Below are positions 1-64,000 of a stretch of DNA of 64,000 bases, piece after piece (the first letter of the stretch is position 1; every line of letters begins with the position of its first letter). Below the pieces are notes generated by a model. That model had not been told where the DNA came from and did not search any database. It was given only the letters and a program-made list of their open reading frames with translations. This stretch comes from Catenuloplanes niger (GTDB lineage Bacteria > Actinomycetota > Actinomycetes > Mycobacteriales > Micromonosporaceae): positions 6,147,001-6,211,000 of the forward strand of contig NZ_JAVDYC010000001.1 of assembly GCF_031458255.1 (NCBI RefSeq), given 5' to 3'. Both the position numbers and the translations under genes were made by a program.

Positions 1-99
1 ACGGCTGCGGTCGACCCGGCCGAGGCCGCGCCCGGTCACCTCCGCGGCGGCGACCTCCTCGAGCCCGCGCAGGGTTCTCGCCAGCAAACGCACCGCCAC
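1..99 (-). CDS. N-terminus of a THUMP/TRM11-type methyltransferase-like protein (cut by window edge)
   Basis: Only the first 33 codons are visible, reading leftward from a GTG at 99 that sits 9 nt after a GGGAGG ribosome binding site. The start reads VAVRLLARTLRGLEEVAAAE, which resembles the opening strand and helix of THUMP-domain RNA methyltransferases. That resemblance is from memory of the family and the catalytic domain lies outside the window. Orthosomycin producers protect their ribosomes by 23S rRNA methylation, so a methyltransferase divergent from the first cluster gene could be a resistance gene. This is inference; any other protein with a similar N-terminus remains possible. Confidence 0.4.
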   Translation of the reverse strand, partial: MAVRLLARTLRGLEEVAAAEVTGRGLGRVDRSR

Positions 100-148
100 C
101 GGCCGTATCCTCCCGTCGGCGGAAATCCATCTGGGGAACCGCGCGATA

Positions 149-164
149 TCTAGGTGAAATGCCA
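149..164 (+). promoter_or_regulatory. Recurrent TCTAG-type 16-bp motif, copy 1
   Basis: TCTAGGTGAAATGCCA lies in the 205-nt gap between two divergent genes, 140 nt before the ketosynthase-like gene. It matches 12 of 16 bases of the copy at 17735. Operator or promoter role is inferred from recurrence in front of several cluster operons. Confidence 0.45.
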
Positions 165-304
165 ATCCTGTCTCGCTCCGACCATCATAGAGTTGCGGTA
201 CGGCGAAATGGATTCCGGGCGGCCGACGGCCGAACTCGGTGGTCGGGTAATGACCGTGCGCCGATCGACGACGGTGATCGTCATGCTATCGAGGAGACGA
301 CTTC

Positions 305-1339
305 GTGCGGACACCGGACATGTTCATCGCCGGCATCGGGACGTTCATTCCACCGCGGGTCAGCGTCGAATGGGCGGTCGCGCGCGGTCTCTATCCGGCC
401 GCGGACGCGGAGACCCACGAGCTCGGCGGCGTCGCCATCGCGGGTGACCTGCCCGCGCCCGAGATGGCGCTGCGGGCGGCCCAGCAGGCGGTGAAGCGGT
501 GGGGCGGCTCCCCGGAGGAGTTCGACCTGTTGCTGTACGCCAGCACCTGGCACCAGGGGCCGGACGGCTGGCCGCCGCAGTCCTACCTGCAACGGCATCT
601 GGTCGGCGGGGACCTGCTCGCGCTGGAGATCCGGCAGGGCTGCAACGGGCTGTTCAGCGGCATGGAGCTCGCCGCCGGCCACCTCGCCGCCGTCCCGGAG
701 CGGACGAGTGCGCTGCTGGTCGCGGCGGACAACTACGGTACGCCGCTGATCGACCGCTGGTCGATGGGACCCGGGTTCATCGGCGGTGACGCAGCGTCCG
801 CGATCGTGCTGACCAAGCAGCCGGGGTTCGCCCGCCTGCGCTCGGTGTGCTCCCGGACGATCACGGCCGCGGAGTCGCTGCACCGCGGCGACGAGCCGCT
901 GTTCCCGCCGAGCATCACGGCCGGCCGGACCACCGACTTCAGCGCCCGGATCGGCCAGCAGTTCGCCACCCGCAGCGCGGCCTCCGTGGCCATGGCGGAC
1001 ATGCCTCAGTGGACGGTGGACCTGGTCGACCGGGCGCTGGCCGAGGCCGGCATCGGCGTCGGCGACATCACCCGGGTGGCTTTCATGAACTACTCCCGCG
1101 AGGTGGTCGAGCAGCGGGTGATGGCCATGTGGGACCTGCCGCTGTCGCGGTCGACCTGGGAGTACGGCCGCGGGATCGGGCACTGCGGCGCCAGCGACCC
1201 CATCCTGTCGTTCGACCACCTGCTCCGGAACGGGGAGCTCGGCCCGGGCGACCACATGCTGATGCTCGGCACCGCACCGGGCGTCGTGCTGTCCTGCGCC
1301 GTCGTCGAGGTCCTCGAGTCGCCGCCCTGGGCGGGCTGA
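305..1339 (+). CDS. KSIII-like acyltransferase (AviN/CerJ/DpsC-like)
   Basis: A 344-residue thiolase-fold protein of the FabH family. GTG start 8 nt after GAGGAG at 291-296. The acyl-accepting cysteine is in RQGCNGLFSG (Cys113). The FabH HQAN histidine is replaced by FMNYS (Asn262), and the usual NTSAAS region reads GIGHCGASDP (His293, Asp298), so the catalytic set is not that of a chain-elongating synthase. Such altered KSIII enzymes (CerJ, and AviN in avilamycin) move acyl groups onto other acceptors. With a halogenase and many glycosyltransferases nearby, the likely job is to load or transfer an orsellinate-type aromatic acid onto a sugar. It is monocistronic, followed by a strong hairpin. 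Confident of family; substrate is inferred. Confidence 0.82.
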   Translation: MRTPDMFIAGIGTFIPPRVSVEWAVARGLYPAADAETHELGGVAIAGDLPAPEMALRAAQQAVKRWGGSPEEFDLLLYASTWHQGPDGWPPQSYLQRHLVGGDLLALEIRQGCNGLFSGMELAAGHLAAVPERTSALLVAADNYGTPLIDRWSMGPGFIGGDAASAIVLTKQPGFARLRSVCSRTITAAESLHRGDEPLFPPSITAGRTTDFSARIGQQFATRSAASVAMADMPQWTVDLVDRALAEAGIGVGDITRVAFMNYSREVVEQRVMAMWDLPLSRSTWEYGRGIGHCGASDPILSFDHLLRNGELGPGDHMLMLGTAPGVVLSCAVVEVLESPPWAG

Positions 1340-1400
1340 CCGGCCCGGGCGGTCCCGCCTCGGGGCCGCGACGTCGAGTTCCAGCCATGACCACGAACGG

Positions 1401-1447
1401 CGGTGCCGCCGGGCGCGGCGTCGACGTGGACGCGCCCGGCGGCACCG
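1401..1447. terminator. Bidirectional hairpin terminator
   Basis: A perfect 17-bp inverted repeat (1401-1417 with 1431-1447, 13-nt loop) between two convergent genes. No T tract, as is common in high-GC actinomycetes. Confidence 0.75.
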
Positions 1448-1450
1448 GAC

Positions 1451-2281
1451 CTAGCGTTCGAGGTTCCGGTACCGCCAGACCGAGAGCGGCACGAAGACCA
1501 GCATGATCACCGCGGGCCAGGCGAACGCCAGCAGCATCGCGTGCCGGGCCGCCCAGGAATCGCCGACCACGCCGGGGTTGCCGAACAGCTCGCGGCAGGC
1601 CGCCACCGTCGCGGAGACCGGGTTCCACTCCGCGATCGCGCCGAGCCACGGTGGCATCTGGGTGGGCGAGACGAACGTGTTGGCCAGCATGGTCAGCGGC
1701 AGCAACGGTACGTAACCGGCGCCGACCGCCTCCACCGGCAGGATCAGCCCGAAGAAGATGCCGGCCCAGACCAGCGCGAACCGGAACAGCAGCAGCAGGC
1801 CGAGCGCGCCGAGCGCGGGCCCGATGCCGTCATGGAAGCGCCAGCCCACCAGCAGCGCGCAGACGACCAGGATGGTCAGCTCGAACACCGAGGTGACCAC
1901 GTCGGCGACGCAGCGGCCGAGCGCCACGCCGGTCTGCGCCATCGGCATCGTCCGGAACCGGTCGGTCATGCCCTTCGCCGTGGCCGAGCTGGTGACCATC
2001 ATCGTGGTGATGATCCCGAACATCATGGTCTGGCCGAACAGGCCCGGCATCAGGAACTCGCGGTACGACCCACCGCCGGCCACCACCATGGCGCTGCCGA
2101 AGACGAAGCCGAAGACCACGGTCATCACGGGGTACATCAGGCACTGGGTGATCAGCCCGGGGTTGCGCCGCCAGTGGTACAGGTTGGTGCGGCCGACCAC
2201 CCAGCCGTCGATCAGCGCCCACCGCAGCCGGTCCAGCGGGTTCGTGGGCCGGGGTGGCACCGTGATCATCGTCGTGGTCAT
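1451..2281 (-). CDS. ABC-2 type exporter permease (DrrB-like)
   Basis: A 276-residue integral membrane protein with about six hydrophobic segments and the ABC-2 pattern (FRTMPMAQTG near the middle, LANTFVSPTQMPPWLGAI before the last segments). It is the membrane half of a daunorubicin-resistance-type exporter whose ATPase gene lies immediately upstream, overlapping by 4 nt (ATGA). It ends the nine-gene minus-strand operon. Orthosomycin clusters carry such a pair (AviABC1/2), so export of, and self-protection against, the finished antibiotic is the likely role. Confidence 0.87.
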   Translation of the reverse strand: MTTTMITVPPRPTNPLDRLRWALIDGWVVGRTNLYHWRRNPGLITQCLMYPVMTVVFGFVFGSAMVVAGGGSYREFLMPGLFGQTMMFGIITTMMVTSSATAKGMTDRFRTMPMAQTGVALGRCVADVVTSVFELTILVVCALLVGWRFHDGIGPALGALGLLLLFRFALVWAGIFFGLILPVEAVGAGYVPLLPLTMLANTFVSPTQMPPWLGAIAEWNPVSATVAACRELFGNPGVVGDSWAARHAMLLAFAWPAVIMLVFVPLSVWRYRNLER

Positions 2282-3312
2282 GCGGCCGCCCGTCCCGCGC
2301 TCGCTCCGTGCCCGGTCACGCTGAGGAAGACGTCGTCCAGCGTCGGCCGGCGGACCGCCACGTCCTCGACCTCGACCTCGTTGTCGTGCAGCCAGCGCAT
2401 GACGTCGTGCAGCGTGGTGACCTGGTCGCGCACCGGCACGCTGATCCGTGACGCCTCCGCGTCGACCTTCGGCTCCGCGCCCACCACGCCGGCCAGGCCG
2501 AGCGCGGTCCGGGCGACCGCGCCGGCGCCGCGCAGCACCACGTCGATCCGGTGGCCGCCGATCCTCGACTTGAGCTGGTCCGGTGTGCCCTCGGCGATCA
2601 CCCGGCCGTGGTCGAGCACGGCGATCTGGCTCGCCAGCCGGTCGGCCTCCTCCAGGTACTGCGTGGTGAGCAGCACGGTGGTGCCCTGCGCGGCCATCGA
2701 CGCGACAACCTGCCAGACCTCGTTGCGGCTGTGCGGGTCCAGCGCGGTGGTCGGCTCGTCCAGGAACAGCACCTGCGGCCGGAGCAGGAAGCCCACCGCG
2801 AGGTCGAGCCGGCGGCGCATCCCGCCGGAGTAGTGCTTGACCATGCGGGTGGCCGCGTCGGTCAGGCCGAACTGCTCCAGCAGCTCGTCGGCCCGGCGCC
2901 GGGCGGTCCGTACCCCGATGTGGTAGAGCCGGCCCCAGGTCTCCAGGTTCTCCCGGCCGGTGAGGATGTCGTCGACCGTGGTCCGCTGGCCGGTGACCCC
3001 GATCCGGCGGCGCACCTCGTCCGGGTTCCGGGTCACGTCGACGCCACCGACGAGCGCGGTGCCCGAGTCCGGGCGGGTCAGCGTGCTCAGGATCCGTACC
3101 GCGGTGGTCTTCCCGGCGCCGTTGGGGCCGAGCAGGCCGCAGACCGCGCCCCGCGGGACGACCAGGTCGACGCCGTCCAGCGCGGCGACGTCGCCGAACC
3201 GCTTGGCCAGCCCGGCCATGACGATCGCCGCACCGGCGTGCGCCGCGGCGGCGGCCTCGCGGGCGGCGGCCTCCGGGCCCGGCGGCCGCCGGTCGATCAC
3301 GTGTTCAGTCAC
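2278..3312 (-). CDS. ABC exporter ATP-binding protein (DrrA-like)
   Basis: A 344-residue ABC ATPase with Walker A GPNGAGKTT (about 62-70), signature SGGMRRRLDL (about 162-171), Walker B VLFLDEP (about 181-187) and a C-terminal extension typical of DrrA proteins. GTG start preceded by GAGGAAG. It overlaps the permease gene downstream by 4 nt and follows the aldo/keto reductase gene by 27 nt. It should energise drug export with the DrrB-like partner. Confidence 0.9.
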   Translation of the reverse strand: MTEHVIDRRPPGPEAAAREAAAAAHAGAAIVMAGLAKRFGDVAALDGVDLVVPRGAVCGLLGPNGAGKTTAVRILSTLTRPDSGTALVGGVDVTRNPDEVRRRIGVTGQRTTVDDILTGRENLETWGRLYHIGVRTARRRADELLEQFGLTDAATRMVKHYSGGMRRRLDLAVGFLLRPQVLFLDEPTTALDPHSRNEVWQVVASMAAQGTTVLLTTQYLEEADRLASQIAVLDHGRVIAEGTPDQLKSRIGGHRIDVVLRGAGAVARTALGLAGVVGAEPKVDAEASRISVPVRDQVTTLHDVMRWLHDNEVEVEDVAVRRPTLDDVFLSVTGHGASAGRAAA

Positions 3313-3339
3313 TGGCTTCCTCTCCTGGAACGGCCCGGT

Positions 3340-4320
3340 TCAGACGCCGGCCGGTGCCCGGTGCGGCGGCTCCGTGTCGGGCAGCACCGGCGGCGCCCCC
3401 TCGACCAGCCGGCCGAGCTCGGCCAGTTCGGCCTCGTCGAGCCGCACCTCGAGCGCCCGCACGCTGTCCTCGACGTGCTCGGGCTCCTGGGCGCCGAAGA
3501 TCGGCACCACGCCGGCCGGCTGGTGCAGCACCCAGGCGAGCGCGAGCTGGGCCACGCTGATGCCCCGGTCCGCGGCGACCGCGGCGAGCCGGTCCACCGC
3601 GGTCGCCACCGCGGCGAGGCGCTCACCTCGGAAGACCGGGGAGTAGGCGCGCCAGTCGTCCGGCGCGAACGTGTGCCCCGGCCGCAGCGCGCCGGTCAGC
3701 AGGCCGTGGGCCAGCGAGGCCCAGCCCATCACCGGGACGCCGGCCGCGCGGCAGTACGGCAGGACGTCCCGCTCGACCCCGCGGGCCAGCAGGCTGTACG
3801 GGACCTGGGCGACCGCCGCCGGCCCGAACTCGGCCATCTGCCCGGCCGTGAAGTTGGAGACGCCGGTCCGGCGGACCAGTCCCTCCTCGACGAACCCGGC
3901 GAGCACGCCCGCGGTCTCGGCCAGCGGGATGGTCGGGTCCGGCCAGTGCACCAGGAACAGGTCCACGTAGTCGGTGCCCAGCGCGCTGAGGCTGGCCACC
4001 AGGCCGGAGCGGAGAACCTCCGGGTCGCAGTCGCGCACCACGGAGTTCCCCTGGATCCGCAGCCCGCCCTTGGTGACGATGACCAACTCCGAGCGGTGGG
4101 TACGGACCAGGTCGCCGAGCCCGCGGGCGAGCGCGGCCTCCGCGGCACCGTCGCCGTAGGCGCGGGCGGTGTCGAAGAAGTTCACCCCGAGGTCGAACGC
4201 GCGGCGCACCGCGTGCACCGCGGGCTCGATCCCACCGCCCCACAGCCCGCTGAGCGGCCAGGTGCCCAGGCAGAGCCGGGACACCCGGGGACCGTCGGCG
4301 CCGAGTGGGAGACGGTTCAC
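3340..4320 (-). CDS. Aldo/keto reductase
   Basis: A 326-residue AKR. The catalytic tetrad is visible: Asp and Tyr in FFDTARAYG, Lys in VIVTKGG, His in LFLVHWPDP, and the cofactor end IFGAQEPEHVEDS. The GTG start at 4320 overlaps the upstream methyltransferase stop (GTGA), which decides the start although an open frame continues further upstream. AKRs in sugar pathways reduce NDP-4-keto-2,3-enol sugars (EryBII/TylCII type) or other sugar ketones. A deoxysugar tailoring step is likely here, but the substrate cannot be read from the sequence. Confidence 0.8.
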   Translation of the reverse strand: MNRLPLGADGPRVSRLCLGTWPLSGLWGGGIEPAVHAVRRAFDLGVNFFDTARAYGDGAAEAALARGLGDLVRTHRSELVIVTKGGLRIQGNSVVRDCDPEVLRSGLVASLSALGTDYVDLFLVHWPDPTIPLAETAGVLAGFVEEGLVRRTGVSNFTAGQMAEFGPAAVAQVPYSLLARGVERDVLPYCRAAGVPVMGWASLAHGLLTGALRPGHTFAPDDWRAYSPVFRGERLAAVATAVDRLAAVAADRGISVAQLALAWVLHQPAGVVPIFGAQEPEHVEDSVRALEVRLDEAELAELGRLVEGAPPVLPDTEPPHRAPAGV

Positions 4321-5048
4321 GCCGCGGGCTTCTCGTCGCGCCGGAGGATCAGGTAGCAGACCCCGTCCTCGTTGACGAACTCGTCGAGCAGCGGTGTCAG
4401 GCCGGCCTCGACCGCTATCGCCGCGATCACGTCCACGCCGTGGAAGGACAGGAAGCCCTTGAACTCGATCGGGTTCGCCCCCAGGTAGCGCTCCGCGTAG
4501 AAGTGGAAGAAGCTGCGGGTCGCGCCGCCGATGTCGAGGAAGTTCACCCCGAAGTGGCCGCCGGGCCGCAGGATCCGGGCGATCTGGCGGAAGTAGTGGA
4601 AGAACTCGAACACGTTCAGGTGGATGAAGACGTTGAGGGAGAACCCGCCGTCGAACGCCGCGGACGGCAGCGCGGCCAGGAAGTCGTTGTCGATGTGGTG
4701 GTAGTCGACGTTGGTGTGCTCCCGGCAGGTGACCCGCGCCTTGTCCAGGAACGAGCGGCTGACGTCCGTGCACAGCAGCCGGCCCACCCGGGGCGCGAGG
4801 ACGTCGGCCATCACCCCCTCGCCGCTGCCGATCTCGAAGACCGACGATTCCGGGGTGAGCCGGAGCCGGTCGGCGATCCAGTTCGCCCGGTCGACGCGGT
4901 CCTGCAGGTACTCGTCCCGCGGCTGGGTGCCGGCGAGCTGGATCTGCATCTCGTCCGGTGTGTTCCACTCCCACACCAGGTTGAGATCGCCCATGCTGCG
5001 CAGCGGCGGCTTGGGCGTGGCGGTCGGCGTTTCCTGTGCGTTGCTCAT
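4317..5048 (-). CDS. SAM-dependent class I methyltransferase
   Basis: A 243-residue methyltransferase. Motif I VFEIGSGEGVMADVL (about 70-84), acidic motif LLCTDVS, and post-motif LRPGGHFGVNFLDIGG. It starts with an ATG overlapping the glycosyltransferase stop (ATGA) and ends overlapping the AKR start, so it is translationally coupled on both sides. Probably one of the several sugar or aryl O-methyltransferases an orthosomycin needs; the acceptor is unknown. Confidence 0.78.
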   Translation of the reverse strand: MSNAQETPTATPKPPLRSMGDLNLVWEWNTPDEMQIQLAGTQPRDEYLQDRVDRANWIADRLRLTPESSVFEIGSGEGVMADVLAPRVGRLLCTDVSRSFLDKARVTCREHTNVDYHHIDNDFLAALPSAAFDGGFSLNVFIHLNVFEFFHYFRQIARILRPGGHFGVNFLDIGGATRSFFHFYAERYLGANPIEFKGFLSFHGVDVIAAIAVEAGLTPLLDEFVNEDGVCYLILRRDEKPAA

Positions 5049-6364
5049 CGAACCTCGCTCACGGTGTCCCGGGTGATTTCCCTGTGGTGCTGGCCCCGGC
5101 CGGCCACCAGACCGGCGACGTCGCCGGCGGTCAGCTCGCCGGTCCTGGCCAGCGTGACGAGCAGGTCGGCGACCTGCACGGCGGTCGGTGCGGCGGCCAC
5201 GGACGCGCTCAGCTCGGCCGCGCGGCGCTTGTACCGGTGGTCGAACAGCACCTCGGCGATCGCCTTGTCGATCTCCTCGGCGCCGATCATCAGTGCGGGC
5301 AGCGTCTTGGTCGCGCCCTGCGGGTCGAGCCGCCTGCCGTAGATCTGGCCGTCGAAGTTCAGGGCCAGGGACAGCTGCGGTATGCCCGTCACGATGCCGT
5401 TCATCAGGCAGTTCGCGCTGCCGTGGTGGATGAGGAGATCGCAGCCGGGCAGGATCAGCTCGAGCGGGCAGTTGCGCAGCACCCGGACGTTCGGCGGCAG
5501 CGAGCCCATCGCCTCCACCTCGGAGAGCGCGGCGGTCAGCACCACCTCCGCGGCCAGCTGGGCCGCGGTCTCCACCGCCCGGCGCAACGCCGGCAGCCGC
5601 TCGCCGAAGACGCCGGTGGCCGAGTTGCCCCACACCACGCAGACGCGCTTGCCGCGGACCGGGCCGAGCAGCCACGGGTCGACGTCCTGGTTGCCGTTGT
5701 ACGGGTGGTACCGGATGGGTATCCGCAGCGCGTCGCCCATCGGTGGCACGGCCGCGTCCGGTGACGGGTCGACCGCGTACCTGATGTCGCGCCGGGTCCA
5801 GTCCACGCCGTACTTCTCGAAGCAGGACAGCGGGTCCCCGGCCATCAGGTTGAGCCCCGGCTCCGTCTCCACGGTGCCGATGAACCCGGGGCCGTAGTAG
5901 ACGCTCGGCACGTTGTTCAGCACCCCGACCAGCGCGCCCTCGATCGCCATGATGTCGTGCACGACGAGGTCCGGCCGCCACGAGGCGGCGAAGTCGACGG
6001 CGTTGTCGAAGCTGCGCTGCACCGCGGTGATGGTCTTCTTCCAGAAGTCGCTGAGCATGCCGGTGTCGAAGTCGCGCACCGAGTCGAGCGCCTCGCCGGT
6101 GAACGGGTGCAGCGGCAGCGGCATCTCACCGCTCTGCGGCGGCGTGTTGATCGCCAGCGACCAGTAGGCCAGGCGCGCGCTCTCCATCATGTCGGCCGCG
6201 TCGAGGACCGAGACCGGCATCAGCCCGGTCGAGATGACGCCCTGCACCTGCTGCGACGGGCAGGCCACCCGGACTTCGTGACCCGCCGCCCGGAACGCCC
6301 AGGCCAGCGGCACCATGCACATGTAGTGTCCGGCCCAGTTGGACACGGTGAACAGAATTCGCAA
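5045..6364 (-). CDS. GT1-family glycosyltransferase (EryCIII-like)
   Basis: A 439-residue GT-B glycosyltransferase. The N-terminal acceptor domain begins RILFTVSNWAGHYMCMVPLA, and the C-terminal donor domain carries VVWGNSATG and the LLIHHGSANCLMNG nucleotide-sugar signature. I chose a TTG start at 6364 because GGGGAG lies 6 nt upstream and the homologous N-terminus begins there. Relatives use NDP-deoxysugars on polyketide or oligosaccharide acceptors. In orthosomycins a GT1 enzyme starts the chain on the aromatic acid or adds a deoxysugar; which one applies here is inferred. Confidence 0.83.
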   Translation of the reverse strand: MRILFTVSNWAGHYMCMVPLAWAFRAAGHEVRVACPSQQVQGVISTGLMPVSVLDAADMMESARLAYWSLAINTPPQSGEMPLPLHPFTGEALDSVRDFDTGMLSDFWKKTITAVQRSFDNAVDFAASWRPDLVVHDIMAIEGALVGVLNNVPSVYYGPGFIGTVETEPGLNLMAGDPLSCFEKYGVDWTRRDIRYAVDPSPDAAVPPMGDALRIPIRYHPYNGNQDVDPWLLGPVRGKRVCVVWGNSATGVFGERLPALRRAVETAAQLAAEVVLTAALSEVEAMGSLPPNVRVLRNCPLELILPGCDLLIHHGSANCLMNGIVTGIPQLSLALNFDGQIYGRRLDPQGATKTLPALMIGAEEIDKAIAEVLFDHRYKRRAAELSASVAAAPTAVQVADLLVTLARTGELTAGDVAGLVAGRGQHHREITRDTVSEVR

Positions 6365-6409
6365 CGGAATCTCCCCTCGCGCCGCGGTGGCGCACACCGC
6401 GGGCGCCGG

Positions 6410-7627
6410 TCAGGACGCCCCTTCGTCAACGAGGCTGATCGGGTCGAGCGAGTTCATGAACGAGCGCAGGGCGCCGAGGTGCACCGCGGGCTTGTCCCAG
6501 CCCAGCTCGGTGCACCAGGCGATCAGGTCGGTCAGCTCCTCGGTCGCGCGCGCCTTCTCGTCGGCCGGCAGGCTGGTCACGGAGAAGTCGGCCGGCCACT
6601 GCACGACGTTGGCCAGATCCACCTCCAGGCCCTCGGCGCGCGCGAACTCGAGCACGTTGCGCAGGTCCCACAGGTTGTGCCGCTGCGGCGACACCTGGAG
6701 CCAGACGTCCACCTCGGACCGGAGCAGCCGCAGGTTGGCCACGAAGTCGGCCCACTTGCCGCCGGCCCGGATGAACTCGAAGACCTCGCCGACGCCGTCG
6801 CAGGACGCCCCGATCCCCACGCTTTTGAAGTGCGGGAAGAGCTTCATCGCCCGTTCCGGGGAGACGGTCAGGTTGGAGTTGTACGCGATGTCGACGTTGC
6901 CCGCGTTACCGGTCTCCACCAGCAGCTCCAGCATGGCGAAGTGACCGGGCTGCAGGAACGGTTCGCCGCCGGCGAAGTACAGCCGGCGGATCAGGTGCGC
7001 GTTCTCCCGGAGCGTGGTCCACAGCTCCTCGTCCGCGCGGTAGGGGTCGATGACCGCGGACGACCACTTCGGGCGCTGCTTGGCCCCCCAGGAGGAGCTC
7101 ACCGGGTACGTACACATGACGCACCGCAGGTTGCAGGTGTTGCCGAATCGGATGTCGAGGAAGAAAGGGAACTCCTCGACGGTGCCGTCCGCGGCGGTGC
7201 GGGCGGCCAGCGCCTCCAGGTCGAACTCCTGCGCGAACCGGCGGTTGACGTTCTGCCGGTAGGACTGGGCGGCGTGGTCCTCGCGGAAGTAGCAGTACTG
7301 GCAGGCCGCCACGCGCTCACCGTTCAGCATGGCGAGCCTGGTGCGCTTCATGTTCGGGCTGTTGAACGCCTCCTCGAGGCCCATCACCCGGTCCGGGTTG
7401 TCCTTGGCGTACCGCGAGCCGGGCGAGCAGCCGATCGCGTCGTCGTTCAGCGCGAACACCGGCTCCTCGCTCTCGTCGTAGAGCGCGTTGTGGTACATGG
7501 AGTCGTCGACGCAGCAGCGGCCGTAGACGCCGTCGATGGAGGCGCAGAGGTGGATCCACGGCAGCACGCACGCGGTCTCCGCGGCCGCCCTGTGCGGAGG
7601 GCCGTGCCGGCCGGCCGATTCGCTCAT
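6410..7627 (-). CDS. Twitch-type radical SAM enzyme (AviX12-like)
   Basis: A 405-residue radical SAM protein. The [4Fe-4S] motif CX3CX2C is in NTCNLRCVMCTYP (about residues 160-170), followed by FAGGEPFLQPG. Extra cysteines lie N-terminal (CVLPWIHLC, RCC, CQYCYF), suggesting an auxiliary cluster of the twitch/SPASM type. It sits between the oxygenase (16 nt) and a glycosyltransferase. AviX12 of avilamycin is a radical SAM epimerase that converts a glucose residue to mannose late in the pathway; by context this is the probable counterpart. Confidence 0.82.
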   Translation of the reverse strand: MSESAGRHGPPHRAAAETACVLPWIHLCASIDGVYGRCCVDDSMYHNALYDESEEPVFALNDDAIGCSPGSRYAKDNPDRVMGLEEAFNSPNMKRTRLAMLNGERVAACQYCYFREDHAAQSYRQNVNRRFAQEFDLEALAARTAADGTVEEFPFFLDIRFGNTCNLRCVMCTYPVSSSWGAKQRPKWSSAVIDPYRADEELWTTLRENAHLIRRLYFAGGEPFLQPGHFAMLELLVETGNAGNVDIAYNSNLTVSPERAMKLFPHFKSVGIGASCDGVGEVFEFIRAGGKWADFVANLRLLRSEVDVWLQVSPQRHNLWDLRNVLEFARAEGLEVDLANVVQWPADFSVTSLPADEKARATEELTDLIAWCTELGWDKPAVHLGALRSFMNSLDPISLVDEGAS

Positions 7628-7643
7628 CGGGTCCCGCCCCGGC

Positions 7644-8585
7644 TCACCATCGCCAGTGGTCCTCGTGCGCGAACCGCAGCGTGTCGACGTCCGGCCGGCC
7701 GGCCCAGCGCCGGAGCGTCTCGGCGGGCCGGTAGTCGAACGGCTCCTCGCCGGCGAACCGCGGGTCCTCCGCCCGCATCCGGACGCAGGAGCGCAGCGCC
7801 TGCTGCTTGAGGCCGATGTAGTCCTCGGTGTGCGGTCCCAGCTGCCACTCCACCTCGGCCGGCCGGTACTCGAAGTAGATGACCCGGCGCTGCTTGCCGA
7901 CCACCGCGGGCGCGCCGTGCAGCGTGAGGATGTTGTGCAGCAGCAGATCTCCCGGCTGCATCACGGCCGGTATCGCGCCGGTGGTGTCCCACTCCGTGGC
8001 GTTGAGGCGGTCGGCGGTCGCGGTGACCCGCTCGTCGTCCCAGTAGTTCGACTCCGGGATGCACCAGACGCAGTTGTCCTCGGGCGCGGGGTCGAGGTAG
8101 ATGCCGGCGTCGATGACCCGGCCCATGCCGGTGATGCCGACCGCGTGGTCGTACAGCCCGGCGTCGCGGTGCCAGGGGAGCCGCGGCGCGCCGGCCGGCG
8201 TCTTGAACACCATGCTGTCCCAGGTCGGGATCAGGTTGGGGCCGACCAGCTGCTCCATGATCTGCAGCAGCAGCGGGTGACCGGCCAGCATCGCGATCTG
8301 CCGGGACTTGTCCACCACGTACTCGATCCGCACCGGCGCGGCGTCCGGCTGGTCGGGCTCCAGCGTCCAGACGGTGTCGTCCATGGAACGGGCCGACCAC
8401 GCCCGGTCGATGAGCGTGCGGCCGGCCTCCTGCACGTCGGCCAGTTCCTGCGGGGTGAGCAGTCCGCGCACGGCCAGCACACCCTGCCGGCGGAACGCGG
8501 TGACGTGCTCGGGCAACAGCCCGGTGCGCCGGATGTCGCATTCCGCGATCCGGGCCGCGACGGGCGTCTCGGTGACGGAGTTCAT
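7644..8585 (-). CDS. Phytanoyl-CoA dioxygenase-family Fe(II)/2OG oxygenase (1)
   Basis: A 313-residue cupin oxygenase. The iron facial triad is readable as HRD in PWHRDAGLYDHAVG and a distal His in LLHNILTLHGAPAVVG, followed by the 2OG-binding Arg in KQRRVIYFEYR. ATG at 8585 overlaps the FkbM stop (ATGA). Enzymes of this family (AviO/EvdO) close the orthoester rings and the methylenedioxy bridge of orthosomycins by oxidative cyclisation. That function is inferred from family plus context; a plain hydroxylase cannot be excluded. Confidence 0.85.
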   Translation of the reverse strand: MNSVTETPVAARIAECDIRRTGLLPEHVTAFRRQGVLAVRGLLTPQELADVQEAGRTLIDRAWSARSMDDTVWTLEPDQPDAAPVRIEYVVDKSRQIAMLAGHPLLLQIMEQLVGPNLIPTWDSMVFKTPAGAPRLPWHRDAGLYDHAVGITGMGRVIDAGIYLDPAPEDNCVWCIPESNYWDDERVTATADRLNATEWDTTGAIPAVMQPGDLLLHNILTLHGAPAVVGKQRRVIYFEYRPAEVEWQLGPHTEDYIGLKQQALRSCVRMRAEDPRFAGEEPFDYRPAETLRRWAGRPDVDTLRFAHEDHWRW

Positions 8586-9316
8586 CGACCAAAACCCTTC
8601 TGTTCGTCGGTCGTGGACCCGGCGGTGCGGTCCGCGACGAAGTACCAGTCCCGCGTCAGCGCCGCGGTGAGCGCGGCCCGATCCAGCGCGGGCTCGCCGG
8701 CCAGCCAGGCCGGCAGGGTGAACACCCGGTATCCCAGCTCGTCCACCAGCAGCGACCACAGGTCGTCGGTGGTCGTGCCGTACTCGCGCATGACCCGGTC
8801 GCCGCCGTGCTCGAACACGACCACCGGCCCGCCGCGCCGCAGCGTGTCGGCCGCGCCGCGCAGGGCCACGACCTCGCCGCCCTCCACGTCGATCTTGATC
8901 AGGTCGACGCGCAGGTCCGCGGGGATGACGTCGTCCAGCCGGACCGTCTCCACGGTGATCTCACGCAGGCTCTCGTCCGGCCGGTCGTACGGGCGCCGCC
9001 GCAGGCCGCTGTAGCCGGGGTTGGACACGACGTGCACGTAGGCGCGCGGGCCCGAGGTGTCGGCGGCCGCCGCCCTGATCACCGTGACCGACGGCAGCCG
9101 GTCGGCCAGCTCGTCGGCCAGATCGGGCAGCGGCTCCACCGCGAAGTGGGTACCCCGCGGCGCCACCCGCACCAGGTGCCGGGTGATCTCACCGACGCCG
9201 GCGCCGAGGTCGACGGTGACCGCGGCCGGCCCGCAGACCCGCTCGATGATCTCGACGGTGAGCCGGTCGTAGTCGTCGTTGCGCCGGGTGGCGTCGGCCA
9301 CCTGCTGATCGCTCAC
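8582..9316 (-). CDS. FkbM-family methyltransferase
   Basis: A 244-residue methyltransferase with motif I VTVDLGAGVGE, the FkbM hallmark DLIKIDVEGGE and VVFEHGGD. Translationally coupled on both sides: its start overlaps the halogenase stop and its stop overlaps the oxygenase start. FkbM enzymes methylate sugar or polyketide hydroxyls. An O-methylation of one sugar of the oligosaccharide is the likely role. Confidence 0.82.
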   Translation of the reverse strand: MSDQQVADATRRNDDYDRLTVEIIERVCGPAAVTVDLGAGVGEITRHLVRVAPRGTHFAVEPLPDLADELADRLPSVTVIRAAAADTSGPRAYVHVVSNPGYSGLRRRPYDRPDESLREITVETVRLDDVIPADLRVDLIKIDVEGGEVVALRGAADTLRRGGPVVVFEHGGDRVMREYGTTTDDLWSLLVDELGYRVFTLPAWLAGEPALDRAALTAALTRDWYFVADRTAGSTTDEQKGFGR

Positions 9317-10758
9317 GCCGACCGGGTCCGTCCGATGCCGAGCCGGGGGTTCGTCATCAGGTACAGGCCGGTCTCCGGGTCGAACAGCTCGAGACCGTCG
9401 ACCTTGTTGAGCGCCTCACTGACCGGCGCCTTCGGCACGCCGGCCTCGGCCATCCGGCGGGCCTGCTCGGCCGCGACGAACAGCTGGCCGACCGAATTGC
9501 CCTCGTCGGACGCCGGCATCTGCGGCGGTACGTTGCGGCCGGCCATGGCGTCGCCGACGTCGGCGAGCCCGGCGATCAGCTGGGCGAACGCCTTGGCGCC
9601 GTCGACCCGTTCGTACTCGGCCTCGTCGTGCTCCCCGACCAGCCGGTCGGCCAGCGCGAAGTAGTTGGCCTTGCCGGCCTGCTGCTGGTAGACGGCCGCG
9701 ACCAGCGTGAACAGCCGCTCGAACGCGTTGCGGTAGAGCGTCTCGTAGAACCCGCAGGCCTGCTCCTCGGTGACGTCCTCGTTGATGATCGCCAGGATCG
9801 ACGCGGACGCGAGCAGGCCGCTGTAGAACGCCAGGTGCACGCCGGTCGACAGCAGCGGGTCCAGGAAGCACGCGCTGTCGCCCGCGGCGAAGTAGCCGGG
9901 GCCGCAGAAGCTGTCGGAGACGTACGAGAAGTCCTGCTCGACGCGGACGCCCGGCTGGTACGTACCGTTCGCCATCAGACCACGTACGGTCGGGGACTCC
10001 TCGACCAGCGCGGCCAGCATGGCCTCCAGCGACTCGTGGTCCTTGCGCCGCTCCAGGAACCGCGTCTGGTGGCAGACGAACCCGACGCTGAAGCGGTTGT
10101 CGCGCAGCGGGATCACCCAGTACCAGCCGTCCGGCGCGCCGATCACGTTGATCCCGCCCTGCGGCGAGCTGGGCAGCAGCGCGCCGCCGTCCCAGTAGCC
10201 CCAGATGGCGACGTTCTTGAAGGTCTCATTGGCCCGCCGGTGCTTGAAGTGCCGCGCCGGGATCAGGCCGGCCCGGCCGGAGGCGTCCACCACGAAGTCG
10301 AACGTGCCGGTCCGACGCTCCCCGGTGCGGGGCTCGGCCCACTCCGCGCCCACCGCGCGGTCGCCGTCGAAGAGCACCCGCTTGACCTCGGCACCCTCGA
10401 TCACCGTGGCGCCCTGCTTGGCGGCGTTGGTCAGCAGCACGTGATCGAAGTCGTCCCGGTCCACCTGCCAGGACCGCACACCGGGACCGAAGATCTCGGT
10501 CCAGTCGATGGCCCAGTCCTCCTTGCCCCACCGCAGCAGGACACCGTTCTTCTCGGTGTAGCCGCGGGCGTCGATCTCGTCCAGCGCGCCGACGAAGTCG
10601 ACGATGGTCCGGCACGAGGAGGCGATGGACTCGCCGATGTGGTACCGGGGGAAGGTCTCTTTCTCCAGCAGGGTGACCGACAGTCCCGCACGCGCGAGCA
10701 GCGCCGCGGCGGTCGACCCAGCGGGACCACCACCGATGACCAATACCGTGCTGACCAT
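9313..10758 (-). CDS. FAD-dependent halogenase
   Basis: A 481-residue flavoprotein. The FAD fold VLVIGGGPAGSTAAALLA is at the N-terminus and the halogenase signature WxWxIP appears in DGWYWVIPLRD (about 209-214). A later FAD segment reads FAAGDSACFLDPLLSTGVHL. I took ATG 10758, preceded by GGGAG, instead of an in-frame codon at 10800. It is the first gene of the nine-gene minus operon. CndH, CmlS and AviH belong to this class and chlorinate phenolic, carrier-bound or free substrates; dichlorination of an orsellinate ring is the expected job here. Confidence 0.86.
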   Translation of the reverse strand: MVSTVLVIGGGPAGSTAAALLARAGLSVTLLEKETFPRYHIGESIASSCRTIVDFVGALDEIDARGYTEKNGVLLRWGKEDWAIDWTEIFGPGVRSWQVDRDDFDHVLLTNAAKQGATVIEGAEVKRVLFDGDRAVGAEWAEPRTGERRTGTFDFVVDASGRAGLIPARHFKHRRANETFKNVAIWGYWDGGALLPSSPQGGINVIGAPDGWYWVIPLRDNRFSVGFVCHQTRFLERRKDHESLEAMLAALVEESPTVRGLMANGTYQPGVRVEQDFSYVSDSFCGPGYFAAGDSACFLDPLLSTGVHLAFYSGLLASASILAIINEDVTEEQACGFYETLYRNAFERLFTLVAAVYQQQAGKANYFALADRLVGEHDEAEYERVDGAKAFAQLIAGLADVGDAMAGRNVPPQMPASDEGNSVGQLFVAAEQARRMAEAGVPKAPVSEALNKVDGLELFDPETGLYLMTNPRLGIGRTRSA

Positions 10759-10854
10759 GAGGCTCCCATCCACGGAAAAGGGGACTGACTGTCGTGACAT
10801 TGGCGAGCATCACCGTACGGCGGATCAAAAAGGGCATTCAACGATTCCGGCGAT

Positions 10855-10876
10855 GGTCTAGTGGGAGCGCTAGACC
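10855..10876. promoter_or_regulatory. Palindrome containing TCTAG motif, copy 2
   Basis: GGTCTAG and CTAGACC form 7-bp inverted arms around an 8-nt spacer, in the gap between the divergent halogenase and E1 operons. Bases 10857-10872 (TCTAGTGGGAGCGCTA) match the 17735 copy at 13 of 16 positions. Probable operator; the regulator is unknown. Confidence 0.5.
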
Positions 10877-10891
10877 GGTCGTGCGGACGCG

Positions 10892-10911
10892 GTCATGACT
10901 GGGGTTTTCCC
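10892..10911 (+). promoter_or_regulatory. Shared TTTTCCC promoter motif, copy 1
   Basis: GTCATGACTGGGGTTTTCCC is identical at 17 of 20 positions to the reverse complement of 28356-28375. It lies 78 nt before the E1 alpha start. Shared promoter or activator site inferred. Confidence 0.5.
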
Positions 10912-10989
10912 GGATCGTGCCGCCCTACAGTCGACGCAGTTTCCGTCCGCACCGGTTCCGTCCGCACCGGCGAAGAAAGGGGCGTGCAT

Positions 10990-11967
10990 GTGACGACCGC
11001 GCCGGATCGATCCCGTCACCTCTACCGACAGATGCGCCTGATCCGAGAGTTCGAGGAGCACTGCCTCGAGAAGGCCCTCACCGGGACGATCGTCGGTGGC
11101 ATCCATCCCTACATCGGGCAGGAGGCCGTCGCGGTCGGCGTCAGTGCGCACCTGCGGACGGACGACGTCATCACCAGCACCCACCGCGGGCACGGGCACG
11201 TGCTCGCCAAGGGCGCGGACCCGAAACGGGCGCTGGCCGAGCTGTACGGCGCCAGCACCGGCCTGAACCGCGGACGCGGCGGCTCGATGCACGCGGCCGA
11301 CGTGGGACTGGGCATCTACGGCGCGAACGGGATCGTGGGCGCGGGCGCGCCGATCGCGGTGGGCGCGGCCTGGGCGGCCCGGCGCGCGGGCCACGACGAC
11401 CGGGTGGCCGTCGCGTTCTTCGGCGACGGCGCACTCAGCCAGGGCGTGGTCCTGGAGGCCTTCAACATGGCCGCGCTGTGGTCGCTGCCGGTGCTGTTCG
11501 TCTGCGAGAACAACGGTTACGCCACCAGCCTGCCGGTCGACCGCGGACTGGCGGGCGACCCGGTGCGCCGCGCGGCCGGCTTCGGCCTGACCGCGGCGGC
11601 GGTGGACGGGATGGACGTGGAGGCGGTGGCCGAGGCGGCCGGCCGGGCGGTGGCCGCCTGCCGGGCCGGCGCGGGACCGCACTTCCTCGAGTGCGCGACG
11701 TACCGGTTCCACGGCCATCACACCGTGGAACACCTGATGGGCACCAAGTACCGCGACGACGACGAGGTGGCCGGTGCGCGGGCGCGCGATCCGCTGACCC
11801 GGCAGCGTGCCCGGCTCGCACCGGAGGCCGCCGACGCCGTCGACGCCGAGATCGCCGCGCTGATCGCCGAGGCGGAGGCGTTCGCCAGTTCCAGCCCGGG
11901 ATCCGACCCGCGGGATGCCCTGGACTACCTCTACGCCGGCACGGTGCCGGCGCGACCGGGAGCGTGA
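10990..11967 (+). CDS. Pyruvate dehydrogenase-type E1 alpha subunit (AviB-like)
   Basis: A 325-residue thiamine-diphosphate subunit. The TPP motif GDG...NN is in FFGDGALSQG and FVCENNGYATS, with the phosphorylation-loop-like segment YRFHGHHTVEH. GTG at 10990 lies 7 nt after AAGGGG; another in-frame GTG at 10984 is too close to the site. It is followed after 4 nt by the E1 beta gene, but no E2 or E3 gene is near. Avilamycin clusters carry the same orphan pair (AviB1/AviB2), linked to the two-carbon acetyl branch of the terminal eurekanate sugar. The acceptor here is inferred. Confidence 0.86.
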   Translation: MTTAPDRSRHLYRQMRLIREFEEHCLEKALTGTIVGGIHPYIGQEAVAVGVSAHLRTDDVITSTHRGHGHVLAKGADPKRALAELYGASTGLNRGRGGSMHAADVGLGIYGANGIVGAGAPIAVGAAWAARRAGHDDRVAVAFFGDGALSQGVVLEAFNMAALWSLPVLFVCENNGYATSLPVDRGLAGDPVRRAAGFGLTAAAVDGMDVEAVAEAAGRAVAACRAGAGPHFLECATYRFHGHHTVEHLMGTKYRDDDEVAGARARDPLTRQRARLAPEAADAVDAEIAALIAEAEAFASSSPGSDPRDALDYLYAGTVPARPGA

Positions 11968-11971
11968 GCCG

Positions 11972-12937
11972 ATGCCCAGCCTTTCCTACGTCGCGGCGGT
12001 GAACCGGGCGCTGCGCGACGAGATGGCCCGTGACGAGCGCGTGTGCGTCCTCGGCGAGGACGTGAGCCAGGGCATCACCGGCCTCACCAAGGGCCTGGCC
12101 GACGTGTACGGCACCGGCCGGGTGGTGGACATGCCGCTGTCCGAGCAGGCGTTCACCAGCCTGGCCACCGGGGCCGCGATCGCGGGTCAGCGGCCGGTCG
12201 TGGAGTTCCAGATCCCGTCGCTGCTGTACCTGGTGTTCGAGCAGATCGCGAACCAGGCGCACAAGTTCTCACTGATGACCGGCGGGCAGGCCAGCGTCCC
12301 GGTCACCTACCTCTTCCCCGGCTCCGGATCCCGGTCCGGCATGGCCGGGCAGCACTCCGACCACCCGTACAGCCTGCTCGCGCACGTGGGCATCAAGACC
12401 GCGGTGCCGGCCACGCCGAGCGACGCGTACGGACTGCTGCTGTCCGCGATCCGGGAGCCGGACCCGGTCGCCGTGTTCGCGCCGACGCTGCTGATGGGCG
12501 CGTCCGAGGAGATCGACGACGGCGACCTCGAGGCCGTGCCGCTGGGCAGCGCCCGGGTGTGCCGCGAGGGTACGGACGTCACCGTGGTCGCGGTCGGCCA
12601 CCTGGTCCCGATCGCGCTCCAGGTGGCCGCCGCGCTGGCCGGGGAGGCGTCGATCGAGGTCATCGATCCGCGCACGGTCTATCCGGTCGACTGGGAAACG
12701 CTCGGCAAGTCGATCACCCGGACCGGCCGGCTGGTCGTGATCGACGACTCGAACCGGATGTGCGGGTTCGGCTCCGAGATCGCGGCGACCGCGGTCGAGG
12801 AGTTCGGGCTGACGGTGCCGCCGGTGCGGCTCTCCCGGCCGGACGGTGCGGTGATCCCGTACGCGCTGAACCTGGACCACGCGCTGCTGCCCGACGCCGG
12901 CGGGCTCGTCGGCGCGATCCGTGCGGTGCTGCGGTAG
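11972..12937 (+). CDS. Pyruvate dehydrogenase-type E1 beta subunit (AviB-like)
   Basis: A 321-residue transketolase-fold subunit with CVLGEDVSQGITGLTKGL near the N-terminus, MPLSEQAFTSLATGAAI, and a C-terminal domain with VIDPRTVYPVDWE. ATG at 11972 has GGGAG 9 nt upstream. It pairs with the alpha subunit to decarboxylate a 2-oxo acid and hand the acyl-level unit to an acceptor; without E2/E3 it probably acts directly on a sugar ketone, making a branched sugar. That last step is inference. Confidence 0.86.
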   Translation: MPSLSYVAAVNRALRDEMARDERVCVLGEDVSQGITGLTKGLADVYGTGRVVDMPLSEQAFTSLATGAAIAGQRPVVEFQIPSLLYLVFEQIANQAHKFSLMTGGQASVPVTYLFPGSGSRSGMAGQHSDHPYSLLAHVGIKTAVPATPSDAYGLLLSAIREPDPVAVFAPTLLMGASEEIDDGDLEAVPLGSARVCREGTDVTVVAVGHLVPIALQVAAALAGEASIEVIDPRTVYPVDWETLGKSITRTGRLVVIDDSNRMCGFGSEIAATAVEEFGLTVPPVRLSRPDGAVIPYALNLDHALLPDAGGLVGAIRAVLR

Positions 12938-12942
12938 CCGCG

Positions 12943-13971
12943 ATGGGACGCGACGTGATGGCATCGAGACGCCCTCGGGTGGCGACGATCACGGTGAGCA
13001 CCGACGAGGCCGGCTGGCTGCGCCGCTGCTTCGCGGCGCTGACCGGCAGCGACACCGAGGGCTTCGACCTGGACGTGTACCTGGTCGACAACGCATCGAC
13101 GGACGGCGGCGCGGACCTGGTCGCCCGGGAGTTCCCCGGCGTGCGAATCATCCGCAACCGGGTGAACCTCGGGTTCACCGGCGCCAACAACGTGGGCATC
13201 CGGGCCGCGCTCGCCGACGGCGCGGACTACGTCTTCCTCGTCAACCCGGACACCTGGTCCCCACCCGGGCTGGTCCGGGCGATGGTCGAGTTCGCCGAGC
13301 GGTGGCCGGAGTACGGGATCATCGGCCCGCTGCAGTACCGCTACGACGCCGGCTCGGCCGAGCTCCGCGAGTTCAACGACTGGACCAGCACCGCGCTGTG
13401 GCTGGGCGAGCAGCACGCGTTCGCGGGCGACCGGCTGGATCATCCGTCCCCGGCCGGCAGTCCGGCCGGCCGCGCACCCCGGACGCTGGAGCACGCCTAC
13501 GTCCAGGGGGCGGCCCTGTTCGCACGCGCGGCCACGCTGCGCGCGATCGGCATCCTGGACGAGGTCTTCCACACCTACTACGAGGAGGTGGACCTCTGCC
13601 GGCGCGCCCGGTGGGCGGGCTGGCGGGTGGCCCTGCTGCTCGACGAGGGCATCCAGCACCACGGCGGTGGCGGCGCGGCCACGCGCAGCACCTACACCCG
13701 GGTGCACATGCGGCGTAACCGCTACTACTGCCTGCTCACGGACGTGGACTGGAGCCCGGTCAAGGCGGCCCGGCTGGCCGCCCGCTGGCTCGTGGCGGAC
13801 CTGCGCGGCCGGAGCGTGGTCGGCCGGATCCCGCCGATGACCGGCGCCCGGGAGACCGTGGCGGCGATGCGCTGGCTCGCCGGCCAGGCACCGACGATCG
13901 TGGCGCGCCGGCAGCGCCACCGCGGCCTGCGCGCGGCCCGGCCGGCCGTGCGGGCGGAGGTGGCGTCATGA
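12943..13971 (+). CDS. GT2-family glycosyltransferase
   Basis: A 342-residue GT-A enzyme of the rhamnosyltransferase-like type: VDNASTDGGADL and VNLGFTGANNVGI bind the nucleotide sugar, FLVNPDTW stands in the place of the DxD motif, and FHTYYEEVDLCRRARWAG is the acceptor-side ED motif. ATG 12943 is 5 nt after the E1 beta stop; an alternative ATG at 12958 is possible because neither has a strong ribosome site. It overlaps the next glycosyltransferase by 4 nt. Confidence 0.8.
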   Translation: MGRDVMASRRPRVATITVSTDEAGWLRRCFAALTGSDTEGFDLDVYLVDNASTDGGADLVAREFPGVRIIRNRVNLGFTGANNVGIRAALADGADYVFLVNPDTWSPPGLVRAMVEFAERWPEYGIIGPLQYRYDAGSAELREFNDWTSTALWLGEQHAFAGDRLDHPSPAGSPAGRAPRTLEHAYVQGAALFARAATLRAIGILDEVFHTYYEEVDLCRRARWAGWRVALLLDEGIQHHGGGGAATRSTYTRVHMRRNRYYCLLTDVDWSPVKAARLAARWLVADLRGRSVVGRIPPMTGARETVAAMRWLAGQAPTIVARRQRHRGLRAARPAVRAEVAS

Positions 13972-15020
13972 CCGGGCCCCGCCTCCTGATCTCCGGCAAC
14001 TTCCACTGGAACGCCGGGTTCAGCCACACCGTGGCCGGCTACGTCCGGGCCGCCCGCGAGGCCGGCTGCGAGGTCCGGATCAGCGGCCCACTGTCCCGGA
14101 TGGACGGTGAGGTGCCGCGGCTGCTGCCGGTCGAGCCGGATATCGGCTGGGGCACGCACCTCGTGGTGATGTTCGAGGCCCGGCAGTTCCTGACCCCGGA
14201 GCAGATCGAGCTGGCCGGCACGTTCCCCCGGTCCCGCCGGCTGGTCGTCGACTTCGATCTGCACGGCGCGGACGAGCAGCCGGAGCTGGGGGTGGACGGC
14301 ACCGCGGGCCGGTACACCGCCGAGAGCTGGCGCACGCTGTACGGCGCGCTGAGCGATCTGGTGCTGCAACCGAGGATCTCCGGCGCGATGCCGCCGGGCG
14401 TGGAGTTCTTCCAGTGCTACGGCATGCCGGAGACCGTGCGGCACCCGTCGGAGCTCGGCCCGGAGCGGGACTACGGCGTGCAGTACATCGGCAGCAACTG
14501 GTGGCGGTGGAAGCCGCTCACCGCGCTGGTGGAGGCGGCGGCGACGCTGGATCCGGTACCGCGCTTCCGGGTCTGCGGTCGCTTCTGGGACGGCGGTGCC
14601 GTCTCTCCCGGCTTCGAGGACGCGACCACGAGCGTGCCGGGCTGGCTGGCCGAGCGTGGCGTCGAGGTCTGCCCACCGGTGCCGTTCGGACAGGTGATCC
14701 CGGAGATGGGCCGGTCGCTGATCTCGCCGATCCTGGTCCGGCCGCTGGTGGCGGGCACGAGCCTGCTGACGCCACGGATGTTCGAGACGCTGGCGTCCGG
14801 GAGCCTGCCGGTGCTCTCCGCCGACGCGGAGTTCCTCGCCGCGGTCTACGGCGACGAGAGCGAGCACCTGCTGCTCGGCGCGGACCCGGCCGCGACGCTG
14901 GACCGCCTCGTCACGGACTTCGAGCGGCATGCCCGGATCGTCGGCCGGATCCAGGACCGGGTGCGGGCGCGGTACAGCTACCCCCAGGTGCTGCGGAACC
15001 TGCTGGCCTTCTTCGGCTGA
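13968..15020 (+). CDS. CgeB-like glycosyltransferase
   Basis: A 350-residue protein read as a GT-B glycosyltransferase of the CgeB/Glyco_trans_1_2 type. It has a glycosyltransferase-like N-terminus (LLISGNFHWNAGFSHTVAGY), a mid-domain GVQYIGSNWWRWKPL and a C-terminal donor domain with TPRMFETLASGSLPVLS, where Glu and the following turn bind the NDP-sugar. ATGA overlap with the preceding GT2 gene; last gene of the plus operon and followed by a strong hairpin. Confidence 0.75.
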   Translation: MTGPRLLISGNFHWNAGFSHTVAGYVRAAREAGCEVRISGPLSRMDGEVPRLLPVEPDIGWGTHLVVMFEARQFLTPEQIELAGTFPRSRRLVVDFDLHGADEQPELGVDGTAGRYTAESWRTLYGALSDLVLQPRISGAMPPGVEFFQCYGMPETVRHPSELGPERDYGVQYIGSNWWRWKPLTALVEAAATLDPVPRFRVCGRFWDGGAVSPGFEDATTSVPGWLAERGVEVCPPVPFGQVIPEMGRSLISPILVRPLVAGTSLLTPRMFETLASGSLPVLSADAEFLAAVYGDESEHLLLGADPAATLDRLVTDFERHARIVGRIQDRVRARYSYPQVLRNLLAFFG

Positions 15021-15028
15021 TCAGACGC

Positions 15029-15060
15029 GTGCGGGGCACCCCGGCCGGGGTGCCCCGCAC
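15029..15060. terminator. Bidirectional hairpin terminator
   Basis: A perfect 14-bp stem (15029-15042 with 15047-15060) with a GGCC loop fills the 42-nt gap between two convergent glycosyltransferase genes. Confidence 0.85.
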
Positions 15061-15062
15061 GG

Positions 15063-16082
15063 TCACGTCCAGGTCCGGCCGGCGAGCACGTCGTGGTAGA
15101 TCGCCTCGAACTCCTTGGCCAGCACGACGTGGTCCCACTGCTCCAGCGCGGCGGCCCGGACCGCGTGCGGGCCGGGCAGGCCGGCCACCACGCCGCGGGC
15201 CTGCTCCCGGGTGAACGCCGAGCCCTCCGGCACGACCGTCCCTACGTGCGGCACGATCTCGGCCAGGCAGCCGTTGGGCGAGCCGATGACGGGCGTGCCG
15301 CAGACCGCGGCCTCCGACACCACGGTCGAGCCGGGCTCGCACCAGACCACGCCCCACGGCCCCATCGTGCTCTGCGACAGGACCGTCATCGCGGTGGCCC
15401 GGGAGATCAGGTCGAGCCGTCGCTCCGCGCCCACCTCGCCGACGACGTCGACGGTGTCCCCGAAGTCCCGCAGGATGCGGGCCAGGTAGTCCTCCTCCCA
15501 GGACGGGCCGGCCACGACGAGGCGGCGCCCGGCGGCGGCGGCGAACGCGGCGGCCTGGTAGGCGCCCTTCCACTCCGAGATCCGGCCCAGGTAGAGCAGG
15601 TAGTCGTCCTTCTCGGCGCGGAACGTGTAGCGCGCCGGGTTCACCGAGATGCGCACCACCGGCGCGACGTCGTTCCCGGCCTGGGCGCGCTGTGCGTAGG
15701 AGGCGTACACGCAGTTGCGCGGGTACTTCGGCCGGCCGGTGAGGTGGTGGGTGGACAGGTACGCCATGCCCTCGGGGAGCCGGTCCGGGTCGATCTGCCC
15801 GCAGGAGAAGTCGTGCACGACGTCGACCACGGACGCCCCCGGGCCGTTGAGCCAGGCGTGCATGTCCTCGATCTCCCCGGCGTCCACCACGGTGACCGCG
15901 GGCGAGGCCGGGACGGTGCCCGGGGCGCCGAGCAGGAACACCTCGTGGCCGAGCGCGAGCAGGCCGTCCAACTGGTTGGACACCACCCAGTGGATGCCGG
16001 CGTAGCCCTGCGGCGGGACCGTGATCCAGCGACTCTGGTCGGTCGGCAGCCGCAGCGCCATGGTCACCAGTGCGACGCGCAT
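15063..16082 (-). CDS. GT4-family glycosyltransferase
   Basis: A 339-residue GT-B enzyme. N-terminal GYAGIHWVVSNQLDGLLALGH, donor-domain start DDYLLYLGRISEWKGAYQAA, and the EX7E-like region EPGSTVVSEAAVCGTPVIGS. ATG 16082 has GAGGG 5 nt upstream and follows the methyltransferase stop by 7 nt, so the two are co-transcribed. It adds one hexose of the oligosaccharide; which one is unknown. Confidence 0.8.
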   Translation of the reverse strand: MRVALVTMALRLPTDQSRWITVPPQGYAGIHWVVSNQLDGLLALGHEVFLLGAPGTVPASPAVTVVDAGEIEDMHAWLNGPGASVVDVVHDFSCGQIDPDRLPEGMAYLSTHHLTGRPKYPRNCVYASYAQRAQAGNDVAPVVRISVNPARYTFRAEKDDYLLYLGRISEWKGAYQAAAFAAAAGRRLVVAGPSWEEDYLARILRDFGDTVDVVGEVGAERRLDLISRATAMTVLSQSTMGPWGVVWCEPGSTVVSEAAVCGTPVIGSPNGCLAEIVPHVGTVVPEGSAFTREQARGVVAGLPGPHAVRAAALEQWDHVVLAKEFEAIYHDVLAGRTWT

Positions 16083-16089
16083 GTGTCCC

Positions 16090-17274
16090 TCACTCCTCCG
16101 TGACGCGGTGCGGTGCCGGCAGGTCGGCCATCGGATCGTGCCGCGGCCGCCACGCGGCGTTCGCCTGCTCCGTGTTGCGGCCCTTCTCGACGAACGCGAG
16201 GTTGTGGTACAGGTGCAGCCCCGTCACGTGCCGGTCCGCATAGGACGGCTCGTAGGTGTGCTCGTGGATCCGGTCGCGGTGGTGCAGACCGTCGACGAGC
16301 GTCTTCAGGAACCCGACCGACGTGGCCGGGTCGGCCAGGTCGGTGCCGTTCCCGCCCCACTCCGGCCAGTACGAGGTGTGCAGGTCCTCGACGACGTACA
16401 TGCCGCCCGGGCGGACGTGCGGGAAGAGGGCGTGGAACGCGGTGATCACGTGGCTGCTGACGTGGCTGCCGTCGTCGATCACGATGTCGAACGGGCCGTA
16501 CCGCCGGGCCAGGTCGTCCAGGAAGTCCGGATCGGCCTGGTCGCCGCGGACCGTGGTGAGCCGCGGCTCGTCCAGCACCGACTTGTCGTAGACGTCGAGC
16601 CCGTACACCAGGCCGCGGCCGAAGTAGTGCTTCCACATGCGCAGCGAGGCGCCGCCGGCGTCCGGCTCGTGGTAACCGCCGATGCCGATCTCCAGTACGG
16701 TGACCGGCTGGTCCCGGAAGCCGCCCAGATGCCGCTCGTAGTGCGGTGTGTACCAGTGCCCGCCCCACTTGTCCGAGCCGAACCGCAGCGCCAGCGCGCT
16801 CAGATCGCCACGGTACGGCCCGCAGGCCGCGAGCACCTGGTGCGCCGCCCGGGTGGCCTCGTCCCGCTGCACCATCCACGGGTCGTCCGGCTTGTACTCC
16901 ACCGGGCCGGGCTCGTCCTTCATGGTCACGTCGCGGCCGCTGCCGGTCCACGGCCCGGCCGGCCCGAACACGTCCCGGACGAGCGCCGTCAGGTCGTAGC
17001 GGACGTGCACCCACGGGTCGTCGATCCGGCCGGGCCGCACCCGGGGGCCGTCCGGGCCGACCGTCAGCAGGTACGGCAGCTGCCCGCCGGCCGCGACGCC
17101 GACCTCGAACAGGACGGTCACCGGCGTCCCCGGGCCCGGGTGGAGGATCGTGCGGCCGGCGACCTCGGCGAGCGCCGTGGCCACGACGGCGTCCGGCTCC
17201 TCGGCCATGAGCAACGCGCCGGCGTCGGGCGCGCCGGCCGCGGCGATCAGGCGCCGGACGATCGGGTCCGTCAT
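16090..17274 (-). CDS. MycE/TylE-type sugar O-methyltransferase
   Basis: A 394-residue protein, close to the usual length of MycE (mycinamicin 2''-O-methyltransferase). The metal- and SAM-binding C-terminal domain shows VTVLEIGIGGYHEP, VYGLDVYDKS, FDIVIDDGSHVSSH and YVVEDLHTSYW; the Asp-Asp and Glu-Asp pairs are the expected Mg2+ ligands. ATG 17274 follows GGAGG by 5 nt. Methylation of a sugar hydroxyl on the growing chain is the likely activity. Confidence 0.82.
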   Translation of the reverse strand: MTDPIVRRLIAAAGAPDAGALLMAEEPDAVVATALAEVAGRTILHPGPGTPVTVLFEVGVAAGGQLPYLLTVGPDGPRVRPGRIDDPWVHVRYDLTALVRDVFGPAGPWTGSGRDVTMKDEPGPVEYKPDDPWMVQRDEATRAAHQVLAACGPYRGDLSALALRFGSDKWGGHWYTPHYERHLGGFRDQPVTVLEIGIGGYHEPDAGGASLRMWKHYFGRGLVYGLDVYDKSVLDEPRLTTVRGDQADPDFLDDLARRYGPFDIVIDDGSHVSSHVITAFHALFPHVRPGGMYVVEDLHTSYWPEWGGNGTDLADPATSVGFLKTLVDGLHHRDRIHEHTYEPSYADRHVTGLHLYHNLAFVEKGRNTEQANAAWRPRHDPMADLPAPHRVTEE

Positions 17275-17670
17275 GCGGCCCTCCACGGGTGCGCGCCACG
17301 GATGCGTGCGGTGAGCGTCTGCATGCTTGTCTCCTCCAGCTGGGGACGGGTCAGGGCTCGAGACGGATCGCCGCGCGGCACCGGCCCGGAGCCGGTCGGT
17401 CACGTCCGCGCCGAGTACCGGCCGGCCCGTACGACGCCGTCCGTCCGGAACCGCCCGACCCGCGCGGCGGGGTCCTGCACGACCCGGTCATCGGCTGCGC
17501 CCGACCTCTCGGCGCAGGCCGGCGACACAGCGTTCCGCGCTGTCCGGCGTCCCGGGACCGCCTCGCCGTGCAGGGTGATCGGCCACGGCCCCGCACCGGC
17601 CGAACCTGCCGGGAGCACGGGGAATCGCGCCGTGTCGCACCTGACAGCGACACTATCGAGCCGCCCGCGG

Positions 17671-17690
17671 CAGCGGACTAGTGTTTTCCC
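17671..17690 (+). promoter_or_regulatory. Shared TTTTCCC promoter motif, copy 2
   Basis: ACTAGTGTTTTCCC (17677-17690) shares the core ACT(A/G)G..TTTTCCC with 10892-10911 and with the reverse strand of 28356-28375. It lies 114 nt before the methyltransferase gene at 17805. Confidence 0.45.
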
Positions 17691-17734
17691 CACAGCTCTC
17701 CGGTTCGCGGCCGCCACCAGCGGCGCGGCCGGAA

Positions 17735-17750
17735 TCTAGGCGAAGCGCTA
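17735..17750 (+). promoter_or_regulatory. Recurrent TCTAG-type 16-bp motif, copy 3
   Basis: TCTAGGCGAAGCGCTA, the best-conserved copy, 54 nt before the start at 17805. It shares 13 of 16 bases with 10857-10872 and 12 of 16 with the copies at 149 and 24119. Confidence 0.5.
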
Positions 17751-17804
17751 ACCACCCGGCCGGTACGGTGACCATCGATCGACGTCGAGCCGGCAGGGGA
17801 GCAG

Positions 17805-18725
17805 ATGAGCCAGACGTACGGCCGCAGCCCGCTCTGGGAGCGTTACAACGACACCCAGGTCACCAAGGAGGCCGTCGCCGAGCTGGCCGGCTTCAAGTCC
17901 GGCGACGTCAACTTCAAGCTGGCGCTCTGGGACCCCCGGGTCAACGGCGTGCGCTACCTGAAGACGCTGGTCTTCAACCTCGCGGCCGGTCTCAGCCCGG
18001 CGAACTGGGCCCGCCTGCGCCGGATCGCGCACCGCGACGTCGGCGACCCGTTCTCGATCACCTACGACGGCGAGCCGGTCTGCCTGGACTACCTGCAGGC
18101 CGTGCTGGAGCTGGAGTTCATCGAGAGCCGGCTGGAGCTCGCCGGTGCCCGCGTCCTGGAGATCGGCGCCGGCTACGGCCGGACCTGCCACGCGATGCTG
18201 TCCAATCACGACGTCGCCGCGTACCACATCGTCGACCTGGAGAACTCGCTCGACCTGGCCCGCCGCTACCTCGCCGCGGTGCTGACCGCGGAGCAGCTCG
18301 ACCGGGTGCACTTCCACGGCGTGTCGGAGGCGGAGGACGGTGGGGCGCTGCGCGCGCTCCGCTTCGACCTGGCCGTCAACATCGACTCGTTCGCGGAGAT
18401 GACGCCCGGGACCGTGCGCGCCTACCTGGACCTGATCGACGGCCACGCCGCTCACCTCTACGTCAACAACCCGGTCGGCAAGTACCTGGACAAGAGCCTG
18501 GACGGGCACTCCCAGGGCGACGAGGTGGTCGAGCTGGCGCTGCGGACCGGGCTGCTGCGCGACATCGTGGACATCCACGACAACCGCGCCGTGGCGGCGC
18601 AGTCCCGCCGGTTCCTCGACGCCTACCGTCCCGGTCCCGGCTGGACGCTGCTCGCCGACGCGAGGACCGTGCCGTGGAGCTTCTATTGGCAGGCGCTCTA
18701 CCGGTCCGGGGCCTCCGGGCGATGA
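17805..18725 (+). CDS. Putative sugar O-methyltransferase (NanM-like)
   Basis: A 306-residue methyltransferase of the putative-sugar-O-methyltransferase family: a long N-terminal part, then VLEIGAGYGRTCHAML (about 120-135), YHIVDLENSLDLARRY and DLAVNIDSFAEMTPG. ATG 17805 lies shortly after GGGGAG. The next gene overlaps by 4 nt (ATGA), tying this step to deoxysugar reduction; it may put the 4-O-methyl on the nitrosugar, but that is only a context guess. Confidence 0.75.
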   Translation: MSQTYGRSPLWERYNDTQVTKEAVAELAGFKSGDVNFKLALWDPRVNGVRYLKTLVFNLAAGLSPANWARLRRIAHRDVGDPFSITYDGEPVCLDYLQAVLELEFIESRLELAGARVLEIGAGYGRTCHAMLSNHDVAAYHIVDLENSLDLARRYLAAVLTAEQLDRVHFHGVSEAEDGGALRALRFDLAVNIDSFAEMTPGTVRAYLDLIDGHAAHLYVNNPVGKYLDKSLDGHSQGDEVVELALRTGLLRDIVDIHDNRAVAAQSRRFLDAYRPGPGWTLLADARTVPWSFYWQALYRSGASGR

Positions 18726-19732
18726 CGGACCGGCCACTGGTCGCGGTGCTCGGCGCCGCCGGTTTCGTGGGCTCCGCCGTGCTGTCCGCGCTGGCCGACC
18801 GCCCGGTCACGGTGCGCGCGGTGTCCCGCCGGCCCAGCACGATCCCGGCCGCCGGGGTCGCGACGTTCGAGCCGGTCACCGCGGATCTCACCGCGGCCGG
18901 CGCGGTCGCGGACGCGGTGGACGGTGCGCACGCCGTGATCAACCTGGTGCTCGACACCGCCGGGTGGCGCGGCGCGGACGGCGGCGGCGCGGCCGAGCGG
19001 GTGATCGTGGGCGTGGTCCGAGACCTGGTCGACGCCGCGGCGCGGTGCCGGAGCGGCGCGCCGGTGATCGTTTTCGCCGGTTCGGCGTCGCAGGTGGGCC
19101 GGGCCGGTCGGCTGCCGGTCGACGGTACCGAGCCGGACCACCCGGAGACCGCGTACGACCGGCAGAAACTGGCCGCCGAGACGCTGCTCGAACGGGCCAG
19201 CGCCGACGGTACGGTGCGCGGCGTCACGCTGCGCCTGCCCACCGTCTTCGGGGCGGCCCGGCCGGGCGGCGGCGCCGACCGCGGCGTCGTGTCGACCATG
19301 ATCCGTCGCGCGTTCGCCGGTGAGCCGCTGACCATGTGGCACGACGGCACCGTACGGCGGGAGCTGCTGCACGTCGACGACGTGGCGGCCGCGTTCGTCG
19401 CCGCGCTCGGCCACGCGGACGCGCTCGCCGGCCGGCACTGGCCGCTCGGCGACCGGCACGGCGAACCGGTCGGCGATCTGTTCCGGACGATCGCGGCGCT
19501 GGTCGCGGCGGAGACCGGGCGCCCGCCGGTGCCGGTCGTCTCCGTCCCGCCACCGGCCGCCGCCCGGCCGAGCGACTTCCACAGCATGGTGGTCGACGCG
19601 TCCGCCTTCACCGCCGTGACCGGCTGGCGTCCCCGGGTGAGCCTCGGTGAAGGGCTACGCCGCACCGTGCGGGCGCTTGGCCGGGCAGAAGCCGGCCTCG
19701 ATCTCGGCGCAGGTCTCGTACCGGGGGAGTAG
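18722..19732 (+). CDS. NDP-4-keto-deoxyhexose 4-ketoreductase (SDR)
   Basis: A 336-residue extended SDR. NAD(P) fold VAVLGAAGFVGSAVLSAL, catalytic Tyr/Lys in TAYDRQKLAAE, and LRLPTVFG. The opening is typical of EryBIV/TylCIV-type 4-ketoreductases that finish NDP-deoxysugars. It starts inside the previous stop (ATGA). Its last 78 nt overlap, on the opposite strand, the end of the epimerase gene, which is unusual. Reduction of the 4-keto group of the nitrosugar or another deoxysugar is the likely role. Confidence 0.82.
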   Translation: MTDRPLVAVLGAAGFVGSAVLSALADRPVTVRAVSRRPSTIPAAGVATFEPVTADLTAAGAVADAVDGAHAVINLVLDTAGWRGADGGGAAERVIVGVVRDLVDAAARCRSGAPVIVFAGSASQVGRAGRLPVDGTEPDHPETAYDRQKLAAETLLERASADGTVRGVTLRLPTVFGAARPGGGADRGVVSTMIRRAFAGEPLTMWHDGTVRRELLHVDDVAAAFVAALGHADALAGRHWPLGDRHGEPVGDLFRTIAALVAAETGRPPVPVVSVPPPAAARPSDFHSMVVDASAFTAVTGWRPRVSLGEGLRRTVRALGRAEAGLDLGAGLVPGE

Positions 19733-20296
19733 GCCGGCCGCCCGGGCCTCCGCGAAGGTGACCGCGGTCCGGTCCCGCTCGGACAGGATCGGCGTGATGT
19801 CCGCCGGGACGGGCAGGCCCAGCGCGGGGTCGAGCGGGGCGAGCGCCCGCTCGTTCTCGAACACGTACTCCGTGGAGAGGATGTACGACATCACCGTGTC
19901 GTCCTCCAGCGCCACGAACATGTGCGCGACCCCGGTCGGCAGGTACACCGATCTGAAGTCGCGGGAGTCGAGCACCACGCTGTCCCAGCGCCCGAAGGTG
20001 GGCGAGCCGACCCGGACGTCGAGCACCAGGTCGAGCACCCGGCCGTGCGGGCAGGAGACGAACTTCGCCGTCCCGGGCGGCGTCGCCGTGTAGTGCAGTC
20101 CGCGGACGACGCCCCGGCGGGAGACGCTGTAACTGGTCTGCGCCACCGGGAACAGGGGATACCCGAGCGTCTCGATGAAGGTCGAGTCCAGGTACGGGGA
20201 GAGGAAGACCCCCCGCGCGTCCGGGAAGACGCGCGGGGTGAAGACGTACGATCCTTCGACGGCCAGCTCCGCTGCGGTGTGCACGGGCGCGCTCAC
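19655..20296 (-). CDS. dTDP-4-dehydrorhamnose 3,5-epimerase-family protein
   Basis: A 213-residue RmlC-family cupin. The catalytic region reads RGVVRGLHYTATPPGTAKFV, followed by DVRVGSPTFGRWDSVVLDS and VAHMFVALEDDTVMSYI. GTG at 20296 overlaps the C-methyltransferase stop (GTGA). In nitrosugar pathways this enzyme inverts C5 (and possibly C3) to give the L-sugar, consistent with an L-evernitrose-type product. The gene end overlaps the convergent ketoreductase by 78 nt. Confidence 0.87.
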   Translation of the reverse strand: MSAPVHTAAELAVEGSYVFTPRVFPDARGVFLSPYLDSTFIETLGYPLFPVAQTSYSVSRRGVVRGLHYTATPPGTAKFVSCPHGRVLDLVLDVRVGSPTFGRWDSVVLDSRDFRSVYLPTGVAHMFVALEDDTVMSYILSTEYVFENERALAPLDPALGLPVPADITPILSERDRTAVTFAEARAAGLLPRYETCAEIEAGFCPAKRPHGAA

Positions 20297-21534
20297 TTCC
20301 GCACGTGCACGTGCGGAACGTACTGGATCCATGCCCCGCCGGCCTGACGGAACGCCTGCTCCTTGGCCATGATCTCGTCGGCGTGGTTCCAGGCGAACAG
20401 CAGCGCGTAGTCCACCTCGGCGTCCGCGAACTCGTCCGCCGGCCGCACCGGGATGTGCGTACCGGGGGTCAGGCGGCCCTGCTTGGCCGGCGTCGTGTCG
20501 TACACGCAGGAGACCAGGTCCGGGCCGATGCCGCAGAGGTTCGTCACGGTCGCGCTCTTCGCGGTCGCGCCGTACCCGGCCACCCGCCGTCCCTCGGCCC
20601 GCAGCCGTTCGAGCAGTGCCCGCAGGTCGTCGCGGATCCGGCCGACCTCGGTGGCGAACCGGTCCAGCCGGGCGAGCGTGGTGACCCCGGTCGCGTCCTC
20701 CTCCGCGATCAGCGCGGCGACCCGGTCCGCCGGGCGGCGCGCACCCGCGCGGGCCAGCGTGTACCGGACCTCGCCGCCGTGCACGGGCAGCCGCTCCACG
20801 TCGACCAGCTCGAAGCCGGACGACGCGGCCATCGCCCGTACCGAACGCGCGGAGAAGAGGAAGAAGTGCTCGTCGTAGATCTGGTCGAACGACGTCTTCG
20901 CCAGGATGTCGCCCAGGTACGGGTCCTCGAAGACGAAGACACCGTCCGGCGCCAGCAGCGCGTCCACGCCCCGCAGGATCGAGTGCAGGTAGGGGATGTG
21001 GCAGATGGTGTTCGCCGCGTAGATCACGTCGGCCGGGCCGTCGCTGTCCCGGACCGCCCGCGCGGTGGACTCCTCGAAGAAGTCGCCGCGCACCCGCAGG
21101 CCCGCCGCGCGCGCGGCCGCCGCGACCTTGCCCGACGGTTCGAAGCCCAGGTGCCGGACGCCGGCCTCGTGCACGGTCCGCAGCATCACCCCGTCGTTGC
21201 AGCCGATCTCGACCACGAACGGGTCCGGGCCGGTGGCCTCCGTCTCCAGCAGCCGCCGCGCGGTGTCCGCGAAGTGCTTCTGCATGACCGCGGAGCCGGA
21301 CGAGTAGTAGGGGTAGTCCTCGTGGAACATCCGCTCCCGTGGCACCTCGTGCATCAGCTGCACCATGGTGCACGACTCGCAGGTGCCGACCGCGAGGTCG
21401 AAGAAGTACTCCGGCTCGGTCTCCGACCCGGTCCGGAAGCGGTCGGACAGTGGCTGCCGGCCGAGGTCGAGGAACTGTACGACGGTGCCGCCGCAGACCC
21501 GGCAGGTGCCTCGTGGCCGTACTGGGTTGGTCAT
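20293..21534 (-). CDS. NDP-hexose C-3 methyltransferase (TylCIII/EryBIII-like)
   Basis: A 413-residue enzyme of the usual length. N-terminal zinc-type cysteines in CRVCGG (11-16) and GTCESCTMVQLMHE, LDLGRQPLSDRF, SAM motif VVEIGCNDGVMLRTV (about 107), and the C-terminal VAGYGATAKSATV domain typical of this family. ATG 21534 is 8 nt after GGAGGAG. It installs the C-methyl branch on a 3-keto-deoxysugar. Together with the aminotransferase and nitrososynthase it defines a 3-C-methyl-3-amino/nitro sugar. Confidence 0.9.
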   Translation of the reverse strand: MTNPVRPRGTCRVCGGTVVQFLDLGRQPLSDRFRTGSETEPEYFFDLAVGTCESCTMVQLMHEVPRERMFHEDYPYYSSGSAVMQKHFADTARRLLETEATGPDPFVVEIGCNDGVMLRTVHEAGVRHLGFEPSGKVAAAARAAGLRVRGDFFEESTARAVRDSDGPADVIYAANTICHIPYLHSILRGVDALLAPDGVFVFEDPYLGDILAKTSFDQIYDEHFFLFSARSVRAMAASSGFELVDVERLPVHGGEVRYTLARAGARRPADRVAALIAEEDATGVTTLARLDRFATEVGRIRDDLRALLERLRAEGRRVAGYGATAKSATVTNLCGIGPDLVSCVYDTTPAKQGRLTPGTHIPVRPADEFADAEVDYALLFAWNHADEIMAKEQAFRQAGGAWIQYVPHVHVRK

Positions 21535-21560
21535 CGGTGGTTCTCCTCCAGTGCGGTGGC

Positions 21561-22682
21561 TCAGAGTGCCGTCAGTACGTCGCGCAACGCGCCGATCACC
21601 GTGTCCTGCACGTCGACCGGCAGCGACGGGTACATCGGCAGAGAGAAGATCTCGCCGGCCAGCCGCTCGGTGACCGGCAGCGACCCGGCGGCGTAGCCGA
21701 GCTTCGAGAAGCCGGTCATGGTGTGCACCGGCCACGGATAGCTGATGTTGAGGGTGATCCCGCGCCGGCTCAGCTGGGCCATGATGGTGTCCCGCTGCGG
21801 ATGGCGGACGACGTAGAGGTAGTAGACGTGGTCGTTGCCGTCGGCGAGCGCGGGCAGGACCAGCCCGGTCGCGGCCGCCACGTCGGCCAGCCCCGCGGCG
21901 TAGCGCTCGGCCACCGCGCGGCGCCCGGCGATGTACTCGTCGAGCCGACCCAGCTTGCGCCGGAGGATCTCCGCCTGCACCTCGTCCAGCCGGCTGTTGT
22001 GGCCGGGCGTCTGCACGACGTAGTAGACGTCCTCCATGCCGTAGTAGCGCAGCCGGCGCAGCTCCCGGTCCACGGCCTCGCCGTGGGTGAGCACCGCGCC
22101 GCCGTCGCCGTACGCGCCGAGCACCTTGGTGGGGTAGAAGGAGAAGGCGGACGCGTCACCCATCGTCCCGGCGAGCCGTCCCCGGTGCCGGGCGCCGTGC
22201 GACTGCGCGCAGTCCTCCAGCACCAGCAGCCCGTGCTCGCGCGCCAGCCGTTCCAGCGGCGCCATCTCCACGCACTGCCCGTACAGGTGGACCGGGAGCA
22301 GTGCCCTGGTCGCCGGCGTGATCGCGTCGGCCACCCGGGCGGTGTCCATCAGGTAGTCGTCCGCGCGGACGTCGACGAAGACCGGGGTGGCGCCGACCGC
22401 GTCGATCGCGAGGACCGTCGGTGCCGCCGTGTTGGCGACCGTGATCACCTCGTCGCCGGGCCCCACACCGAGCGCCTGCAGCGCGAGCTTGATCGCGTTC
22501 GTCCCGTTGTCCACCGTGACGCAGTGCGGCACGCCGTGGTAGCCGGCGAACTCGCTCTCGAAGCCGCGCACGCTGCGCCCGAGCACCAGGTTGCCGGACT
22601 CGAAGACCGTCTCCACCGCGTCGAGCAGGTCGGTGCGCTCCTTCTCGTACTCCGGCAGGTAGTCCCACACTCGGATGGTCAT
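21561..22682 (-). CDS. DegT/DnrJ/EryC1-family sugar 3-aminotransferase
   Basis: A 373-residue PLP enzyme. [18 protein letters not shown] binds the cofactor phosphate, [11 protein letters not shown] holds the pyridine-N Asp, and the Schiff-base lysine is in [16 protein letters not shown] (about Lys185). ATG 22682 is 11 nt from the nitrososynthase stop. It transaminates a 3-keto sugar, giving the amine that the nitrososynthase oxidises. Confidence 0.9.
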
Positions 22683-22693
22683 GTTCGCCCTTC

Positions 22694-23959
22694 TCATGCC
22701 GGGGTTCGGGAGCGGAGCGCGCGCACGCTCATGTAGTCGTTGTCCCGGTCGGCACCCAGCGCCTGGCCGCTCAGGTACTCGACACCGTCCACATAGCTGT
22801 ACGGCTGCATGAAGCCGCCGGCCCGGACGTCGCGGTAGAGGCGCGCCAGCGGGTGCTGCCCGGCGTACGCCTGCCCTCCGGCCAGCGACAGGCAGTCGTC
22901 GACGATCGCCGGGGCCAGCTGATTGACGGTCATCTTGGCGTACTGGAACGGGGTCATCATCCCGCGCCCACGCTCGTCGAGGTCGCCGCTGAGGTCGGCG
23001 GAGAGCGTATCCGCGTTGATCAGCGCGGTTCCCGCGACGGCGCGGAGCGTATAGAGCCGGGTGTCGATGCCGGCCACCAGCGTGCGAACCCCGGCCGGCG
23101 GCTCCGACCGGCGGCGCGCGCACATCTCCACGGCGATGTCCCGCGCGGCCTGCGCGACACCCGCGTAGATGCCCAGCATGGTGATCGAGCTGACGGTCTG
23201 CCCGGCGAGGACGGCGTCCCGGCGCGCACCGGCCGGACCGCGCTCCAGGACGTCGTCGGCGGCGACCGGGCAGTCGTGGAAGCTGACGTCGAGCGTGCCG
23301 GACGCCCGCATGCCGAGACCGTCCCAGTGCTCGGCCACGCTCAGCCCGGGTGTGTCGCGGTGCACCACGGGAACGGCCAGCAGCACGGTGCCGTCGGCCG
23401 CCCGGCGCTGGGCGTGCACGAAGAAGTGGGTGCCGACCGGCGCCATGCTGACCAGGATCTTGCGGCCGTTGAGCAGCCAGCCGCCGGCACCGTCCGCGGT
23501 CAGCTCGGTGACGACGCCCGGCGCGTCCTTCAGGCCGCCGCAGACCGCGGCCTCCCCGGTCGCCATGGCGCGCAGCAACCGCTCGGCCAGCGCCCGCACC
23601 GGCGGGGTGCCGTGCTGCCACTCGTAGGTCAGCGTGAGCCCGCGGCTGAGCTGGACGTGCAGGGCCAGCGCGGTCGAGGCGTCCGCCTCGGCCAGCCGCA
23701 TCAGGGCCACGGCCACGTCGTACAGCCGGTCGACGCCGAGGCCGCCGAGCTCGGCGGGCACGGTCGCGCCCATCAGGCCGAGCTTGGCGAACTGCCCGAA
23801 CACCTCCACCGGGAACGTGCTGTCCCGGTCGTTGTCCCCGGCCTCCGACCGGATCTGCGGGAGGACGCCGGTCAGCAGGCCGAGCATGGTGTGGCCCGCC
23901 GGTGTGATCGGTGCCCGCAGGTCGCCCGCCACCGGCGAGTGCGCCGTTTCTTTAGCCAT
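22694..23959 (-). CDS. Flavin-dependent nitrososynthase (KijD3/EvdC/RubN8-like)
   Basis: A 421-residue acyl-CoA dehydrogenase-fold protein: [51 protein letters not shown], and C-terminal [20 protein letters not shown]. These segments match my memory of the amino-sugar N-oxygenases KijD3 and ORF36/EvdC rather than a fatty-acid enzyme, and the adjacent aminotransferase and C-methyltransferase agree. It would oxidise the C3 amine of a TDP-amino sugar to nitroso (then nitro), as in evernitrose or kijanose. First gene of its operon; ATG preceded by GGAAG. Confidence 0.88.
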
Positions 23960-24118
23960 CGCCCGCTTCCGTTCGCGCTATTCCGGTCCACGTCACGTAC
24001 GCGTTACCGAAGCCGCCATTGCGCGGCCGGGCATTCGGGAACGGCATCGACACACAGTGGACCGTAAATGGGTGTGTGCCGGCCAGCGTAACGCCGCACA
24101 GTGGACGTGGCGGGGAAG

Positions 24119-24134
24119 TCTAGGCGTATCACTC
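24119..24134 (+). promoter_or_regulatory. Recurrent TCTAG-type 16-bp motif, copy 4
   Basis: TCTAGGCGTATCACTC matches the 17735 copy at 12 of 16 bases. It is upstream of the nitrososynthase on one side and 39 nt from the left end of the IS-like element on the other. If the element is removed, the motif lies about 104 nt before the glycosyltransferase at 25373. Confidence 0.42.
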
Positions 24135-24173
24135 GAGCTTTATTCGCGACCCTTTCCGGTCGGTACCGGACAT

Positions 24174-25308
24174 CGCTTCCTTAAGGCTGCGTCGTGAGCG
24201 GGGCCAGCGCCTGATAGAGGCAGAGCAGCGCCCAGATCTCCTGCCGGACGCCGTCGGGGCTCTGCGAACGGGCCGGCACGGTGGTGCCGCGCGGCCCGGG
24301 CCGCACCGCGTCGAGCACCCGCTCCGCACGCCAGCGGCCGTGCCGCACCGCCGCGAACTCCGCGGCCGGCCGGGCCCGCGCGTCGAGCAGCGTGGTGACC
24401 AGGCGGACCGGTTCCCGCTCGATCACACGCACGGTGACCGGCTCGCCGTCGCCGGGCCGCGGCGGACGCAGAACCGACAGGTAGCTGCCGTCGGGCAGGC
24501 GCTCCCCGACCGGCAGGACGATCGCGTCACCGGCGTGCCACGCCAGCTCGGCCCCGGTCGCGACGGCGGCGCGCCACAGCCGCCAGGACAGCACGTCCGG
24601 GCCCGCGAGCACGAGCATGCCCGGGCCGAACGAGCCGAGCAGCCGGTCCGCGAGCTCGGCCGGCCCGGTCCGGTCACCGTCGAAACCGGCGTTCAGCAGG
24701 GCTCCGGTGCCGCAGTCCGCGTGCGCCAGCAGCCGGACCCGCGGGTTCGCGGCCGGCCCCGCGCCGGCCGGCGGGGCGCCGAACCCGGCCCGGTTGGCCG
24801 GGCTGCCGGGCACCTCGACCATGGCGCCGTCGACGGCGGTCAACCGCAGCCCGTGCCACCGCGCGCCCGGCGTTCGCGGCCCGGTGGCCGGGTCGGCGGC
24901 CGCGGCGAACAGCAACCGCAACGGCTCGCTGCCCAGCCGCGCCCGGGCCTTCGCGATCGAGCCGGACCAGGCCGTGTCCGCGGTGTCCGGCCCCGTGCCC
25001 GACCAGTGCAACCCGTCGGTCAGCCGGAGCAGCACGTCCTCGTAGCCGTGGTCGCGCCACAGCCACATCGCCATGGTGAGGTAGACGGTGAGCCGCGCGG
25101 GCAGCGCCCGTCTCCGCCGCTCCCGCGCGCCCGCGGCGTCGATCACCCGATCCACCAGCGCCGGCGGGAACCGCGTGACCAGCACGCCGATCGCCACCCG
25201 GTCCGGCACCGTGCCCCGCGCCGCCCGGCTGTCCCGCGCGGCCCGGCCGTACCGCTTCTCTCCGGCCACAGCGGACGATCCTAGACCGGGGGTACGCCTA
25301 AGGAAGCG
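24174..25308. mobile_element. Decayed IS4-like insertion element
   Basis: The ends are near-perfect inverted repeats: CGCTTCCTTAAGGC at 24174-24187 and GCCTAAGGAAGCG at 25296-25308 (one base shorter). Between them is a single IS4-type transposase-like frame that fills the element. I see no obvious target-site duplication in the flanks. It lies inside the cluster between the nitrosugar operon and a glycosyltransferase gene. Confidence 0.68.
24181..25269 (-). pseudogene. IS4-family transposase, probably inactive
   Basis: A 362-residue open frame with the IS4 N-terminal domain (ARLTVYLTMAMWLWRDHGYE) and an RNase-H-like core. The first catalytic Asp survives (LTAVDGAMVEVP) and a Glu remains in RWRAERVLDAV, but the second Asp site, normally ADRGF, reads AGPDVLSW, and the YREK Tyr and Lys are changed. 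The protein stops soon after VRQEIWALLCLYQ, earlier than usual, with its stop codon inside the left inverted repeat. The reading frame is intact, so recent decay or a domesticated function are both possible. Confidence 0.68.
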
Positions 25309-25372
25309 TGATCACGCCTGTGTCGTCGACTCGGATCGATATACATTCGGCCGACACGGCACGGAGGTTCTC

Positions 25373-26542
25373 GTGAAGATTCTGTTTATCGCAGGGCCGA
25401 CGAAGTCCAGCCTATTCGGGCTGGCACCACTCGCGATCGCCGCCCGCACCGGTGGCCATCGCGTCGTCATGGCCTCCACCGCGGAGGTCGTGCCGACCGC
25501 GCTCGGCATCGGCCTGCCGGCCTTCCCGATGACACCGTTGTCGTTCACCCACCTGATGACGGTGGGCCGGGACGGCGAGTCCCTGCGGATCCCGGCGGAC
25601 GAGGCGGAACTGAGCACGTTCGTCGGCCACATGTTCGGGCGGCTCACCGCCGCCGGGCTGCCCGCGCTGCGGGACCTGGCGACGGGCTGGCGCCCGGATC
25701 TGATCGTCGGCGGCCCGCATGCCTACGCCGCACCGCTGCTCGCCGCGGAGTTCGGCGTGCCCAGCGTGCGTCACCTGCTCACCGGCAACACCATCGACCG
25801 CGAGGGTACGCATCCGGGCGTGGACGATGAGCTGCGGCCCGAACTGGCCGGCCTCGGCCTCGACCGGGTCCCCGGCTTCGACCTGGCGATCGACATCTTC
25901 CCGGCGAGCACCCGGATCGACGCGGTGACACCCGGCCAGCCGGTGTGCCCGATGCAGTGGATCCCGACGAACCAGCAGGGCCCGGCGGAACCGTGGATGC
26001 TGACCCGCGGCGCGCGCCGTCGCGTCCTCGTCACGGCCGGCAGCCTGGTGACCCGGACGCACAACTTCGCGTTCCTGAGCGGTCTGGCCCGCACGTTCGC
26101 CGCGCTCGACGTCGACCTGGTCATCGCCGCCCCGGAGGACGTCGGCGCCGCGCTGCGCGACGAGCCCGGCGTGCTGCACGCCGGCTGGGTCCCGCTGGAC
26201 CTGATCATGCCCACCTGTGACCTGATCGTGCACCACTCCGGCACGATGACGGCGCTGACCGCGCTGCACGCCGGTGTGCCGCAGCTCATCGTGCCGCAGG
26301 AGAGCCGGTTCATCGGCTGGGCGCAGAACCTCGCCGTCCTGGGGACCGCGATCACGCTGCGGCCCGGTGAGGCCGACCCGGAGCTGCTGGCCGGCGCCGG
26401 CAAGTCGCTGCTCACCGAGGCGTCGTACGCCGACGCGGCCGCCGCGCTCGCGGCGGAGATCGCCGGCATGCCGCTGCCCGGCGCGGTCGTCGGCGTGCTC
26501 GAGGACCTGGTGGCGAAGGGGTCGGCATGCGGGTCCTCGTGA
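25373..26542 (+). CDS. GT1-family glycosyltransferase (deoxysugar type)
   Basis: A 389-residue GT-B enzyme beginning VKILFIAGPTKSSLFGLAPL, with a donor domain containing LVTAGSLVTRTHN, HAGWVPLDLIMPTCDLIVHH and SGTMTALTALHAGVPQL. GTG 25373 follows GGAGG by 5 nt. Its 3' end overlaps the epimerase gene by 16 nt. The family transfers TDP-deoxysugars; it is a candidate for attaching the nitrosugar. The IS-like element ends only 64 nt upstream, so its native promoter may have been displaced. Confidence 0.83.
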   Translation: MKILFIAGPTKSSLFGLAPLAIAARTGGHRVVMASTAEVVPTALGIGLPAFPMTPLSFTHLMTVGRDGESLRIPADEAELSTFVGHMFGRLTAAGLPALRDLATGWRPDLIVGGPHAYAAPLLAAEFGVPSVRHLLTGNTIDREGTHPGVDDELRPELAGLGLDRVPGFDLAIDIFPASTRIDAVTPGQPVCPMQWIPTNQQGPAEPWMLTRGARRRVLVTAGSLVTRTHNFAFLSGLARTFAALDVDLVIAAPEDVGAALRDEPGVLHAGWVPLDLIMPTCDLIVHHSGTMTALTALHAGVPQLIVPQESRFIGWAQNLAVLGTAITLRPGEADPELLAGAGKSLLTEASYADAAAALAAEIAGMPLPGAVVGVLEDLVAKGSACGSS

Positions 26543-27465
26543 CGGGCGGTGCCGGTTTCATCGGCTCGCACCTGGTCGACGCGCTGCTGGCCCGCGGCGA
26601 CACCGTGACGGTGGTGGACGACCTCTCCACCGGGCGGGACGGCCGGCTGGCCGCCGGCGCCGGCCTGTGCCGAGAGTCGATCATGGAGGCGGCCGCGCTG
26701 ACCGCGCTGGCCCGCCGGGTCCGCCCGGACCTGATCTGTCACCTCGCCGCACAGGCCGACGTCCGGATCTCGGTCGCGGACGTCGCGGGGGACACCGGGG
26801 TGAACATCCTCGGCACGGTCAGCGTGCTGGAGGCGGCGCGCGCCGTCGGCGCCCGGGTGGTCTTCGCCTCCACCGGCGGAGCGCTGTACGGCGCGATCGA
26901 CGCGGTGCCGTCCCCGGAGAACGCCCGGCCCGAGCCGGCGGCGCCGTACGGTGCCGCCAAGTACTGCGCGGAGCAGTACCTCGGCCTCTACAACCGGCTG
27001 TACGGCACGGCGCACGCGGTCCTGCGGCTGGGCAACGTCTACGGGCCCCGTCAGGATCCGGCCGGCGAGGCCGGGGTGGTCTCGATCTTCTGCGGTGCCG
27101 TGCTGGCGGGGCGGCGGCCCACCGTGTTCGGCGACGGCAAGCAGACCCGCGACTACGTCTACGTCGGCGACGTCGTGGACGCGTTCCTGCGCGCGGCCGA
27201 CCACGGCGGCGCGGGCGTCTGGAACATCGGCACCGGCGTCTCCACCACGATCTTGGAGCTGCTGGAGGCCATCGGGCGGACCGCGGACCAGACCGTCCAG
27301 CCGGTGTTCGCGGCCGCCCGCCTCGGCGAGCTCCAGCACTCCGCGCTCGACGTGACCCGGGCCGGCCGGGAACTGGGCTGGACCGCCCGGACCGCACTGG
27401 CCGAGGGGATCACCAAGGTCTACAGGTGGATCGAGGCCCGGGAGCCGGTGCGCGGCGAGCCGTGA
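26527..27465 (+). CDS. NDP-sugar epimerase/dehydratase (extended SDR)
   Basis: A 312-residue SDR with VTGGAGFIGSHLVDALLARG, VVDDLSTGR, catalytic PYGAAKYCAEQYLG (YxxxK) and LRLGNVYGPRQDP. This is the UDP-glucose 4-epimerase/UDP-glucuronate decarboxylase type, and the sequence does not decide between C4 epimerisation, decarboxylation to UDP-xylose or another reaction. Overlap with the preceding glycosyltransferase suggests it makes that enzyme's donor or modifies its product. Confidence 0.8.
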   Translation: MRVLVTGGAGFIGSHLVDALLARGDTVTVVDDLSTGRDGRLAAGAGLCRESIMEAAALTALARRVRPDLICHLAAQADVRISVADVAGDTGVNILGTVSVLEAARAVGARVVFASTGGALYGAIDAVPSPENARPEPAAPYGAAKYCAEQYLGLYNRLYGTAHAVLRLGNVYGPRQDPAGEAGVVSIFCGAVLAGRRPTVFGDGKQTRDYVYVGDVVDAFLRAADHGGAGVWNIGTGVSTTILELLEAIGRTADQTVQPVFAAARLGELQHSALDVTRAGRELGWTARTALAEGITKVYRWIEAREPVRGEP

Positions 27466-27468
27466 CCT

Positions 27469-27506
27469 CGGGGCCGGTGCGGGGCCACCGGTGGCCGGCG
27501 GCCCCG
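27469..27506. terminator. Hairpin terminator between convergent genes
   Basis: An imperfect inverted repeat: outer 8-bp stem (27469-27476 with 27499-27506) around a self-complementary core (27483-27496), between the epimerase and oxygenase genes. Confidence 0.6.
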
Positions 27507-27513
27507 CGGACGA

Positions 27514-28272
27514 TCAGGCCGTCTTCAGCCAGGGGCGCGGCTCCGGATCGGCGACCTCGGCCGGCCGACCCATGAAGACCAGCACGTACGCCCGGCGCGG
27601 TTGATCGGTCTGGTTCGGGCCGGCGTAGTGCGGCGCCCGGAAGTCGTGGATGACCGCCTCGCCGGCCGCCAGCGGGCAGGCGACCGCGGCCGAGTCGTCG
27701 ACCTCGTCCGTCATCAGCCCTTCGATCCGGTCGTCGTGGTCGATGTGGTGGTGCGGCAGCACCGGGTTCAGGTGGCCGCCCGGGATGTACTGCAGGCACC
27801 CGCTCTCCACGGTGGCGCCGTCCAGCGGCGTCCAGATGCTCAGCCCCCGCCACTTCCACTTCGGGTCCATGTACGCCTCGTCCTGGTGCCACGGCGTCGG
27901 TGCGCCGTACCGCGGCGGCTTGAGGATCGCGTGCCCGTAGAAGTCGAGCTCGTCCGCGGGAATGTCCAGGAACGTGGAGGCGATCGCACGGCATCGCGCG
28001 AAGTGCGCACTGTCGAGCAATTCAGGAGCGTATTTCTCCGGCTTGATGATCTGGGGGAGCTTGGCCGGTTCACCGGCGTCGTCGCGGCCCGCGATGTCCC
28101 GGTAGTCGCCGGTCTCGGGAACCGCGTAATCCGCGAACAACTTGTCGTAGACGCTACGCAGCCAGGCGACTTCCGGGTCGTCGGCGAGCCGCGGAAGAGT
28201 GAGGAAGCCATCCCTCCGATAGGCCTCGATCTGGTGTTCGTCGATCTCGAAGTCCAGGGTTTCACTGCGCAT
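27514..28272 (-). CDS. Phytanoyl-CoA dioxygenase-family Fe(II)/2OG oxygenase (2)
   Basis: A 252-residue oxygenase. Facial triad HQD in PWHQDEAYMDP with distal His in VIHDFRAPHYAGPNQ, and the 2OG Arg in QPRRAYVLVFM. ATG 28272 has GGGAGG 7 nt upstream. It is alone on its transcript, with a cluster promoter motif 83 nt before it. A second enzyme of this family in the same cluster fits the separate oxidative ring closures (two orthoesters and a methylenedioxy bridge) of orthosomycins; its exact position of action is unknown. Confidence 0.85.
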   Translation of the reverse strand: MRSETLDFEIDEHQIEAYRRDGFLTLPRLADDPEVAWLRSVYDKLFADYAVPETGDYRDIAGRDDAGEPAKLPQIIKPEKYAPELLDSAHFARCRAIASTFLDIPADELDFYGHAILKPPRYGAPTPWHQDEAYMDPKWKWRGLSIWTPLDGATVESGCLQYIPGGHLNPVLPHHHIDHDDRIEGLMTDEVDDSAAVACPLAAGEAVIHDFRAPHYAGPNQTDQPRRAYVLVFMGRPAEVADPEPRPWLKTA

Positions 28273-28355
28273 TCGCTTGCCTCCCGGAATGGCGACTTTG
28301 TGCGAGACGATACGCGACCGGCGACTGTCCGAACGCGAGTCGACGAGCGAGAATA

Positions 28356-28375
28356 GGGAAAAACCTAGTGATGAC
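28356..28375 (-). promoter_or_regulatory. Shared TTTTCCC promoter motif, copy 3
   Basis: On the minus strand this reads GTCATCACTAGGTTTTTCCC, 17 of 20 identical to 10892-10911, and lies 83 nt before the oxygenase start. The gap also serves the divergent HAD gene. Confidence 0.5.
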
Positions 28376-28472
28376 TGGTGAGATGCCGGATGCTCGTTGA
28401 AAGGCTCGATCGCCCATCACTCACCGTGCGAGGATCGCCCGGATATCGCCGACGACACGGGAGTGATTGGCC

Positions 28473-29222
28473 ATGACCGAATACGGCGCCGTGGCGCTGG
28501 ATGTCGGCGGGGTGATCTACTACGACGAGCCATTCGAGCTGGCCTGGCTGCAGGCGACGTACGACCTGCTCCACGCCGCCGATCGGGCGATCACCCGGTC
28601 CGTCTTCATCGAGCAGGTGGAGCGCTTCTACCGCGACCCGGCGGGCGATCCCGCCGGCCGGCCGCTGCTGCACTCGCCGGCCGGCGCGGACGCCTGGGCA
28701 CGGGTCCGGCTGGCCTGGACCGAGCTCGCCCAACAGATGCCGGGCGCGGTCCGGGCCGCGACCGAGCTGGCCCGGGCGGTGCCGGTGGTGATCGTGGCCA
28801 ACCAGCCGCCGGAGTGCATGCGGGTGCTGGACGCCTGGGGACTGACCGAGGCCTGTGCCGCGGTCTTCCTGGACTCGCTGACCGGCGTCGCCAAACCCGA
28901 CCCGGCGCTGTTGCGCCTGGCCCTGGACCACCTCGGCGTCCACCCGGCCGATCTGCTGGTCGTCGGCAACCGGGTGGACCACGACGTGGTGCCGGCACGC
29001 GCGCTCGGCTGCCCGGTCGCGTTCGTCCTCGCCGACCCCGGTTACCGGACGCCGCCCGGGGTGCACCCCGACCTGGAGCGGGCGTACACGTCCCTCCGGG
29101 CCGTCCGGACCGCGCCACCGGCCGACGGCGACGCGTGGCTGCGCACGGTCCCGGCGCTGGCCGCCCTGAGCCGTCGGCCGGTGGCCGGCCCGCTCCCGAT
29201 CACCCGTGCCGAGGCGTCGTGA
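28473..29222 (+). CDS. HAD-superfamily hydrolase
   Basis: A 249-residue HAD protein. Motif I ALDVGGVIYYDE, motif II VVIVANQPPE (the Asn in place of Thr/Ser is unusual), motif III Lys in GVAKPDPALLRLAL, motif IV LLVVGNRVDHDVVPARALG. ATG 28473 has GGGAG 9 nt upstream; a TTG 6 nt earlier is too close to that site. It may remove a phosphate from a sugar phosphate in eurekanate or other sugar assembly, but no substrate can be named. GTGA overlap with the next gene. Confidence 0.75.
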   Translation: MTEYGAVALDVGGVIYYDEPFELAWLQATYDLLHAADRAITRSVFIEQVERFYRDPAGDPAGRPLLHSPAGADAWARVRLAWTELAQQMPGAVRAATELARAVPVVIVANQPPECMRVLDAWGLTEACAAVFLDSLTGVAKPDPALLRLALDHLGVHPADLLVVGNRVDHDVVPARALGCPVAFVLADPGYRTPPGVHPDLERAYTSLRAVRTAPPADGDAWLRTVPALAALSRRPVAGPLPITRAEAS

Positions 29223-30136
29223 CCACGGTGCGGGTGCGGCAGTGCGCGGCGGCGGTGATCGGCGCCACCGGGTTCATCGGTTCCCGGCTCGTCGCCGAGC
29301 TGACCAGCTCCGGGCATCCGGTCGCCCGGTTCAACCAGGCGCATCCACCGGTGGTCGGCGGGCGGGCGGCTCCCGGCCTCTGCGACGCCGAGATAGTCCT
29401 GTTCCTCGCGGCGCGGCTGAGCCCGGCACTCGCGGAGCGGCACCCGGAGCAGATCGCCGCCGAGCGGAAGCTGCTCATCGACGTGCTGGAGGTTCTCCGG
29501 CGGTCCGGCAGGTCCCCGGTGTTCGTGCTGGCCAGCTCGGGCGGCACGGTCTACTCACCGGACGTGTGGCCGCCGTACGCGGAGTCGGCGCTGACCCGGC
29601 CCACGTCGGCGTACGGCCGGGCCAAACTCCGGTTGGAACGGGAGCTGCTGGACCACGCCGCGCACGTCCGCCCGGTGATCCTGCGGCTCAGCAACGTCTA
29701 CGGTCCGGGCCAGCGGCCCGCCCACGGGTACGGCGTGCTGTCGCACTGGCTGGACGCCGCGGCCAGGCGGCAGCCGATCAGGGTCTTCGGCGATCCGGAC
29801 GTGGTGCGCGACTACGTGCACGTGGACGACGTCGCCGGCATCCTCACCACGCTGCACCGCCGCACCGCCGACACCGGCCTGGACGGCATCCCGGCCGTGC
29901 TCAACGTGGGCTCCGGCGCACCGACCTCGCTCAACGACCTGCTCGGCATCGTGTCCACGGTGGTCGACCGGCGGATCGAGGTGGTGCGCGAGGGCGGCCG
30001 CCAGTTCGACCGGCGCGGGAACTGGCTGGACTCCTCGCTGGCCCACGCCACGCTGGGCTGGAAGGCGCAGATCGGGCTGACCGACGGCGTGCGCGAGTGC
30101 TGGCGGCACCTGCTCGACGAGCGGGCCGGCCGGTGA
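29219..30136 (+). CDS. NAD-dependent sugar epimerase/reductase (extended SDR)
   Basis: A 305-residue SDR with AAVIGATGFIGSRLVAEL, SSGGTVYSP, catalytic TSAYGRAKLRLERE (YxxxK) and LRLSNVYGPGQ. GTG 29219 overlaps the HAD stop. Related to UDP-glucose 4-epimerase/dTDP-sugar reductases; it probably edits one of the oligosaccharide sugars. The exact reaction is not decided by sequence. Confidence 0.78.
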   Translation: MTTVRVRQCAAAVIGATGFIGSRLVAELTSSGHPVARFNQAHPPVVGGRAAPGLCDAEIVLFLAARLSPALAERHPEQIAAERKLLIDVLEVLRRSGRSPVFVLASSGGTVYSPDVWPPYAESALTRPTSAYGRAKLRLERELLDHAAHVRPVILRLSNVYGPGQRPAHGYGVLSHWLDAAARRQPIRVFGDPDVVRDYVHVDDVAGILTTLHRRTADTGLDGIPAVLNVGSGAPTSLNDLLGIVSTVVDRRIEVVREGGRQFDRRGNWLDSSLAHATLGWKAQIGLTDGVRECWRHLLDERAGR

Positions 30137-30138
30137 CG

Positions 30139-30168
30139 GCGGTGCCGGCCTCAGCCGGCCGGCACCGC
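30139..30168. terminator. Bidirectional hairpin terminator
   Basis: Perfect 12-bp stem (30139-30150 with 30157-30168), 6-nt loop that includes the stop codon region of the convergent glycosyltransferase gene. Confidence 0.75.
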
Positions 30169-31044
30169 TGAGCGGCGGTACCGCGCCCAGCCCCGCAGCA
30201 GCAGGCCGTGCAGCACGCCCCAGCCGGTCACCGCGCCGTAGAGGCAGGCGAGCGGCAGGCGCAGGCGGGACTCCGGCGCGCTCCGGTGGCGGTCCCACTC
30301 CTTGCGCAGACCGGCCCGCGCCTGGTCCCGCCCGGCCTCGCACCGGCCCTGCCAGTACGCCCGCCGCAGCAGGTAACGCAGGGTCAGCCGGGCGGGGTCG
30401 ACGTCATGCGTCACGGAGTAGTCCGGCAACAGCTGCTCCCGGGCTCCCGCGTCCTTCATCATCTTGATGAAGGTGGTGTCCTCGCCGGACTGGAGGTTGC
30501 CGCCGGTGCGGCTCAGCGCCATGTCGAACGAGAGGCCGTTGGCGTGCGCGAACGCGGTGTCCACGGCCATGCAGGCGCCCCAGATCTTGATGTCGCGGTC
30601 GTCCCGGTGCCAGCCGAGCAGATGGAACTGGCCGGACGTCACGTACCACGGCAGCGGGAGCGGTGGGCGGGCGAGGCGGGCGCCGACGACGTGCGCCCCC
30701 GCGCGCAGGCTCTCCCGGACCGCGGTGACGGCCTTGGCGTCGAGCCGCACGTCGTCGTCGACGAACATCACGTGGTGATGCGGCCAGCGGGCCAGCATGA
30801 GATTGCGCGACGCGGACAGGCCGCCGGTGGCGCCGAGCACGTGCATCGTCCCACCGGCCGCGCCGACCTCGGCCGCGACCTCCTCCGCCGCCGGGGTGAC
30901 CGGCCGGTCCAGCTGGACGAAGTACTCGTCGCCGGACAACTGAGCCAGGTTGTGGTGCAGGTGCTTGCGTACGTTCTCGACGTGGAAGGCGCAGATCGCC
31001 ACCACCATCGGGAGGTCGGCCGGCTCTGATTTCCTCTGTTCCAT
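30151..31044 (-). CDS. GT2-like glycosyltransferase
   Basis: A 297-residue GT-A-type enzyme: VVAICAFHVENVRKHL at the start, LSASRNLMLARWPHHHVMFV then DDDV (a DxD-type metal site), and GGNLQSGEDTTFIKMMKDAG as acceptor motif. A hydrophobic C-terminal stretch (LPLACLYGAVTGWGVLHGLL) may touch the membrane. ATG 31044 has GAGG 5 nt upstream. It lies 79 nt after the LuxR-type gene on the same strand and may share its transcript. Confidence 0.75.
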   Translation of the reverse strand: MEQRKSEPADLPMVVAICAFHVENVRKHLHHNLAQLSGDEYFVQLDRPVTPAAEEVAAEVGAAGGTMHVLGATGGLSASRNLMLARWPHHHVMFVDDDVRLDAKAVTAVRESLRAGAHVVGARLARPPLPLPWYVTSGQFHLLGWHRDDRDIKIWGACMAVDTAFAHANGLSFDMALSRTGGNLQSGEDTTFIKMMKDAGAREQLLPDYSVTHDVDPARLTLRYLLRRAYWQGRCEAGRDQARAGLRKEWDRHRSAPESRLRLPLACLYGAVTGWGVLHGLLLRGWARYRRSAVPAG

Positions 31045-31123
31045 GTGGCCTCGAATCGTCCCTTGCCCATGAATGTAGGTACTCAGGTGATACGAACAGC
31101 TGGACGGACGGCCGCGGTGCGGC

Positions 31124-31372
31124 TCATTCGAGCGTTTCGCGGCGGACCTCCGGCGGCCAGGTGCCGACGGTGAGGATGCCAAGAGAATAGACCTTGGCGA
31201 TGAGGGCGGGCCGATTGGGGACGCGCAGGTTCTGCAGCAGTTTACTGACGTGGTATTCGACGCCCTGGCGACTCAGATACACCTTGTTCGCGATGTGCAC
31301 GGTCCGTTCGCCGGCGGCGATGCTCTCGATGATGCGAGCATCCAGTTCGGATAGCGACAGTTTAAAGCTCAC
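31124..31372 (-). CDS. Stand-alone LuxR-type HTH regulator
   Basis: An 82-residue protein made almost only of a LuxR C-terminal HTH: LSLSELDARIIESIAAGE, VHIANKVYLSRQGVEYHVSK (recognition helix region) and LLQNLRVPNRPALIAKVYSLG. I chose GTG 31372, with GGAG 8 nt upstream; a TTG at 31402 would add 10 residues. There is no receiver or ligand-binding domain. At the cluster edge it is the only regulator in the cluster part of the window and the best candidate to read the recurrent intergenic motifs, which is inference. Confidence 0.78.
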   Translation of the reverse strand: MSFKLSLSELDARIIESIAAGERTVHIANKVYLSRQGVEYHVSKLLQNLRVPNRPALIAKVYSLGILTVGTWPPEVRRETLE

Positions 31373-32031
31373 AGCCTGGTCTCCATCCCTCGTGACGATC
31401 AATGTCGCAATATGTCAACCCATGGCGCACTTATTCATGGTGGTTCCACCTCACCTTTCAAATGTCGCCGGCATGGCGGGACCGGGCACGGCGCACCGTT
31501 GCCCGAGAAGATATTCTTGTGAAGCATTCCCGCCAGTCGGACCGTCATGGGCCGAGGCGTACGGAACGAGCTCGGTGGCTCCCGTACGATGGGAAGCTCT
31601 ACACGTGATCACCGCACGTGGGGCGCATGCAAGCGCTATTCATATTGGTCAGCAAGCATGTCGCACGTGTTTCATGAGAAAGTACACCCCGTGTCACCTG
31701 AAACACCCCAGATTGCCAGTGGTGAATGCACCGCTGACCTGTCCGATCGTGGTGGCACGGTGACCGGACGTGCCATCAGACTAACCGATCGTCCCCTCCG
31801 GTGTCTTCCTTGGACAGACGTCGACCTATGATCGCCTCGGCCATTGAAGATCGCATAACGCTCGTCCGGCGATCACGGTGCGTCCGGAAGATGCCGATTT
31901 GCCCGTGACGCTCCCCCGCCCGGTGCGGTGCTCGTTCCGCCTGCTCGGAGTCGGCTTTCCGGCAGGCTCCACCGCCTCGCGGGCTGAGCTCCGCTCCCGG
32001 CCGGGCGCGGAGCGCGATTTCCCCATGAGTC

Positions 32032-32047
32032 CTAGGGAACTCCCTAG
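32032..32047. promoter_or_regulatory. CTAGGGA/TCCCTAG palindrome
   Basis: Perfect 7-bp arms (32032-32038 and 32041-32047) around AC. Operator-like; it shares the CTAG and GGGA elements with the cluster motifs. No gene starts close by. Confidence 0.35.
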
Positions 32048-32477
32048 CCTTCGGTGTGTCGCACCAATTGCCGCCGGTCGATCAGTACGCCGACGGCCAC
32101 GTCGCACGCGCGCGGACCGGGCCGGGACGCCACCGCGCCGGTGCGAGCGGCCCCGGGTGCGGCGGCGGTGCACAACGCCTCGACCAGGTCCGCGGTACAG
32201 GTCGCGCGGCGGAAGCATGCCGTCGGTGGGCTCGACGAAGCGTCGGACCGGGACGGACGGCGCGGTCCCGCCGGGGTCGGACGGGCCCGCAACCGCGGCG
32301 ACGCGGGATTGCCGTCACCCGCGCCACCGCGGTGCGGAACGGGGCCACCGGCCGCGGTCGAAGGGTGCGGTCGGTGCCGTTCGCACGGAGGACCGGCGGC
32401 GACCGTACGGCGAGCGCGCCGAAGAACCGTTGCGGCCGGCCGCTGGTCCTCTCCCGGAGCGACGCCGTCCGGCCCCG

Positions 32478-32621
32478 TGAAGCCTTTCGCGCCCGGGAGA
32501 CCGGCTCCGGCTGCGGATACCGGCGGTAAGCCTTTCGCGCCCGGGAGACCGCTTCCGGCTGCGGAGACCGGCGGTAAGCCTTTCGCGCCCGGGAGGGCGG
32601 CTCCGGCTGCGGACGCCGGCG
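32478..32621 (+). repeat. Three 48-bp tandem repeats
   Basis: Three direct units start at 32478, 32526 and 32574, sharing AAGCCTTTCGCGCCCGGGAG and TCCGGCTGCGGA blocks with a few changes. In one plus frame they would encode a 16-residue repeat beginning KPFAPGR, but that frame lacks other coding support. Confidence 0.75.
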
Positions 32622-32888
32622 GTCGCCGTCATCGCCGCACGAGCGCGCGAGGCCGTCGGCCATCACGGCGATCGGGCCGGTGCGACGGGAGCGAAGCGGC
32701 GGCCGGCGCGGGAATCCCGTGCGCCGCATCGTAGACACCGCGGCGGCATCCCGCGGGCGGCGACGTCCGGCCCGGGCGCCGGCGCTGCTCTCGCGGAGTC
32801 GCCGACCGGTGCGACGTGAGCACCCGCGATACACATCCGGAGATCCGCGGGGTACGCGAGACGTCACGGTGCCACGAGGAGGGAGCGC

Positions 32889-33080
32889 ATGATGACGAAC
32901 GTCCAGCAGCCGGAACTGCGGCGCAGCGGGGAGACCGCGACCACCACGCAGCGGAACCAGGATGCCGACCCGGTCGAGGCACCGGGCGGTGCCCACGACA
33001 GGTCGGGCGACCGGCCGGTGCCGGCGGGGCAGGCGAGCCCGTACGGGCCGGGCGGGAAGACCGCCGGCGACCGCTCCTGA
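32889..33080 (+). CDS. Small hydrophilic protein of unknown function
   Basis: A 63-residue frame starting MMTNVQQPELRRSGE, rich in Gly, Asp, Gln and Thr with no membrane segment and no cysteine. The long site GAGGAGGGAG (32876-32885) is placed well for ATG 32889 or 32892, and a perfect 13-bp hairpin follows 4 nt after the stop. These signals argue for a real gene. I do not recognise the family; a regulatory or precursor peptide are both possible. Confidence 0.5.
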   Translation: MMTNVQQPELRRSGETATTTQRNQDADPVEAPGGAHDRSGDRPVPAGQASPYGPGGKTAGDRS

Positions 33081-33083
33081 ACG

Positions 33084-33124
33084 CCGGCCGGTGCGGGGCC
33101 GGGGCGCGGCTCCGCACCGGCCGG
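33084..33124. terminator. Hairpin terminator
   Basis: Perfect 13-bp stem (33084-33096 with 33112-33124), 15-nt loop, directly after the small gene. Confidence 0.7.
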
Positions 33125-33143
33125 ATCTGCGATCATCGCTGTC

Positions 33144-33908
33144 ATGAGCGCGATGGTCCTGGCCGCCGGTGAGCCCGCCGCCGGCCCGTGGCGGGTGCGG
33201 GCCGTGGCCGACGTCGTGTCCGCGCTGCGCCACGACGCGCTGCGCCACGACGCGCTGCGCCACGACACGCCAGGCCACGACACGCCAGGCCACGATGCGC
33301 CGGGCCACGACGGGCTGAGCCACGACGCGCGGCATCACGGCGCGGTGTCGCCGGCCGGGCGGCCGTGGGTGGTCGCCGTGGACGGGCGCAGTGGCGCGGG
33401 CAAGAGCACGCTGGCCGCCACCGTGGCCGCGTGCGTGCCCGGTGCGGTGGTGGTGCACACCGATGACGTGGCCTGGCACCATTCCTTCTTCGACTGGGCG
33501 AACCTGCTGGCCGGTGGGGTGCTCGCCCCGGCCCGGCGCGGGGAGCCGGTGGCGTGCCGTCCACCGGCCTGGGACGCGCGGGACCGGCCGGGCGCGATCG
33601 CGGTGCCGGCCGGCTGCCCGCTCCTCGTCGTCGAGGGGGTCGGCGCCGGGCGCCGGGAGCTGGCCGGCCTGGTCGACACCGTGGTGTGGGTGCAGTCCGA
33701 CCTCGTCGAGGCGGAGCGGCGCGGCATCGCGCGGGACGGCGGCACCGCCGAGGCGATCGCCTTCTGGCACGAGTGGATGGCGGCCGAGCTGCCCTTCCAG
33801 GCGGCGCAGCGACCGTGGGAGCGGGCGGCGGCGATCGTCTCGGGCACGCCGCGGCTGCCGCACGACCGCGCGACAGAGCTGGTGGTGGCACCCGGGCCAC
33901 TCCGCTGA
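33144..33908 (+). CDS. Uridine kinase-like P-loop protein with repeat insertion
   Basis: A 254-residue protein with Walker A VVAVDGRSGAGKSTLA (about 74-89), then VVHTDDVAWHHSFFDW, LLVVEGVGAGRREL and WMAAELPFQAAQRPWERA. This is the uridine/cytidine kinase-like actinobacterial family; substrate unknown. Residues 27-66 are eight pentapeptides (ALRHD, TPGHD and variants) inserted between the first helix and the P-loop. No ribosome site precedes ATG 33144, so it may be leaderless. Confidence 0.72.
   Translation: MSAMVLAAGEPAAGPWRVRAVADVVSALRHDALRHDALRHDTPGHDTPGHDAPGHDGLSHDARHHGAVSPAGRPWVVAVDGRSGAGKSTLAATVAACVPGAVVVHTDDVAWHHSFFDWANLLAGGVLAPARRGEPVACRPPAWDARDRPGAIAVPAGCPLLVVEGVGAGRRELAGLVDTVVWVQSDLVEAERRGIARDGGTAEAIAFWHEWMAAELPFQAAQRPWERAAAIVSGTPRLPHDRATELVVAPGPLR
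33222..33341 (+). repeat. 15-bp minisatellite inside the kinase-like gene
   Basis: Eight in-frame 15-bp units; the first three (33222-33266) each read GCGCTGCGCCACGAC and later ones diverge. Encodes the ALRHD-type pentapeptides. Confidence 0.85.
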
Positions 33909-33945
33909 TCACCGCCGCGCACGGTCATGGCCGGGGGAGACCGCT

Positions 33946-35202
33946 CTACGGGCGGACCGGTGGGCCGGAGCGTGTGGGCAGCCGGGCCGCGACCGTGAAA
34001 CCGCCGCCGTCGGACGGCGTGGCGGTGAAGGTGCCGCCGAGCGCCTGGGCCCGTTCCCGCATGCCCAGCAGTCCGTGGCCGGGGCCGCGGGCCGGTGCGG
34101 TGTGCGGCGCGGGCGCGGGGCCGTTGGCGACCGTGACGTGCAGGCTGTCCTCGGCGGACCGCACGCTGACCCGCACCGCCGCGCCGGGCGCGTGCCGGCC
34201 GGCGTTGGCGACGGCCTCCTGGACGATGCGGTACGCGGCCAGCGAGACCGGCTCCGGCGGGGCCGGGTCCGCCGCGCCCGTGTCCAGCGTGATCGGCATG
34301 CCGGCGTCGGCCGCGGTGGCGATCAGCGTGGGCAGGTCGGCCAGGGTGGGCTGGGGCGCGCGCTGCGGGTCGTCGCGGTTGGTGCGGAGGACGCCGAGCA
34401 GGCGGCGCATGTCGGTGAGGGTGTCGCGGGCGGCGTCGGCGATCGCGGTGAACTCGTCCCGGGCCGGGCCGGGGAGCGCGGCGAGTCGGTACGGGGCGGT
34501 CTCGGCACGGACGGCGATCATGGACATGTGGTGGGCGACCACGTCGTGCATCTCCCGGGCGATCCGGGTGCGTTCCTCGAGGACGGCACGCTGGGCGCGG
34601 GCGAGGTCGGTGATCTCCTCCTGCGCCTCCAGGATCCGCTCGACGCGGGTGCGGCGGCGCACCTGGTCGCCGAGGAGCAGGACCCCGGCCAGCGGCAGCC
34701 AGACCTGGATGCCGGTGCCGCCCGGCGCGTGCAGGAGGCAGGGGAGCGCGGCGAGCACGGCGATCCACGCCGTGATGCCGGCGGAGGTGCGTGCGGCGGC
34801 CACGCCGAGGACCAGCACGACCACCGCCATCTGGATCACCGGCCAGGGCCACGCGCCGGATGTGCGGTCCAGCCACAGCGTGCTGGTGAACGCGCCGGCG
34901 TAGGCGATCCGCCACGCGATCAGCGGGCGCCACAGGACGAACAGCAGCGGCGCCGTGGCCCCCAGGGACAGCAGCGTCGCCTCGGCCGCGCCGAAGGGTG
35001 CGCGGCTCGTCTGGAAGTCGGCCACGCAGACGACGGTCAGGACCGCGATCGCCAGCACACCCGGCGGTGCGAGCCAGGGCTGCAGCCGGGCCGGCAGCGT
35101 GCCCGGTGCGGGGGCCGCGGTGGGGAAGTCGGCGCCGGCCAGCAACCGGGCGAGGTCGCGCAGCGGGGTGAGCCTGCGCCGGGGTGCGGGTGTCGCGGGC
35201 AC
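33946..35202 (-). CDS. DesK/NarX-type sensor histidine kinase (orphan)
   Basis: A 418-residue membrane sensor. Several hydrophobic segments span about residues 50-190, then the phospho-acceptor box TRIAREMHDVVAHHMSMIAV (HisKA_3, about 213-232) and the ATPase N box AYRIVQEAVANAGRHAPG with GHGLLGMRERAQALGG. The GTG start at 35202 has no ribosome site but a TACTCT -10 element 6 nt upstream (35209-35214), so the transcript is probably leaderless. No response regulator gene adjoins it. It faces an ABC exporter operon and may sense envelope-active compounds. Confidence 0.85.
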   Translation of the reverse strand: MPATPAPRRRLTPLRDLARLLAGADFPTAAPAPGTLPARLQPWLAPPGVLAIAVLTVVCVADFQTSRAPFGAAEATLLSLGATAPLLFVLWRPLIAWRIAYAGAFTSTLWLDRTSGAWPWPVIQMAVVVLVLGVAAARTSAGITAWIAVLAALPCLLHAPGGTGIQVWLPLAGVLLLGDQVRRRTRVERILEAQEEITDLARAQRAVLEERTRIAREMHDVVAHHMSMIAVRAETAPYRLAALPGPARDEFTAIADAARDTLTDMRRLLGVLRTNRDDPQRAPQPTLADLPTLIATAADAGMPITLDTGAADPAPPEPVSLAAYRIVQEAVANAGRHAPGAAVRVSVRSAEDSLHVTVANGPAPAPHTAPARGPGHGLLGMRERAQALGGTFTATPSDGGGFTVAARLPTRSGPPVRP

Positions 35203-35249
35203 GTGCGCAGAGTATCCGCCGGCCCCGGCGGCGTCGTGGCACTCCGGTA

Positions 35250-35267
35250 GTCATACCCGGGTATGAC
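35250..35267. promoter_or_regulatory. Perfect 18-bp palindrome, probable operator
   Basis: GTCATACCCGGGTATGAC lies in the 283-nt gap between the divergent histidine kinase and ABC exporter operon, just upstream of the kinase -10 element. A dimeric regulator controlling both is likely. Confidence 0.6.
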
Positions 35268-35485
35268 GCCGGCCCGGCGGAAACGGGCCCGATCGACCGG
35301 AGGGACCGCCCCGGCGGTACGGGTGAGCCCGCGCTCCGACTTTCGGCAGAGGCGGCCCGGCCGGTTTCTGGCCCCGTGGGGTGATGCGGCCCGGCCGCCG
35401 CGCCCACGATGCTTCGCCGCCGGACGCCCGCTACCGAGCGACCGGATGCACCACCGACGCACCGCCACCGAAGGGAAAGTCGACG

Positions 35486-36217
35486 ATGATTCTCGCCTGC
35501 GAGGCACGTGACCTGGTGAAGGTCTACGGCCGCGGCGACACCGCCGTCCGCGCACTGGACGGCGTCTCCGTAGGGTTCGGCCGCGCCGAGTTCACCGCGA
35601 TCATGGGCCCGTCCGGTTCCGGGAAGTCGACGCTGATGCACTGCCTGGCCGGCCTCGACCGGGCCACCAGCGGCGCCGTGATGCTCGGCGACGTGGACCT
35701 CACCCGCCAACCCGACAAGATCCTCACCAAGGTACGCCGGGAACGGATCGGATTCGTCTTCCAAGCCTTCAACCTGCTCCCCCAACTCACCGCCGCCCAG
35801 AACATCACCCTCCCCCTCGACCTGTCCGGCACCACACCCGACCCGGCACTGTTCGGCCGCCTCGTCGACGTCCTCGGCCTCCGCGACCGCCTCCGCCACC
35901 GCCCCAGCGAACTCTCCGGCGGCCAGCAACAACGCGTCGCACTCGCCCGCGCCCTCGTCTCCCGCCCCGAAGCCGTCTTCGCCGACGAACCCACCGGCAA
36001 CCTCGACTCCCGCACCGGCACCGAAGTCCTCTCCTTCCTCCGCAACGCCGTCCGCGAATACGGCCAAACCGTCGTCATGGTCACCCACGACCCCATCGCC
36101 GCCTCCTACGCCGACCGCGTCGTCATGCTCGCCGACGGCCGCATCTCCGGCGAGATCCTGCACCCCACCCGCGAATCCGTCACCGACGCCCTCCACCACC
36201 TGGCCGGCGCCCGATGA
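35486..36217 (+). CDS. MacB/LolD-type ABC transporter ATP-binding protein
   Basis: A 243-residue ATPase: Walker A IMGPSGSGKSTLMHCLAGLD (about 44-63), Q-loop FVFQAFNLLPQLT, signature LSGGQQQRVALARAL, Walker B AVFADEPTGNLD and switch His in VMVTHDP. ATG 35486 follows AGGGAAA. Its stop overlaps the start of the FtsX-like permease gene by 4 nt. Such pairs export peptides or lipids, or act as antibiotic resistance pumps. Confidence 0.9.
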   Translation: MILACEARDLVKVYGRGDTAVRALDGVSVGFGRAEFTAIMGPSGSGKSTLMHCLAGLDRATSGAVMLGDVDLTRQPDKILTKVRRERIGFVFQAFNLLPQLTAAQNITLPLDLSGTTPDPALFGRLVDVLGLRDRLRHRPSELSGGQQQRVALARALVSRPEAVFADEPTGNLDSRTGTEVLSFLRNAVREYGQTVVMVTHDPIAASYADRVVMLADGRISGEILHPTRESVTDALHHLAGAR

Positions 36218-38766
36218 CCGTCCTGCGCACCCAACTCGCCGGCCTCACCCGCCGCCCCGCCCGCCTCCTCCTCACCGGCCTCGCACTGATCGTCGCCGCC
36301 ACCGTCGTCTTCGGCACCGTCCTCGCCCAACGCATCACCCACCAGACCATCCTGGACACCTTCAGTGGCACGTCCGCCGCCGCGGACATCGTGGTCGGCG
36401 ACGGGACCGGCACGTCGGCGGCGGCGCTGGACGTGGTGCGGCGGACGCGCGGCGTCGAGTCGGCCACGGCGCGCAACGAGGCGTTCTACGACGTACCCGC
36501 GGCGTCCGGCTCCTGGCTGACGGTCACCGGCGACCCCGGGAGCGGGCCGCTGTCCGAGGTCACGCTCGCCGAGGGGACCTATCCAGCGGCGCCGGGCCAG
36601 ATCGCGGTCACGTCCCGCACGGCCGAACGGATGGGGCTGGTCGTCGGCGGCACGGTGCAGGTCCGGGCCGACTCGACGGCGCCGCCGCGCACGCTCACCG
36701 TCACCGGCATCGTGCGGCCCGCGGCCGGCGAGGGCTTCGCCGGCCGCGCCTACACCACGAGCGACCTGGTCGACGCGATGCTCACGGCCGACGGCGCGGC
36801 GTCCATGTCCAGCCGGATCGAGGTGCACCTCGCACCCGGCGCCGACCCGGCCACGGTCGCCGGCGAGCTGCGCCGCACCCTGCCACGGGTGCCGGACCAG
36901 GGCGGCGGTGGGACGCTGACCGCGGGCGGGCAGCAGTCGTCCACGCTGGTCACGCCGGATGTGGTGCTCGGCGCCGAGCTGCGCGACCGGGAGGCCCGGG
37001 ACGCCGCCGCCTCGATGGACGAGCTGTTCTACCTGGTCGGCCTGTTCGTCGCGATCGCGGCCGCGGCGGCCGCGCTGGTCGCCACGGCCACGTTCCGGAT
37101 CGTGTTCGCGCAGCGCATGCGGCAGTTGGCGCTGCTGCGCGCGATCGGTGCCGGGCGCGGCGCGCTGACCCGGGCTCTCGCGGTCGAGGGCGCGCTCACC
37201 GGCCTGGTCGCGGGCGGGACCGGCGTGCTGATCGCCTACCTGCTCGGTCTCGCGGCCGGGCCGGCGGCGCGCGTGTTCCTGGACGCCGAGATCGCGTCGC
37301 CGGGCCTGCCGGCCGTACCCGCGCTGCTGGTCGTCCTCGGCACGACGCTGATCGCGCTGGTCGCGGTGCTGTCCCCGGCCGTGAACGCCGGCCGGGTGTC
37401 GCCGCTGGAGGCGCTGCGCAGCGCGTCCGTCACCGGGGCGCGGAGCGCGCTCGGCCGGGGCCGGTGGGCGTTCGGCCTGGTCCTCACGGTGCTGGCGGTG
37501 CTGCTGCTCGGGCTCGCGATCGCGAGCCTGCCCACGCCGGACGTGCCGGACAGCGGCAGCCCGGAGCTGGCGATGACCGCGACCGTCGCGGCCGGCACGC
37601 TCGCGTTCTTCTCGCTGATCGTGCTCGGCCCGACGATCCTGCGGCCGGTGCTGTGGCTGGTCGGCCTGCCGCTGCGCGCGTTCGGCCCGGCCGGGCGGCT
37701 CGCGGTCGGCGGGGTCGGCGGCGCGCCGAGACGGGCCGCGTCGGTCAGCGTCGTGGTCGCGCTCGCGGTGACGCTGACCGCGGCCGCGCTGATCGCGCTG
37801 TCCACCACGCGGATCACCATGGACCAGGAGCTGGCGTTGAGCGCGCCCGCGGACCTGCAGATCGCGGCGCCGGAGGGGGCGTCGATCCCGGTCGGCGCGC
37901 TCGAGACCGCACCGGAGCTGACCGGCGTGCTGCCGTTCCGGGTGGCCGAGGTGGCGTCCGGCCCGTCGACGTTCACCGTGGCCGACCTGCCGCTGGCGTC
38001 GCTGCCGACCAGCGACGACATCCGGGTCACGCGGGGCGCGCTGGGCGACGCCGGGCCGGGGCGGGCGATCGCGTCGGACTGGTCGGCGGGTTTCCTCGAG
38101 GCCGGGTACGGCCAGGAGATCACGCTGAGCCGGAACGGCAGGAGCGTGACCGTGACCGTGGTGGCGACCGTCGGCGGGCTGCCGATGGAGTCGATGCTGC
38201 TGCTCGACCCGGCCGACCTGACCGCGCTCGGCACGGCGCCGGAGCCGACCGTGGTGCTGGCCGACGCGGCCGGCGATCGCAGCGCCGCGGTCCGGGCCGC
38301 GCGGGCGATCGTCCCGGGCGGCGGTGTCACCGTGCTCGCGGACGAGCGCGACGACCTCGCGGCGCAGCTGCTGCTGATCACCGCGGCCGCGCTCGGCCTG
38401 GTCGGGATGACCGTGCTGGTGGCGGTGGTCGGGGTGGGCACCACCACCGCGCTGTCCGTCGTGGAACGGCTGCGCGAGGCCGGCCTGCTGCGGGCGGTCG
38501 GCATGAGCCGCGGGCGGCTGCGGGCGACGCTGCTGCTGGAGGCCTCGCTCTACGGCGTGGTCGGCGCGCTGCTCGGCCTGGCGCTGGCGGTCCCGTTCGC
38601 GTGGCTGATGCTCACCGCGGCCGGGCTGGACGCGCCGCTCGCGCTGCCCTGGGGTCAGCTGGCGCTGGTGATCCTCGTCCTGGGCCTGCTCACCGCCGTG
38701 TCGGGCGTCCTCCCCGCCCGCCGCGCCGCCCGGGTCAGCCCGACCGTCGCGCTGGCGATGGACTGA
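36214..38766 (+). CDS. FtsX-like ABC transporter permease
   Basis: An 850-residue membrane protein with an N-terminal transmembrane helix (about 16-36), a large extracellular domain, and two FtsX permease modules: one near residues 270-400 and one at the C-terminus (TAAALGLVGMTVLVAVVGVG, LLRAVGMSRGRLRATLLLEA). Partner of the preceding ATPase. The duplicated permease layout is that of actinobacterial MacB-like exporters. Confidence 0.88.
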   Translation: MTVLRTQLAGLTRRPARLLLTGLALIVAATVVFGTVLAQRITHQTILDTFSGTSAAADIVVGDGTGTSAAALDVVRRTRGVESATARNEAFYDVPAASGSWLTVTGDPGSGPLSEVTLAEGTYPAAPGQIAVTSRTAERMGLVVGGTVQVRADSTAPPRTLTVTGIVRPAAGEGFAGRAYTTSDLVDAMLTADGAASMSSRIEVHLAPGADPATVAGELRRTLPRVPDQGGGGTLTAGGQQSSTLVTPDVVLGAELRDREARDAAASMDELFYLVGLFVAIAAAAAALVATATFRIVFAQRMRQLALLRAIGAGRGALTRALAVEGALTGLVAGGTGVLIAYLLGLAAGPAARVFLDAEIASPGLPAVPALLVVLGTTLIALVAVLSPAVNAGRVSPLEALRSASVTGARSALGRGRWAFGLVLTVLAVLLLGLAIASLPTPDVPDSGSPELAMTATVAAGTLAFFSLIVLGPTILRPVLWLVGLPLRAFGPAGRLAVGGVGGAPRRAASVSVVVALAVTLTAAALIALSTTRITMDQELALSAPADLQIAAPEGASIPVGALETAPELTGVLPFRVAEVASGPSTFTVADLPLASLPTSDDIRVTRGALGDAGPGRAIASDWSAGFLEAGYGQEITLSRNGRSVTVTVVATVGGLPMESMLLLDPADLTALGTAPEPTVVLADAAGDRSAAVRAARAIVPGGGVTVLADERDDLAAQLLLITAAALGLVGMTVLVAVVGVGTTTALSVVERLREAGLLRAVGMSRGRLRATLLLEASLYGVVGALLGLALAVPFAWLMLTAAGLDAPLALPWGQLALVILVLGLLTAVSGVLPARRAARVSPTVALAMD

Positions 38767-38775
38767 CCCGCGCGG

Positions 38776-38813
38776 CCGGTACGGGCCCGTGGGCGCGGGC
38801 GGGCCCGTACCGG
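38776..38813. terminator. Bidirectional hairpin terminator
   Basis: Perfect 14-bp stem (38776-38789 with 38800-38813) between the convergent permease and glucanase genes. Confidence 0.8.
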
Positions 38814-39782
38814 TCAGGCGCCGGTGATCAGGTGTTTCGCGAGGGCCGGGTCGAACGTGCCGGCCGGCGTCGCCGGGGCGACGCCGCATGTACCGTCGGA
38901 GTTGCCCGGGTTCTTGATCCAGAGTTGCAGGGCCGCGCGGTCGGTGGTCGCGCGGGCGCCGACGCGGCGGCCGGCCGGATTGCACCAGCCGTCCCCGGAG
39001 CCGTTGCCGTTGCGGCTGGTGTCGATCACGTACGGCGCCGCGGTGCCGAGCCGATCCTGGATCATGCCGGCGTAGTCCGTGGCCCACGCGGTGTCGACGT
39101 AGTTGGAGACGTTGACCGCGAAGCCACGGACCCGGGTGATCCCGGCCGCCTTCAGCCGCTGCGCGATGACGGTCGGCGTCACCCACTTCGGGTTCGCCGC
39201 GTCCAGGTACGCCCAGGTGTTCGGCGCCTTCTCGGCGAACATCCGGCCGGCGAAGTTGAGCAGCGTGTTCCGCTCCGCGATCTGGGCCGCGGTCATGCAC
39301 TCGAAGTCGCCGAGCGAGTCCGGCTCGATGACCACGATCGCCGGGCGGTCACCGATCGCGGCCGCGAACGTCGAGATCCACTCCATGTACGCCGCGGCGT
39401 TCGCGGCGCCGCCGGCCGACTCCTCGCCGCACGCGTCCCGGCCGGGCAGGTTGTACGCGACCAGTACCGGCAGCCGGTCGCCGGCGTCGGCCGCGGTGCC
39501 GGTGTAGGCCGCGACGGCCGGGCCGATCCGCGCGTCGCTGGTGCCGGTGAACCAGCGGGCCATCGGCGCGCCGGCGATGTTCGCCCGGATCGACGCGGCG
39601 TCCGGATGCGTGGGGTTGGCGGCGACCCAGCGCGCGGACGGCGACGCGGGATTGACGAACAGCCCGTTCGTGATCGCGAACGGGTCACCGGCGACCGCGG
39701 CGTCCGCGGTCATCAGAGGGCCGGTGGCGAGCGCACCCGCGGCCACTCCGACGGTGACGGCTATCGACATCAATCGGCGCAT
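38814..39782 (-). CDS. Secreted GH6 endoglucanase/cellobiohydrolase
   Basis: A 322-residue exported enzyme. Signal peptide about residues 1-28 (ends TADAAVA). GH6 motifs: the catalytic-acid region YNLPGRDACGEESAGG and VIEPDSLGDFECM, then YVIDTSRNGNGSG and the cysteine pair around WCNPAGRRVG and GTCGVAP. No cellulose-binding module, so it is a bare catalytic domain. It hydrolyses beta-1,4-glucan. Confidence 0.9.
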   Translation of the reverse strand: MRRLMSIAVTVGVAAGALATGPLMTADAAVAGDPFAITNGLFVNPASPSARWVAANPTHPDAASIRANIAGAPMARWFTGTSDARIGPAVAAYTGTAADAGDRLPVLVAYNLPGRDACGEESAGGAANAAAYMEWISTFAAAIGDRPAIVVIEPDSLGDFECMTAAQIAERNTLLNFAGRMFAEKAPNTWAYLDAANPKWVTPTVIAQRLKAAGITRVRGFAVNVSNYVDTAWATDYAGMIQDRLGTAAPYVIDTSRNGNGSGDGWCNPAGRRVGARATTDRAALQLWIKNPGNSDGTCGVAPATPAGTFDPALAKHLITGA

Positions 39783-39836
39783 GGCCGCGACCTTAGCCCT
39801 CCCCGGGGCCGGTGCCGCCGGTGCCCCCGGTGAAGA

Positions 39837-41063
39837 TCACCCGTTGAGCGCGGTCTGTTTCGCCCGGATCGCGGCGAACATCGGGTCGGTCAGGCGGCCC
39901 TCCAACGGGCACGGATCCTGCGCGGACACCGGGTCGTGGAGCACCACGCCCCAGACGTTGACGCCGGCCACGCCGGGGCGGGCCAGGTACGCGTCCAGTT
40001 TCTGGGTGATCACCGAGGCCCGGCCGGTGAGCGTGGTGCGGCAGCCGGACGCCGCGGCCCGCAGCCCGGACTCGCCGATGATCAGGGGCTTGCCGATCGA
40101 CTGCATCCGCGCGAGCACCGGGGCGAGGTGCCCGGTCACGATCGCGTTGCTGTTCTGCCAGTCGTACTCGTACTCGTGGATCGACGCGATGTCGACCTCC
40201 GGACCGGCGTGCAGGTAGGCGAAGTCGGACGTGCCGTAGAACGCCTGGTACATCGTGCCGGTCGCGACCAGATGGTTCGGGTCCGCGGCCTTGACCGCGG
40301 CCGCGGCCTCGTCGAAGAACGCCTTGATGATCGCGTCGGCCACGATCCGGTCCAGCACCGGCAGCCCGTACGGCCGGAACGCCCAGGTCCTGGTCACCGT
40401 GTTCGGCGCGAGCTGCGCGAAATAGGAGTCCAGCTGCGCGTCGGTCCACGGCACGCCGCCGTTGTCGCAGCCGCTCATGCCGAACGCGTTGAGGCCGGCG
40501 AACGTGAAGGGGCGCCCGCCGAGCATCAGCCGCGAGCCGGAACGGGTGACGAAACCCGGACCCCCGCCGATCCGGTACGTGTCCACCTCCAGGAACCGGT
40601 CGCAGCCGCCGTCGCCGTACTCGTTGAGGAAGCGGAACGAGATCGAATGACTGCCCGCGCCCCACGACCCGGTCCACCGGTAGTCGCGCCACGCGCCGGT
40701 CACCGCGGTCCGGCCGACCACCGTGCCGTCGACCGCGACCTCCATCCGCGGCGCCGCGTCCGTGCTGCCGCAGACGCCGCCCATCGCGCTCACCGACAGC
40801 GTGGTGAACGGCGCGGCCGCGGTGAAGCCGCCGGTCGCGGCCGCGTTGTTCCAGATCGCGAGCGCCCAGCCGCCGGACGCGGCCCGATCCCGGTAGGCGG
40901 ACCCGTACGCCGGGTCGACGGTGAGCGTCTCGGCCTCGAACTGCGTCGCGGCGTGCGCGCCGGAGGCGGGAACGACGACCGCGGCGAGGAGCGCGACACC
41001 GAACGCCGCGACCCTGGCCGACAGCCCCCGTGCCGCCGAACCTGGTCTGATCATGGCGGTCAT
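39837..41063 (-). CDS. Secreted mannanase-like protein with N-terminal CBM, apparently lacking its central catalytic segment
   Basis: A 408-residue exported protein. After a signal peptide (ends SGAHA) comes a carbohydrate-binding beta-sandwich (about 40-170, ATQFEAETLTVDPAYGSAYR), then a GH5-type domain starting RLMLGGRPFTFAGLNAFGMS. From there the frame runs RTWAFRPYGLPVLDRIVADA straight into IIKAFFDEAAAAVKAADPNH; in full-length relatives this point is followed by about 60-70 residues carrying the acid/base Glu of the NEP motif. The nucleophile-type Glu remains (KPLIIGESGL). It is either inactive or has changed function. The deletion is judged from memory of the family. Confidence 0.72.
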   Translation of the reverse strand: MTAMIRPGSAARGLSARVAAFGVALLAAVVVPASGAHAATQFEAETLTVDPAYGSAYRDRAASGGWALAIWNNAAATGGFTAAAPFTTLSVSAMGGVCGSTDAAPRMEVAVDGTVVGRTAVTGAWRDYRWTGSWGAGSHSISFRFLNEYGDGGCDRFLEVDTYRIGGGPGFVTRSGSRLMLGGRPFTFAGLNAFGMSGCDNGGVPWTDAQLDSYFAQLAPNTVTRTWAFRPYGLPVLDRIVADAIIKAFFDEAAAAVKAADPNHLVATGTMYQAFYGTSDFAYLHAGPEVDIASIHEYEYDWQNSNAIVTGHLAPVLARMQSIGKPLIIGESGLRAAASGCRTTLTGRASVITQKLDAYLARPGVAGVNVWGVVLHDPVSAQDPCPLEGRLTDPMFAAIRAKQTALNG

Positions 41064-41115
41064 GCTGCCACGGCACGGCCGGCCCGGTCATTCCCGTCCA
41101 TCGATGGCTCGCGGC

Positions 41116-42243
41116 TCAGCGCGAGTTCGCGATGAATTGCGGATGCTCGATCAGGAACGTGGCCAGTGTGCCGTCCTTCGCGGCCGCGAGCATCCGCAGC
41201 GACTCCGCGTCCAGCTGCTCGGCGCCGGTCTCGGCGGACGTGTTGAACGTACCCGCGTTGGTCTTGATCAGGGTCAGGTCGTTCGCGGCCACGCCCTTGA
41301 GCGTGAAGAAGAAGTCGGCCACCGGCGTGCCACGGGTGTCCAGGATGAACGCCTCACCGGCCGCCGCGACCAGCTCGTTCAGCTTGCCCAGGTCGGTCAG
41401 CACGCCGGACGAGGTCGCCTTCCTGACGATCGCCTTGATCAGCTGCTGCTGGTGCTGCTGCCGCCCGTAGTCGCCGTTGTCCAGGCTCTTCCGGATCCGC
41501 GCGTAGTCCAGCGCCCGGGTGGCGTCCATCGAACGACACCCCGGCTCGTGCACCAGCGGCACGCTGCCCGGCGGCAGCCCTTCCAGCCGGGGCGGATCGA
41601 CCTGGTCGTTGTACCAGCCCTGGACCAGCTTGCCCTTCGCGTCGACGCCCAGGTGAACCGACTCGGCCGGTTCCGCGACGCACATGTCGACACCGCCGAG
41701 CGCGTGCACGATGCTGTGGAACCCACCGAAGTCGATCACCGCCGCGCCGTTGAACTCGATCCCGGTGTGCTTCCGCAGCGTCGCGGCGAGCACCTCGGTG
41801 CCGCGCCCCCGCTTCTCCAGGTCCGTGCCGGGAAGCCGCGAGCCGTAGTAGAACGCAGCGTTGATCTTCTCCGTGGCGCCGGGAAAGCCGAACTCGTCGT
41901 TCGCCGGGATGTCCACCATCCAGTCCCGCGGGATCGAGATCAGATAGGCCTGGTCGTGCGTCTCCGGAACGTGCAACACAATGATCGTGTCAGCCCGGAA
42001 ATCCTGGTCGCCCTCCCGCGCGTCGATGCCGACCAGCAGCATGTTGACCGCCCCGTCGATATCGTTGCCCGCCGGCCGCGCCGCGTCCCCCGTACCCCCG
42101 ATCAGGTCCGTCTGCGTGATCGACTCCTCGGCCTGACTGATCAGCGTCCGGGTGACGGCCAGCGTGCTCCCGCTCCCCACCGACAGCACCAGCCCGAAGC
42201 CCAGCAACAGCCGCGCCCACAGCGGATCCTTCACCCGTTTCAC
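41116..42243 (-). CDS. LCP (LytR-CpsA-Psr) family cell-wall ligase
   Basis: A 375-residue membrane-anchored protein: one N-terminal helix (about 11-33), then the LCP domain with MLLVGIDAREGDQDFRADT, YLISIPRDWMVDIP (conserved Arg), GGVDMCVAEP and DYARIRKSLDNGDYGRQQHQ. LCP enzymes attach teichoic acids, arabinogalactan or other glycopolymers to peptidoglycan from lipid-linked precursors. GTG start, weak ribosome site. Confidence 0.88.
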   Translation of the reverse strand: MKRVKDPLWARLLLGFGLVLSVGSGSTLAVTRTLISQAEESITQTDLIGGTGDAARPAGNDIDGAVNMLLVGIDAREGDQDFRADTIIVLHVPETHDQAYLISIPRDWMVDIPANDEFGFPGATEKINAAFYYGSRLPGTDLEKRGRGTEVLAATLRKHTGIEFNGAAVIDFGGFHSIVHALGGVDMCVAEPAESVHLGVDAKGKLVQGWYNDQVDPPRLEGLPPGSVPLVHEPGCRSMDATRALDYARIRKSLDNGDYGRQQHQQQLIKAIVRKATSSGVLTDLGKLNELVAAAGEAFILDTRGTPVADFFFTLKGVAANDLTLIKTNAGTFNTSAETGAEQLDAESLRMLAAAKDGTLATFLIEHPQFIANSR

Positions 42244-42360
42244 AAACCGAAGACCCGGCCGGCGGTACGCCCGGTGGCAGCTGAGACGTGGGTCACCCGC
42301 CGGATTCCGGCTCAGGCCGGTGGCGGCTCAGCCGTGAGGAGTTGCTCTCCCGCCGAGGAG

Positions 42361-43185
42361 TCAGGCCAGGGCGAGGATGCGGGCCGGGCCGCCGGAGCCC
42401 TGTTCCCAGGGGACGAGGCCGACCACGAGGGTGGCGCCGCGGGCCGGGACGGTGCGCAGGCGCGTCAGGTTCTCGATGCCGTAGCGGTCGGCGCCGAGCA
42501 GGGTGAAGTGGACCGGGTAGTCGGTGGAACGGCCCGGGTCGAGGCTGAGCGTGTCGATGCCGAGGCAGCGGATGTGGCGGGCGCTGAGCAGCCATTCGCA
42601 GGCGTCCGCGCCGAAGCCGGGGAAGTGCATGGTGCCCTGGGCGTCGGCGTTGCGGTAGCGCTGGTTGGCGGCGTGGCGGTCCCAGCCGGTGTGCAGCAGG
42701 ACGGCGGCGCCGGTGGGGATGCGGCCCCACTCGCGTTCCCAGGCGCGCAGGTCGGCGACCGTGAGCACGGTGTCGGGGTCGCCGGCGGCGCGGCGCGCGA
42801 CGCTGATCGTGACGGCGGGCAGGACCAGTTCGTCCGGGGTGAGCTGGGTGGCGGTGCGGCCGCCGGGGACGAAGTGGACCGGGGCGTCGACGTGCGTGCC
42901 GGTGTGTTCGACGATCCGCCACTCCTGCATGTAGTAGCCGTCGTCCGGGATGGCCTTGTACGGGCCGCGGCGCGCCTCCTCACCGGGCGCGAACGTGGGG
43001 AACGTCGTGGTGAACGGGTGCGTCAGGTCCCGCACCGTGTGCCGGCCCGGCACGGCGGCTGCGGCGGCGGCCGGCCGGGCCGGGCCGACGGTGAGCGCGG
43101 CCGCGGCGAGGCCGGTCAGCGCGGCGCGGCGGGACACCGCGGCCTGTGGGGATGCGGCGTGGCGCAGGCATTCCTCGGTGCACAT
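42361..43185 (-). CDS. Exported cyclase-family (kynurenine formamidase-like) hydrolase
   Basis: A 274-residue protein. ATG 43185 has GGGAG 7 nt upstream. Twin-arginine-like leader SRRAALTGLAAAALTV near residues 18-33. The metal site of the family is clear in HTGTHVDAPVHFVPGG, with AVLLHTGWD following and LGIDTLSLDPG near the C-terminus. Members hydrolyse amides such as N-formylkynurenine or cyclic substrates with Zn2+ or Mn2+. The true substrate is unknown. Confidence 0.82.
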   Translation of the reverse strand: MCTEECLRHAASPQAAVSRRAALTGLAAAALTVGPARPAAAAAAVPGRHTVRDLTHPFTTTFPTFAPGEEARRGPYKAIPDDGYYMQEWRIVEHTGTHVDAPVHFVPGGRTATQLTPDELVLPAVTISVARRAAGDPDTVLTVADLRAWEREWGRIPTGAAVLLHTGWDRHAANQRYRNADAQGTMHFPGFGADACEWLLSARHIRCLGIDTLSLDPGRSTDYPVHFTLLGADRYGIENLTRLRTVPARGATLVVGLVPWEQGSGGPARILALA

Positions 43186-43276
43186 CGTGCGACTCCCATC
43201 GTCGGGTCCGCTCTCAATGTGGCGCACCGTGGTAGCAGGGCGGGCACGACACGCCACATCCCGACAGGGTGAAACG

Positions 43277-44146
43277 TCAGTCGACCGAGACGCTGTAGAT
43301 CACCACGTGGTGGTCGGAGTAGGCGGAGTCGCCGACCGCGCACCAGCGCTTCGCCTCCGTGCTGAACACGTAGTCGAGCTTGCCGCTGAGGCCGCTGCCG
43401 GTCCAGGTGTCCCGGCCGTCGCGGACCGCGCCGGTCTGGTCGCACTCGCGGTAACCGGGCGTGCCGGCCCCGGTCGCCCAGAACCCGTCGGCCCACAGCC
43501 ATTCGCGGGCGTTGCCGGGCCGGTCCTGGGGCTGCACGTTGAAGTCGCCGCCGATCACCAGCGTGGGGAAGGCCTGGACGATGTTCTGGATGTCCTTCAT
43601 CTGGTCGTCGGCGTACTCCCAGTCGGGGTGGTCGGGGTTGTTCTTGGACGGGTCGAGGTGCACGTTGCAGAGCCGCGCGTCCCAGTAGGTGGCGGTCACG
43701 CAGTGGAACGGCCGGGCGAGGCCGTTCCAGGCGTGCGTGATCTCGTAGTTCTGCGGGCTGGACAAGCCGGCCTTGACCACGATCGCGGTGCCGATCCGGT
43801 CGGTCCGGGTGCCGCCGCAGACGCTGGTGCGGCGCACGCCGTCCGTCGAGTACCGGTACGGCGCGAACGACGTGCTCCAGCCGCTGCCCAGCTGGTTCAT
43901 CAGCAGCGTGAGGTCGTTCTCGCAGACCTCCTGCAGCAGCGCGGCGTGCACGTAGTTCGTCTCGACGTGGTGCTTCACCACGTCGATCTTGTCCTGCGGC
44001 CCGCCGTACGCGTCACAGCCCCAGTTCAGCGAGCCGCACATGTTCCACGACATGACCTGCAGGTTCTTCGGGGCGGCCGACGCCGCGGCGGCGGGCGCGA
44101 GCACGGCGGTCAGGACGGCGGCCAGCAGTACGGCCAGTCTTCGCAC
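43277..44146 (-). CDS. Secreted endonuclease/exonuclease/phosphatase-family protein
   Basis: A 289-residue exported protein (signal peptide ends AAAASA). EEP motifs in order: VMSWNMCG, LLQEVCEND (metal Glu), NVHLDPSK, TLVIGGDFNVQ, KLDYVFS and SDHHVVIYSV (catalytic His). Six or more cysteines suggest disulfides. It could be an extracellular DNase or a phosphodiesterase such as a sphingomyelinase-like enzyme. Confidence 0.85.
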   Translation of the reverse strand: MRRLAVLLAAVLTAVLAPAAAASAAPKNLQVMSWNMCGSLNWGCDAYGGPQDKIDVVKHHVETNYVHAALLQEVCENDLTLLMNQLGSGWSTSFAPYRYSTDGVRRTSVCGGTRTDRIGTAIVVKAGLSSPQNYEITHAWNGLARPFHCVTATYWDARLCNVHLDPSKNNPDHPDWEYADDQMKDIQNIVQAFPTLVIGGDFNVQPQDRPGNAREWLWADGFWATGAGTPGYRECDQTGAVRDGRDTWTGSGLSGKLDYVFSTEAKRWCAVGDSAYSDHHVVIYSVSVD

Positions 44147-44171
44147 GGCGGTTCTCCTTGCGCGGAACGGA

Positions 44172-44202
44172 ACGGGCCCGGCGGCAGCGCCACCGGGCCC
44201 GT
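44172..44202 (-). terminator. Hairpin terminator
   Basis: Perfect 10-bp stem (44172-44181 with 44193-44202) 13 nt after the end of the minus-strand FG-GAP gene. Confidence 0.65.
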
Positions 44203-44214
44203 AGCGGAACAGGG

Positions 44215-47200
44215 TCAGGCGAGTGCCTTGAACGCGCTCACGTTCACCGGGAGGACGATCTTGACCTCACCGTTGGTGTTGACCTTGCTGGGGTAGTAGA
44301 CGCGCACCTGACCGTCGGTTGCCCGGCGGACCCACAGGTCCGGGATCGCGTCGCCGTTCTGGTCCGGGACCGAGACGACCGCGGTGATCGCGGCCTCGGA
44401 CCAGCCGGTGCCGTACTGCACGTCGCCCTGGCGGGACGCGGCGGCGGACTTCAGCGAGGCCAGGTCGACGCTCTTCGCGATCGTGCCGGGCTTGCCGTGC
44501 CGCAGCGACATGATGCCGGTGTCCAGGTGGCGGAAGAGCAGGTCGGGCGTGCCGTCGAGGTCGATGTCCGCGACGTTGACGATCTCCCGGCGGTCCCAGC
44601 CGGTCGTCTCCATCTGCACGGCCTCGGCGAAGCTCGCGCCGGTGTACCCGGTGAGCGCCCAGAACGCGGTCCCGGACCGGACGAACAGATCGGGGCGGCC
44701 GTCGCCGGTGACGTCACCGACCGCCTTGAGCTGCGTCCAGGTGGACGGCGCTGGCGTGCCGGACGGCAGCATCACCGAGATCCGGTCGTCGACGTCGAAG
44801 CTGCCGTACCCGTCGCCGGGGTAGAGCCAGAACCGGCCGTCCGGCGTCCGGGCGAACACATCGGTGACGCCGTCGCCGGGGTACGCGTCGCCGAACTTGG
44901 CGATCAGCGCGGCCTTGCCGGCCGAGTCGGTCCAGTGCCCGGTCGGGTTGAGCTGGGTGCCGTTGCGGTAGCCCGCGGCCAGCGACAGGTCCAGCTCGCC
45001 GGTCATGCCGCCGGGGTAGCTGCGCAGGTTGCCGGCGCCGTCGATGGCCAGCAGGTCGGCGCGGCCGTCGCCGCTGACGTCACCGGGGCCGTCCGCCTCC
45101 GGGCGCGGCGGCACGTAGAACGAGTAGACCGTCGGCTGGCTGACGTTGCCCACCGAGTCGTACGCCTTGACGATCATGTTGATCGGCCCGGCGTGCGGCG
45201 GCTTCAGGTCGGTGACGGTGACCGCGTTGGCCGAGGTCTTGGAGACCTCGGTGACACCCTCGAACGCGTACGTGAACCGGGCCGCGCCCTGCGAGGTGAA
45301 CGTGGCCGTGCCGACCTGACCGAACGGCTTCGTGGCCCAGGTGGCGCCGTCGTCGGTCGCCTCCGGGAAGTCCACGCTGGTGACCGCCGGGGCCGGCGGG
45401 CCGGACGCGTCGATGGTCAGCTTGCACGGCGCGGTGGTGGCCGGGTAGTCCGCGGACAGCAGGCCCTCGGCGTCCGTCGCGTACACGGTCCAGAGGTAGG
45501 TGGTCTTGTCGACCAGCGTGGTCGACGCGATCGTCACCGAACCCTTGCCGCTGGCCAGCGAGGTGGTCGCGGTGCCGGTCGTCGGCACGGTGGCGCCGGA
45601 CTTCCAGAACCGGAAGTGCAGCGACTTGAGGTTGCCGTCCGGGTCGCTCGCGGTCGCGGTCAGCACCAGGTTGGTACGGGCGACCGTGATGCCGGTGGTG
45701 GAGCAGCCGCCGCCCGGCGCGCTGGTGAGCGTGCCCGGCGCGTTCGGCTTGCGGTTGTAGACCGCGGACAGCGTGGCCGACTTGGCGGTGAACTTGCGCC
45801 AGGTCTGCGTGTCCGCCTCGCTGGTCGCCCGCATGCCCATGGTCAGGTTGTTCGCGCCCGCGTCCGCGGCCTTCTGCGCGAACGCCCGCGCGTCGAACGA
45901 GGCGTAGTCGTCCTTGCAGGCGTCGCGGCCGTGCGCGAAGTTGCGCTTGTTCGAACCGGGGCTGGTGTTCCAGGTCGGCTGCTTGTTCCAGGTGGTGGCC
46001 GTGGAGATCGGGCCGGTCCAGAACAGCTCGAACTGGCGCGTGGTGCACGACCAGGAGTGGATGTTGAGCACCTTGAACGTGGCGGACTCGATGGTCGCGC
46101 CCTTGATCGCGGTGTCGAAGCCCATCCGCCAGAACGAGCGGGTGGTCATGCCGGTCTCGTCCTCGTGGCCGACGCGCGCCTCGGACGTACCGTTGTTGAA
46201 GTTCGTGCCGTTGTTGAAGTTGCTGTTCGGGTGCTGCTTGGAGACGAACGTCCAGGCCAGCACGCCGCTGTTCATGGTCGGGTCGAGGAAGACCGGGAAG
46301 CGCACGTCCTTGCCGGTGAGCAGCCCGGTCGCGCCCGCGTCGAGCCGGAGCACGGCGTCGCCGGTGTTCTCACCGTCCAGCTTCATCGGCAGTTGCGCCG
46401 ACTTCGCGCCCGGCTCGATGCCGCTGAGGCCGGAGAGACGCAGCACGTCCGCGCTGGTCGCCACGGAGGTGCGGGCCGGGGTGCCGGGCGGCAGCTCCGG
46501 GTCGGCACCGGCCGAGTCCCAGCCGAACGGCGTCGGGATCGCGGTGATCTCCTTGCCGGCCTTGTCCAGCACCTGCACGCCGCCGGTGACCTTGTCGGCC
46601 CGGAAGACCGCGGTCGTCGAGCGCAGGCCGTACGTGACGGTGCGCACCGCCGCCTGCTTCGCGGCCTCGGGCGTCTTGACGATCAGCAGGTTCGCGAACC
46701 CGCCCTCCTCGCGCGCCACCAGCAGCAGGTCCGCGCCCGGCAGCACCTCGGGGTAGAGCGCCCGCGGTCCGTCCAGCACCGCCTTCGGCAGGGGACCGGG
46801 CCAGGTGTACGTGATGGTGTGCTCGCCGACCTCCGCCTCGGCGAGCACACTCTCCTTACCGCTGGTACCGCCCTCGGCGAAGCGCACCGGGGCCGGCGCG
46901 TTCGCGGGCCGGACGGCGCCGCCGGAGCTCGCCAGCGTGATGTCGATCGGCGCCCAGTCGCCGGACGCGTTCCTCGCCCGGGTCGGCAGCGCGGTGATGT
47001 CGGTGCGCAGCTTGCCGGTCGGCAGCGCCCAGGTCTGCGAGGTCTGCGTGGTCGCGGTCTCGACCAGGACGTCAGCGCCGGTGCTGGCCGCCTCCGTCAT
47101 CGCGGCCTGCTCGTCGCGGGGCGCGGGGACCGGTGGTGCCGGCGGCGCGGCCACCGGCGTCTCGTCTCGATGTATCCACAGTGGTGACAGGGCGGCGATG

Positions 47201-47268
47201 AGCACCGCGGCGAGCGCGCCCGCGGTCAACGTTCGCCGCGTGCGCGTGCGCACGAAAGGGACGGTCAC
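44215..47268 (-). CDS. Large secreted FG-GAP/VCBS and DNRLRE-like surface protein
   Basis: A 1,017-residue protein. Signal/anchor helix about 14-32 (TAGALAAVLIAALSPLWI). Residues about 330-500 form a DNRLRE-like beta domain (RSFWRMGFDTAIKGATIESA, SCTTRQFELFWTG), followed by fibronectin-like segments. The C-terminal third has four calcium-binding FG-GAP repeats: GDVSGDGRADLL (about 726), GDVTGDGRPDLF (about 856), ADIDLDGTPDLL (about 903) and PDQNGDAIPDLW (about 973). Divergent from the Rhs toxin gene. Probably a surface or matrix protein; such proteins often accompany Rhs loci, but a direct link is inferred. Confidence 0.8.
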   Translation of the reverse strand: MTVPFVRTRTRRTLTAGALAAVLIAALSPLWIHRDETPVAAPPAPPVPAPRDEQAAMTEAASTGADVLVETATTQTSQTWALPTGKLRTDITALPTRARNASGDWAPIDITLASSGGAVRPANAPAPVRFAEGGTSGKESVLAEAEVGEHTITYTWPGPLPKAVLDGPRALYPEVLPGADLLLVAREEGGFANLLIVKTPEAAKQAAVRTVTYGLRSTTAVFRADKVTGGVQVLDKAGKEITAIPTPFGWDSAGADPELPPGTPARTSVATSADVLRLSGLSGIEPGAKSAQLPMKLDGENTGDAVLRLDAGATGLLTGKDVRFPVFLDPTMNSGVLAWTFVSKQHPNSNFNNGTNFNNGTSEARVGHEDETGMTTRSFWRMGFDTAIKGATIESATFKVLNIHSWSCTTRQFELFWTGPISTATTWNKQPTWNTSPGSNKRNFAHGRDACKDDYASFDARAFAQKAADAGANNLTMGMRATSEADTQTWRKFTAKSATLSAVYNRKPNAPGTLTSAPGGGCSTTGITVARTNLVLTATASDPDGNLKSLHFRFWKSGATVPTTGTATTSLASGKGSVTIASTTLVDKTTYLWTVYATDAEGLLSADYPATTAPCKLTIDASGPPAPAVTSVDFPEATDDGATWATKPFGQVGTATFTSQGAARFTYAFEGVTEVSKTSANAVTVTDLKPPHAGPINMIVKAYDSVGNVSQPTVYSFYVPPRPEADGPGDVSGDGRADLLAIDGAGNLRSYPGGMTGELDLSLAAGYRNGTQLNPTGHWTDSAGKAALIAKFGDAYPGDGVTDVFARTPDGRFWLYPGDGYGSFDVDDRISVMLPSGTPAPSTWTQLKAVGDVTGDGRPDLFVRSGTAFWALTGYTGASFAEAVQMETTGWDRREIVNVADIDLDGTPDLLFRHLDTGIMSLRHGKPGTIAKSVDLASLKSAAASRQGDVQYGTGWSEAAITAVVSVPDQNGDAIPDLWVRRATDGQVRVYYPSKVNTNGEVKIVLPVNVSAFKALA

Positions 47269-47669
47269 AGCGTTTTACTCCCCAGGGGCCAGGCGACGAC
47301 ATTGGACAGCCCGAGCGGTCCCGGCCGGGTCCGCGGGGCAGAGAGCGGGCACACGATCGCATACCCAGGGTGTTCCCAGGGTGTTATCAGGCCGTTATGT
47401 AGCTCCATGAATCGATTGCGTGACGCCCGGTTGTATCCGCTCTGACCGTTTTGTGCGTGGGATTTGCGCGTACAACGTTGAGTGCCCTCTATGTCTTTTC
47501 TGTCTGGAGGGTCTGACTTTGAAGCCAAACATCGTGTGATCTAAATCTCTCGACGCAACGGTCGGTGACCCTCCGTGTACTTGTCCGGATGATCGCCATG
47601 TCGCACAGTGCCCAGGCACGCGCCTTGAGTGGCGTGTCGTTTGTGGTGCCTACACGGGGAGACGCACCG
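47269..47669. other. 401-nt divergent promoter region
   Basis: No gene seen. It separates the divergent FG-GAP and Rhs genes, is AT-richer than its surroundings, and has a direct repeat CCCAGGGTGTT near 47366-47385. Promoters for both large genes are expected here. Confidence 0.5.
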
Positions 47670-50600
47670 ATGCATGGTGGTATGGGTCCGTTGTGGCCGC
47701 GTAAACGCGGCCGACGCTGGTCACGGCCGGCACGCGCGACACTGATCGCGTTGCTCTCGACCACACTGGTGGTCGCCGGGACGGGAACGCAGGGACTGGC
47801 GGTGCCGCCGTCCGGCGCCGACCGCAATCAGCAGGTCGACCTGCCGCCGTTGCCGGAGACCGCGCCGGTCGACCAGGACGAGTCCGCGGACCAGACGCTC
47901 GAGCCGGCGCCCGAGGTGCCGGTCGACCCGTACGCGCCGACCAACGTCGCGCCGTGGAGCGAGGGCACCGGCACGGTCGACCTGACCGACGTCAACCCGG
48001 GCGAGCTGGTCAAGGTCGCGGACCTGCCGGTGTCGCTGGGTGTCCCGGAGGGCGCCGAGCCCGAGGCGCTGGACGGGCAGTGGACCGTCGACCTGGCCGC
48101 GCCCGAGGCGTCGCAGGACGCCGGCGTACCCGGCCTGATCATGAAGCTTTCACCGCCGGTCACGGCGGACCCGGCGGCGTCCGTCGCGCTGAGCGTCGAC
48201 TACACCACCTTCGCCGACCTGTACGGACCGCAGGCCGCCGACCGCTTCGGCCTGATGCTGCTGCCCGACTGCGTCTACGACGCGGTCGGCACCGGCGACT
48301 GCGCCCCCAGCGAGGGTGAGGAGGAGCCGGCCGACCCGTCTCAGCTGCTCTCCAGCGAGGTCACGGTCGAGCGGGCCGCCTCGGGATCGAACGCGCGCGC
48401 CGCCTCCGCCGGGGAGCGCCGGATCGTGACCGGCAGCGTGCCCGTCGCCGGCCTGCTCGGCACGCCCGCGCCCGACGCCGGTGCCCGCGCCGCCACCGCG
48501 GCCGACGCCGGTGGGGTGGTCGGCGCGCTGGACACCGGCGCCTCGGTCTCCGGCGACTTCACCGCGACGCCGCTGCTGTCCTCCGGCTCCTGGGCCGCGG
48601 GCTCGTCGTCCGGTGCGTTCACCTACTCGTACCAGGTCACGGTCCCGCAGACCGGTGGCGGCATGGCGCCGCAGATCAACCTGGGCTACTCGTCGCAGTC
48701 GGTCGACGGCCGCACCTCGTCGACGAACAACCAGGCCTCCTGGATCGGCGACGGCTGGGACTACAGCGCCGGCCAGATCACCCGCACGTACGCGGGCTGC
48801 CGGCACGACTCCAAGAAGGCCGGCTCCAACAACGCCAAGCACAAGACCGGCGACATGTGCTGGGGCTCGCAGAACGCCACGCTCTCGCTCGGCGGCACCA
48901 CCACCGAGCTGGTCTGGGCGAACAACACCTGGACCACGGCGAACGGCGACGGCTCCAAGATCGAGCAGAAGTTCGACACGACCCGCGGCAACGGTGACAA
49001 GAACGGCGAGTACTGGATCGTCACCACCCGCGACGGCACCCGCTACCACTTCGGCCTGAACAAGCTCCCCGGCTGGACCGACGGCAAGGCGGTCACCAAC
49101 TCGGTGCTGACCATGCCGGTCTACAGCAACCACGCCGGCGAGCCCTGCTACAACAGCGAGTGGACGAAGTCCTGGTGCACCGAGGCGTGGCGCTGGTCGC
49201 TCGACTACGTCGAGGACCTCCAGGGCAACGCGATGAGCTTCTGGTGGACCAAGGAGGACAAGGGCTACTACGCCCGTAACTTCAACTGGAAGGCCCCGGT
49301 CTCCTACGACCGCGCCGGCTACCTGTCGCGCATCGACTACGGCCAGCGCAAGGACTCCATCTTCACGGCGACCGCGCCGGCCAGCGTGTCGTTCAGCGTC
49401 TCCGAGCGGTGCTACGCCGAGGGCAGCCTCACCTGCTCCGCGGAGAACTTCAAATCCAAGGACCCCGGCAAATACCGCATCTGGTACGACACGCCGGCCG
49501 ACCTTCGCTGCGAGGCGAAGAAGATGTGCTGGAACGCCGCACCGACCTTCTGGTCCACCAAGCGCCTGGACAAGATCACCACGTCCGCGCTGCGGGTGGC
49601 CGGCAGCGGCACCCGGCAGGTCGTCGACGAGTACAAGCTCGACCAGACCTTCCCGGTCCTGAAGACCGGCCCGAACACCGCGCTGTGGCTGAAGTCCATC
49701 ACGCGCACCGGTTACGGCCTGAACACGGCCGCGAACGAGCACATCACGCTCAACGCGGTCAAGTTCGAGTCCAACACCGAGGACATGCCCAACCGGGTCA
49801 AGAACGACAACCGCCCCGGCTTCTCCCGTCTCCGCATCGGCCGCGTGATCAACGAGTACGGCGGCGAGACGGTCATCAACTACCGGAAGCCGGAGGGCGA
49901 CTGCGCCACCGGCACCGGATTGCCCGGTAAGGCGGACACTGCCGCGCTGAAGAACAACACGCGGCTGTGCTACCCGAACTACTGGCACCCGGACCCGGAG
50001 GCCGAACAGATCGACTGGTTCCACAAATACGTGGTCGAGTCGGTCGAGGAACTCCCGAACGTCGACGGCACGGCCAACACCGTCACCCGCTACGAGTACG
50101 ACAAGGCCGGCTGGAAGCTCGCGGAGCAGGAGTTCACGAAGAAGGCGACGCGGACGTACTCGCAGTTCGCCGGTTTCGAGAAGGTCACGGTCCTGACCGG
50201 CACCGAGGCACCGGACTTCGCGGGAAAGACCACCAAGTCCGTCACCCGGTTCTTCCGGGGCATGGGCAACACGGTCTCGGTCAAGGACGCCGCGGGCGTC
50301 GAGATCGCCAAGGACGAGGAGCCGTTCGCCGGCCGGATCGCCGAGGAACTCACCTACTCCGAGGCCACCGACGCCGACGACAAGTGGCTGACCCGGGCGG
50401 TCACCGTACCGGCGGCTCAGGAACTGGCCCGCCGCAACCGCGACGACGGATTGTCTCCGCTGATCGCCTACCGGGTCACGGAACCGCGTGCATACTCGGT
50501 CACCAGGGCCTCCGGCACCGGCGACGACAAGCGCACGCTGCGCACGCTCGAGACGAAGACGACGTACGAGACCAGCTACGGTCTGCCGACCCAGGTTGAG

Positions 50601-53600
50601 TTCCTCGGCGACACCGGCGTGACCGGTGACGAGTCGTGCCAGAAGCTCGAGTACCTGCACCGGGCGGACAAGAACCTGATCGGTCTCACCAAGGACGTCA
50701 TGGTCAGCCCGACGGCGTGCGCCAAGGCGACCTTCACCGACCTGAAGACGCTCAGCTCGGCCGCCCGTACGGCCTATGACAGCGGCGAGTACGGCATCGC
50801 GCTCTCCGCGAACAGCCGTGGTCTCGCCACCCAGACCTGGTCCTTGAAGGCGGACGGCTCCGGCTACCAGTCCGGCGGTACGACCGGTTTCGACGCGATG
50901 GGCAGGGTCGTCTCACGTACCGACCCGGACGGTAAGGCGTCCACCATCACCTACGAGCCGTCAACCGGCCAGGCGTTCAAGGTGATCGAGAAGAACTCTC
51001 TCGGCCACACCCAGACGCAGGAGATCGAGCCCGGCCGTGCGGTCAGTGTGCGGACAACCGACGCCAACGACCGGGTCAGTGTGGCTGAGTACGACGCACT
51101 CGGCCGGCTTCGGAAGGCGTGGGCTCCGGGCCGTACGCCGAACGCGACCAGCGTTCCGGACTTCGAGGCCGTCTACAACACGCAGCCCAAGCAGGTGCCC
51201 AACGTCGTCACCTACACCCGCGGTCACGACAACAAGGTGCAGACCTCCATCACGTTCTTCGACGGTCTCGGCCGGGAGCGGCAGAGCCAGGAGGAGGCGG
51301 TCGGAGGCGGCCGACTGATCACCGACACCCTGTACAACGGTTCCGGCGAGGTATGGCAGACCAACAACGCCTACTTTGCCGCGAGTGCGCCGGAGTCGAC
51401 GCTTTTCAGCCCGGAATCCGAGCTGCAGGTGCCGAACGCCACCCGTTATACCTATGACGGGCTGGGACGCGTGGTCACTGAAACCCCGGTCCTGAACGGG
51501 GCGGCGGCAACGGACCGAATCACCCGATACGAGTACGGTGCTGACTTCTCGACGGTGATCAACCCTGCTGGGGCGGCGTCCTACCGCGTCTACAGCGACG
51601 CGCACGGCCGCAGCACGCGCGTCGACACATTCACCGACGGTAACCGTGTTGCGTTCACCAGCATGCGCTACGAATACGATGCCTCCGGCCAACTGGTCAA
51701 GGCCGTGCACGGTGGTAACGCTGCGAAGCAGTGGTCCTGGGAATACGACCAGCGCGGCCGAATGATCAAGTCCACCGACCCGGACACCGGCGCCACGACG
51801 ACCACCTACGACCACCGGGATCGGACGCTGACGACCACCAGCGCCCGTGGCATTACGGTCTGGAACGGGTATGACGAACTGTCCCGGCCGACCCAGCAGC
51901 GGCTCAACGGTCCGGCCGGTACGCAGGTGGCCTCGTTCACCTATGACACGGCGCCCGGCGGCAAGGGGTTGCCGGCGACTGCGACGCGTTACACCGACGG
52001 GCTGGCCTACACGCAGTCCATCGGTGGCTACACGCACGACTACCAGCCGACGTCCACTACGCTGACGCTGCCGCAAAGCATCGCCACGGAGTGGGGATTC
52101 CAGCCCTCCTACACGTACGGGTTCACGTACACCGATACCGGCCTGCCGGAGGCGCAGCAACTGCCGGCCGCAGGGAGGTTCCCGGCCGAGAAGCTGCTTG
52201 TCCGGTACACCAAGGACGGCCTGCCGCTGACCGTGTCCGGACAGGACTGGTACGGCAGTGAGACCGCCTACTCGCCGTACGGTCAGGTGCTTCGTTCGAC
52301 GATGGGCGCGCACCCCTATCGGGTCTGGTCGCAGTCGACCTTCGATGAGGCGAGCGGCGCACTGACCACGCAGCAGGTGTACCGGGAGAACGCGGGCAAC
52401 ACTGCGCTGGTCACCGGAAACCTGGTCAGCAATCGCAACTACACCTACGACGCGGCCGGCAACGTACTCGCCATCCGCGAGCGCGCCGACGGCATCGCCG
52501 AGCGGCAGTGCTTCAACTACGACGCGGTCGGCCAGCTCACCAAGGCGTGGACCGCGAAGGACCAGGAAGCCTGCTACGCGGGGCCGGCCAACGCGGACGG
52601 CACCACGAACGTGGCACCGGGCAAGGACAACTCCGGCTACTGGCAGGAGTACGGCTACGACGGACTCGGCAACCGCGAGTGGGTCACGAACAAGGACATC
52701 AACGGTAACGAAACCAAGGACGTCGCCACCGAGTACGACTACGGCAAGTCCGACGGTAGCCAACCCGGCACGCTGACCAAGGTCCGCAAGCGGTTCCACA
52801 CGCCGCAGGGTGCTGCGGTCACCGCGGAGGCGGAGCGGCTCTACGAGCTGACCGGCGAGACGAAGTCGGTCACCTCGCTCACCACCGGTGACAAGCAGGA
52901 ATTGTCCTGGACGTTCGACGGTCAGATCGAGCGCATCACCGGCCAGGGCGAGAACGGTAAGACCGCCTATTACGGCCTCGGTGACAAGTGCCTCGACCTG
53001 AAGTCCGGCCTCGCGCAGCCCGGCACGGTGGTCCAGCTCTACACATGTAACGCCACCATCGCGCAGAAGTGGACGTTCAAGGTTGCGGCGAACCAGAACG
53101 ACCCGAACCTGGGCACGCTGGCCGCGTACGACTCATGGTGTCTGCAGCCGGCCGCGAACACCGTCGGCTCCGCGCTGGCGATCCAGAAGTGTGACGACTC
53201 GGCCGATCAACGGCTGAAGCGCAACGCCTCTGGTCAGTACACGCACGTTGCCTCCGGGCTGTGCGTGGCGGTCAAGGACGCAGCCGACGTGAGTGGCACA
53301 GCTGTTGTTCTAGCCGCCTGCGACGCGGCCTCCACGGCTCAGAAGTGGGAAGCACAGAACCAGACCCGCTACATCTATGGACCCAGCGGGTCGCCGCTGC
53401 TGAGCATCCAGGGCAAGCAGGCCACCCTTGACCTGGGCGAAGCCCAGATCACCACCAACAAGGGCGGCACGCTGGTCAAGACCCACCGGTCGTACGGCAC
53501 TCCCGGCGGCAGCATCCTGCGGTACGCCTACGGGAACGGCACACCGAACATGGTGGCGATCGTGTCCGACCCGCAAGGCAGCCCGGCTGCGGAAATCGCA

Positions 53601-55424
53601 CTGCAGAACGGTATGGAAACCCGGATTCGCAAACAGGATCCGTTCGGTAACGTGCGCGGCGCCACGGCCAACTTGCAGACCGATACCGGATTCCTCGGGG
53701 CCGACCGCGAGGATGCTTCCGGTTACACGCGGCTTGGTGCCCGGCTCTACGATCCGGCGGTCGGTCGCTTCCTCTCCGCCGACCCGGTCGTGGACCTGCA
53801 GGACCCGCTACAGTCCAACGGGTACGCGTACGCGCACAACAACCCGGTCACCCACTCCGACCCGACCGGTCTGTCGATCTCGCTGACTCCGTCCGAGATG
53901 GCGGCCGCGCTTGCCGGTGCCGGACTGACGGCAGCGCAGGTCGCTCAGGCGCAGTCGACGATGAATCAGTCGCTGATGTCGGTCATCATGTCCGCGGCCT
54001 GGGGCATCCTGGCTGAGTTCATCGGCATCAACGATGCGATCGGCTGCTTCGGCGGTGACATGTGGGCATGCGGGAGCCTGATCATAGGCGCCATCCCATG
54101 GGGGAAGATCGCCAAGATTCCGAGCGTGATGAAGGCGGTCAACCGCACCATCAACGCCATTCAGGCTTGGCAGTCGGCCCGTAAGGCGGCGCAAACGGTG
54201 CTGGCAGCCGCGAAGGCTGCGGAGCGCCAGGCGATCGCCGCCAAGAAGGCTGCGATCGAACGGGCGAAGAAGGCAGCGGAGGCGGCACGCAAGAAGGCTG
54301 CGGAAAAGGCCAACACCACCAGCAACAAGGCAGTCAACGAGTCGAAGAAGACCGGTAACCCTGTCCACAAGGATGCTCAGGCGAAGGCAGCACCACGGTC
54401 CTCCTCCGCGTCCAACACTCGCAGCAGTAGTGCCAACCGCGGCGGCGGTGGCGGCGGCGGTGGCGGCAAGTCGAAGCCGGCGAAGCCGAGCGGCGACTCC
54501 GGTGCCGGCTCCCGTGCGAAGGGCGGATCCAGTGGTAGCAGCGGTGCCGGCAAGGCTGACGAAGCCGAGGGCGATTGCCTGAGCAACAGTTTCGTACCGG
54601 GCACCAAGGTGCTCATGGCGGACGGCTCGGTCAAGGCGATCGAGGAGGTCAAGCCGGGCGATCAGGTGCTGGTCACCGACCCGGAAACCGGCGAGACCTC
54701 TGTCCGCGCGGTCGCGGCCGCGATCGAGGGCACCGGTGTCAAGAACCTGGTCAAGGTCGTTATCGATGTCGATGGGGACGCCGGGGCGAAGACCGCCGAG
54801 GTAACCGCCACCGACGGACACCCCTTCTGGGTGCCGGAGCTCGGTGAGTGGATCGACGCCACCGATCTTCAGCCGGGTCAGTGGCTGCGAACCAGTGCCG
54901 GAACCGCGGTGCAGATCTCCGCTGTCGAGCGCAGGACGGCTGCGGAAGCCACCGTCCACAATCTCGGCGTCGCCGACGTTCACACCTACTATGTGATCGC
55001 GGACGGGGCATCCGTTCTGGTTCACAACTGCAACAACCTCATTACCAATGCCCCCGGTTATGACAACACCGGTGCGTTGGGTGCCCACGAGGCCGGTACC
55101 GGCTTCAGCGGTATCTATGATCCGGAGTCCGGAAGGTTCCGAGCGTACCTGAGCGTCGAAGACTGGGACCCTGCCACCTCTCCGCCGAACACTGTGCCTC
55201 GGCGAGGTGGGCATGGGTTGAACAACATGTCCAACTTCAACAATTCGCGTACCACGGTCGGATTTACGATGTTCTTCGAGGAGGACGGCCGCTTCGGTGT
55301 CGAGTTCTTCTCACGGGGTGTTACTGGGCGCAACTACGGCAACCCTTATGCCCCGGACCATCTGAGACAAGGGCTGATGGATGCAATTTCCGCTGCTACC
55401 GGGCGGCAGGTGTATGCAAGATAG
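47670..55424 (+). CDS. Rhs/YD-repeat polymorphic toxin with ricin-B lectin and Hint domains
   Basis: About 2,584 residues. ATG 47670 follows GGGGAG; an earlier in-frame ATG would add 35 unlikely residues before the signal peptide (1 to about 43). About 305-380 is the SpvB/Rhs shell start (GDGWDYSAGQITRTYAGC). YD repeats occupy about 1140-1660 (YDALGRLRKAW, YTYDAAGNVLAI). A ricin-B-like lectin is inserted at about 1768-1898 (GDKCLDLKSG, DSWCLQPAAN, QKW twice). The Rhs core LGARLYDPAVGRFLSADPV ends the shell (about 2017-2070). Then come an Ala/Lys-rich helix, a Gly linker, a Hint protease domain (Cys2303 to VHNC, 2454) and a 130-residue C-terminal toxin I cannot assign. Confidence 0.88.
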   Translation: MHGGMGPLWPRKRGRRWSRPARATLIALLSTTLVVAGTGTQGLAVPPSGADRNQQVDLPPLPETAPVDQDESADQTLEPAPEVPVDPYAPTNVAPWSEGTGTVDLTDVNPGELVKVADLPVSLGVPEGAEPEALDGQWTVDLAAPEASQDAGVPGLIMKLSPPVTADPAASVALSVDYTTFADLYGPQAADRFGLMLLPDCVYDAVGTGDCAPSEGEEEPADPSQLLSSEVTVERAASGSNARAASAGERRIVTGSVPVAGLLGTPAPDAGARAATAADAGGVVGALDTGASVSGDFTATPLLSSGSWAAGSSSGAFTYSYQVTVPQTGGGMAPQINLGYSSQSVDGRTSSTNNQASWIGDGWDYSAGQITRTYAGCRHDSKKAGSNNAKHKTGDMCWGSQNATLSLGGTTTELVWANNTWTTANGDGSKIEQKFDTTRGNGDKNGEYWIVTTRDGTRYHFGLNKLPGWTDGKAVTNSVLTMPVYSNHAGEPCYNSEWTKSWCTEAWRWSLDYVEDLQGNAMSFWWTKEDKGYYARNFNWKAPVSYDRAGYLSRIDYGQRKDSIFTATAPASVSFSVSERCYAEGSLTCSAENFKSKDPGKYRIWYDTPADLRCEAKKMCWNAAPTFWSTKRLDKITTSALRVAGSGTRQVVDEYKLDQTFPVLKTGPNTALWLKSITRTGYGLNTAANEHITLNAVKFESNTEDMPNRVKNDNRPGFSRLRIGRVINEYGGETVINYRKPEGDCATGTGLPGKADTAALKNNTRLCYPNYWHPDPEAEQIDWFHKYVVESVEELPNVDGTANTVTRYEYDKAGWKLAEQEFTKKATRTYSQFAGFEKVTVLTGTEAPDFAGKTTKSVTRFFRGMGNTVSVKDAAGVEIAKDEEPFAGRIAEELTYSEATDADDKWLTRAVTVPAAQELARRNRDDGLSPLIAYRVTEPRAYSVTRASGTGDDKRTLRTLETKTTYETSYGLPTQVEFLGDTGVTGDESCQKLEYLHRADKNLIGLTKDVMVSPTACAKATFTDLKTLSSAARTAYDSGEYGIALSANSRGLATQTWSLKADGSGYQSGGTTGFDAMGRVVSRTDPDGKASTITYEPSTGQAFKVIEKNSLGHTQTQEIEPGRAVSVRTTDANDRVSVAEYDALGRLRKAWAPGRTPNATSVPDFEAVYNTQPKQVPNVVTYTRGHDNKVQTSITFFDGLGRERQSQEEAVGGGRLITDTLYNGSGEVWQTNNAYFAASAPESTLFSPESELQVPNATRYTYDGLGRVVTETPVLNGAAATDRITRYEYGADFSTVINPAGAASYRVYSDAHGRSTRVDTFTDGNRVAFTSMRYEYDASGQLVKAVHGGNAAKQWSWEYDQRGRMIKSTDPDTGATTTTYDHRDRTLTTTSARGITVWNGYDELSRPTQQRLNGPAGTQVASFTYDTAPGGKGLPATATRYTDGLAYTQSIGGYTHDYQPTSTTLTLPQSIATEWGFQPSYTYGFTYTDTGLPEAQQLPAAGRFPAEKLLVRYTKDGLPLTVSGQDWYGSETAYSPYGQVLRSTMGAHPYRVWSQSTFDEASGALTTQQVYRENAGNTALVTGNLVSNRNYTYDAAGNVLAIRERADGIAERQCFNYDAVGQLTKAWTAKDQEACYAGPANADGTTNVAPGKDNSGYWQEYGYDGLGNREWVTNKDINGNETKDVATEYDYGKSDGSQPGTLTKVRKRFHTPQGAAVTAEAERLYELTGETKSVTSLTTGDKQELSWTFDGQIERITGQGENGKTAYYGLGDKCLDLKSGLAQPGTVVQLYTCNATIAQKWTFKVAANQNDPNLGTLAAYDSWCLQPAANTVGSALAIQKCDDSADQRLKRNASGQYTHVASGLCVAVKDAADVSGTAVVLAACDAASTAQKWEAQNQTRYIYGPSGSPLLSIQGKQATLDLGEAQITTNKGGTLVKTHRSYGTPGGSILRYAYGNGTPNMVAIVSDPQGSPAAEIALQNGMETRIRKQDPFGNVRGATANLQTDTGFLGADREDASGYTRLGARLYDPAVGRFLSADPVVDLQDPLQSNGYAYAHNNPVTHSDPTGLSISLTPSEMAAALAGAGLTAAQVAQAQSTMNQSLMSVIMSAAWGILAEFIGINDAIGCFGGDMWACGSLIIGAIPWGKIAKIPSVMKAVNRTINAIQAWQSARKAAQTVLAAAKAAERQAIAAKKAAIERAKKAAEAARKKAAEKANTTSNKAVNESKKTGNPVHKDAQAKAAPRSSSASNTRSSSANRGGGGGGGGGKSKPAKPSGDSGAGSRAKGGSSGSSGAGKADEAEGDCLSNSFVPGTKVLMADGSVKAIEEVKPGDQVLVTDPETGETSVRAVAAAIEGTGVKNLVKVVIDVDGDAGAKTAEVTATDGHPFWVPELGEWIDATDLQPGQWLRTSAGTAVQISAVERRTAAEATVHNLGVADVHTYYVIADGASVLVHNCNNLITNAPGYDNTGALGAHEAGTGFSGIYDPESGRFRAYLSVEDWDPATSPPNTVPRRGGHGLNNMSNFNNSRTTVGFTMFFEEDGRFGVEFFSRGVTGRNYGNPYAPDHLRQGLMDAISAATGRQVYAR

Positions 55425-55427
55425 GGG

Positions 55428-55853
55428 ATGTGTGACGTGCTTGTAGGTGGTCTCCCGGTCCCGCCGGCTCTGCTGGCGGCGATCCGGGAGGGCCGTTGGC
55501 GGGTGCCTGCCGATCACGATCTGGTGGCGGCCGTCTTCCGCGACCGCCCGGCGCAGCCGGCGTTCTACGGGACGAGCGGCATGACCGGCGAGACCGCCTA
55601 CTGGCACGCGGAATCGGATCCCGACACCATCGCTCAGTACGTCGGCCGGGCCGACCCGAAGGACCCGCCGGGTGACATCGACCCGAGCAAGTCGATCCTG
55701 ATCGGCGACCTCGGTCCGGACCAGCCGATCGCACTGGACTATCGCACTGGTCAGGAAAGGCCGCCGGTCGTCTACCTGACGACCTATGGCGGCTGGATAC
55801 AGGTGGCACCGGACATCGAATCATTACTGGAGCGACTAGGACTGGACGAGTAG
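55428..55853 (+). CDS. SUKH (SMI1/KNR4)-type immunity protein
   Basis: A 141-residue soluble protein starting 3 nt after the toxin stop. The C-terminal half, IGDLGPDQPIALDYRTG, PPVVYLTTYGGWIQVAPD and LLERLGLDE, fits the SUKH superfamily of toxin-neutralising proteins. Position directly after a Hint-linked toxin tip is the standard toxin-immunity arrangement, so it most likely binds and blocks that tip. The gene is followed by a terminator, closing the operon. Confidence 0.78.
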   Translation: MCDVLVGGLPVPPALLAAIREGRWRVPADHDLVAAVFRDRPAQPAFYGTSGMTGETAYWHAESDPDTIAQYVGRADPKDPPGDIDPSKSILIGDLGPDQPIALDYRTGQERPPVVYLTTYGGWIQVAPDIESLLERLGLDE

Positions 55854-55862
55854 CTCCACCGT

Positions 55863-55893
55863 AGGCCCGGTCTCCTCCCCGGAGACCGGGCCT
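55863..55893 (+). terminator. Hairpin terminator of the toxin-immunity operon
   Basis: Perfect 13-bp stem (55863-55875 with 55881-55893), 5-nt loop, short T run after it. Confidence 0.82.
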
Positions 55894-55931
55894 TTCTGCG
55901 ATCCGCACGGGGATCTGTGCGCGAGGCCGCC

Positions 55932-56438
55932 TTACGACTTCCGCTCGTAGAAGCGCCAGTACTGACGCATGTGGGCCGGGATCTCCGTCTCCTCGTACGG
56001 CTCCCGCTCCACGAAGCCGCGCGAGGTGTAGAGCCGCTGCGCGTCGGTCATGAAGCGGCAGCTGTCCAGGCGGACGGTTCTCGCGGCGAAGGTGTCGCGC
56101 GCCTCGGTCAGCAGGCGGTCGACCAGGGCCGAACCCACGCCCAGGCCACGCCCCCGCGGGTCCACGTACATCCGCTTGATCTCGACGACCTCCGGCGCGA
56201 TGACGCGCAGCGCGGCGACACCGACCGGCTCGCCGTCGTGTTCGGCGAGGAGCAGAAGGCCCTTCGGCGGTACGAAATAGGGCAGTGACTCGCGGATCGC
56301 GCCCAGGTCGGTGGGCGAGTCCTCGACGCCGTACTCCTCGCGGAGGCGGCCGACTGCCCAGGTCAGGTAGTCGGCCATCAGCGCGGTCAGCGCGTCGGCG
56401 TCGGCGGGGAGGGCGGCGTGGCGAAGGGTGACGCTCAT
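55932..56438 (-). CDS. GNAT-family N-acetyltransferase
   Basis: A 168-residue acetyltransferase. Acetyl-CoA motif VDPRGRGLGVGSALVDRLL, preceding strand VVEIKRMYV, and the end motif LYTSRGFVEREPY. ATG 56438 chosen because the fold begins there; the ribosome site is weak. Substrate unknown. Confidence 0.85.
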   Translation of the reverse strand: MSVTLRHAALPADADALTALMADYLTWAVGRLREEYGVEDSPTDLGAIRESLPYFVPPKGLLLLAEHDGEPVGVAALRVIAPEVVEIKRMYVDPRGRGLGVGSALVDRLLTEARDTFAARTVRLDSCRFMTDAQRLYTSRGFVEREPYEETEIPAHMRQYWRFYERKS

Positions 56439-56757
56439 GGTCGGAGAGCCTAGGGCGCGGTCGCGGCGATGCTCAGGGCGGTCACCGTGCCGGCGATCAG
56501 CGGGACGACGGAGAGCGCGCCCCAGAGGAAGCGCAGCGGGCGGTGGACGAGCGCGAGCAGGGCCGGCGCGACGCCGCCGAGCGCGCCGACGGCCGGTGCG
56601 GCGCCGGCGGTGTCCTGGCCGCGCGGGGTGGGCCACGCCGGAAGCGGGAAGATCAAGCGCAGGAGTCGCAGCCGGCCGGAACGTGGGTCCGGGGTTCGGT
56701 CCGGGGAATCACAGCACCCGCGGGGGCATGCCGGAAGCGGGAATGCCGGTGCAGCCC
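56439..56757. other. 319-nt region with a possible small membrane protein fragment
   Basis: On the minus strand a hydrophobic frame ends at 56450 (LRFLWGALSVVPLIAGTVTA) and could begin at a TTG near 56656, but no ribosome site supports it. It may be a small membrane protein or a gene remnant. Confidence 0.3.
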
Positions 56758-57204
56758 TCAGGGCACCACGGTGACCGGCCAGCGGGCCGCGCGGACCAGG
56801 CGGACGGCCAGCGATCCGGCTATCTTGTGCCCCAGCCCGGCCGACGCGCCGACGATGATGCCGCTGGCCCTGACCTCCTCCGCGACCTCGCCGAGGACGC
56901 GCAGCGGGTCGCCGGGGCGGACCACCAGGCGGGCGTCGACGCCCCACTCGCGGGCCTGCTGGTCGAGCATCTCCAGCAGCTCGGACTCGACCTCGCCCTG
57001 CGCCTCGACCAGTGCCTGCACGGCCGTGCCGCCGAAGGTGAGGAACGCGCCGGGTTCGCGGCGGACGTAGACCGCGAACAGGCGGGCGCGCTGCCGGCGG
57101 GCCAGGCCGAGTGCGTAGGCCGCGGCGCGCAGTGAGCTCTCCGAGCCGTCGACGCCGACGACCAGGGCGGACGGGCCGTCCGTGCCGAGTTCGAAAGCGC
57201 CCAC
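56758..57204 (-). CDS. Universal stress protein (UspA family)
   Basis: A 148-residue Usp. LVVGVDGSESSLRAAAYALG at the start and the ATP-binding signature IIVGASAGLGHKIAGSLAVR then ARWPVTVVP at the end (G-2x-G-9x-G pattern). GTG 57204 is 8 nt after AGGAGG, with a TAGAAT -10 element near 57243-57248. Single-domain form; role in dormancy or stress is general family knowledge. Confidence 0.88.
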   Translation of the reverse strand: MGAFELGTDGPSALVVGVDGSESSLRAAAYALGLARRQRARLFAVYVRREPGAFLTFGGTAVQALVEAQGEVESELLEMLDQQAREWGVDARLVVRPGDPLRVLGEVAEEVRASGIIVGASAGLGHKIAGSLAVRLVRAARWPVTVVP

Positions 57205-57250
57205 GCGCGCGGCCTCCTGGCTGTGCCGAAAGTAGGCGCGATTCTATGGC

Positions 57251-57284
57251 GGCGGCCCGGGGAACGCGATATCCCCGGGCCGCC
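57251..57284 (-). terminator. Hairpin terminator after araA
   Basis: Perfect 13-bp stem (57251-57263 with 57272-57284), 15 nt beyond the araA stop codon. Confidence 0.75.
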
Positions 57285-57298
57285 ACCGGACAGAAGAC

Positions 57299-58789
57299 CT
57301 ACAGCGCCCGCGCGAGGCGGTAGTAGGCGCTGTTCCAGCGGACGCGGTCGGCGAAGTCGTGCGTGGTGGTGTTGGCGTCGATGAGCAGCAGCTCGGTCTG
57401 CAGCATGGTGGCGAAGTCGCGCAGCGTCTCCGTGCCGATGGCCTGGGTCAGCACCGTGTGGTGCGGGCCGCCGGCGGTCAGCCAGCACTCGGCGGACGTG
57501 GACAGCGACGGCGCCGGCTTCCAGACCGCGCGCGCGACCGGGAGCTTGGGCAGCGGCTCGTCCGGCGCGGTCACCTCGATCTCGTTGGCGACCAGGCGGA
57601 ACCGGTCGCCGAGGTCGGCCAGGCCGACCACGATGCCGGCGCCGGGGGCGGCGTCGAAGACCATCCGGACCGGGTCCTCGCGGCCGCCGATGCCGAGCGG
57701 GTGGATCTCCAGGCGCGGCTTGGCGGCCGCGATGGTCGGGCAGACCTCCAGCATGTGCGCACCGAGGATCTTCGGCTCGCCGGGGCCGAAATGGTACGTG
57801 TAGTCCTCCATGAACGAGGTGCCGCGGCCGGTGCCGGTGCCCATCGCCTTGAACGTGGCGACCAGCACGGACGTCTTCCAGTCGCCCTCGCCGCCGAAGC
57901 CGTAGCCGTCGGCCATCAGCCGCTGCACCGCGAGGCCGGGGAGCTGGCGCAGCCCGCCGAGGTCCTCGAAGTTCGTGGTGAACGCGCCGAAGTCACCCTC
58001 GGTCAGGAACGTGCGCAGGCCGGCCTCGATCCGGGCCGCGTAGCGCAGCGACTCGTGCCGTTCGCCGCCGACGGCCAGTTCCGGCGCGATCTCGTAGGTG
58101 TCGGCGTACTCGCCGATCAGCGCGTCGATCTCCTTGTCCGAGGCGCCGTCGACGACCTCGACCAGATCGTTCACGCCGTACGTGTTGACCGAGACGCCGA
58201 ACTGCAGCTCCGCCTCGACCTTGTCGCCCTCGGTCACCGCGACGTTGCGCATGTTGTCGCCGAAGCGGGCCAGCCGCAGACTGCGCAGCCGGGTCACGCC
58301 GGCCGCCGCGCGGATCCACTCGTCGACGCGGCGGACCACGGTCGGGTCGGACGCGTGCCCGGCGATCGTCTTGCGCGGCACGCCGAGGCGGGCCTGGATG
58401 AAACCGAACTCGCGGTCGCCGTGCGCGGCCTGGTTCAGGTTCATGAAGTCCATGTCGATGGTCGACCACGGCAGCGACACGTTGTGCTGGGTGTGCAGGT
58501 GCAGCAGCGGCTTGCGCAGCGTGTCCAGCCCGGTGATCCACATCTTGGCCGGCGAGAACGTGTGCATCCAGGCGATCACGCCGATGCAGTTGCGGTCCGC
58601 GTTCGCGTCCAGCATCACCTGGCGGATCGCGCCGGAGTCGGTCAGGACCGGCTTGCCGACGATCTCGGCGGACAGCCCGCCGGCGGTCAGCTGCTCCTGG
58701 ATGTCCCGGCTCTGCGCGGCCACCTGCTCCAGGGTCTCGGGTCCGTAGAGATGCTGGCTGCCGGTGAGAAACCAGATCTGATGCGTCAT
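57299..58789 (-). CDS. araA: L-arabinose isomerase
   Basis: A 496-residue enzyme of normal length. It begins [20 protein letters not shown], the usual AraA opening, with [38 protein letters not shown] and [20 protein letters not shown] (metal Glu) and a late metal His in [18 protein letters not shown] 58789 has AGGAA 7 nt upstream. It converts L-arabinose to L-ribulose. Kinase and epimerase genes are not adjacent. A LacI-type operator 120 nt upstream suggests sugar-responsive repression. Confidence 0.95.
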
Positions 58790-58908
58790 CGCAGGTTCCT
58801 GTCTGCCGTGATCGTGTGGATGGTGGGCTTTCCGCGGAACGATACGCACTCCCCGTCGCCGTCCGCAGGATCATCGGCGGAGGACGCACCGACCCGCGGG
58901 CGACGAAA

Positions 58909-58920
58909 GTGAGCGCTCAC
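58909..58920. promoter_or_regulatory. LacI-family operator upstream of araA
   Basis: GTGAGCGCTCAC is a perfect 12-bp palindrome with the GAGCGCTC core of LacI-family operators. It lies 120 nt before araA. Confidence 0.65.
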
Positions 58921-59032
58921 ATCTTGGATCATGGCACAGCGCCGGGCGGCTCAGGGGGTCCGCGTCCGGCCCGCCGTGCGCGGCGGTCCGGCCCTCCGCC
59001 GCCACGCGGATCCAGCCCGACCGCGCCACGGG

Positions 59033-59680
59033 TCATCGCGGCACGATCCCACCGCGAAGAGCGATGACCGCCAGCTGGGTACGGTCGCGGGCGCGCAGCC
59101 GGGCCAGCAGCCGGCTGACGTACGTGCGGGCGGTCGCCGGGCTGATGAACAGCGCGGCCGCGATCTCCTGGTTCGTCTCGCCGAGGCCGACCCGCGCCAG
59201 GACCTGCCGCTCCCGCTCGGTCAGGCCGGCCAGCCGTGGGTCCGGCGCCGGCGGCGGGTCCTCGGCGGCCAGCCGGTCCATCAGGTGCCGGGCCACGGTC
59301 GGCGACAGCAGGTTGCCGCCCGCGGCGACCGTGTGCACGGCGCGGCGCAGCTCGTCGGCACCGGTGTCCTTGAGCAGGTAGCCGGCCGCGCCGGCCCGGA
59401 CCGCGGCGTCGATCTCGCCGGGCTCGTCGAAGGTCGTCAGCACCAGCACCCGGGTGCCGGGCAGTTGGGCGGTGATCGCCGCGGTCGCCTCGAGGCCGTC
59501 GACGTCCGGCATGCGCAGGTCCATCAGCACCACGTCCGGGCACAGCCGGCAGGCCTCGGTCACGGCCCGGCGGCCGTCCGGTGCCTCACCGGCCACCTCG
59601 ATGCCGGCGTCGTTGCCGAGCAGCGCGCGCAGCCCGGCCCGGACCAGCTCCTGGTCGTCGACCAGCAAAACCCTGATCAT
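59033..59680 (-). CDS. NarL/FixJ-type response regulator
   Basis: A 215-residue regulator. Receiver domain VLLVDDQELVRAGLRALL with phospho-Asp54 in VVLMDLRMPDVDG and Lys in AGYLLKDTGADEL; LuxR-type HTH LTERERQVLARVGLGETNQE. Its ATG overlaps the kinase stop (ATGA), so the two are coupled. Confidence 0.93.
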   Translation of the reverse strand: MIRVLLVDDQELVRAGLRALLGNDAGIEVAGEAPDGRRAVTEACRLCPDVVLMDLRMPDVDGLEATAAITAQLPGTRVLVLTTFDEPGEIDAAVRAGAAGYLLKDTGADELRRAVHTVAAGGNLLSPTVARHLMDRLAAEDPPPAPDPRLAGLTERERQVLARVGLGETNQEIAAALFISPATARTYVSRLLARLRARDRTQLAVIALRGGIVPR

Positions 59681-60795
59681 GCGGTACGCCCCAGCGGCAG
59701 CTCGGCCTCGACGGTGAACCCGGCGTCGGTGTGCGCGAGCCGGAGCGTGCCGCCGAGCGCCCGGGCCCGCTCGGCCATTCCCGCCAGCCCGTGGCCGGCG
59801 CCGGCGTCGGGATTCCCGTCCGGTGCGATCGCGGCAGTACCGGCGTCGAGGTCCGGATCGGCCGGCCCGTCGTCGCCGACGGTCAGGTGCAGCGCGCCGC
59901 CGGAGACCGTCGCGGACACCGACACCCGGCTCGCCTCCGGTGCGTGCCGGAGCACGTTCGTCACCGCCTCCTGCACGATCCGGTACGCGGCCGCGTCCAC
60001 CTCCGCCGGCAGGCTGCCGGCCGGCACCCGCACGGAGACGTCGAAACCCGCGCGGCGCAACGGATCCAGCACCGGTGACAGGTCGGACAGCGACACCGTG
60101 CCGCGCAGCGCGCCGACCGCGCCGCGCAGCTCCGCCATGGTCCGGTCCGCGGCCTGCCGGATCCGCAGCAGCGCCTCGTCCAGCGCCGCGTTGCCGGGCG
60201 GTGCCGCCTCCCGGGCCACGTCCGCGTGCAGCGAGATGATCGAGAGGCCGTGCCCGACGGAGTCGTGCAGGTCGCGGGCGATGGCGAGGCGCTCCTCCCG
60301 TACCCGCAGATGGTTTTCCCGAAGGTGAAGTGCCCGCTGGGCGCGGCGGCTGCGCAGGCCGTCGCCGAGCGCGATCGCCGCCGCCATCAGCGTGACGTGC
60401 GAGACCAGGTCGTAACCCACCACGTACGCCGCGTCCTGGCCCTCCAGCAGCCGGAACGTCAGCGAGAGCGCGAGCACGCCACCCGCGGTCAGCACGGACG
60501 CCAGCAGGAACCCGGCCTCGGCCGTGGAGAACAGCGCGGCGGCCAGCGGCACGGCCACGCCCACGGCTGGATATCCCGCCGCGTAGTAGGCGCACAGCCC
60601 GAGCGCGCTGATCAGCAGCACGGCGCGCGGATGGTGCCGGCGGGCGAGCATCAGCGCGCCCAGCCCGGCCGCCCACGCGTACGCGATCGGGTCCGGCGGG
60701 TGCTCACCCCCCTGCCGCGCGGAGATCACCGCCGCGAGCGTGCCGGTCACGGCGACCCCGATCAGCGCGTCGGCCAGCCACGGCGGAGTCCTCAT
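59677..60795 (-). CDS. DesK/NarX-type sensor histidine kinase
   Basis: A 372-residue sensor. Hydrophobic N-terminal half (about 1-145, five or six segments), H box RLAIARDLHDSVGHGLSIIS (HisKA_3) and ATPase N box YRIVQEAVTNVLRHAP with GHGLAGMAERARALGG. ATG 60795 has no ribosome site but a TACGCT -10 element 7 nt upstream, so it is likely leaderless. It pairs with the following response regulator; signal unknown. Confidence 0.92.
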   Translation of the reverse strand: MRTPPWLADALIGVAVTGTLAAVISARQGGEHPPDPIAYAWAAGLGALMLARRHHPRAVLLISALGLCAYYAAGYPAVGVAVPLAAALFSTAEAGFLLASVLTAGGVLALSLTFRLLEGQDAAYVVGYDLVSHVTLMAAAIALGDGLRSRRAQRALHLRENHLRVREERLAIARDLHDSVGHGLSIISLHADVAREAAPPGNAALDEALLRIRQAADRTMAELRGAVGALRGTVSLSDLSPVLDPLRRAGFDVSVRVPAGSLPAEVDAAAYRIVQEAVTNVLRHAPEASRVSVSATVSGGALHLTVGDDGPADPDLDAGTAAIAPDGNPDAGAGHGLAGMAERARALGGTLRLAHTDAGFTVEAELPLGRTA

Positions 60796-60802
60796 CCCGA
60801 TC

Positions 60803-60808
60803 AGCGTA
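60803..60808 (-). promoter_or_regulatory. -10 element of a leaderless promoter
   Basis: TACGCT on the minus strand, 7 nt before the histidine kinase ATG, fits transcription starting at the start codon. Confidence 0.5.
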
Positions 60809-60872
60809 GAACGTAGGCGGGAGGCGATCCGGGTGTCGCCTCCGGACGGATGTCACCGGCCGTGCCGCCGCC

Positions 60873-60878
60873 TAGCGT
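60873..60878 (+). promoter_or_regulatory. -10 element of a leaderless promoter
   Basis: TAGCGT 7 nt before ATG 60886, with a possible -35 TGTCAC at 60851-60856. Confidence 0.5.
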
Positions 60879-60885
60879 CGCCACC

Positions 60886-61308
60886 ATGCGTCCCGGACTT
60901 CCGCTGCCCGCGCTGGCGGGCCTCGCCCTGATCGCCGTCCCCCGCGCGGTGCTGCACGACCTGAAGATCATTCACGAGGGTACGGTCGCGAACGCGCTCC
61001 TCGTGGCCGTACCGCCGCTGATCTGGATCGTGGTGGTCGTCGCCGCCCGCGTTTCCCGGCCGTTCCCGGCACTGCTGGCGGTCGGCGCGTTCTACGGCAT
61101 CGGCCTGGCCGTCGTCCACCAGGTGTTCTGGACCGTCGACGCCGACCTCGGCAGCCGCCTCCCACCGTGGGCCGAGGAGACCGTCATGCGCGCGTTCGCG
61201 ATCCCGAGCAGTCTCCTCACCGGCCTGCTGACCGGCGCGGTCACCGGCCTGGTCGCGTGGGCCGTCACCGCGATCATCCGCCGGGGCGGCGAATCGACGC
61301 CGAGATAG
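60886..61308 (+). CDS. Small integral membrane protein
   Basis: A 140-residue protein with about four transmembrane helices (LPALAGLALIAVPRAVL, VAVPPLIWIVVVVAARV, LLAVGAFYGIGLAVVHQVF, LLTGLLTGAVTGLVAWAVTA). Family not recognised. ATG 60886 is chosen because a -10 element lies 7 nt before it. Divergent from the two-component system, which may regulate it. Confidence 0.68.
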   Translation: MRPGLPLPALAGLALIAVPRAVLHDLKIIHEGTVANALLVAVPPLIWIVVVVAARVSRPFPALLAVGAFYGIGLAVVHQVFWTVDADLGSRLPPWAEETVMRAFAIPSSLLTGLLTGAVTGLVAWAVTAIIRRGGESTPR

Positions 61309-61410
61309 CGCGTCGCTGCACAGTGGACAGCCGAGTCGGTCCGGCGCGTTTGCCGTATCGGAGCGGGAGGTACTACCGCGTGGGACCGCCGACCGCCGGC
61401 GCGTCCTTCG

Positions 61411-61998
61411 ATGTCCGGAACGGTGCGCACCTTGAAACCGACGACGCGTCAAGTGGCGGTGGGTATGGCGGGAGCGCTCGTCACCACGTTCCTGTTCCGT
61501 CTGTTCACCGACGACCTGCCCGCGGGTGGGCAGGCGACCGTCGCGGTCGGGTTGTGGGTTCTGGTCCTTTCGGCTCTGGTGATAGGCGCTGTGGTGGTTT
61601 CGCTCCGAGGCGTGAGATCGAGTGAGGAGTCGCTGCGCCGGCGAACCGCGGGTGAACTGCGGGCCGGTGAGATGTTCGTGGCGGGGGCGGCGGGCCGGGC
61701 GAGAACGCGGTGGTTGCCGCAGTCGATGTCGCTGCGCGGCTGTTACGTGGTGCTGACCAGCGAACGCGTCCTCACCTTCGCGCACGATCGGCTCACCGGC
61801 CGGCCCGCCGGTGTCACGGCGCGGATCGAGTTGCCGGACCTCGAGGGCGGCGACGTCGAGTCGGTGGTGCGTGGCCGGTCGGTCCGTCTGCGACTGCGGA
61901 AAGACGCGAAGGTGGTCTTCGACCTGGTCTTCTCCGGTGGGGAGAAGCGGGCGGGTGCGACGATCGCCTCGGGGATCGCCGGGGCTGTGGCGTCGTGA
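61411..61998 (+). CDS. Membrane protein with PH/GRAM-like domain, unknown function
   Basis: A 195-residue protein: two N-terminal transmembrane helices (about 17-30 and 43-65) and a soluble beta-rich part (MSLRGCYVVLTSERVLTFAH, RLRLRKDAKVVFDLVFSGGE) that looks like a bacterial PH/GRAM-type domain. The start is uncertain because no good ribosome site precedes ATG 61411; GTG 61423 is an alternative. Overlaps the next gene by 4 nt. Confidence 0.6.
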   Translation: MSGTVRTLKPTTRQVAVGMAGALVTTFLFRLFTDDLPAGGQATVAVGLWVLVLSALVIGAVVVSLRGVRSSEESLRRRTAGELRAGEMFVAGAAGRARTRWLPQSMSLRGCYVVLTSERVLTFAHDRLTGRPAGVTARIELPDLEGGDVESVVRGRSVRLRLRKDAKVVFDLVFSGGEKRAGATIASGIAGAVAS

Positions 61999-62186
61999 GT
62001 GAGCCGATGCCGAAGAACCACGCGCTGCTGTACGCGTCGGCGGCGGCATGGATCGGCGTTGCCGTGGTGCAGATCCGGGGCGACCTCCGGGTCTCGGTGA
62101 CCGCAGCGGTGCTCACCTGCGTCGTCACCGGTGCCGCGTCGATCGCGCTTGCCGGGGCACCACGGAACTTCCGCCTCCGGCGCTGA
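61995..62186 (+). CDS. Small two-helix membrane protein
   Basis: A 63-residue protein starting at a GTG that overlaps the previous stop (GTGA). Two hydrophobic stretches (ALLYASAAAWIGVAVVQI and VTAAVLTCVVTGAASIALAG) and a basic tail. Unknown function, probably expressed with its neighbours. Confidence 0.55.
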   Translation: MSEPMPKNHALLYASAAAWIGVAVVQIRGDLRVSVTAAVLTCVVTGAASIALAGAPRNFRLRR

Positions 62187-62201
62187 CGGAAAGGAGGCCA
62201 G

Positions 62202-62936
62202 ATGTTCCTTCGGACCGAAGGCGTGCCGCGCCGGCTGGATGCGACGGTTCTCGTCGCGGCGGTCGGTGTCCTCGCCTTCCTGGTGCTGATCGGCCTCGAC
62301 CGCCCGTGGATCATCACCGTGTCGGTCGCCGCCGCGGCGCTCGCGCTCGACTCGGCGGTGGCGCTCGTGCGGTCGAGAACCGGTCGTGCCGGCGGACGAC
62401 GGCCGGATCCGGCCGTGCGGAAGCGCCGGGCCGCGATCGTGGCGTCGGTGAGCTTCGGCGCGTACCTCGTGTTCCTGTTCACCATGGACTCGCTGCCGTT
62501 GGCGCGGTGGCGGCCCGTCATGGCCGGTCTGCTGCTGGCGTTCGTCGTGGGGTCGAGCGTCCGTGGGGCGGTGATGCGCGTCGTCAACACGTCCGGGGCG
62601 GAACGCGGGAGACGACTCCTCGAGGACCGGCGCGGGGACGCCGGAGGCACGCTCGTGCTGCGGCGGGGCGGCGTCGGCGAGGTCGGCTTCCTGAGCCGGA
62701 TGCAGGTGACGGTCGACGGGGACCCGGTGGCGATGCTCGCGTACCGCGGTGAGCTCGCCGTGGCTCTCGCACCGGGGAAGTACGAGATCGCCGCCCGGCT
62801 CAACCGGTTGTACGGCGGGCCGCTGCGGGTCGTGGTGGACGCGGGCGAGACCGTCGCCGTGAGCCTGTCGACCGAGATGCCCGCGGACCTCGACCTCGGT
62901 GCGCGTCGCGACGGGATCCGGGTGGAGCGGGAGTAG
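62202..62936 (+). CDS. Membrane protein of unknown function
   Basis: A 244-residue protein after a strong AAAGGAGG site. Two pairs of transmembrane helices in the first half (TVLVAAVGVLAFLVLIGL, ITVSVAAAALALDSAVAL, SFGAYLVFLFTM, MAGLLLAFVVGSSV), then a small beta-rich C-terminal domain (RMQVTVDGDPVAMLAYRGEL). It likely forms an operon with the two preceding genes. Family not recognised. Confidence 0.65.
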   Translation: MFLRTEGVPRRLDATVLVAAVGVLAFLVLIGLDRPWIITVSVAAAALALDSAVALVRSRTGRAGGRRPDPAVRKRRAAIVASVSFGAYLVFLFTMDSLPLARWRPVMAGLLLAFVVGSSVRGAVMRVVNTSGAERGRRLLEDRRGDAGGTLVLRRGGVGEVGFLSRMQVTVDGDPVAMLAYRGELAVALAPGKYEIAARLNRLYGGPLRVVVDAGETVAVSLSTEMPADLDLGARRDGIRVERE

Positions 62937-62942
62937 CGCGGG

Positions 62943-63764
62943 TCAGCCGGCCAGCGCGGCGGCCTCCGGCGGGGTCAGCCGGCCGTCGGCGACGACGACG
63001 GTGTGGTGCCGGGAGACGGTGCCGCCGGCCGGGACGATCAGCGGCTTCTCCCAGGCCAGGGCCACGCAGACGCCGGGGTAGATGCCGGTGCGGGCGAACC
63101 AGTGGTCGCCGTCGCCGAGGCCGGAGAAGACCAGCGTGTGGTCGGTGGCGGCGAACGCGACCCAGGCGGCGGTGCCGCCGTTGACCGTGGCCTCACCGGT
63201 CGCGCCGGTCGCGTCGAGGACGTCGGCGGGGCCGGGGGCGCAGCGCCAGAAGAAGCCGCCGTAGCCCGCGGCGTCCGGGCGGCCGTTGGTGGCGGGGCTG
63301 CCGAGCGGGATGTCGCGGTCCGGCGGGGCGGTCAGCGTGTACGACGCCTCCAGCGCCCACGCGCGCTCCGACACCGGGCGGGCGGAGATCGTGCGATCCT
63401 CGGTGATCAGCAGGGTGCCGTCGCGGTCCAGCCAGTGCAGCGTGGCGGTGAACGCGTCCTCGGCGGCGGTGGGGGACAGGCGGGCGGTGACGATCCGGCC
63501 GTGGTCGTCGAGCCAGGTGTAGCCCCGGTCGCGGACGTACGTGCGGCCGCCCCACAGGTTCGTGCCGGCCACGTCCTGCATGGCGACGGAGGCGCCGAGG
63601 TGCCAGCGGTGGTCCTCGGGGAACGCGTCGGTGACCGGGACGCCGGCGAGCGTGGTCACCGGGTGCAGGTAGGGGCGGGGGCCGAGTGTCGGGTCCACGT
63701 CGGTGCCGTCCTGGAGGCGGGCCACCACGGTGCCGCCGACGGTGAGCCGGGCTGATTCGGGCAT
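62943..63764 (-). CDS. PmoA-like (DUF6807) protein
   Basis: A 273-residue beta-rich protein with LGPRPYLHPVTTLAGVPVTD, DHRWHLGASVAMQDVAGTNLW, AAGYGGFFWRCAPG and VSRHHTVVVADGRL, matching the PmoA/DUF6807 family found beside carbohydrate-use genes. ATG 63764 is 8 nt after GGAGG. A LacI-type operator just upstream supports sugar-controlled expression. Biochemical activity unknown. Confidence 0.78.
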   Translation of the reverse strand: MPESARLTVGGTVVARLQDGTDVDPTLGPRPYLHPVTTLAGVPVTDAFPEDHRWHLGASVAMQDVAGTNLWGGRTYVRDRGYTWLDDHGRIVTARLSPTAAEDAFTATLHWLDRDGTLLITEDRTISARPVSERAWALEASYTLTAPPDRDIPLGSPATNGRPDAAGYGGFFWRCAPGPADVLDATGATGEATVNGGTAAWVAFAATDHTLVFSGLGDGDHWFARTGIYPGVCVALAWEKPLIVPAGGTVSRHHTVVVADGRLTPPEAAALAG

Positions 63765-63786
63765 GCGTGCCACCTCCGGGAATGGA

Positions 63787-63803
63787 TGGGAAAGCGCTTG
63801 CCA
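63787..63803. promoter_or_regulatory. LacI-family operator
   Basis: TGGGAAAGCGCTTGCCA is an almost perfect palindrome around AAGCGCTT, the LacI/CebR-type pattern of actinobacteria, 23 nt before the PmoA-like start. Confidence 0.72.
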
Positions 63804-63878
63804 CACCCTAGCGGTCGTCGATCGGTGCCGTCACGCTTCTCAGGATCGTCACAGCGACCGGCGGCCAGGATCGGTCGC

Positions 63879-64000
63879 ATGTTGCAGCGGTCTCGGGTGC
63901 GTACACATCGGGCGGTCGTTCTCGCGGCGGTGTCGCGGCCGTGGTTCTGGCCGGTGTCGTGGGTGCCGGCCTACCTCGGCCTGGTGCTGGCCGCCGGGGA
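63879..64000 (+). CDS. N-terminus of a UbiA-like prenyltransferase (cut by window edge)
   Basis: The frame from ATG 63879 runs off the right edge; the first 40 codons include SRPWFWPVSWVPAYLGLVLA, which resembles the start of UbiA-superfamily membrane prenyltransferases. No strong ribosome site is visible. The active-site motifs are beyond the window. Confidence 0.5.
   Translation, partial: MLQRSRVRTHRAVVLAAVSRPWFWPVSWVPAYLGLVLAAG

What the first reader, a model, noticed from the sequence alone, without database searches (positions are those of the whole stretch)
1..31402. Orthosomycin (everninomicin-type) gene cluster, missing its PKS and early sugar genes in this window
Seen: KSIII-like acyltransferase, WxWxIP halogenase, two PhyH-type oxygenases, twitch radical SAM, orphan E1 alpha/beta, six glycosyltransferases, several methyltransferases, DrrAB exporter and a nitrososynthase block. 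Known: avilamycin and everninomicin clusters have this unusual set (AviN, AviH, AviO, AviX12, AviB1/B2, EvdC). Inferred: the product is an orthosomycin with a nitrosugar. No orsellinate synthase, NDP-glucose synthase, 4,6-dehydratase or 2,3-dehydratase lies in the window, so the cluster probably continues leftward.
Basis: partly seen in the sequence, partly recalled or inferred. Interest (0 to 1): 0.85.

Follow-up and report, generated by a model that had tools for sequence, protein, structure and literature searches.

The report
Complete everninomicin-type gene cluster, Catenuloplanes
An actinomycete of the genus Catenuloplanes carries what looks like a full gene set for an everninomicin-type antibiotic; it is a new member of a known family, with an extra RNA-methylating gene that is a distant relative of a resistance gene seen on enterococcal plasmids.

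Summary
Window 1-31402 is the right half of an everninomicin-type orthosomycin cluster. The genes missing from the window (orsellinate-type PKS, NDP-glucose synthase, 4,6- and 2,3-dehydratases) lie directly to the left. The cluster spans about 58 kb (window -26645 to 31402) in a genome of the genus of Catenuloplanes japonicus. Of 50 called genes, 45 have reciprocal best hits (median identity 84%) in a Micromonospora cluster whose EvdMO1 aligns identically with PDB 6EC3. EvdO1, EvdO2, nitrososynthase, AviRa and AviRb match solved structures. The cluster is absent at this locus in a genus-mate and lies elsewhere in C. japonicus. Predicted product: a dichlorinated everninomicin with evernitrose and eurekanate; no chemistry was available. 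Least ordinary is a third RNA methyltransferase-like gene with a TrmN fold and a distant full-length match to EmtA (27%). In Catenuloplanes and Micromonospora it was found only with the cluster. Its self-protection role is inferred, and it was probably already reported in ATCC 39149. New member of a known kind.

The parts
1..87 (-). 5' end of the third RNA methyltransferase-like gene (full gene window -962..87, genome 6146038-6147087): UPF0020 / TrmN fold, distant EmtA relative; candidate self-protection gene
   Evidence: Pfam PF01170; NCBIfam NF033398 97.5 bits, below its 625 cut-off; fold TrmN 3tma TM 0.79/0.83; distribution
320..1339 (+). AviN-type KSIII-like acyltransferase
   Evidence: Pfam ACP_syn_III_C; 74-88% in three Micromonospora clusters, 76-80% in Spongiactinospora and two Streptomyces clusters
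1451..2281 (-). ABC exporter membrane protein (DrrB / AviABC-like)
   Evidence: Pfam ABC2_membrane; 70% in S. curacoi, no hit in G154 or M. rubida
2278..3300 (-). ABC exporter ATPase (DrrA / AviABC-like)
   Evidence: Pfam ABC_tran, DrrA1-3_C; 65% in S. curacoi
3340..4284 (-). aldo/keto reductase
   Evidence: Pfam Aldo_ket_red
4317..5048 (-). methyltransferase
   Evidence: Pfam Methyltransf_25
5045..6346 (-). EryCIII-type glycosyltransferase
   Evidence: Pfam
6410..7567 (-). AviX12-type twitch radical SAM enzyme
   Evidence: NF033640 above cut-off; relatives in 8 of 354 family genomes
7644..8585 (-). EvdO1 orthologue, PhyH-type (Fe/2OG) oxygenase
   Evidence: 4XBZ E 6.9e-191
8582..9301 (-). FkbM-type methyltransferase
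   Evidence: Pfam Methyltransf_21
9313..10758 (-). AviH-type flavin halogenase
   Evidence: Pfam Trp_halogenase; WYWVIP
11032..11967 (+). AviB1/B2-type E1 alpha subunit (two-carbon branch of eurekanate)
   Evidence: Pfam E1_dh; role from PMC8234114
11972..12937 (+). E1 beta subunit
   Evidence: Pfam Transket_pyr and Transketolase_C; 72-99% in 8 of 9 compared clusters, none in the ATCC 39149 region
12979..13971 (+). family-2 glycosyltransferase
   Evidence: Pfam
13968..15020 (+). glycosyltransferase
   Evidence: Pfam Glyco_trans_1_2
15063..16082 (-). glycosyltransferase family 1
   Evidence: Pfam
16090..17286 (-). MycE-like methyltransferase
   Evidence: Pfam MycE_N
17805..18725 (+). putative sugar O-methyltransferase
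   Evidence: NCBIfam TIGR04371, 134 bits, above cut-off 44
18722..19732 (+). NAD-dependent epimerase/ketoreductase, reciprocal hits only in the nitrosugar clusters
   Evidence: Pfam Epimerase
20293..21534 (-). sugar C-methyltransferase (evernitrose block)
   Evidence: Pfam Methyltransf_14
21561..22682 (-). sugar aminotransferase (evernitrose block)
   Evidence: Pfam DegT_DnrJ_EryC1
22694..23932 (-). nitrososynthase
   Evidence: 3MXL E 6.3e-206
24181..25269 (-). IS4-family transposase-like ORF, present at this place in three Catenuloplanes genomes
   Evidence: PF13006; NF033592 103 bits, below its 115 cut-off; 91% and 79%
25373..26542 (+). EryCIII-type glycosyltransferase of the nitrosugar clusters; full length with this start
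   Evidence: Pfam on the longer frame; homologues of 379-389 aa align from here
26527..27465 (+). NAD-dependent sugar epimerase
   Evidence: Pfam; UDP-glucose 4-epimerase 4ZRM E 7e-77
27514..28272 (-). EvdO2 orthologue, PhyH-type (Fe/2OG) oxygenase
   Evidence: 4XAB E 6.8e-121
28473..29222 (+). HAD-type phosphatase
   Evidence: Pfam Hydrolase
29219..30136 (+). sugar epimerase/reductase
   Evidence: Pfam Epimerase
30151..31008 (-). probable glycosyltransferase, reciprocal hits in all nine compared clusters
   Evidence: weak NCBIfam only; 63-99%
31124..31402 (-). small HTH-type regulator; start GTG 31372 or TTG 31402
   Evidence: translation and homologues; the LuxR-type HTH label is recalled from the sequence pattern, no family scan was run on it

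Best explanation
The region is the right half of an about 58-kb everninomicin-type orthosomycin cluster in a Catenuloplanes genome. Working model: the AviM-type PKS (window -21607..-17855) makes orsellinate, which is O-methylated, dichlorinated by the AviH-type halogenase and moved onto the sugar chain by the AviN-type acyltransferase. NDP-glucose synthase, 4,6- and 2,3-dehydratases, reductases, C-methyltransferases, the aminotransferase and the nitrososynthase make the deoxysugars and evernitrose. The E1 pair adds the two-carbon branch of eurekanate. The glycosyltransferases assemble the oligosaccharide, the radical SAM enzyme epimerises one residue, and EvdO1, EvdO2 and EvdMO1 close the orthoester and methylenedioxy rings. 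AviRa- and AviRb-type methyltransferases, and probably a third, EmtA/TrmN-like one, protect the producer's 23S rRNA; a DrrAB-type pump exports the product. Shown here: gene content, orthology to the published evd type, and the island-like position. Inferred: product structure, expression, and each enzyme activity in this strain.
For: EvdO1, EvdO2, nitrososynthase, AviRa and AviRb matches to solved structures. A protein of Micromonospora genome G154 aligns with 6EC3 over 450 of 450 residues with an identical residue in every column shown, and matches 5T38, deposited as EvdMO1; 45 of 50 cluster genes here have reciprocal best hits in that cluster, median identity 84.1%. The PKS has KS, AT, a dehydratase-type region and ACP with no ketoreductase hit. 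Gene roles from a review of avilamycin (PMC8234114, passages). Nine further genomes carry clusters of this kind, that of D. roseum only in part.
Against: No chemistry or expression data. Gene starts come from my own codon-usage caller. A TylF-like O-methyltransferase beside the G154, M. rubida and Spongiactinospora clusters is absent here, and DrrAB, the aldo/keto reductase and a second Gfo/Idh reductase have no counterpart in G154, so the product may not be identical to everninomicin D. An IS4-like ORF lies inside the nitrosugar block, although neighbouring frames are open. I did not identify the UDP-glucuronate decarboxylase EvdS6.
Confidence: 0.94

Rival explanations
1. Avilamycin/curamycin-type cluster: a heptasaccharide without the nitrosugar.
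For: 38 of 50 genes have reciprocal best hits in the S. curacoi cluster, median 68%, and DrrAB is shared with the two Streptomyces clusters but not with G154 or M. rubida.
Against: Nitrososynthase, aminotransferase, C-methyltransferase 20293-21534, sugar O-methyltransferase 17805-18725, epimerase 18722-19732 and glycosyltransferase 25373-26542 have no reciprocal best hit in the S. curacoi or Streptomyces MAG clusters, but do in the two other Catenuloplanes, three Micromonospora and Spongiactinospora clusters.
Confidence: 0.03
2. Ziracin-like (ATCC 39149 type) cluster: everninomicin with a second orsellinate and without eurekanate (this structural difference is recalled).
For: 41 of 50 genes have reciprocal best hits in ATCC 39149 (a few of them weak, down to 27%); the EmtA-like gene is shared.
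Against: The E1 pair is present here and absent from the ATCC 39149 region; EvdMO1 is fused here as in G154 and split in ATCC 39149; median identity to G154 is higher, 84% against 72%.
Confidence: 0.05
3. Inactive cluster: complete in outline but damaged by the IS4-like element, or silent.
For: An IS4-like transposase ORF lies between the nitrososynthase and a glycosyltransferase gene.
Against: The same ORF is kept in three Catenuloplanes genomes (91%, 79%), while the two genes beside it are full length and 94-98% conserved there, so the insertion looks old and outside the genes.
Confidence: 0.1

Closest known systems
   Same: 45 of 50 genes, median 84% identity: EvdO1, EvdO2, the EvdMO1 fusion, nitrososynthase, E1 pair, PKS, halogenase, AviRa, AviRb and the EmtA-like methyltransferase
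   Different: Gene blocks are rearranged; Catenuloplanes has a DrrAB exporter, an aldo/keto reductase, a second Gfo/Idh reductase and an IS4-like ORF, and lacks the TylF-like O-methyltransferase
evernimicin (ziracin) cluster, Micromonospora sp. ATCC 39149
   Same: 41 of 50 genes including the nitrosugar block and the EmtA-like gene
   Different: No E1 pair in the region, EvdMO1 split in two genes, no AviRb in the region; in the whole genome the best near-full-length AviRb match is 39% and there is a short 50% fragment
Streptomyces curacoi cluster, avilamycin (avi) type
   Same: 38 of 50 genes, DrrAB exporter, AviRa and AviRb
   Different: No nitrosugar block and no EmtA-like gene in the 100-kb region

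Membership tests
everninomicin-type orthosomycin cluster | Ring-closing PhyH-type oxygenases EvdO1, EvdO2 and EvdMO1 | tested here: met
   4XBZ and 4XAB; EvdMO1 orthologue 84% to a G154 protein that aligns identically with 6EC3
everninomicin-type orthosomycin cluster | Orsellinate-type iterative PKS, AviN-type acyltransferase and halogenase | tested here: met
   the PKS product itself was not tested
everninomicin-type orthosomycin cluster | Nitrososynthase and evernitrose genes | tested here: met
   3MXL E 6e-206; block conserved in six other clusters
everninomicin-type orthosomycin cluster | AviX12-type radical SAM and AviB1/B2-type E1 pair | tested here: met
everninomicin-type orthosomycin cluster | EvdS6-type UDP-glucuronate decarboxylase | tested here: inconclusive
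   two of the sugar SDR genes were searched against the PDB, neither matched EvdS6
everninomicin-type orthosomycin cluster | Product with two orthoesters and a nitrosugar | not testable with these tools
   needs LC-MS/NMR of the strain
avilamycin type | No nitrosugar genes | tested here: not met
   nitrosugar block present
EmtA (23S rRNA G2470 methyltransferase), for the gene at window -962..87 | Score above the curated NCBIfam cut-off | tested here: not met
   97.5 bits against 625; 27% identity over 99% of the query to annotated EmtA
EmtA (23S rRNA G2470 methyltransferase), for the gene at window -962..87 | Methylates G2470 and protects against orthosomycins | not testable with these tools
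   needs rRNA mapping and a gene removal
TrmN/Trm14/RlmL fold group, for the same gene | Overall fold and NPPW motif | tested here: met
   NPPWDRQV; top fold match TrmN 3tma

The most novel reading that the evidence does not exclude
Evernitrose-type producers protect their ribosomes with three methyltransferases aimed at three places of one drug site: AviRa, AviRb and a cluster-borne TrmN-fold enzyme of the same broad family as EmtA, which would methylate G2470 or a neighbour. If so, the plasmid-borne evernimicin-resistance gene of enterococci belongs to a family from which producers also recruited a self-protection gene.
Probability: 0.4. Interest if true: 0.55.

Novelty: new member of a known kind. 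Interest (0 to 1): 0.34.

Why it matters
It adds Catenuloplanes to the genera that carry an everninomicin-type cluster. In the held library no paper holds both Catenuloplanes and everninomicin or Catenuloplanes and avilamycin; of 59 papers with at least two of Catenuloplanes, everninomicin, avilamycin and orthosomycin, the 30 listed do not mention Catenuloplanes; the one paper found with Catenuloplanes, gene cluster and oligosaccharide concerns siderophores by its title (listing only). Most subscription papers are not held, so this is not proof of novelty. The comparison of ten clusters separates the shared core from variable parts (nitrosugar block, E1 pair, exporter, O-methyltransferase, third RNA methyltransferase), which helps to assign genes to rings of a drug class with its own ribosome site.

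Tried and rejected
Truncated glycosyltransferase: my caller started the gene at 25469, which made it look shortened; homologues of 379-389 aa align from 25373, so it is intact. EvdS6: two candidates did not identify it. Window -12801 gave no PDB hit at E 1e-60, and 26527 is nearest to UDP-glucose 4-epimerases; I do not name the decarboxylase. EmtA membership: the EmtA model matches chromosomal relatives outside the cluster as well as cluster copies (77-100 bits for four cluster copies, 78-111 bits for five chromosomal ones), so that match alone does not show a resistance role. Att repeats: the island begins just after a tRNA-Gly/Cys/Val group, but no stretch of 14 bases or more of the tRNA-Val gene recurs on either strand between there and window 36000. 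A first alignment used the wrong strand for two loci and was redone. The small ORF 19881-20093 was dropped from the gene count before as a low-score call. In one search the small HTH gene was entered with approximate ends and its blanks partly reflect my gene caller; weak reciprocal hits (27-35%) are included in the counts for distant clusters. The search scored at most five first-look candidates in each listed genome, so absence of the EmtA-like gene in a genome is only as good as that filter.
Full report
WHAT IS THERE. The window is bases 6147001-6211000 of a single-contig 9.74-Mb genome. Genes were called by codon usage in the window and the 80 kb to its left. Pfam was run on 47 of the 50 cluster genes; the two AviR-type genes were compared with the PDB instead and the small HTH gene was only translated.

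THE MISSING HALF. In window coordinates: iterative type I PKS of 1250 aa at -21607..-17855, with KS, AT, dehydratase-type and ACP regions and no ketoreductase hit; nucleotidyl transferase -10707..-9679 and 4,6-dehydratase-type protein -11696..-10722 (Pfam GDP_Man_Dehyd); NDP-hexose 2,3-dehydratase -5457..-4072 (PF03559, E 2e-155); a methyltransferase-PhyH fusion -14168..-12861; AviRa-like -24278..-23517 (1O9G, E 2e-76); AviRb-like -1874..-1041 (1X7O, E 2e-89). The protein at -2801..-1974 has no PDB or Pfam hit at E 0.001 but has reciprocal hits in all nine compared clusters.

ORTHOLOGY. Left and right parts together give 50 genes (one low-score ORF dropped, one small gene added by hand). Reciprocal best hits: 49 of 50 in genus-mate G098 (median 98%), 49 in C. 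japonicus (93%), 45 in Micromonospora G154 (84.1%), 44 in M. rubida (84.7%), 41 in Micromonospora sp. ATCC 39149 (72%), 45 in Spongiactinospora sp. (72%), 38 in S. curacoi (68%), 37 in a Streptomyces MAG (68%), 28 in Dactylosporangium roseum (66%). G154 is unnamed, but one of its proteins aligns with PDB 6EC3 over its whole length with an identical residue in every column shown, and matches 5T38, deposited as EvdMO1, so its cluster is taken as the published evd type. The evd cluster is described as 50 genes in M. carbonacea var. aurantiaca (PMC10338323, passages). The window proteins match EvdO1 and EvdO2 and the nitrososynthase 3MXL.

HOW IT PROBABLY WORKS. Roles of the avi genes are taken from PMC8234114 (passages): AviM makes orsellinate, AviG4 and AviH finish dichloroisoeverninic acid, AviB1/B2 with AviO2 supply the two-carbon branch of eurekanate, AviX12 performs an epimerisation, AviO proteins may take part in orthoester and glycosidic bonds, AviRa/AviRb are tied to resistance. 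The review states that avilamycin and everninomicin share the seven-sugar core and differ mainly in the nitrosugar and an orsellinic acid. The Catenuloplanes cluster has these genes and the nitrosugar block, so the predicted product is an everninomicin with evernitrose and eurekanate. Against G154 it has an extra DrrAB exporter, aldo/keto reductase, second Gfo/Idh reductase and IS4-like ORF. A TylF-like O-methyltransferase (family name recalled) is found in the G154, M. rubida and Spongiactinospora regions and in none of the other eight regions compared, own and Virgisporangium included. One O-methyl group could therefore differ.

AN ISLAND. Between the window genome and C. japonicus, blastn pieces over 400 bases cover window -26537 to 32075 and none lies outside (100 kb of C. 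japonicus held); a left-flank gene of the window lies on another contig there. Genus-mate G096 has no AviX12 match; its DNA matches the window up to -26984 and again from 33976, with a neighbouring 12-kb block inverted (pieces over 250 bases). A tRNA-Gly/Cys/Val group ends at -27028. No att repeat was found, so the mechanism of gain or loss is open. AviX12 relatives occur in 8 of 354 family genomes at E 1e-40 or better, seven at 75% identity or more (own included) and one, Virgisporangium, at 45%.

A THIRD RNA METHYLTRANSFERASE. The gene at -962..87 encodes a 349-aa protein with the NPPW motif. The nearest solved sequence is 3TMA, and the AlphaFold model (mean pLDDT 89.8) is closest to that same TrmN structure, TM 0.79/0.83. 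It matches the EmtA model over its length, far below the cut-off; in the plasmid collection 4 records match, three of them Enterococcus faecium emtA at 27% identity over 99% of the query and one a Nonomuraea at 48%. In the family, relatives at E 1e-15 or better are found in 41 of 354 genomes; the six best matches, 66% identity or more, are the six Catenuloplanes and Micromonospora genomes with the cluster, no other genome of those two genera matches, and the next genome is at 53%. I fetched 14 regions around other relatives. Of 50 cluster proteins searched against them, 14 of 14 regions hold the methyltransferase relative; the only other hits are ABC transporter proteins in four regions and an aldo/keto reductase in one. 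In one of these, L093, the relative lies next to a DrrA-like ATPase at 50% identity, which could hint at drug efflux there. Within two genera the relatives keep their own neighbourhood. In a FastTree of 19 sequences the six cluster copies form one clade, support 0.997. The gene is absent from the Spongiactinospora, S. curacoi, Streptomyces MAG and D. roseum regions, which have AviRa and AviRb; ATCC 39149 has it and AviRa but no AviRb in the region, and genome-wide only a 39% near-full-length match and a short 50% fragment. This pattern fits a self-protection gene. Against it: relatives outside clusters score as well against EmtA, the match is distant, and four of the ten clusters compared do without it. 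[quoted passage not shown] these are probably the AviRa-like gene and this one, so the gene as such is probably not new. The EmtA name and its G2470 target come from model and record titles; PMC9749270 (passages) says that emtA was found in avilamycin-resistant E. faecium.

VERDICT. A correct reading of a real, apparently complete cluster: a member of a known class in a genus for which I found no report in the held library, with one gene worth a direct test. PMC12387530 (abstract and results section) reports everninomicin analogues from a Micromonospora whose genome showed everninomicin features. No chemistry was available for this strain.

Noticed in passing
L041-L045 (Dactylosporangium roseum NRRL B-16295, joined region about 23.4-71 kb): An orthosomycin-like cluster with AviX12, EvdO1, EvdO2, EvdMO1 parts and E1 pair but no match to AviN, halogenase or nitrososynthase and only a 28% partial match to the PKS; instead two ketosynthase-type proteins, an AMP-ligase and a KSIII lie among the genes. 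It may carry a different acyl group.
   Followed up: partly
L053:935-4403 (Virgisporangium aliadipatigenens): A 44-45% AviX12 relative sits next to a 47% relative of the -2801 oxygenase and a polysaccharide-deacetylase-domain protein; in the 100 kb held, the only other cluster-gene match is a 33% ABC ATPase.
   Followed up: partly
window -27299 to -27028: tRNA-Gly, tRNA-Cys and tRNA-Val genes directly left of the island boundary; the same group is seen in the G098 and G096 regions.
   Followed up: partly
window 24181-25269: IS4-family transposase-like ORF kept at the same place in three Catenuloplanes genomes, without a reciprocal hit in the other seven clusters.
   Followed up: partly
window -23216 to -21723 and -17706 to -16363: A multicopper oxidase and a Na+/H+ exchanger-type protein are kept in the Catenuloplanes and Micromonospora clusters (66-98%; the oxidase also at 62% in Spongiactinospora) without a role that I could assign.
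   Followed up: no
L093:9480-12300: Outside any orthosomycin cluster, a 44% relative of the EmtA-like methyltransferase lies beside DrrB-like (28%) and DrrA-like (50%) transporter genes.
   Followed up: no
window 47802-55424: A 2540-aa ORF right of the cluster, not examined.
   Followed up: no
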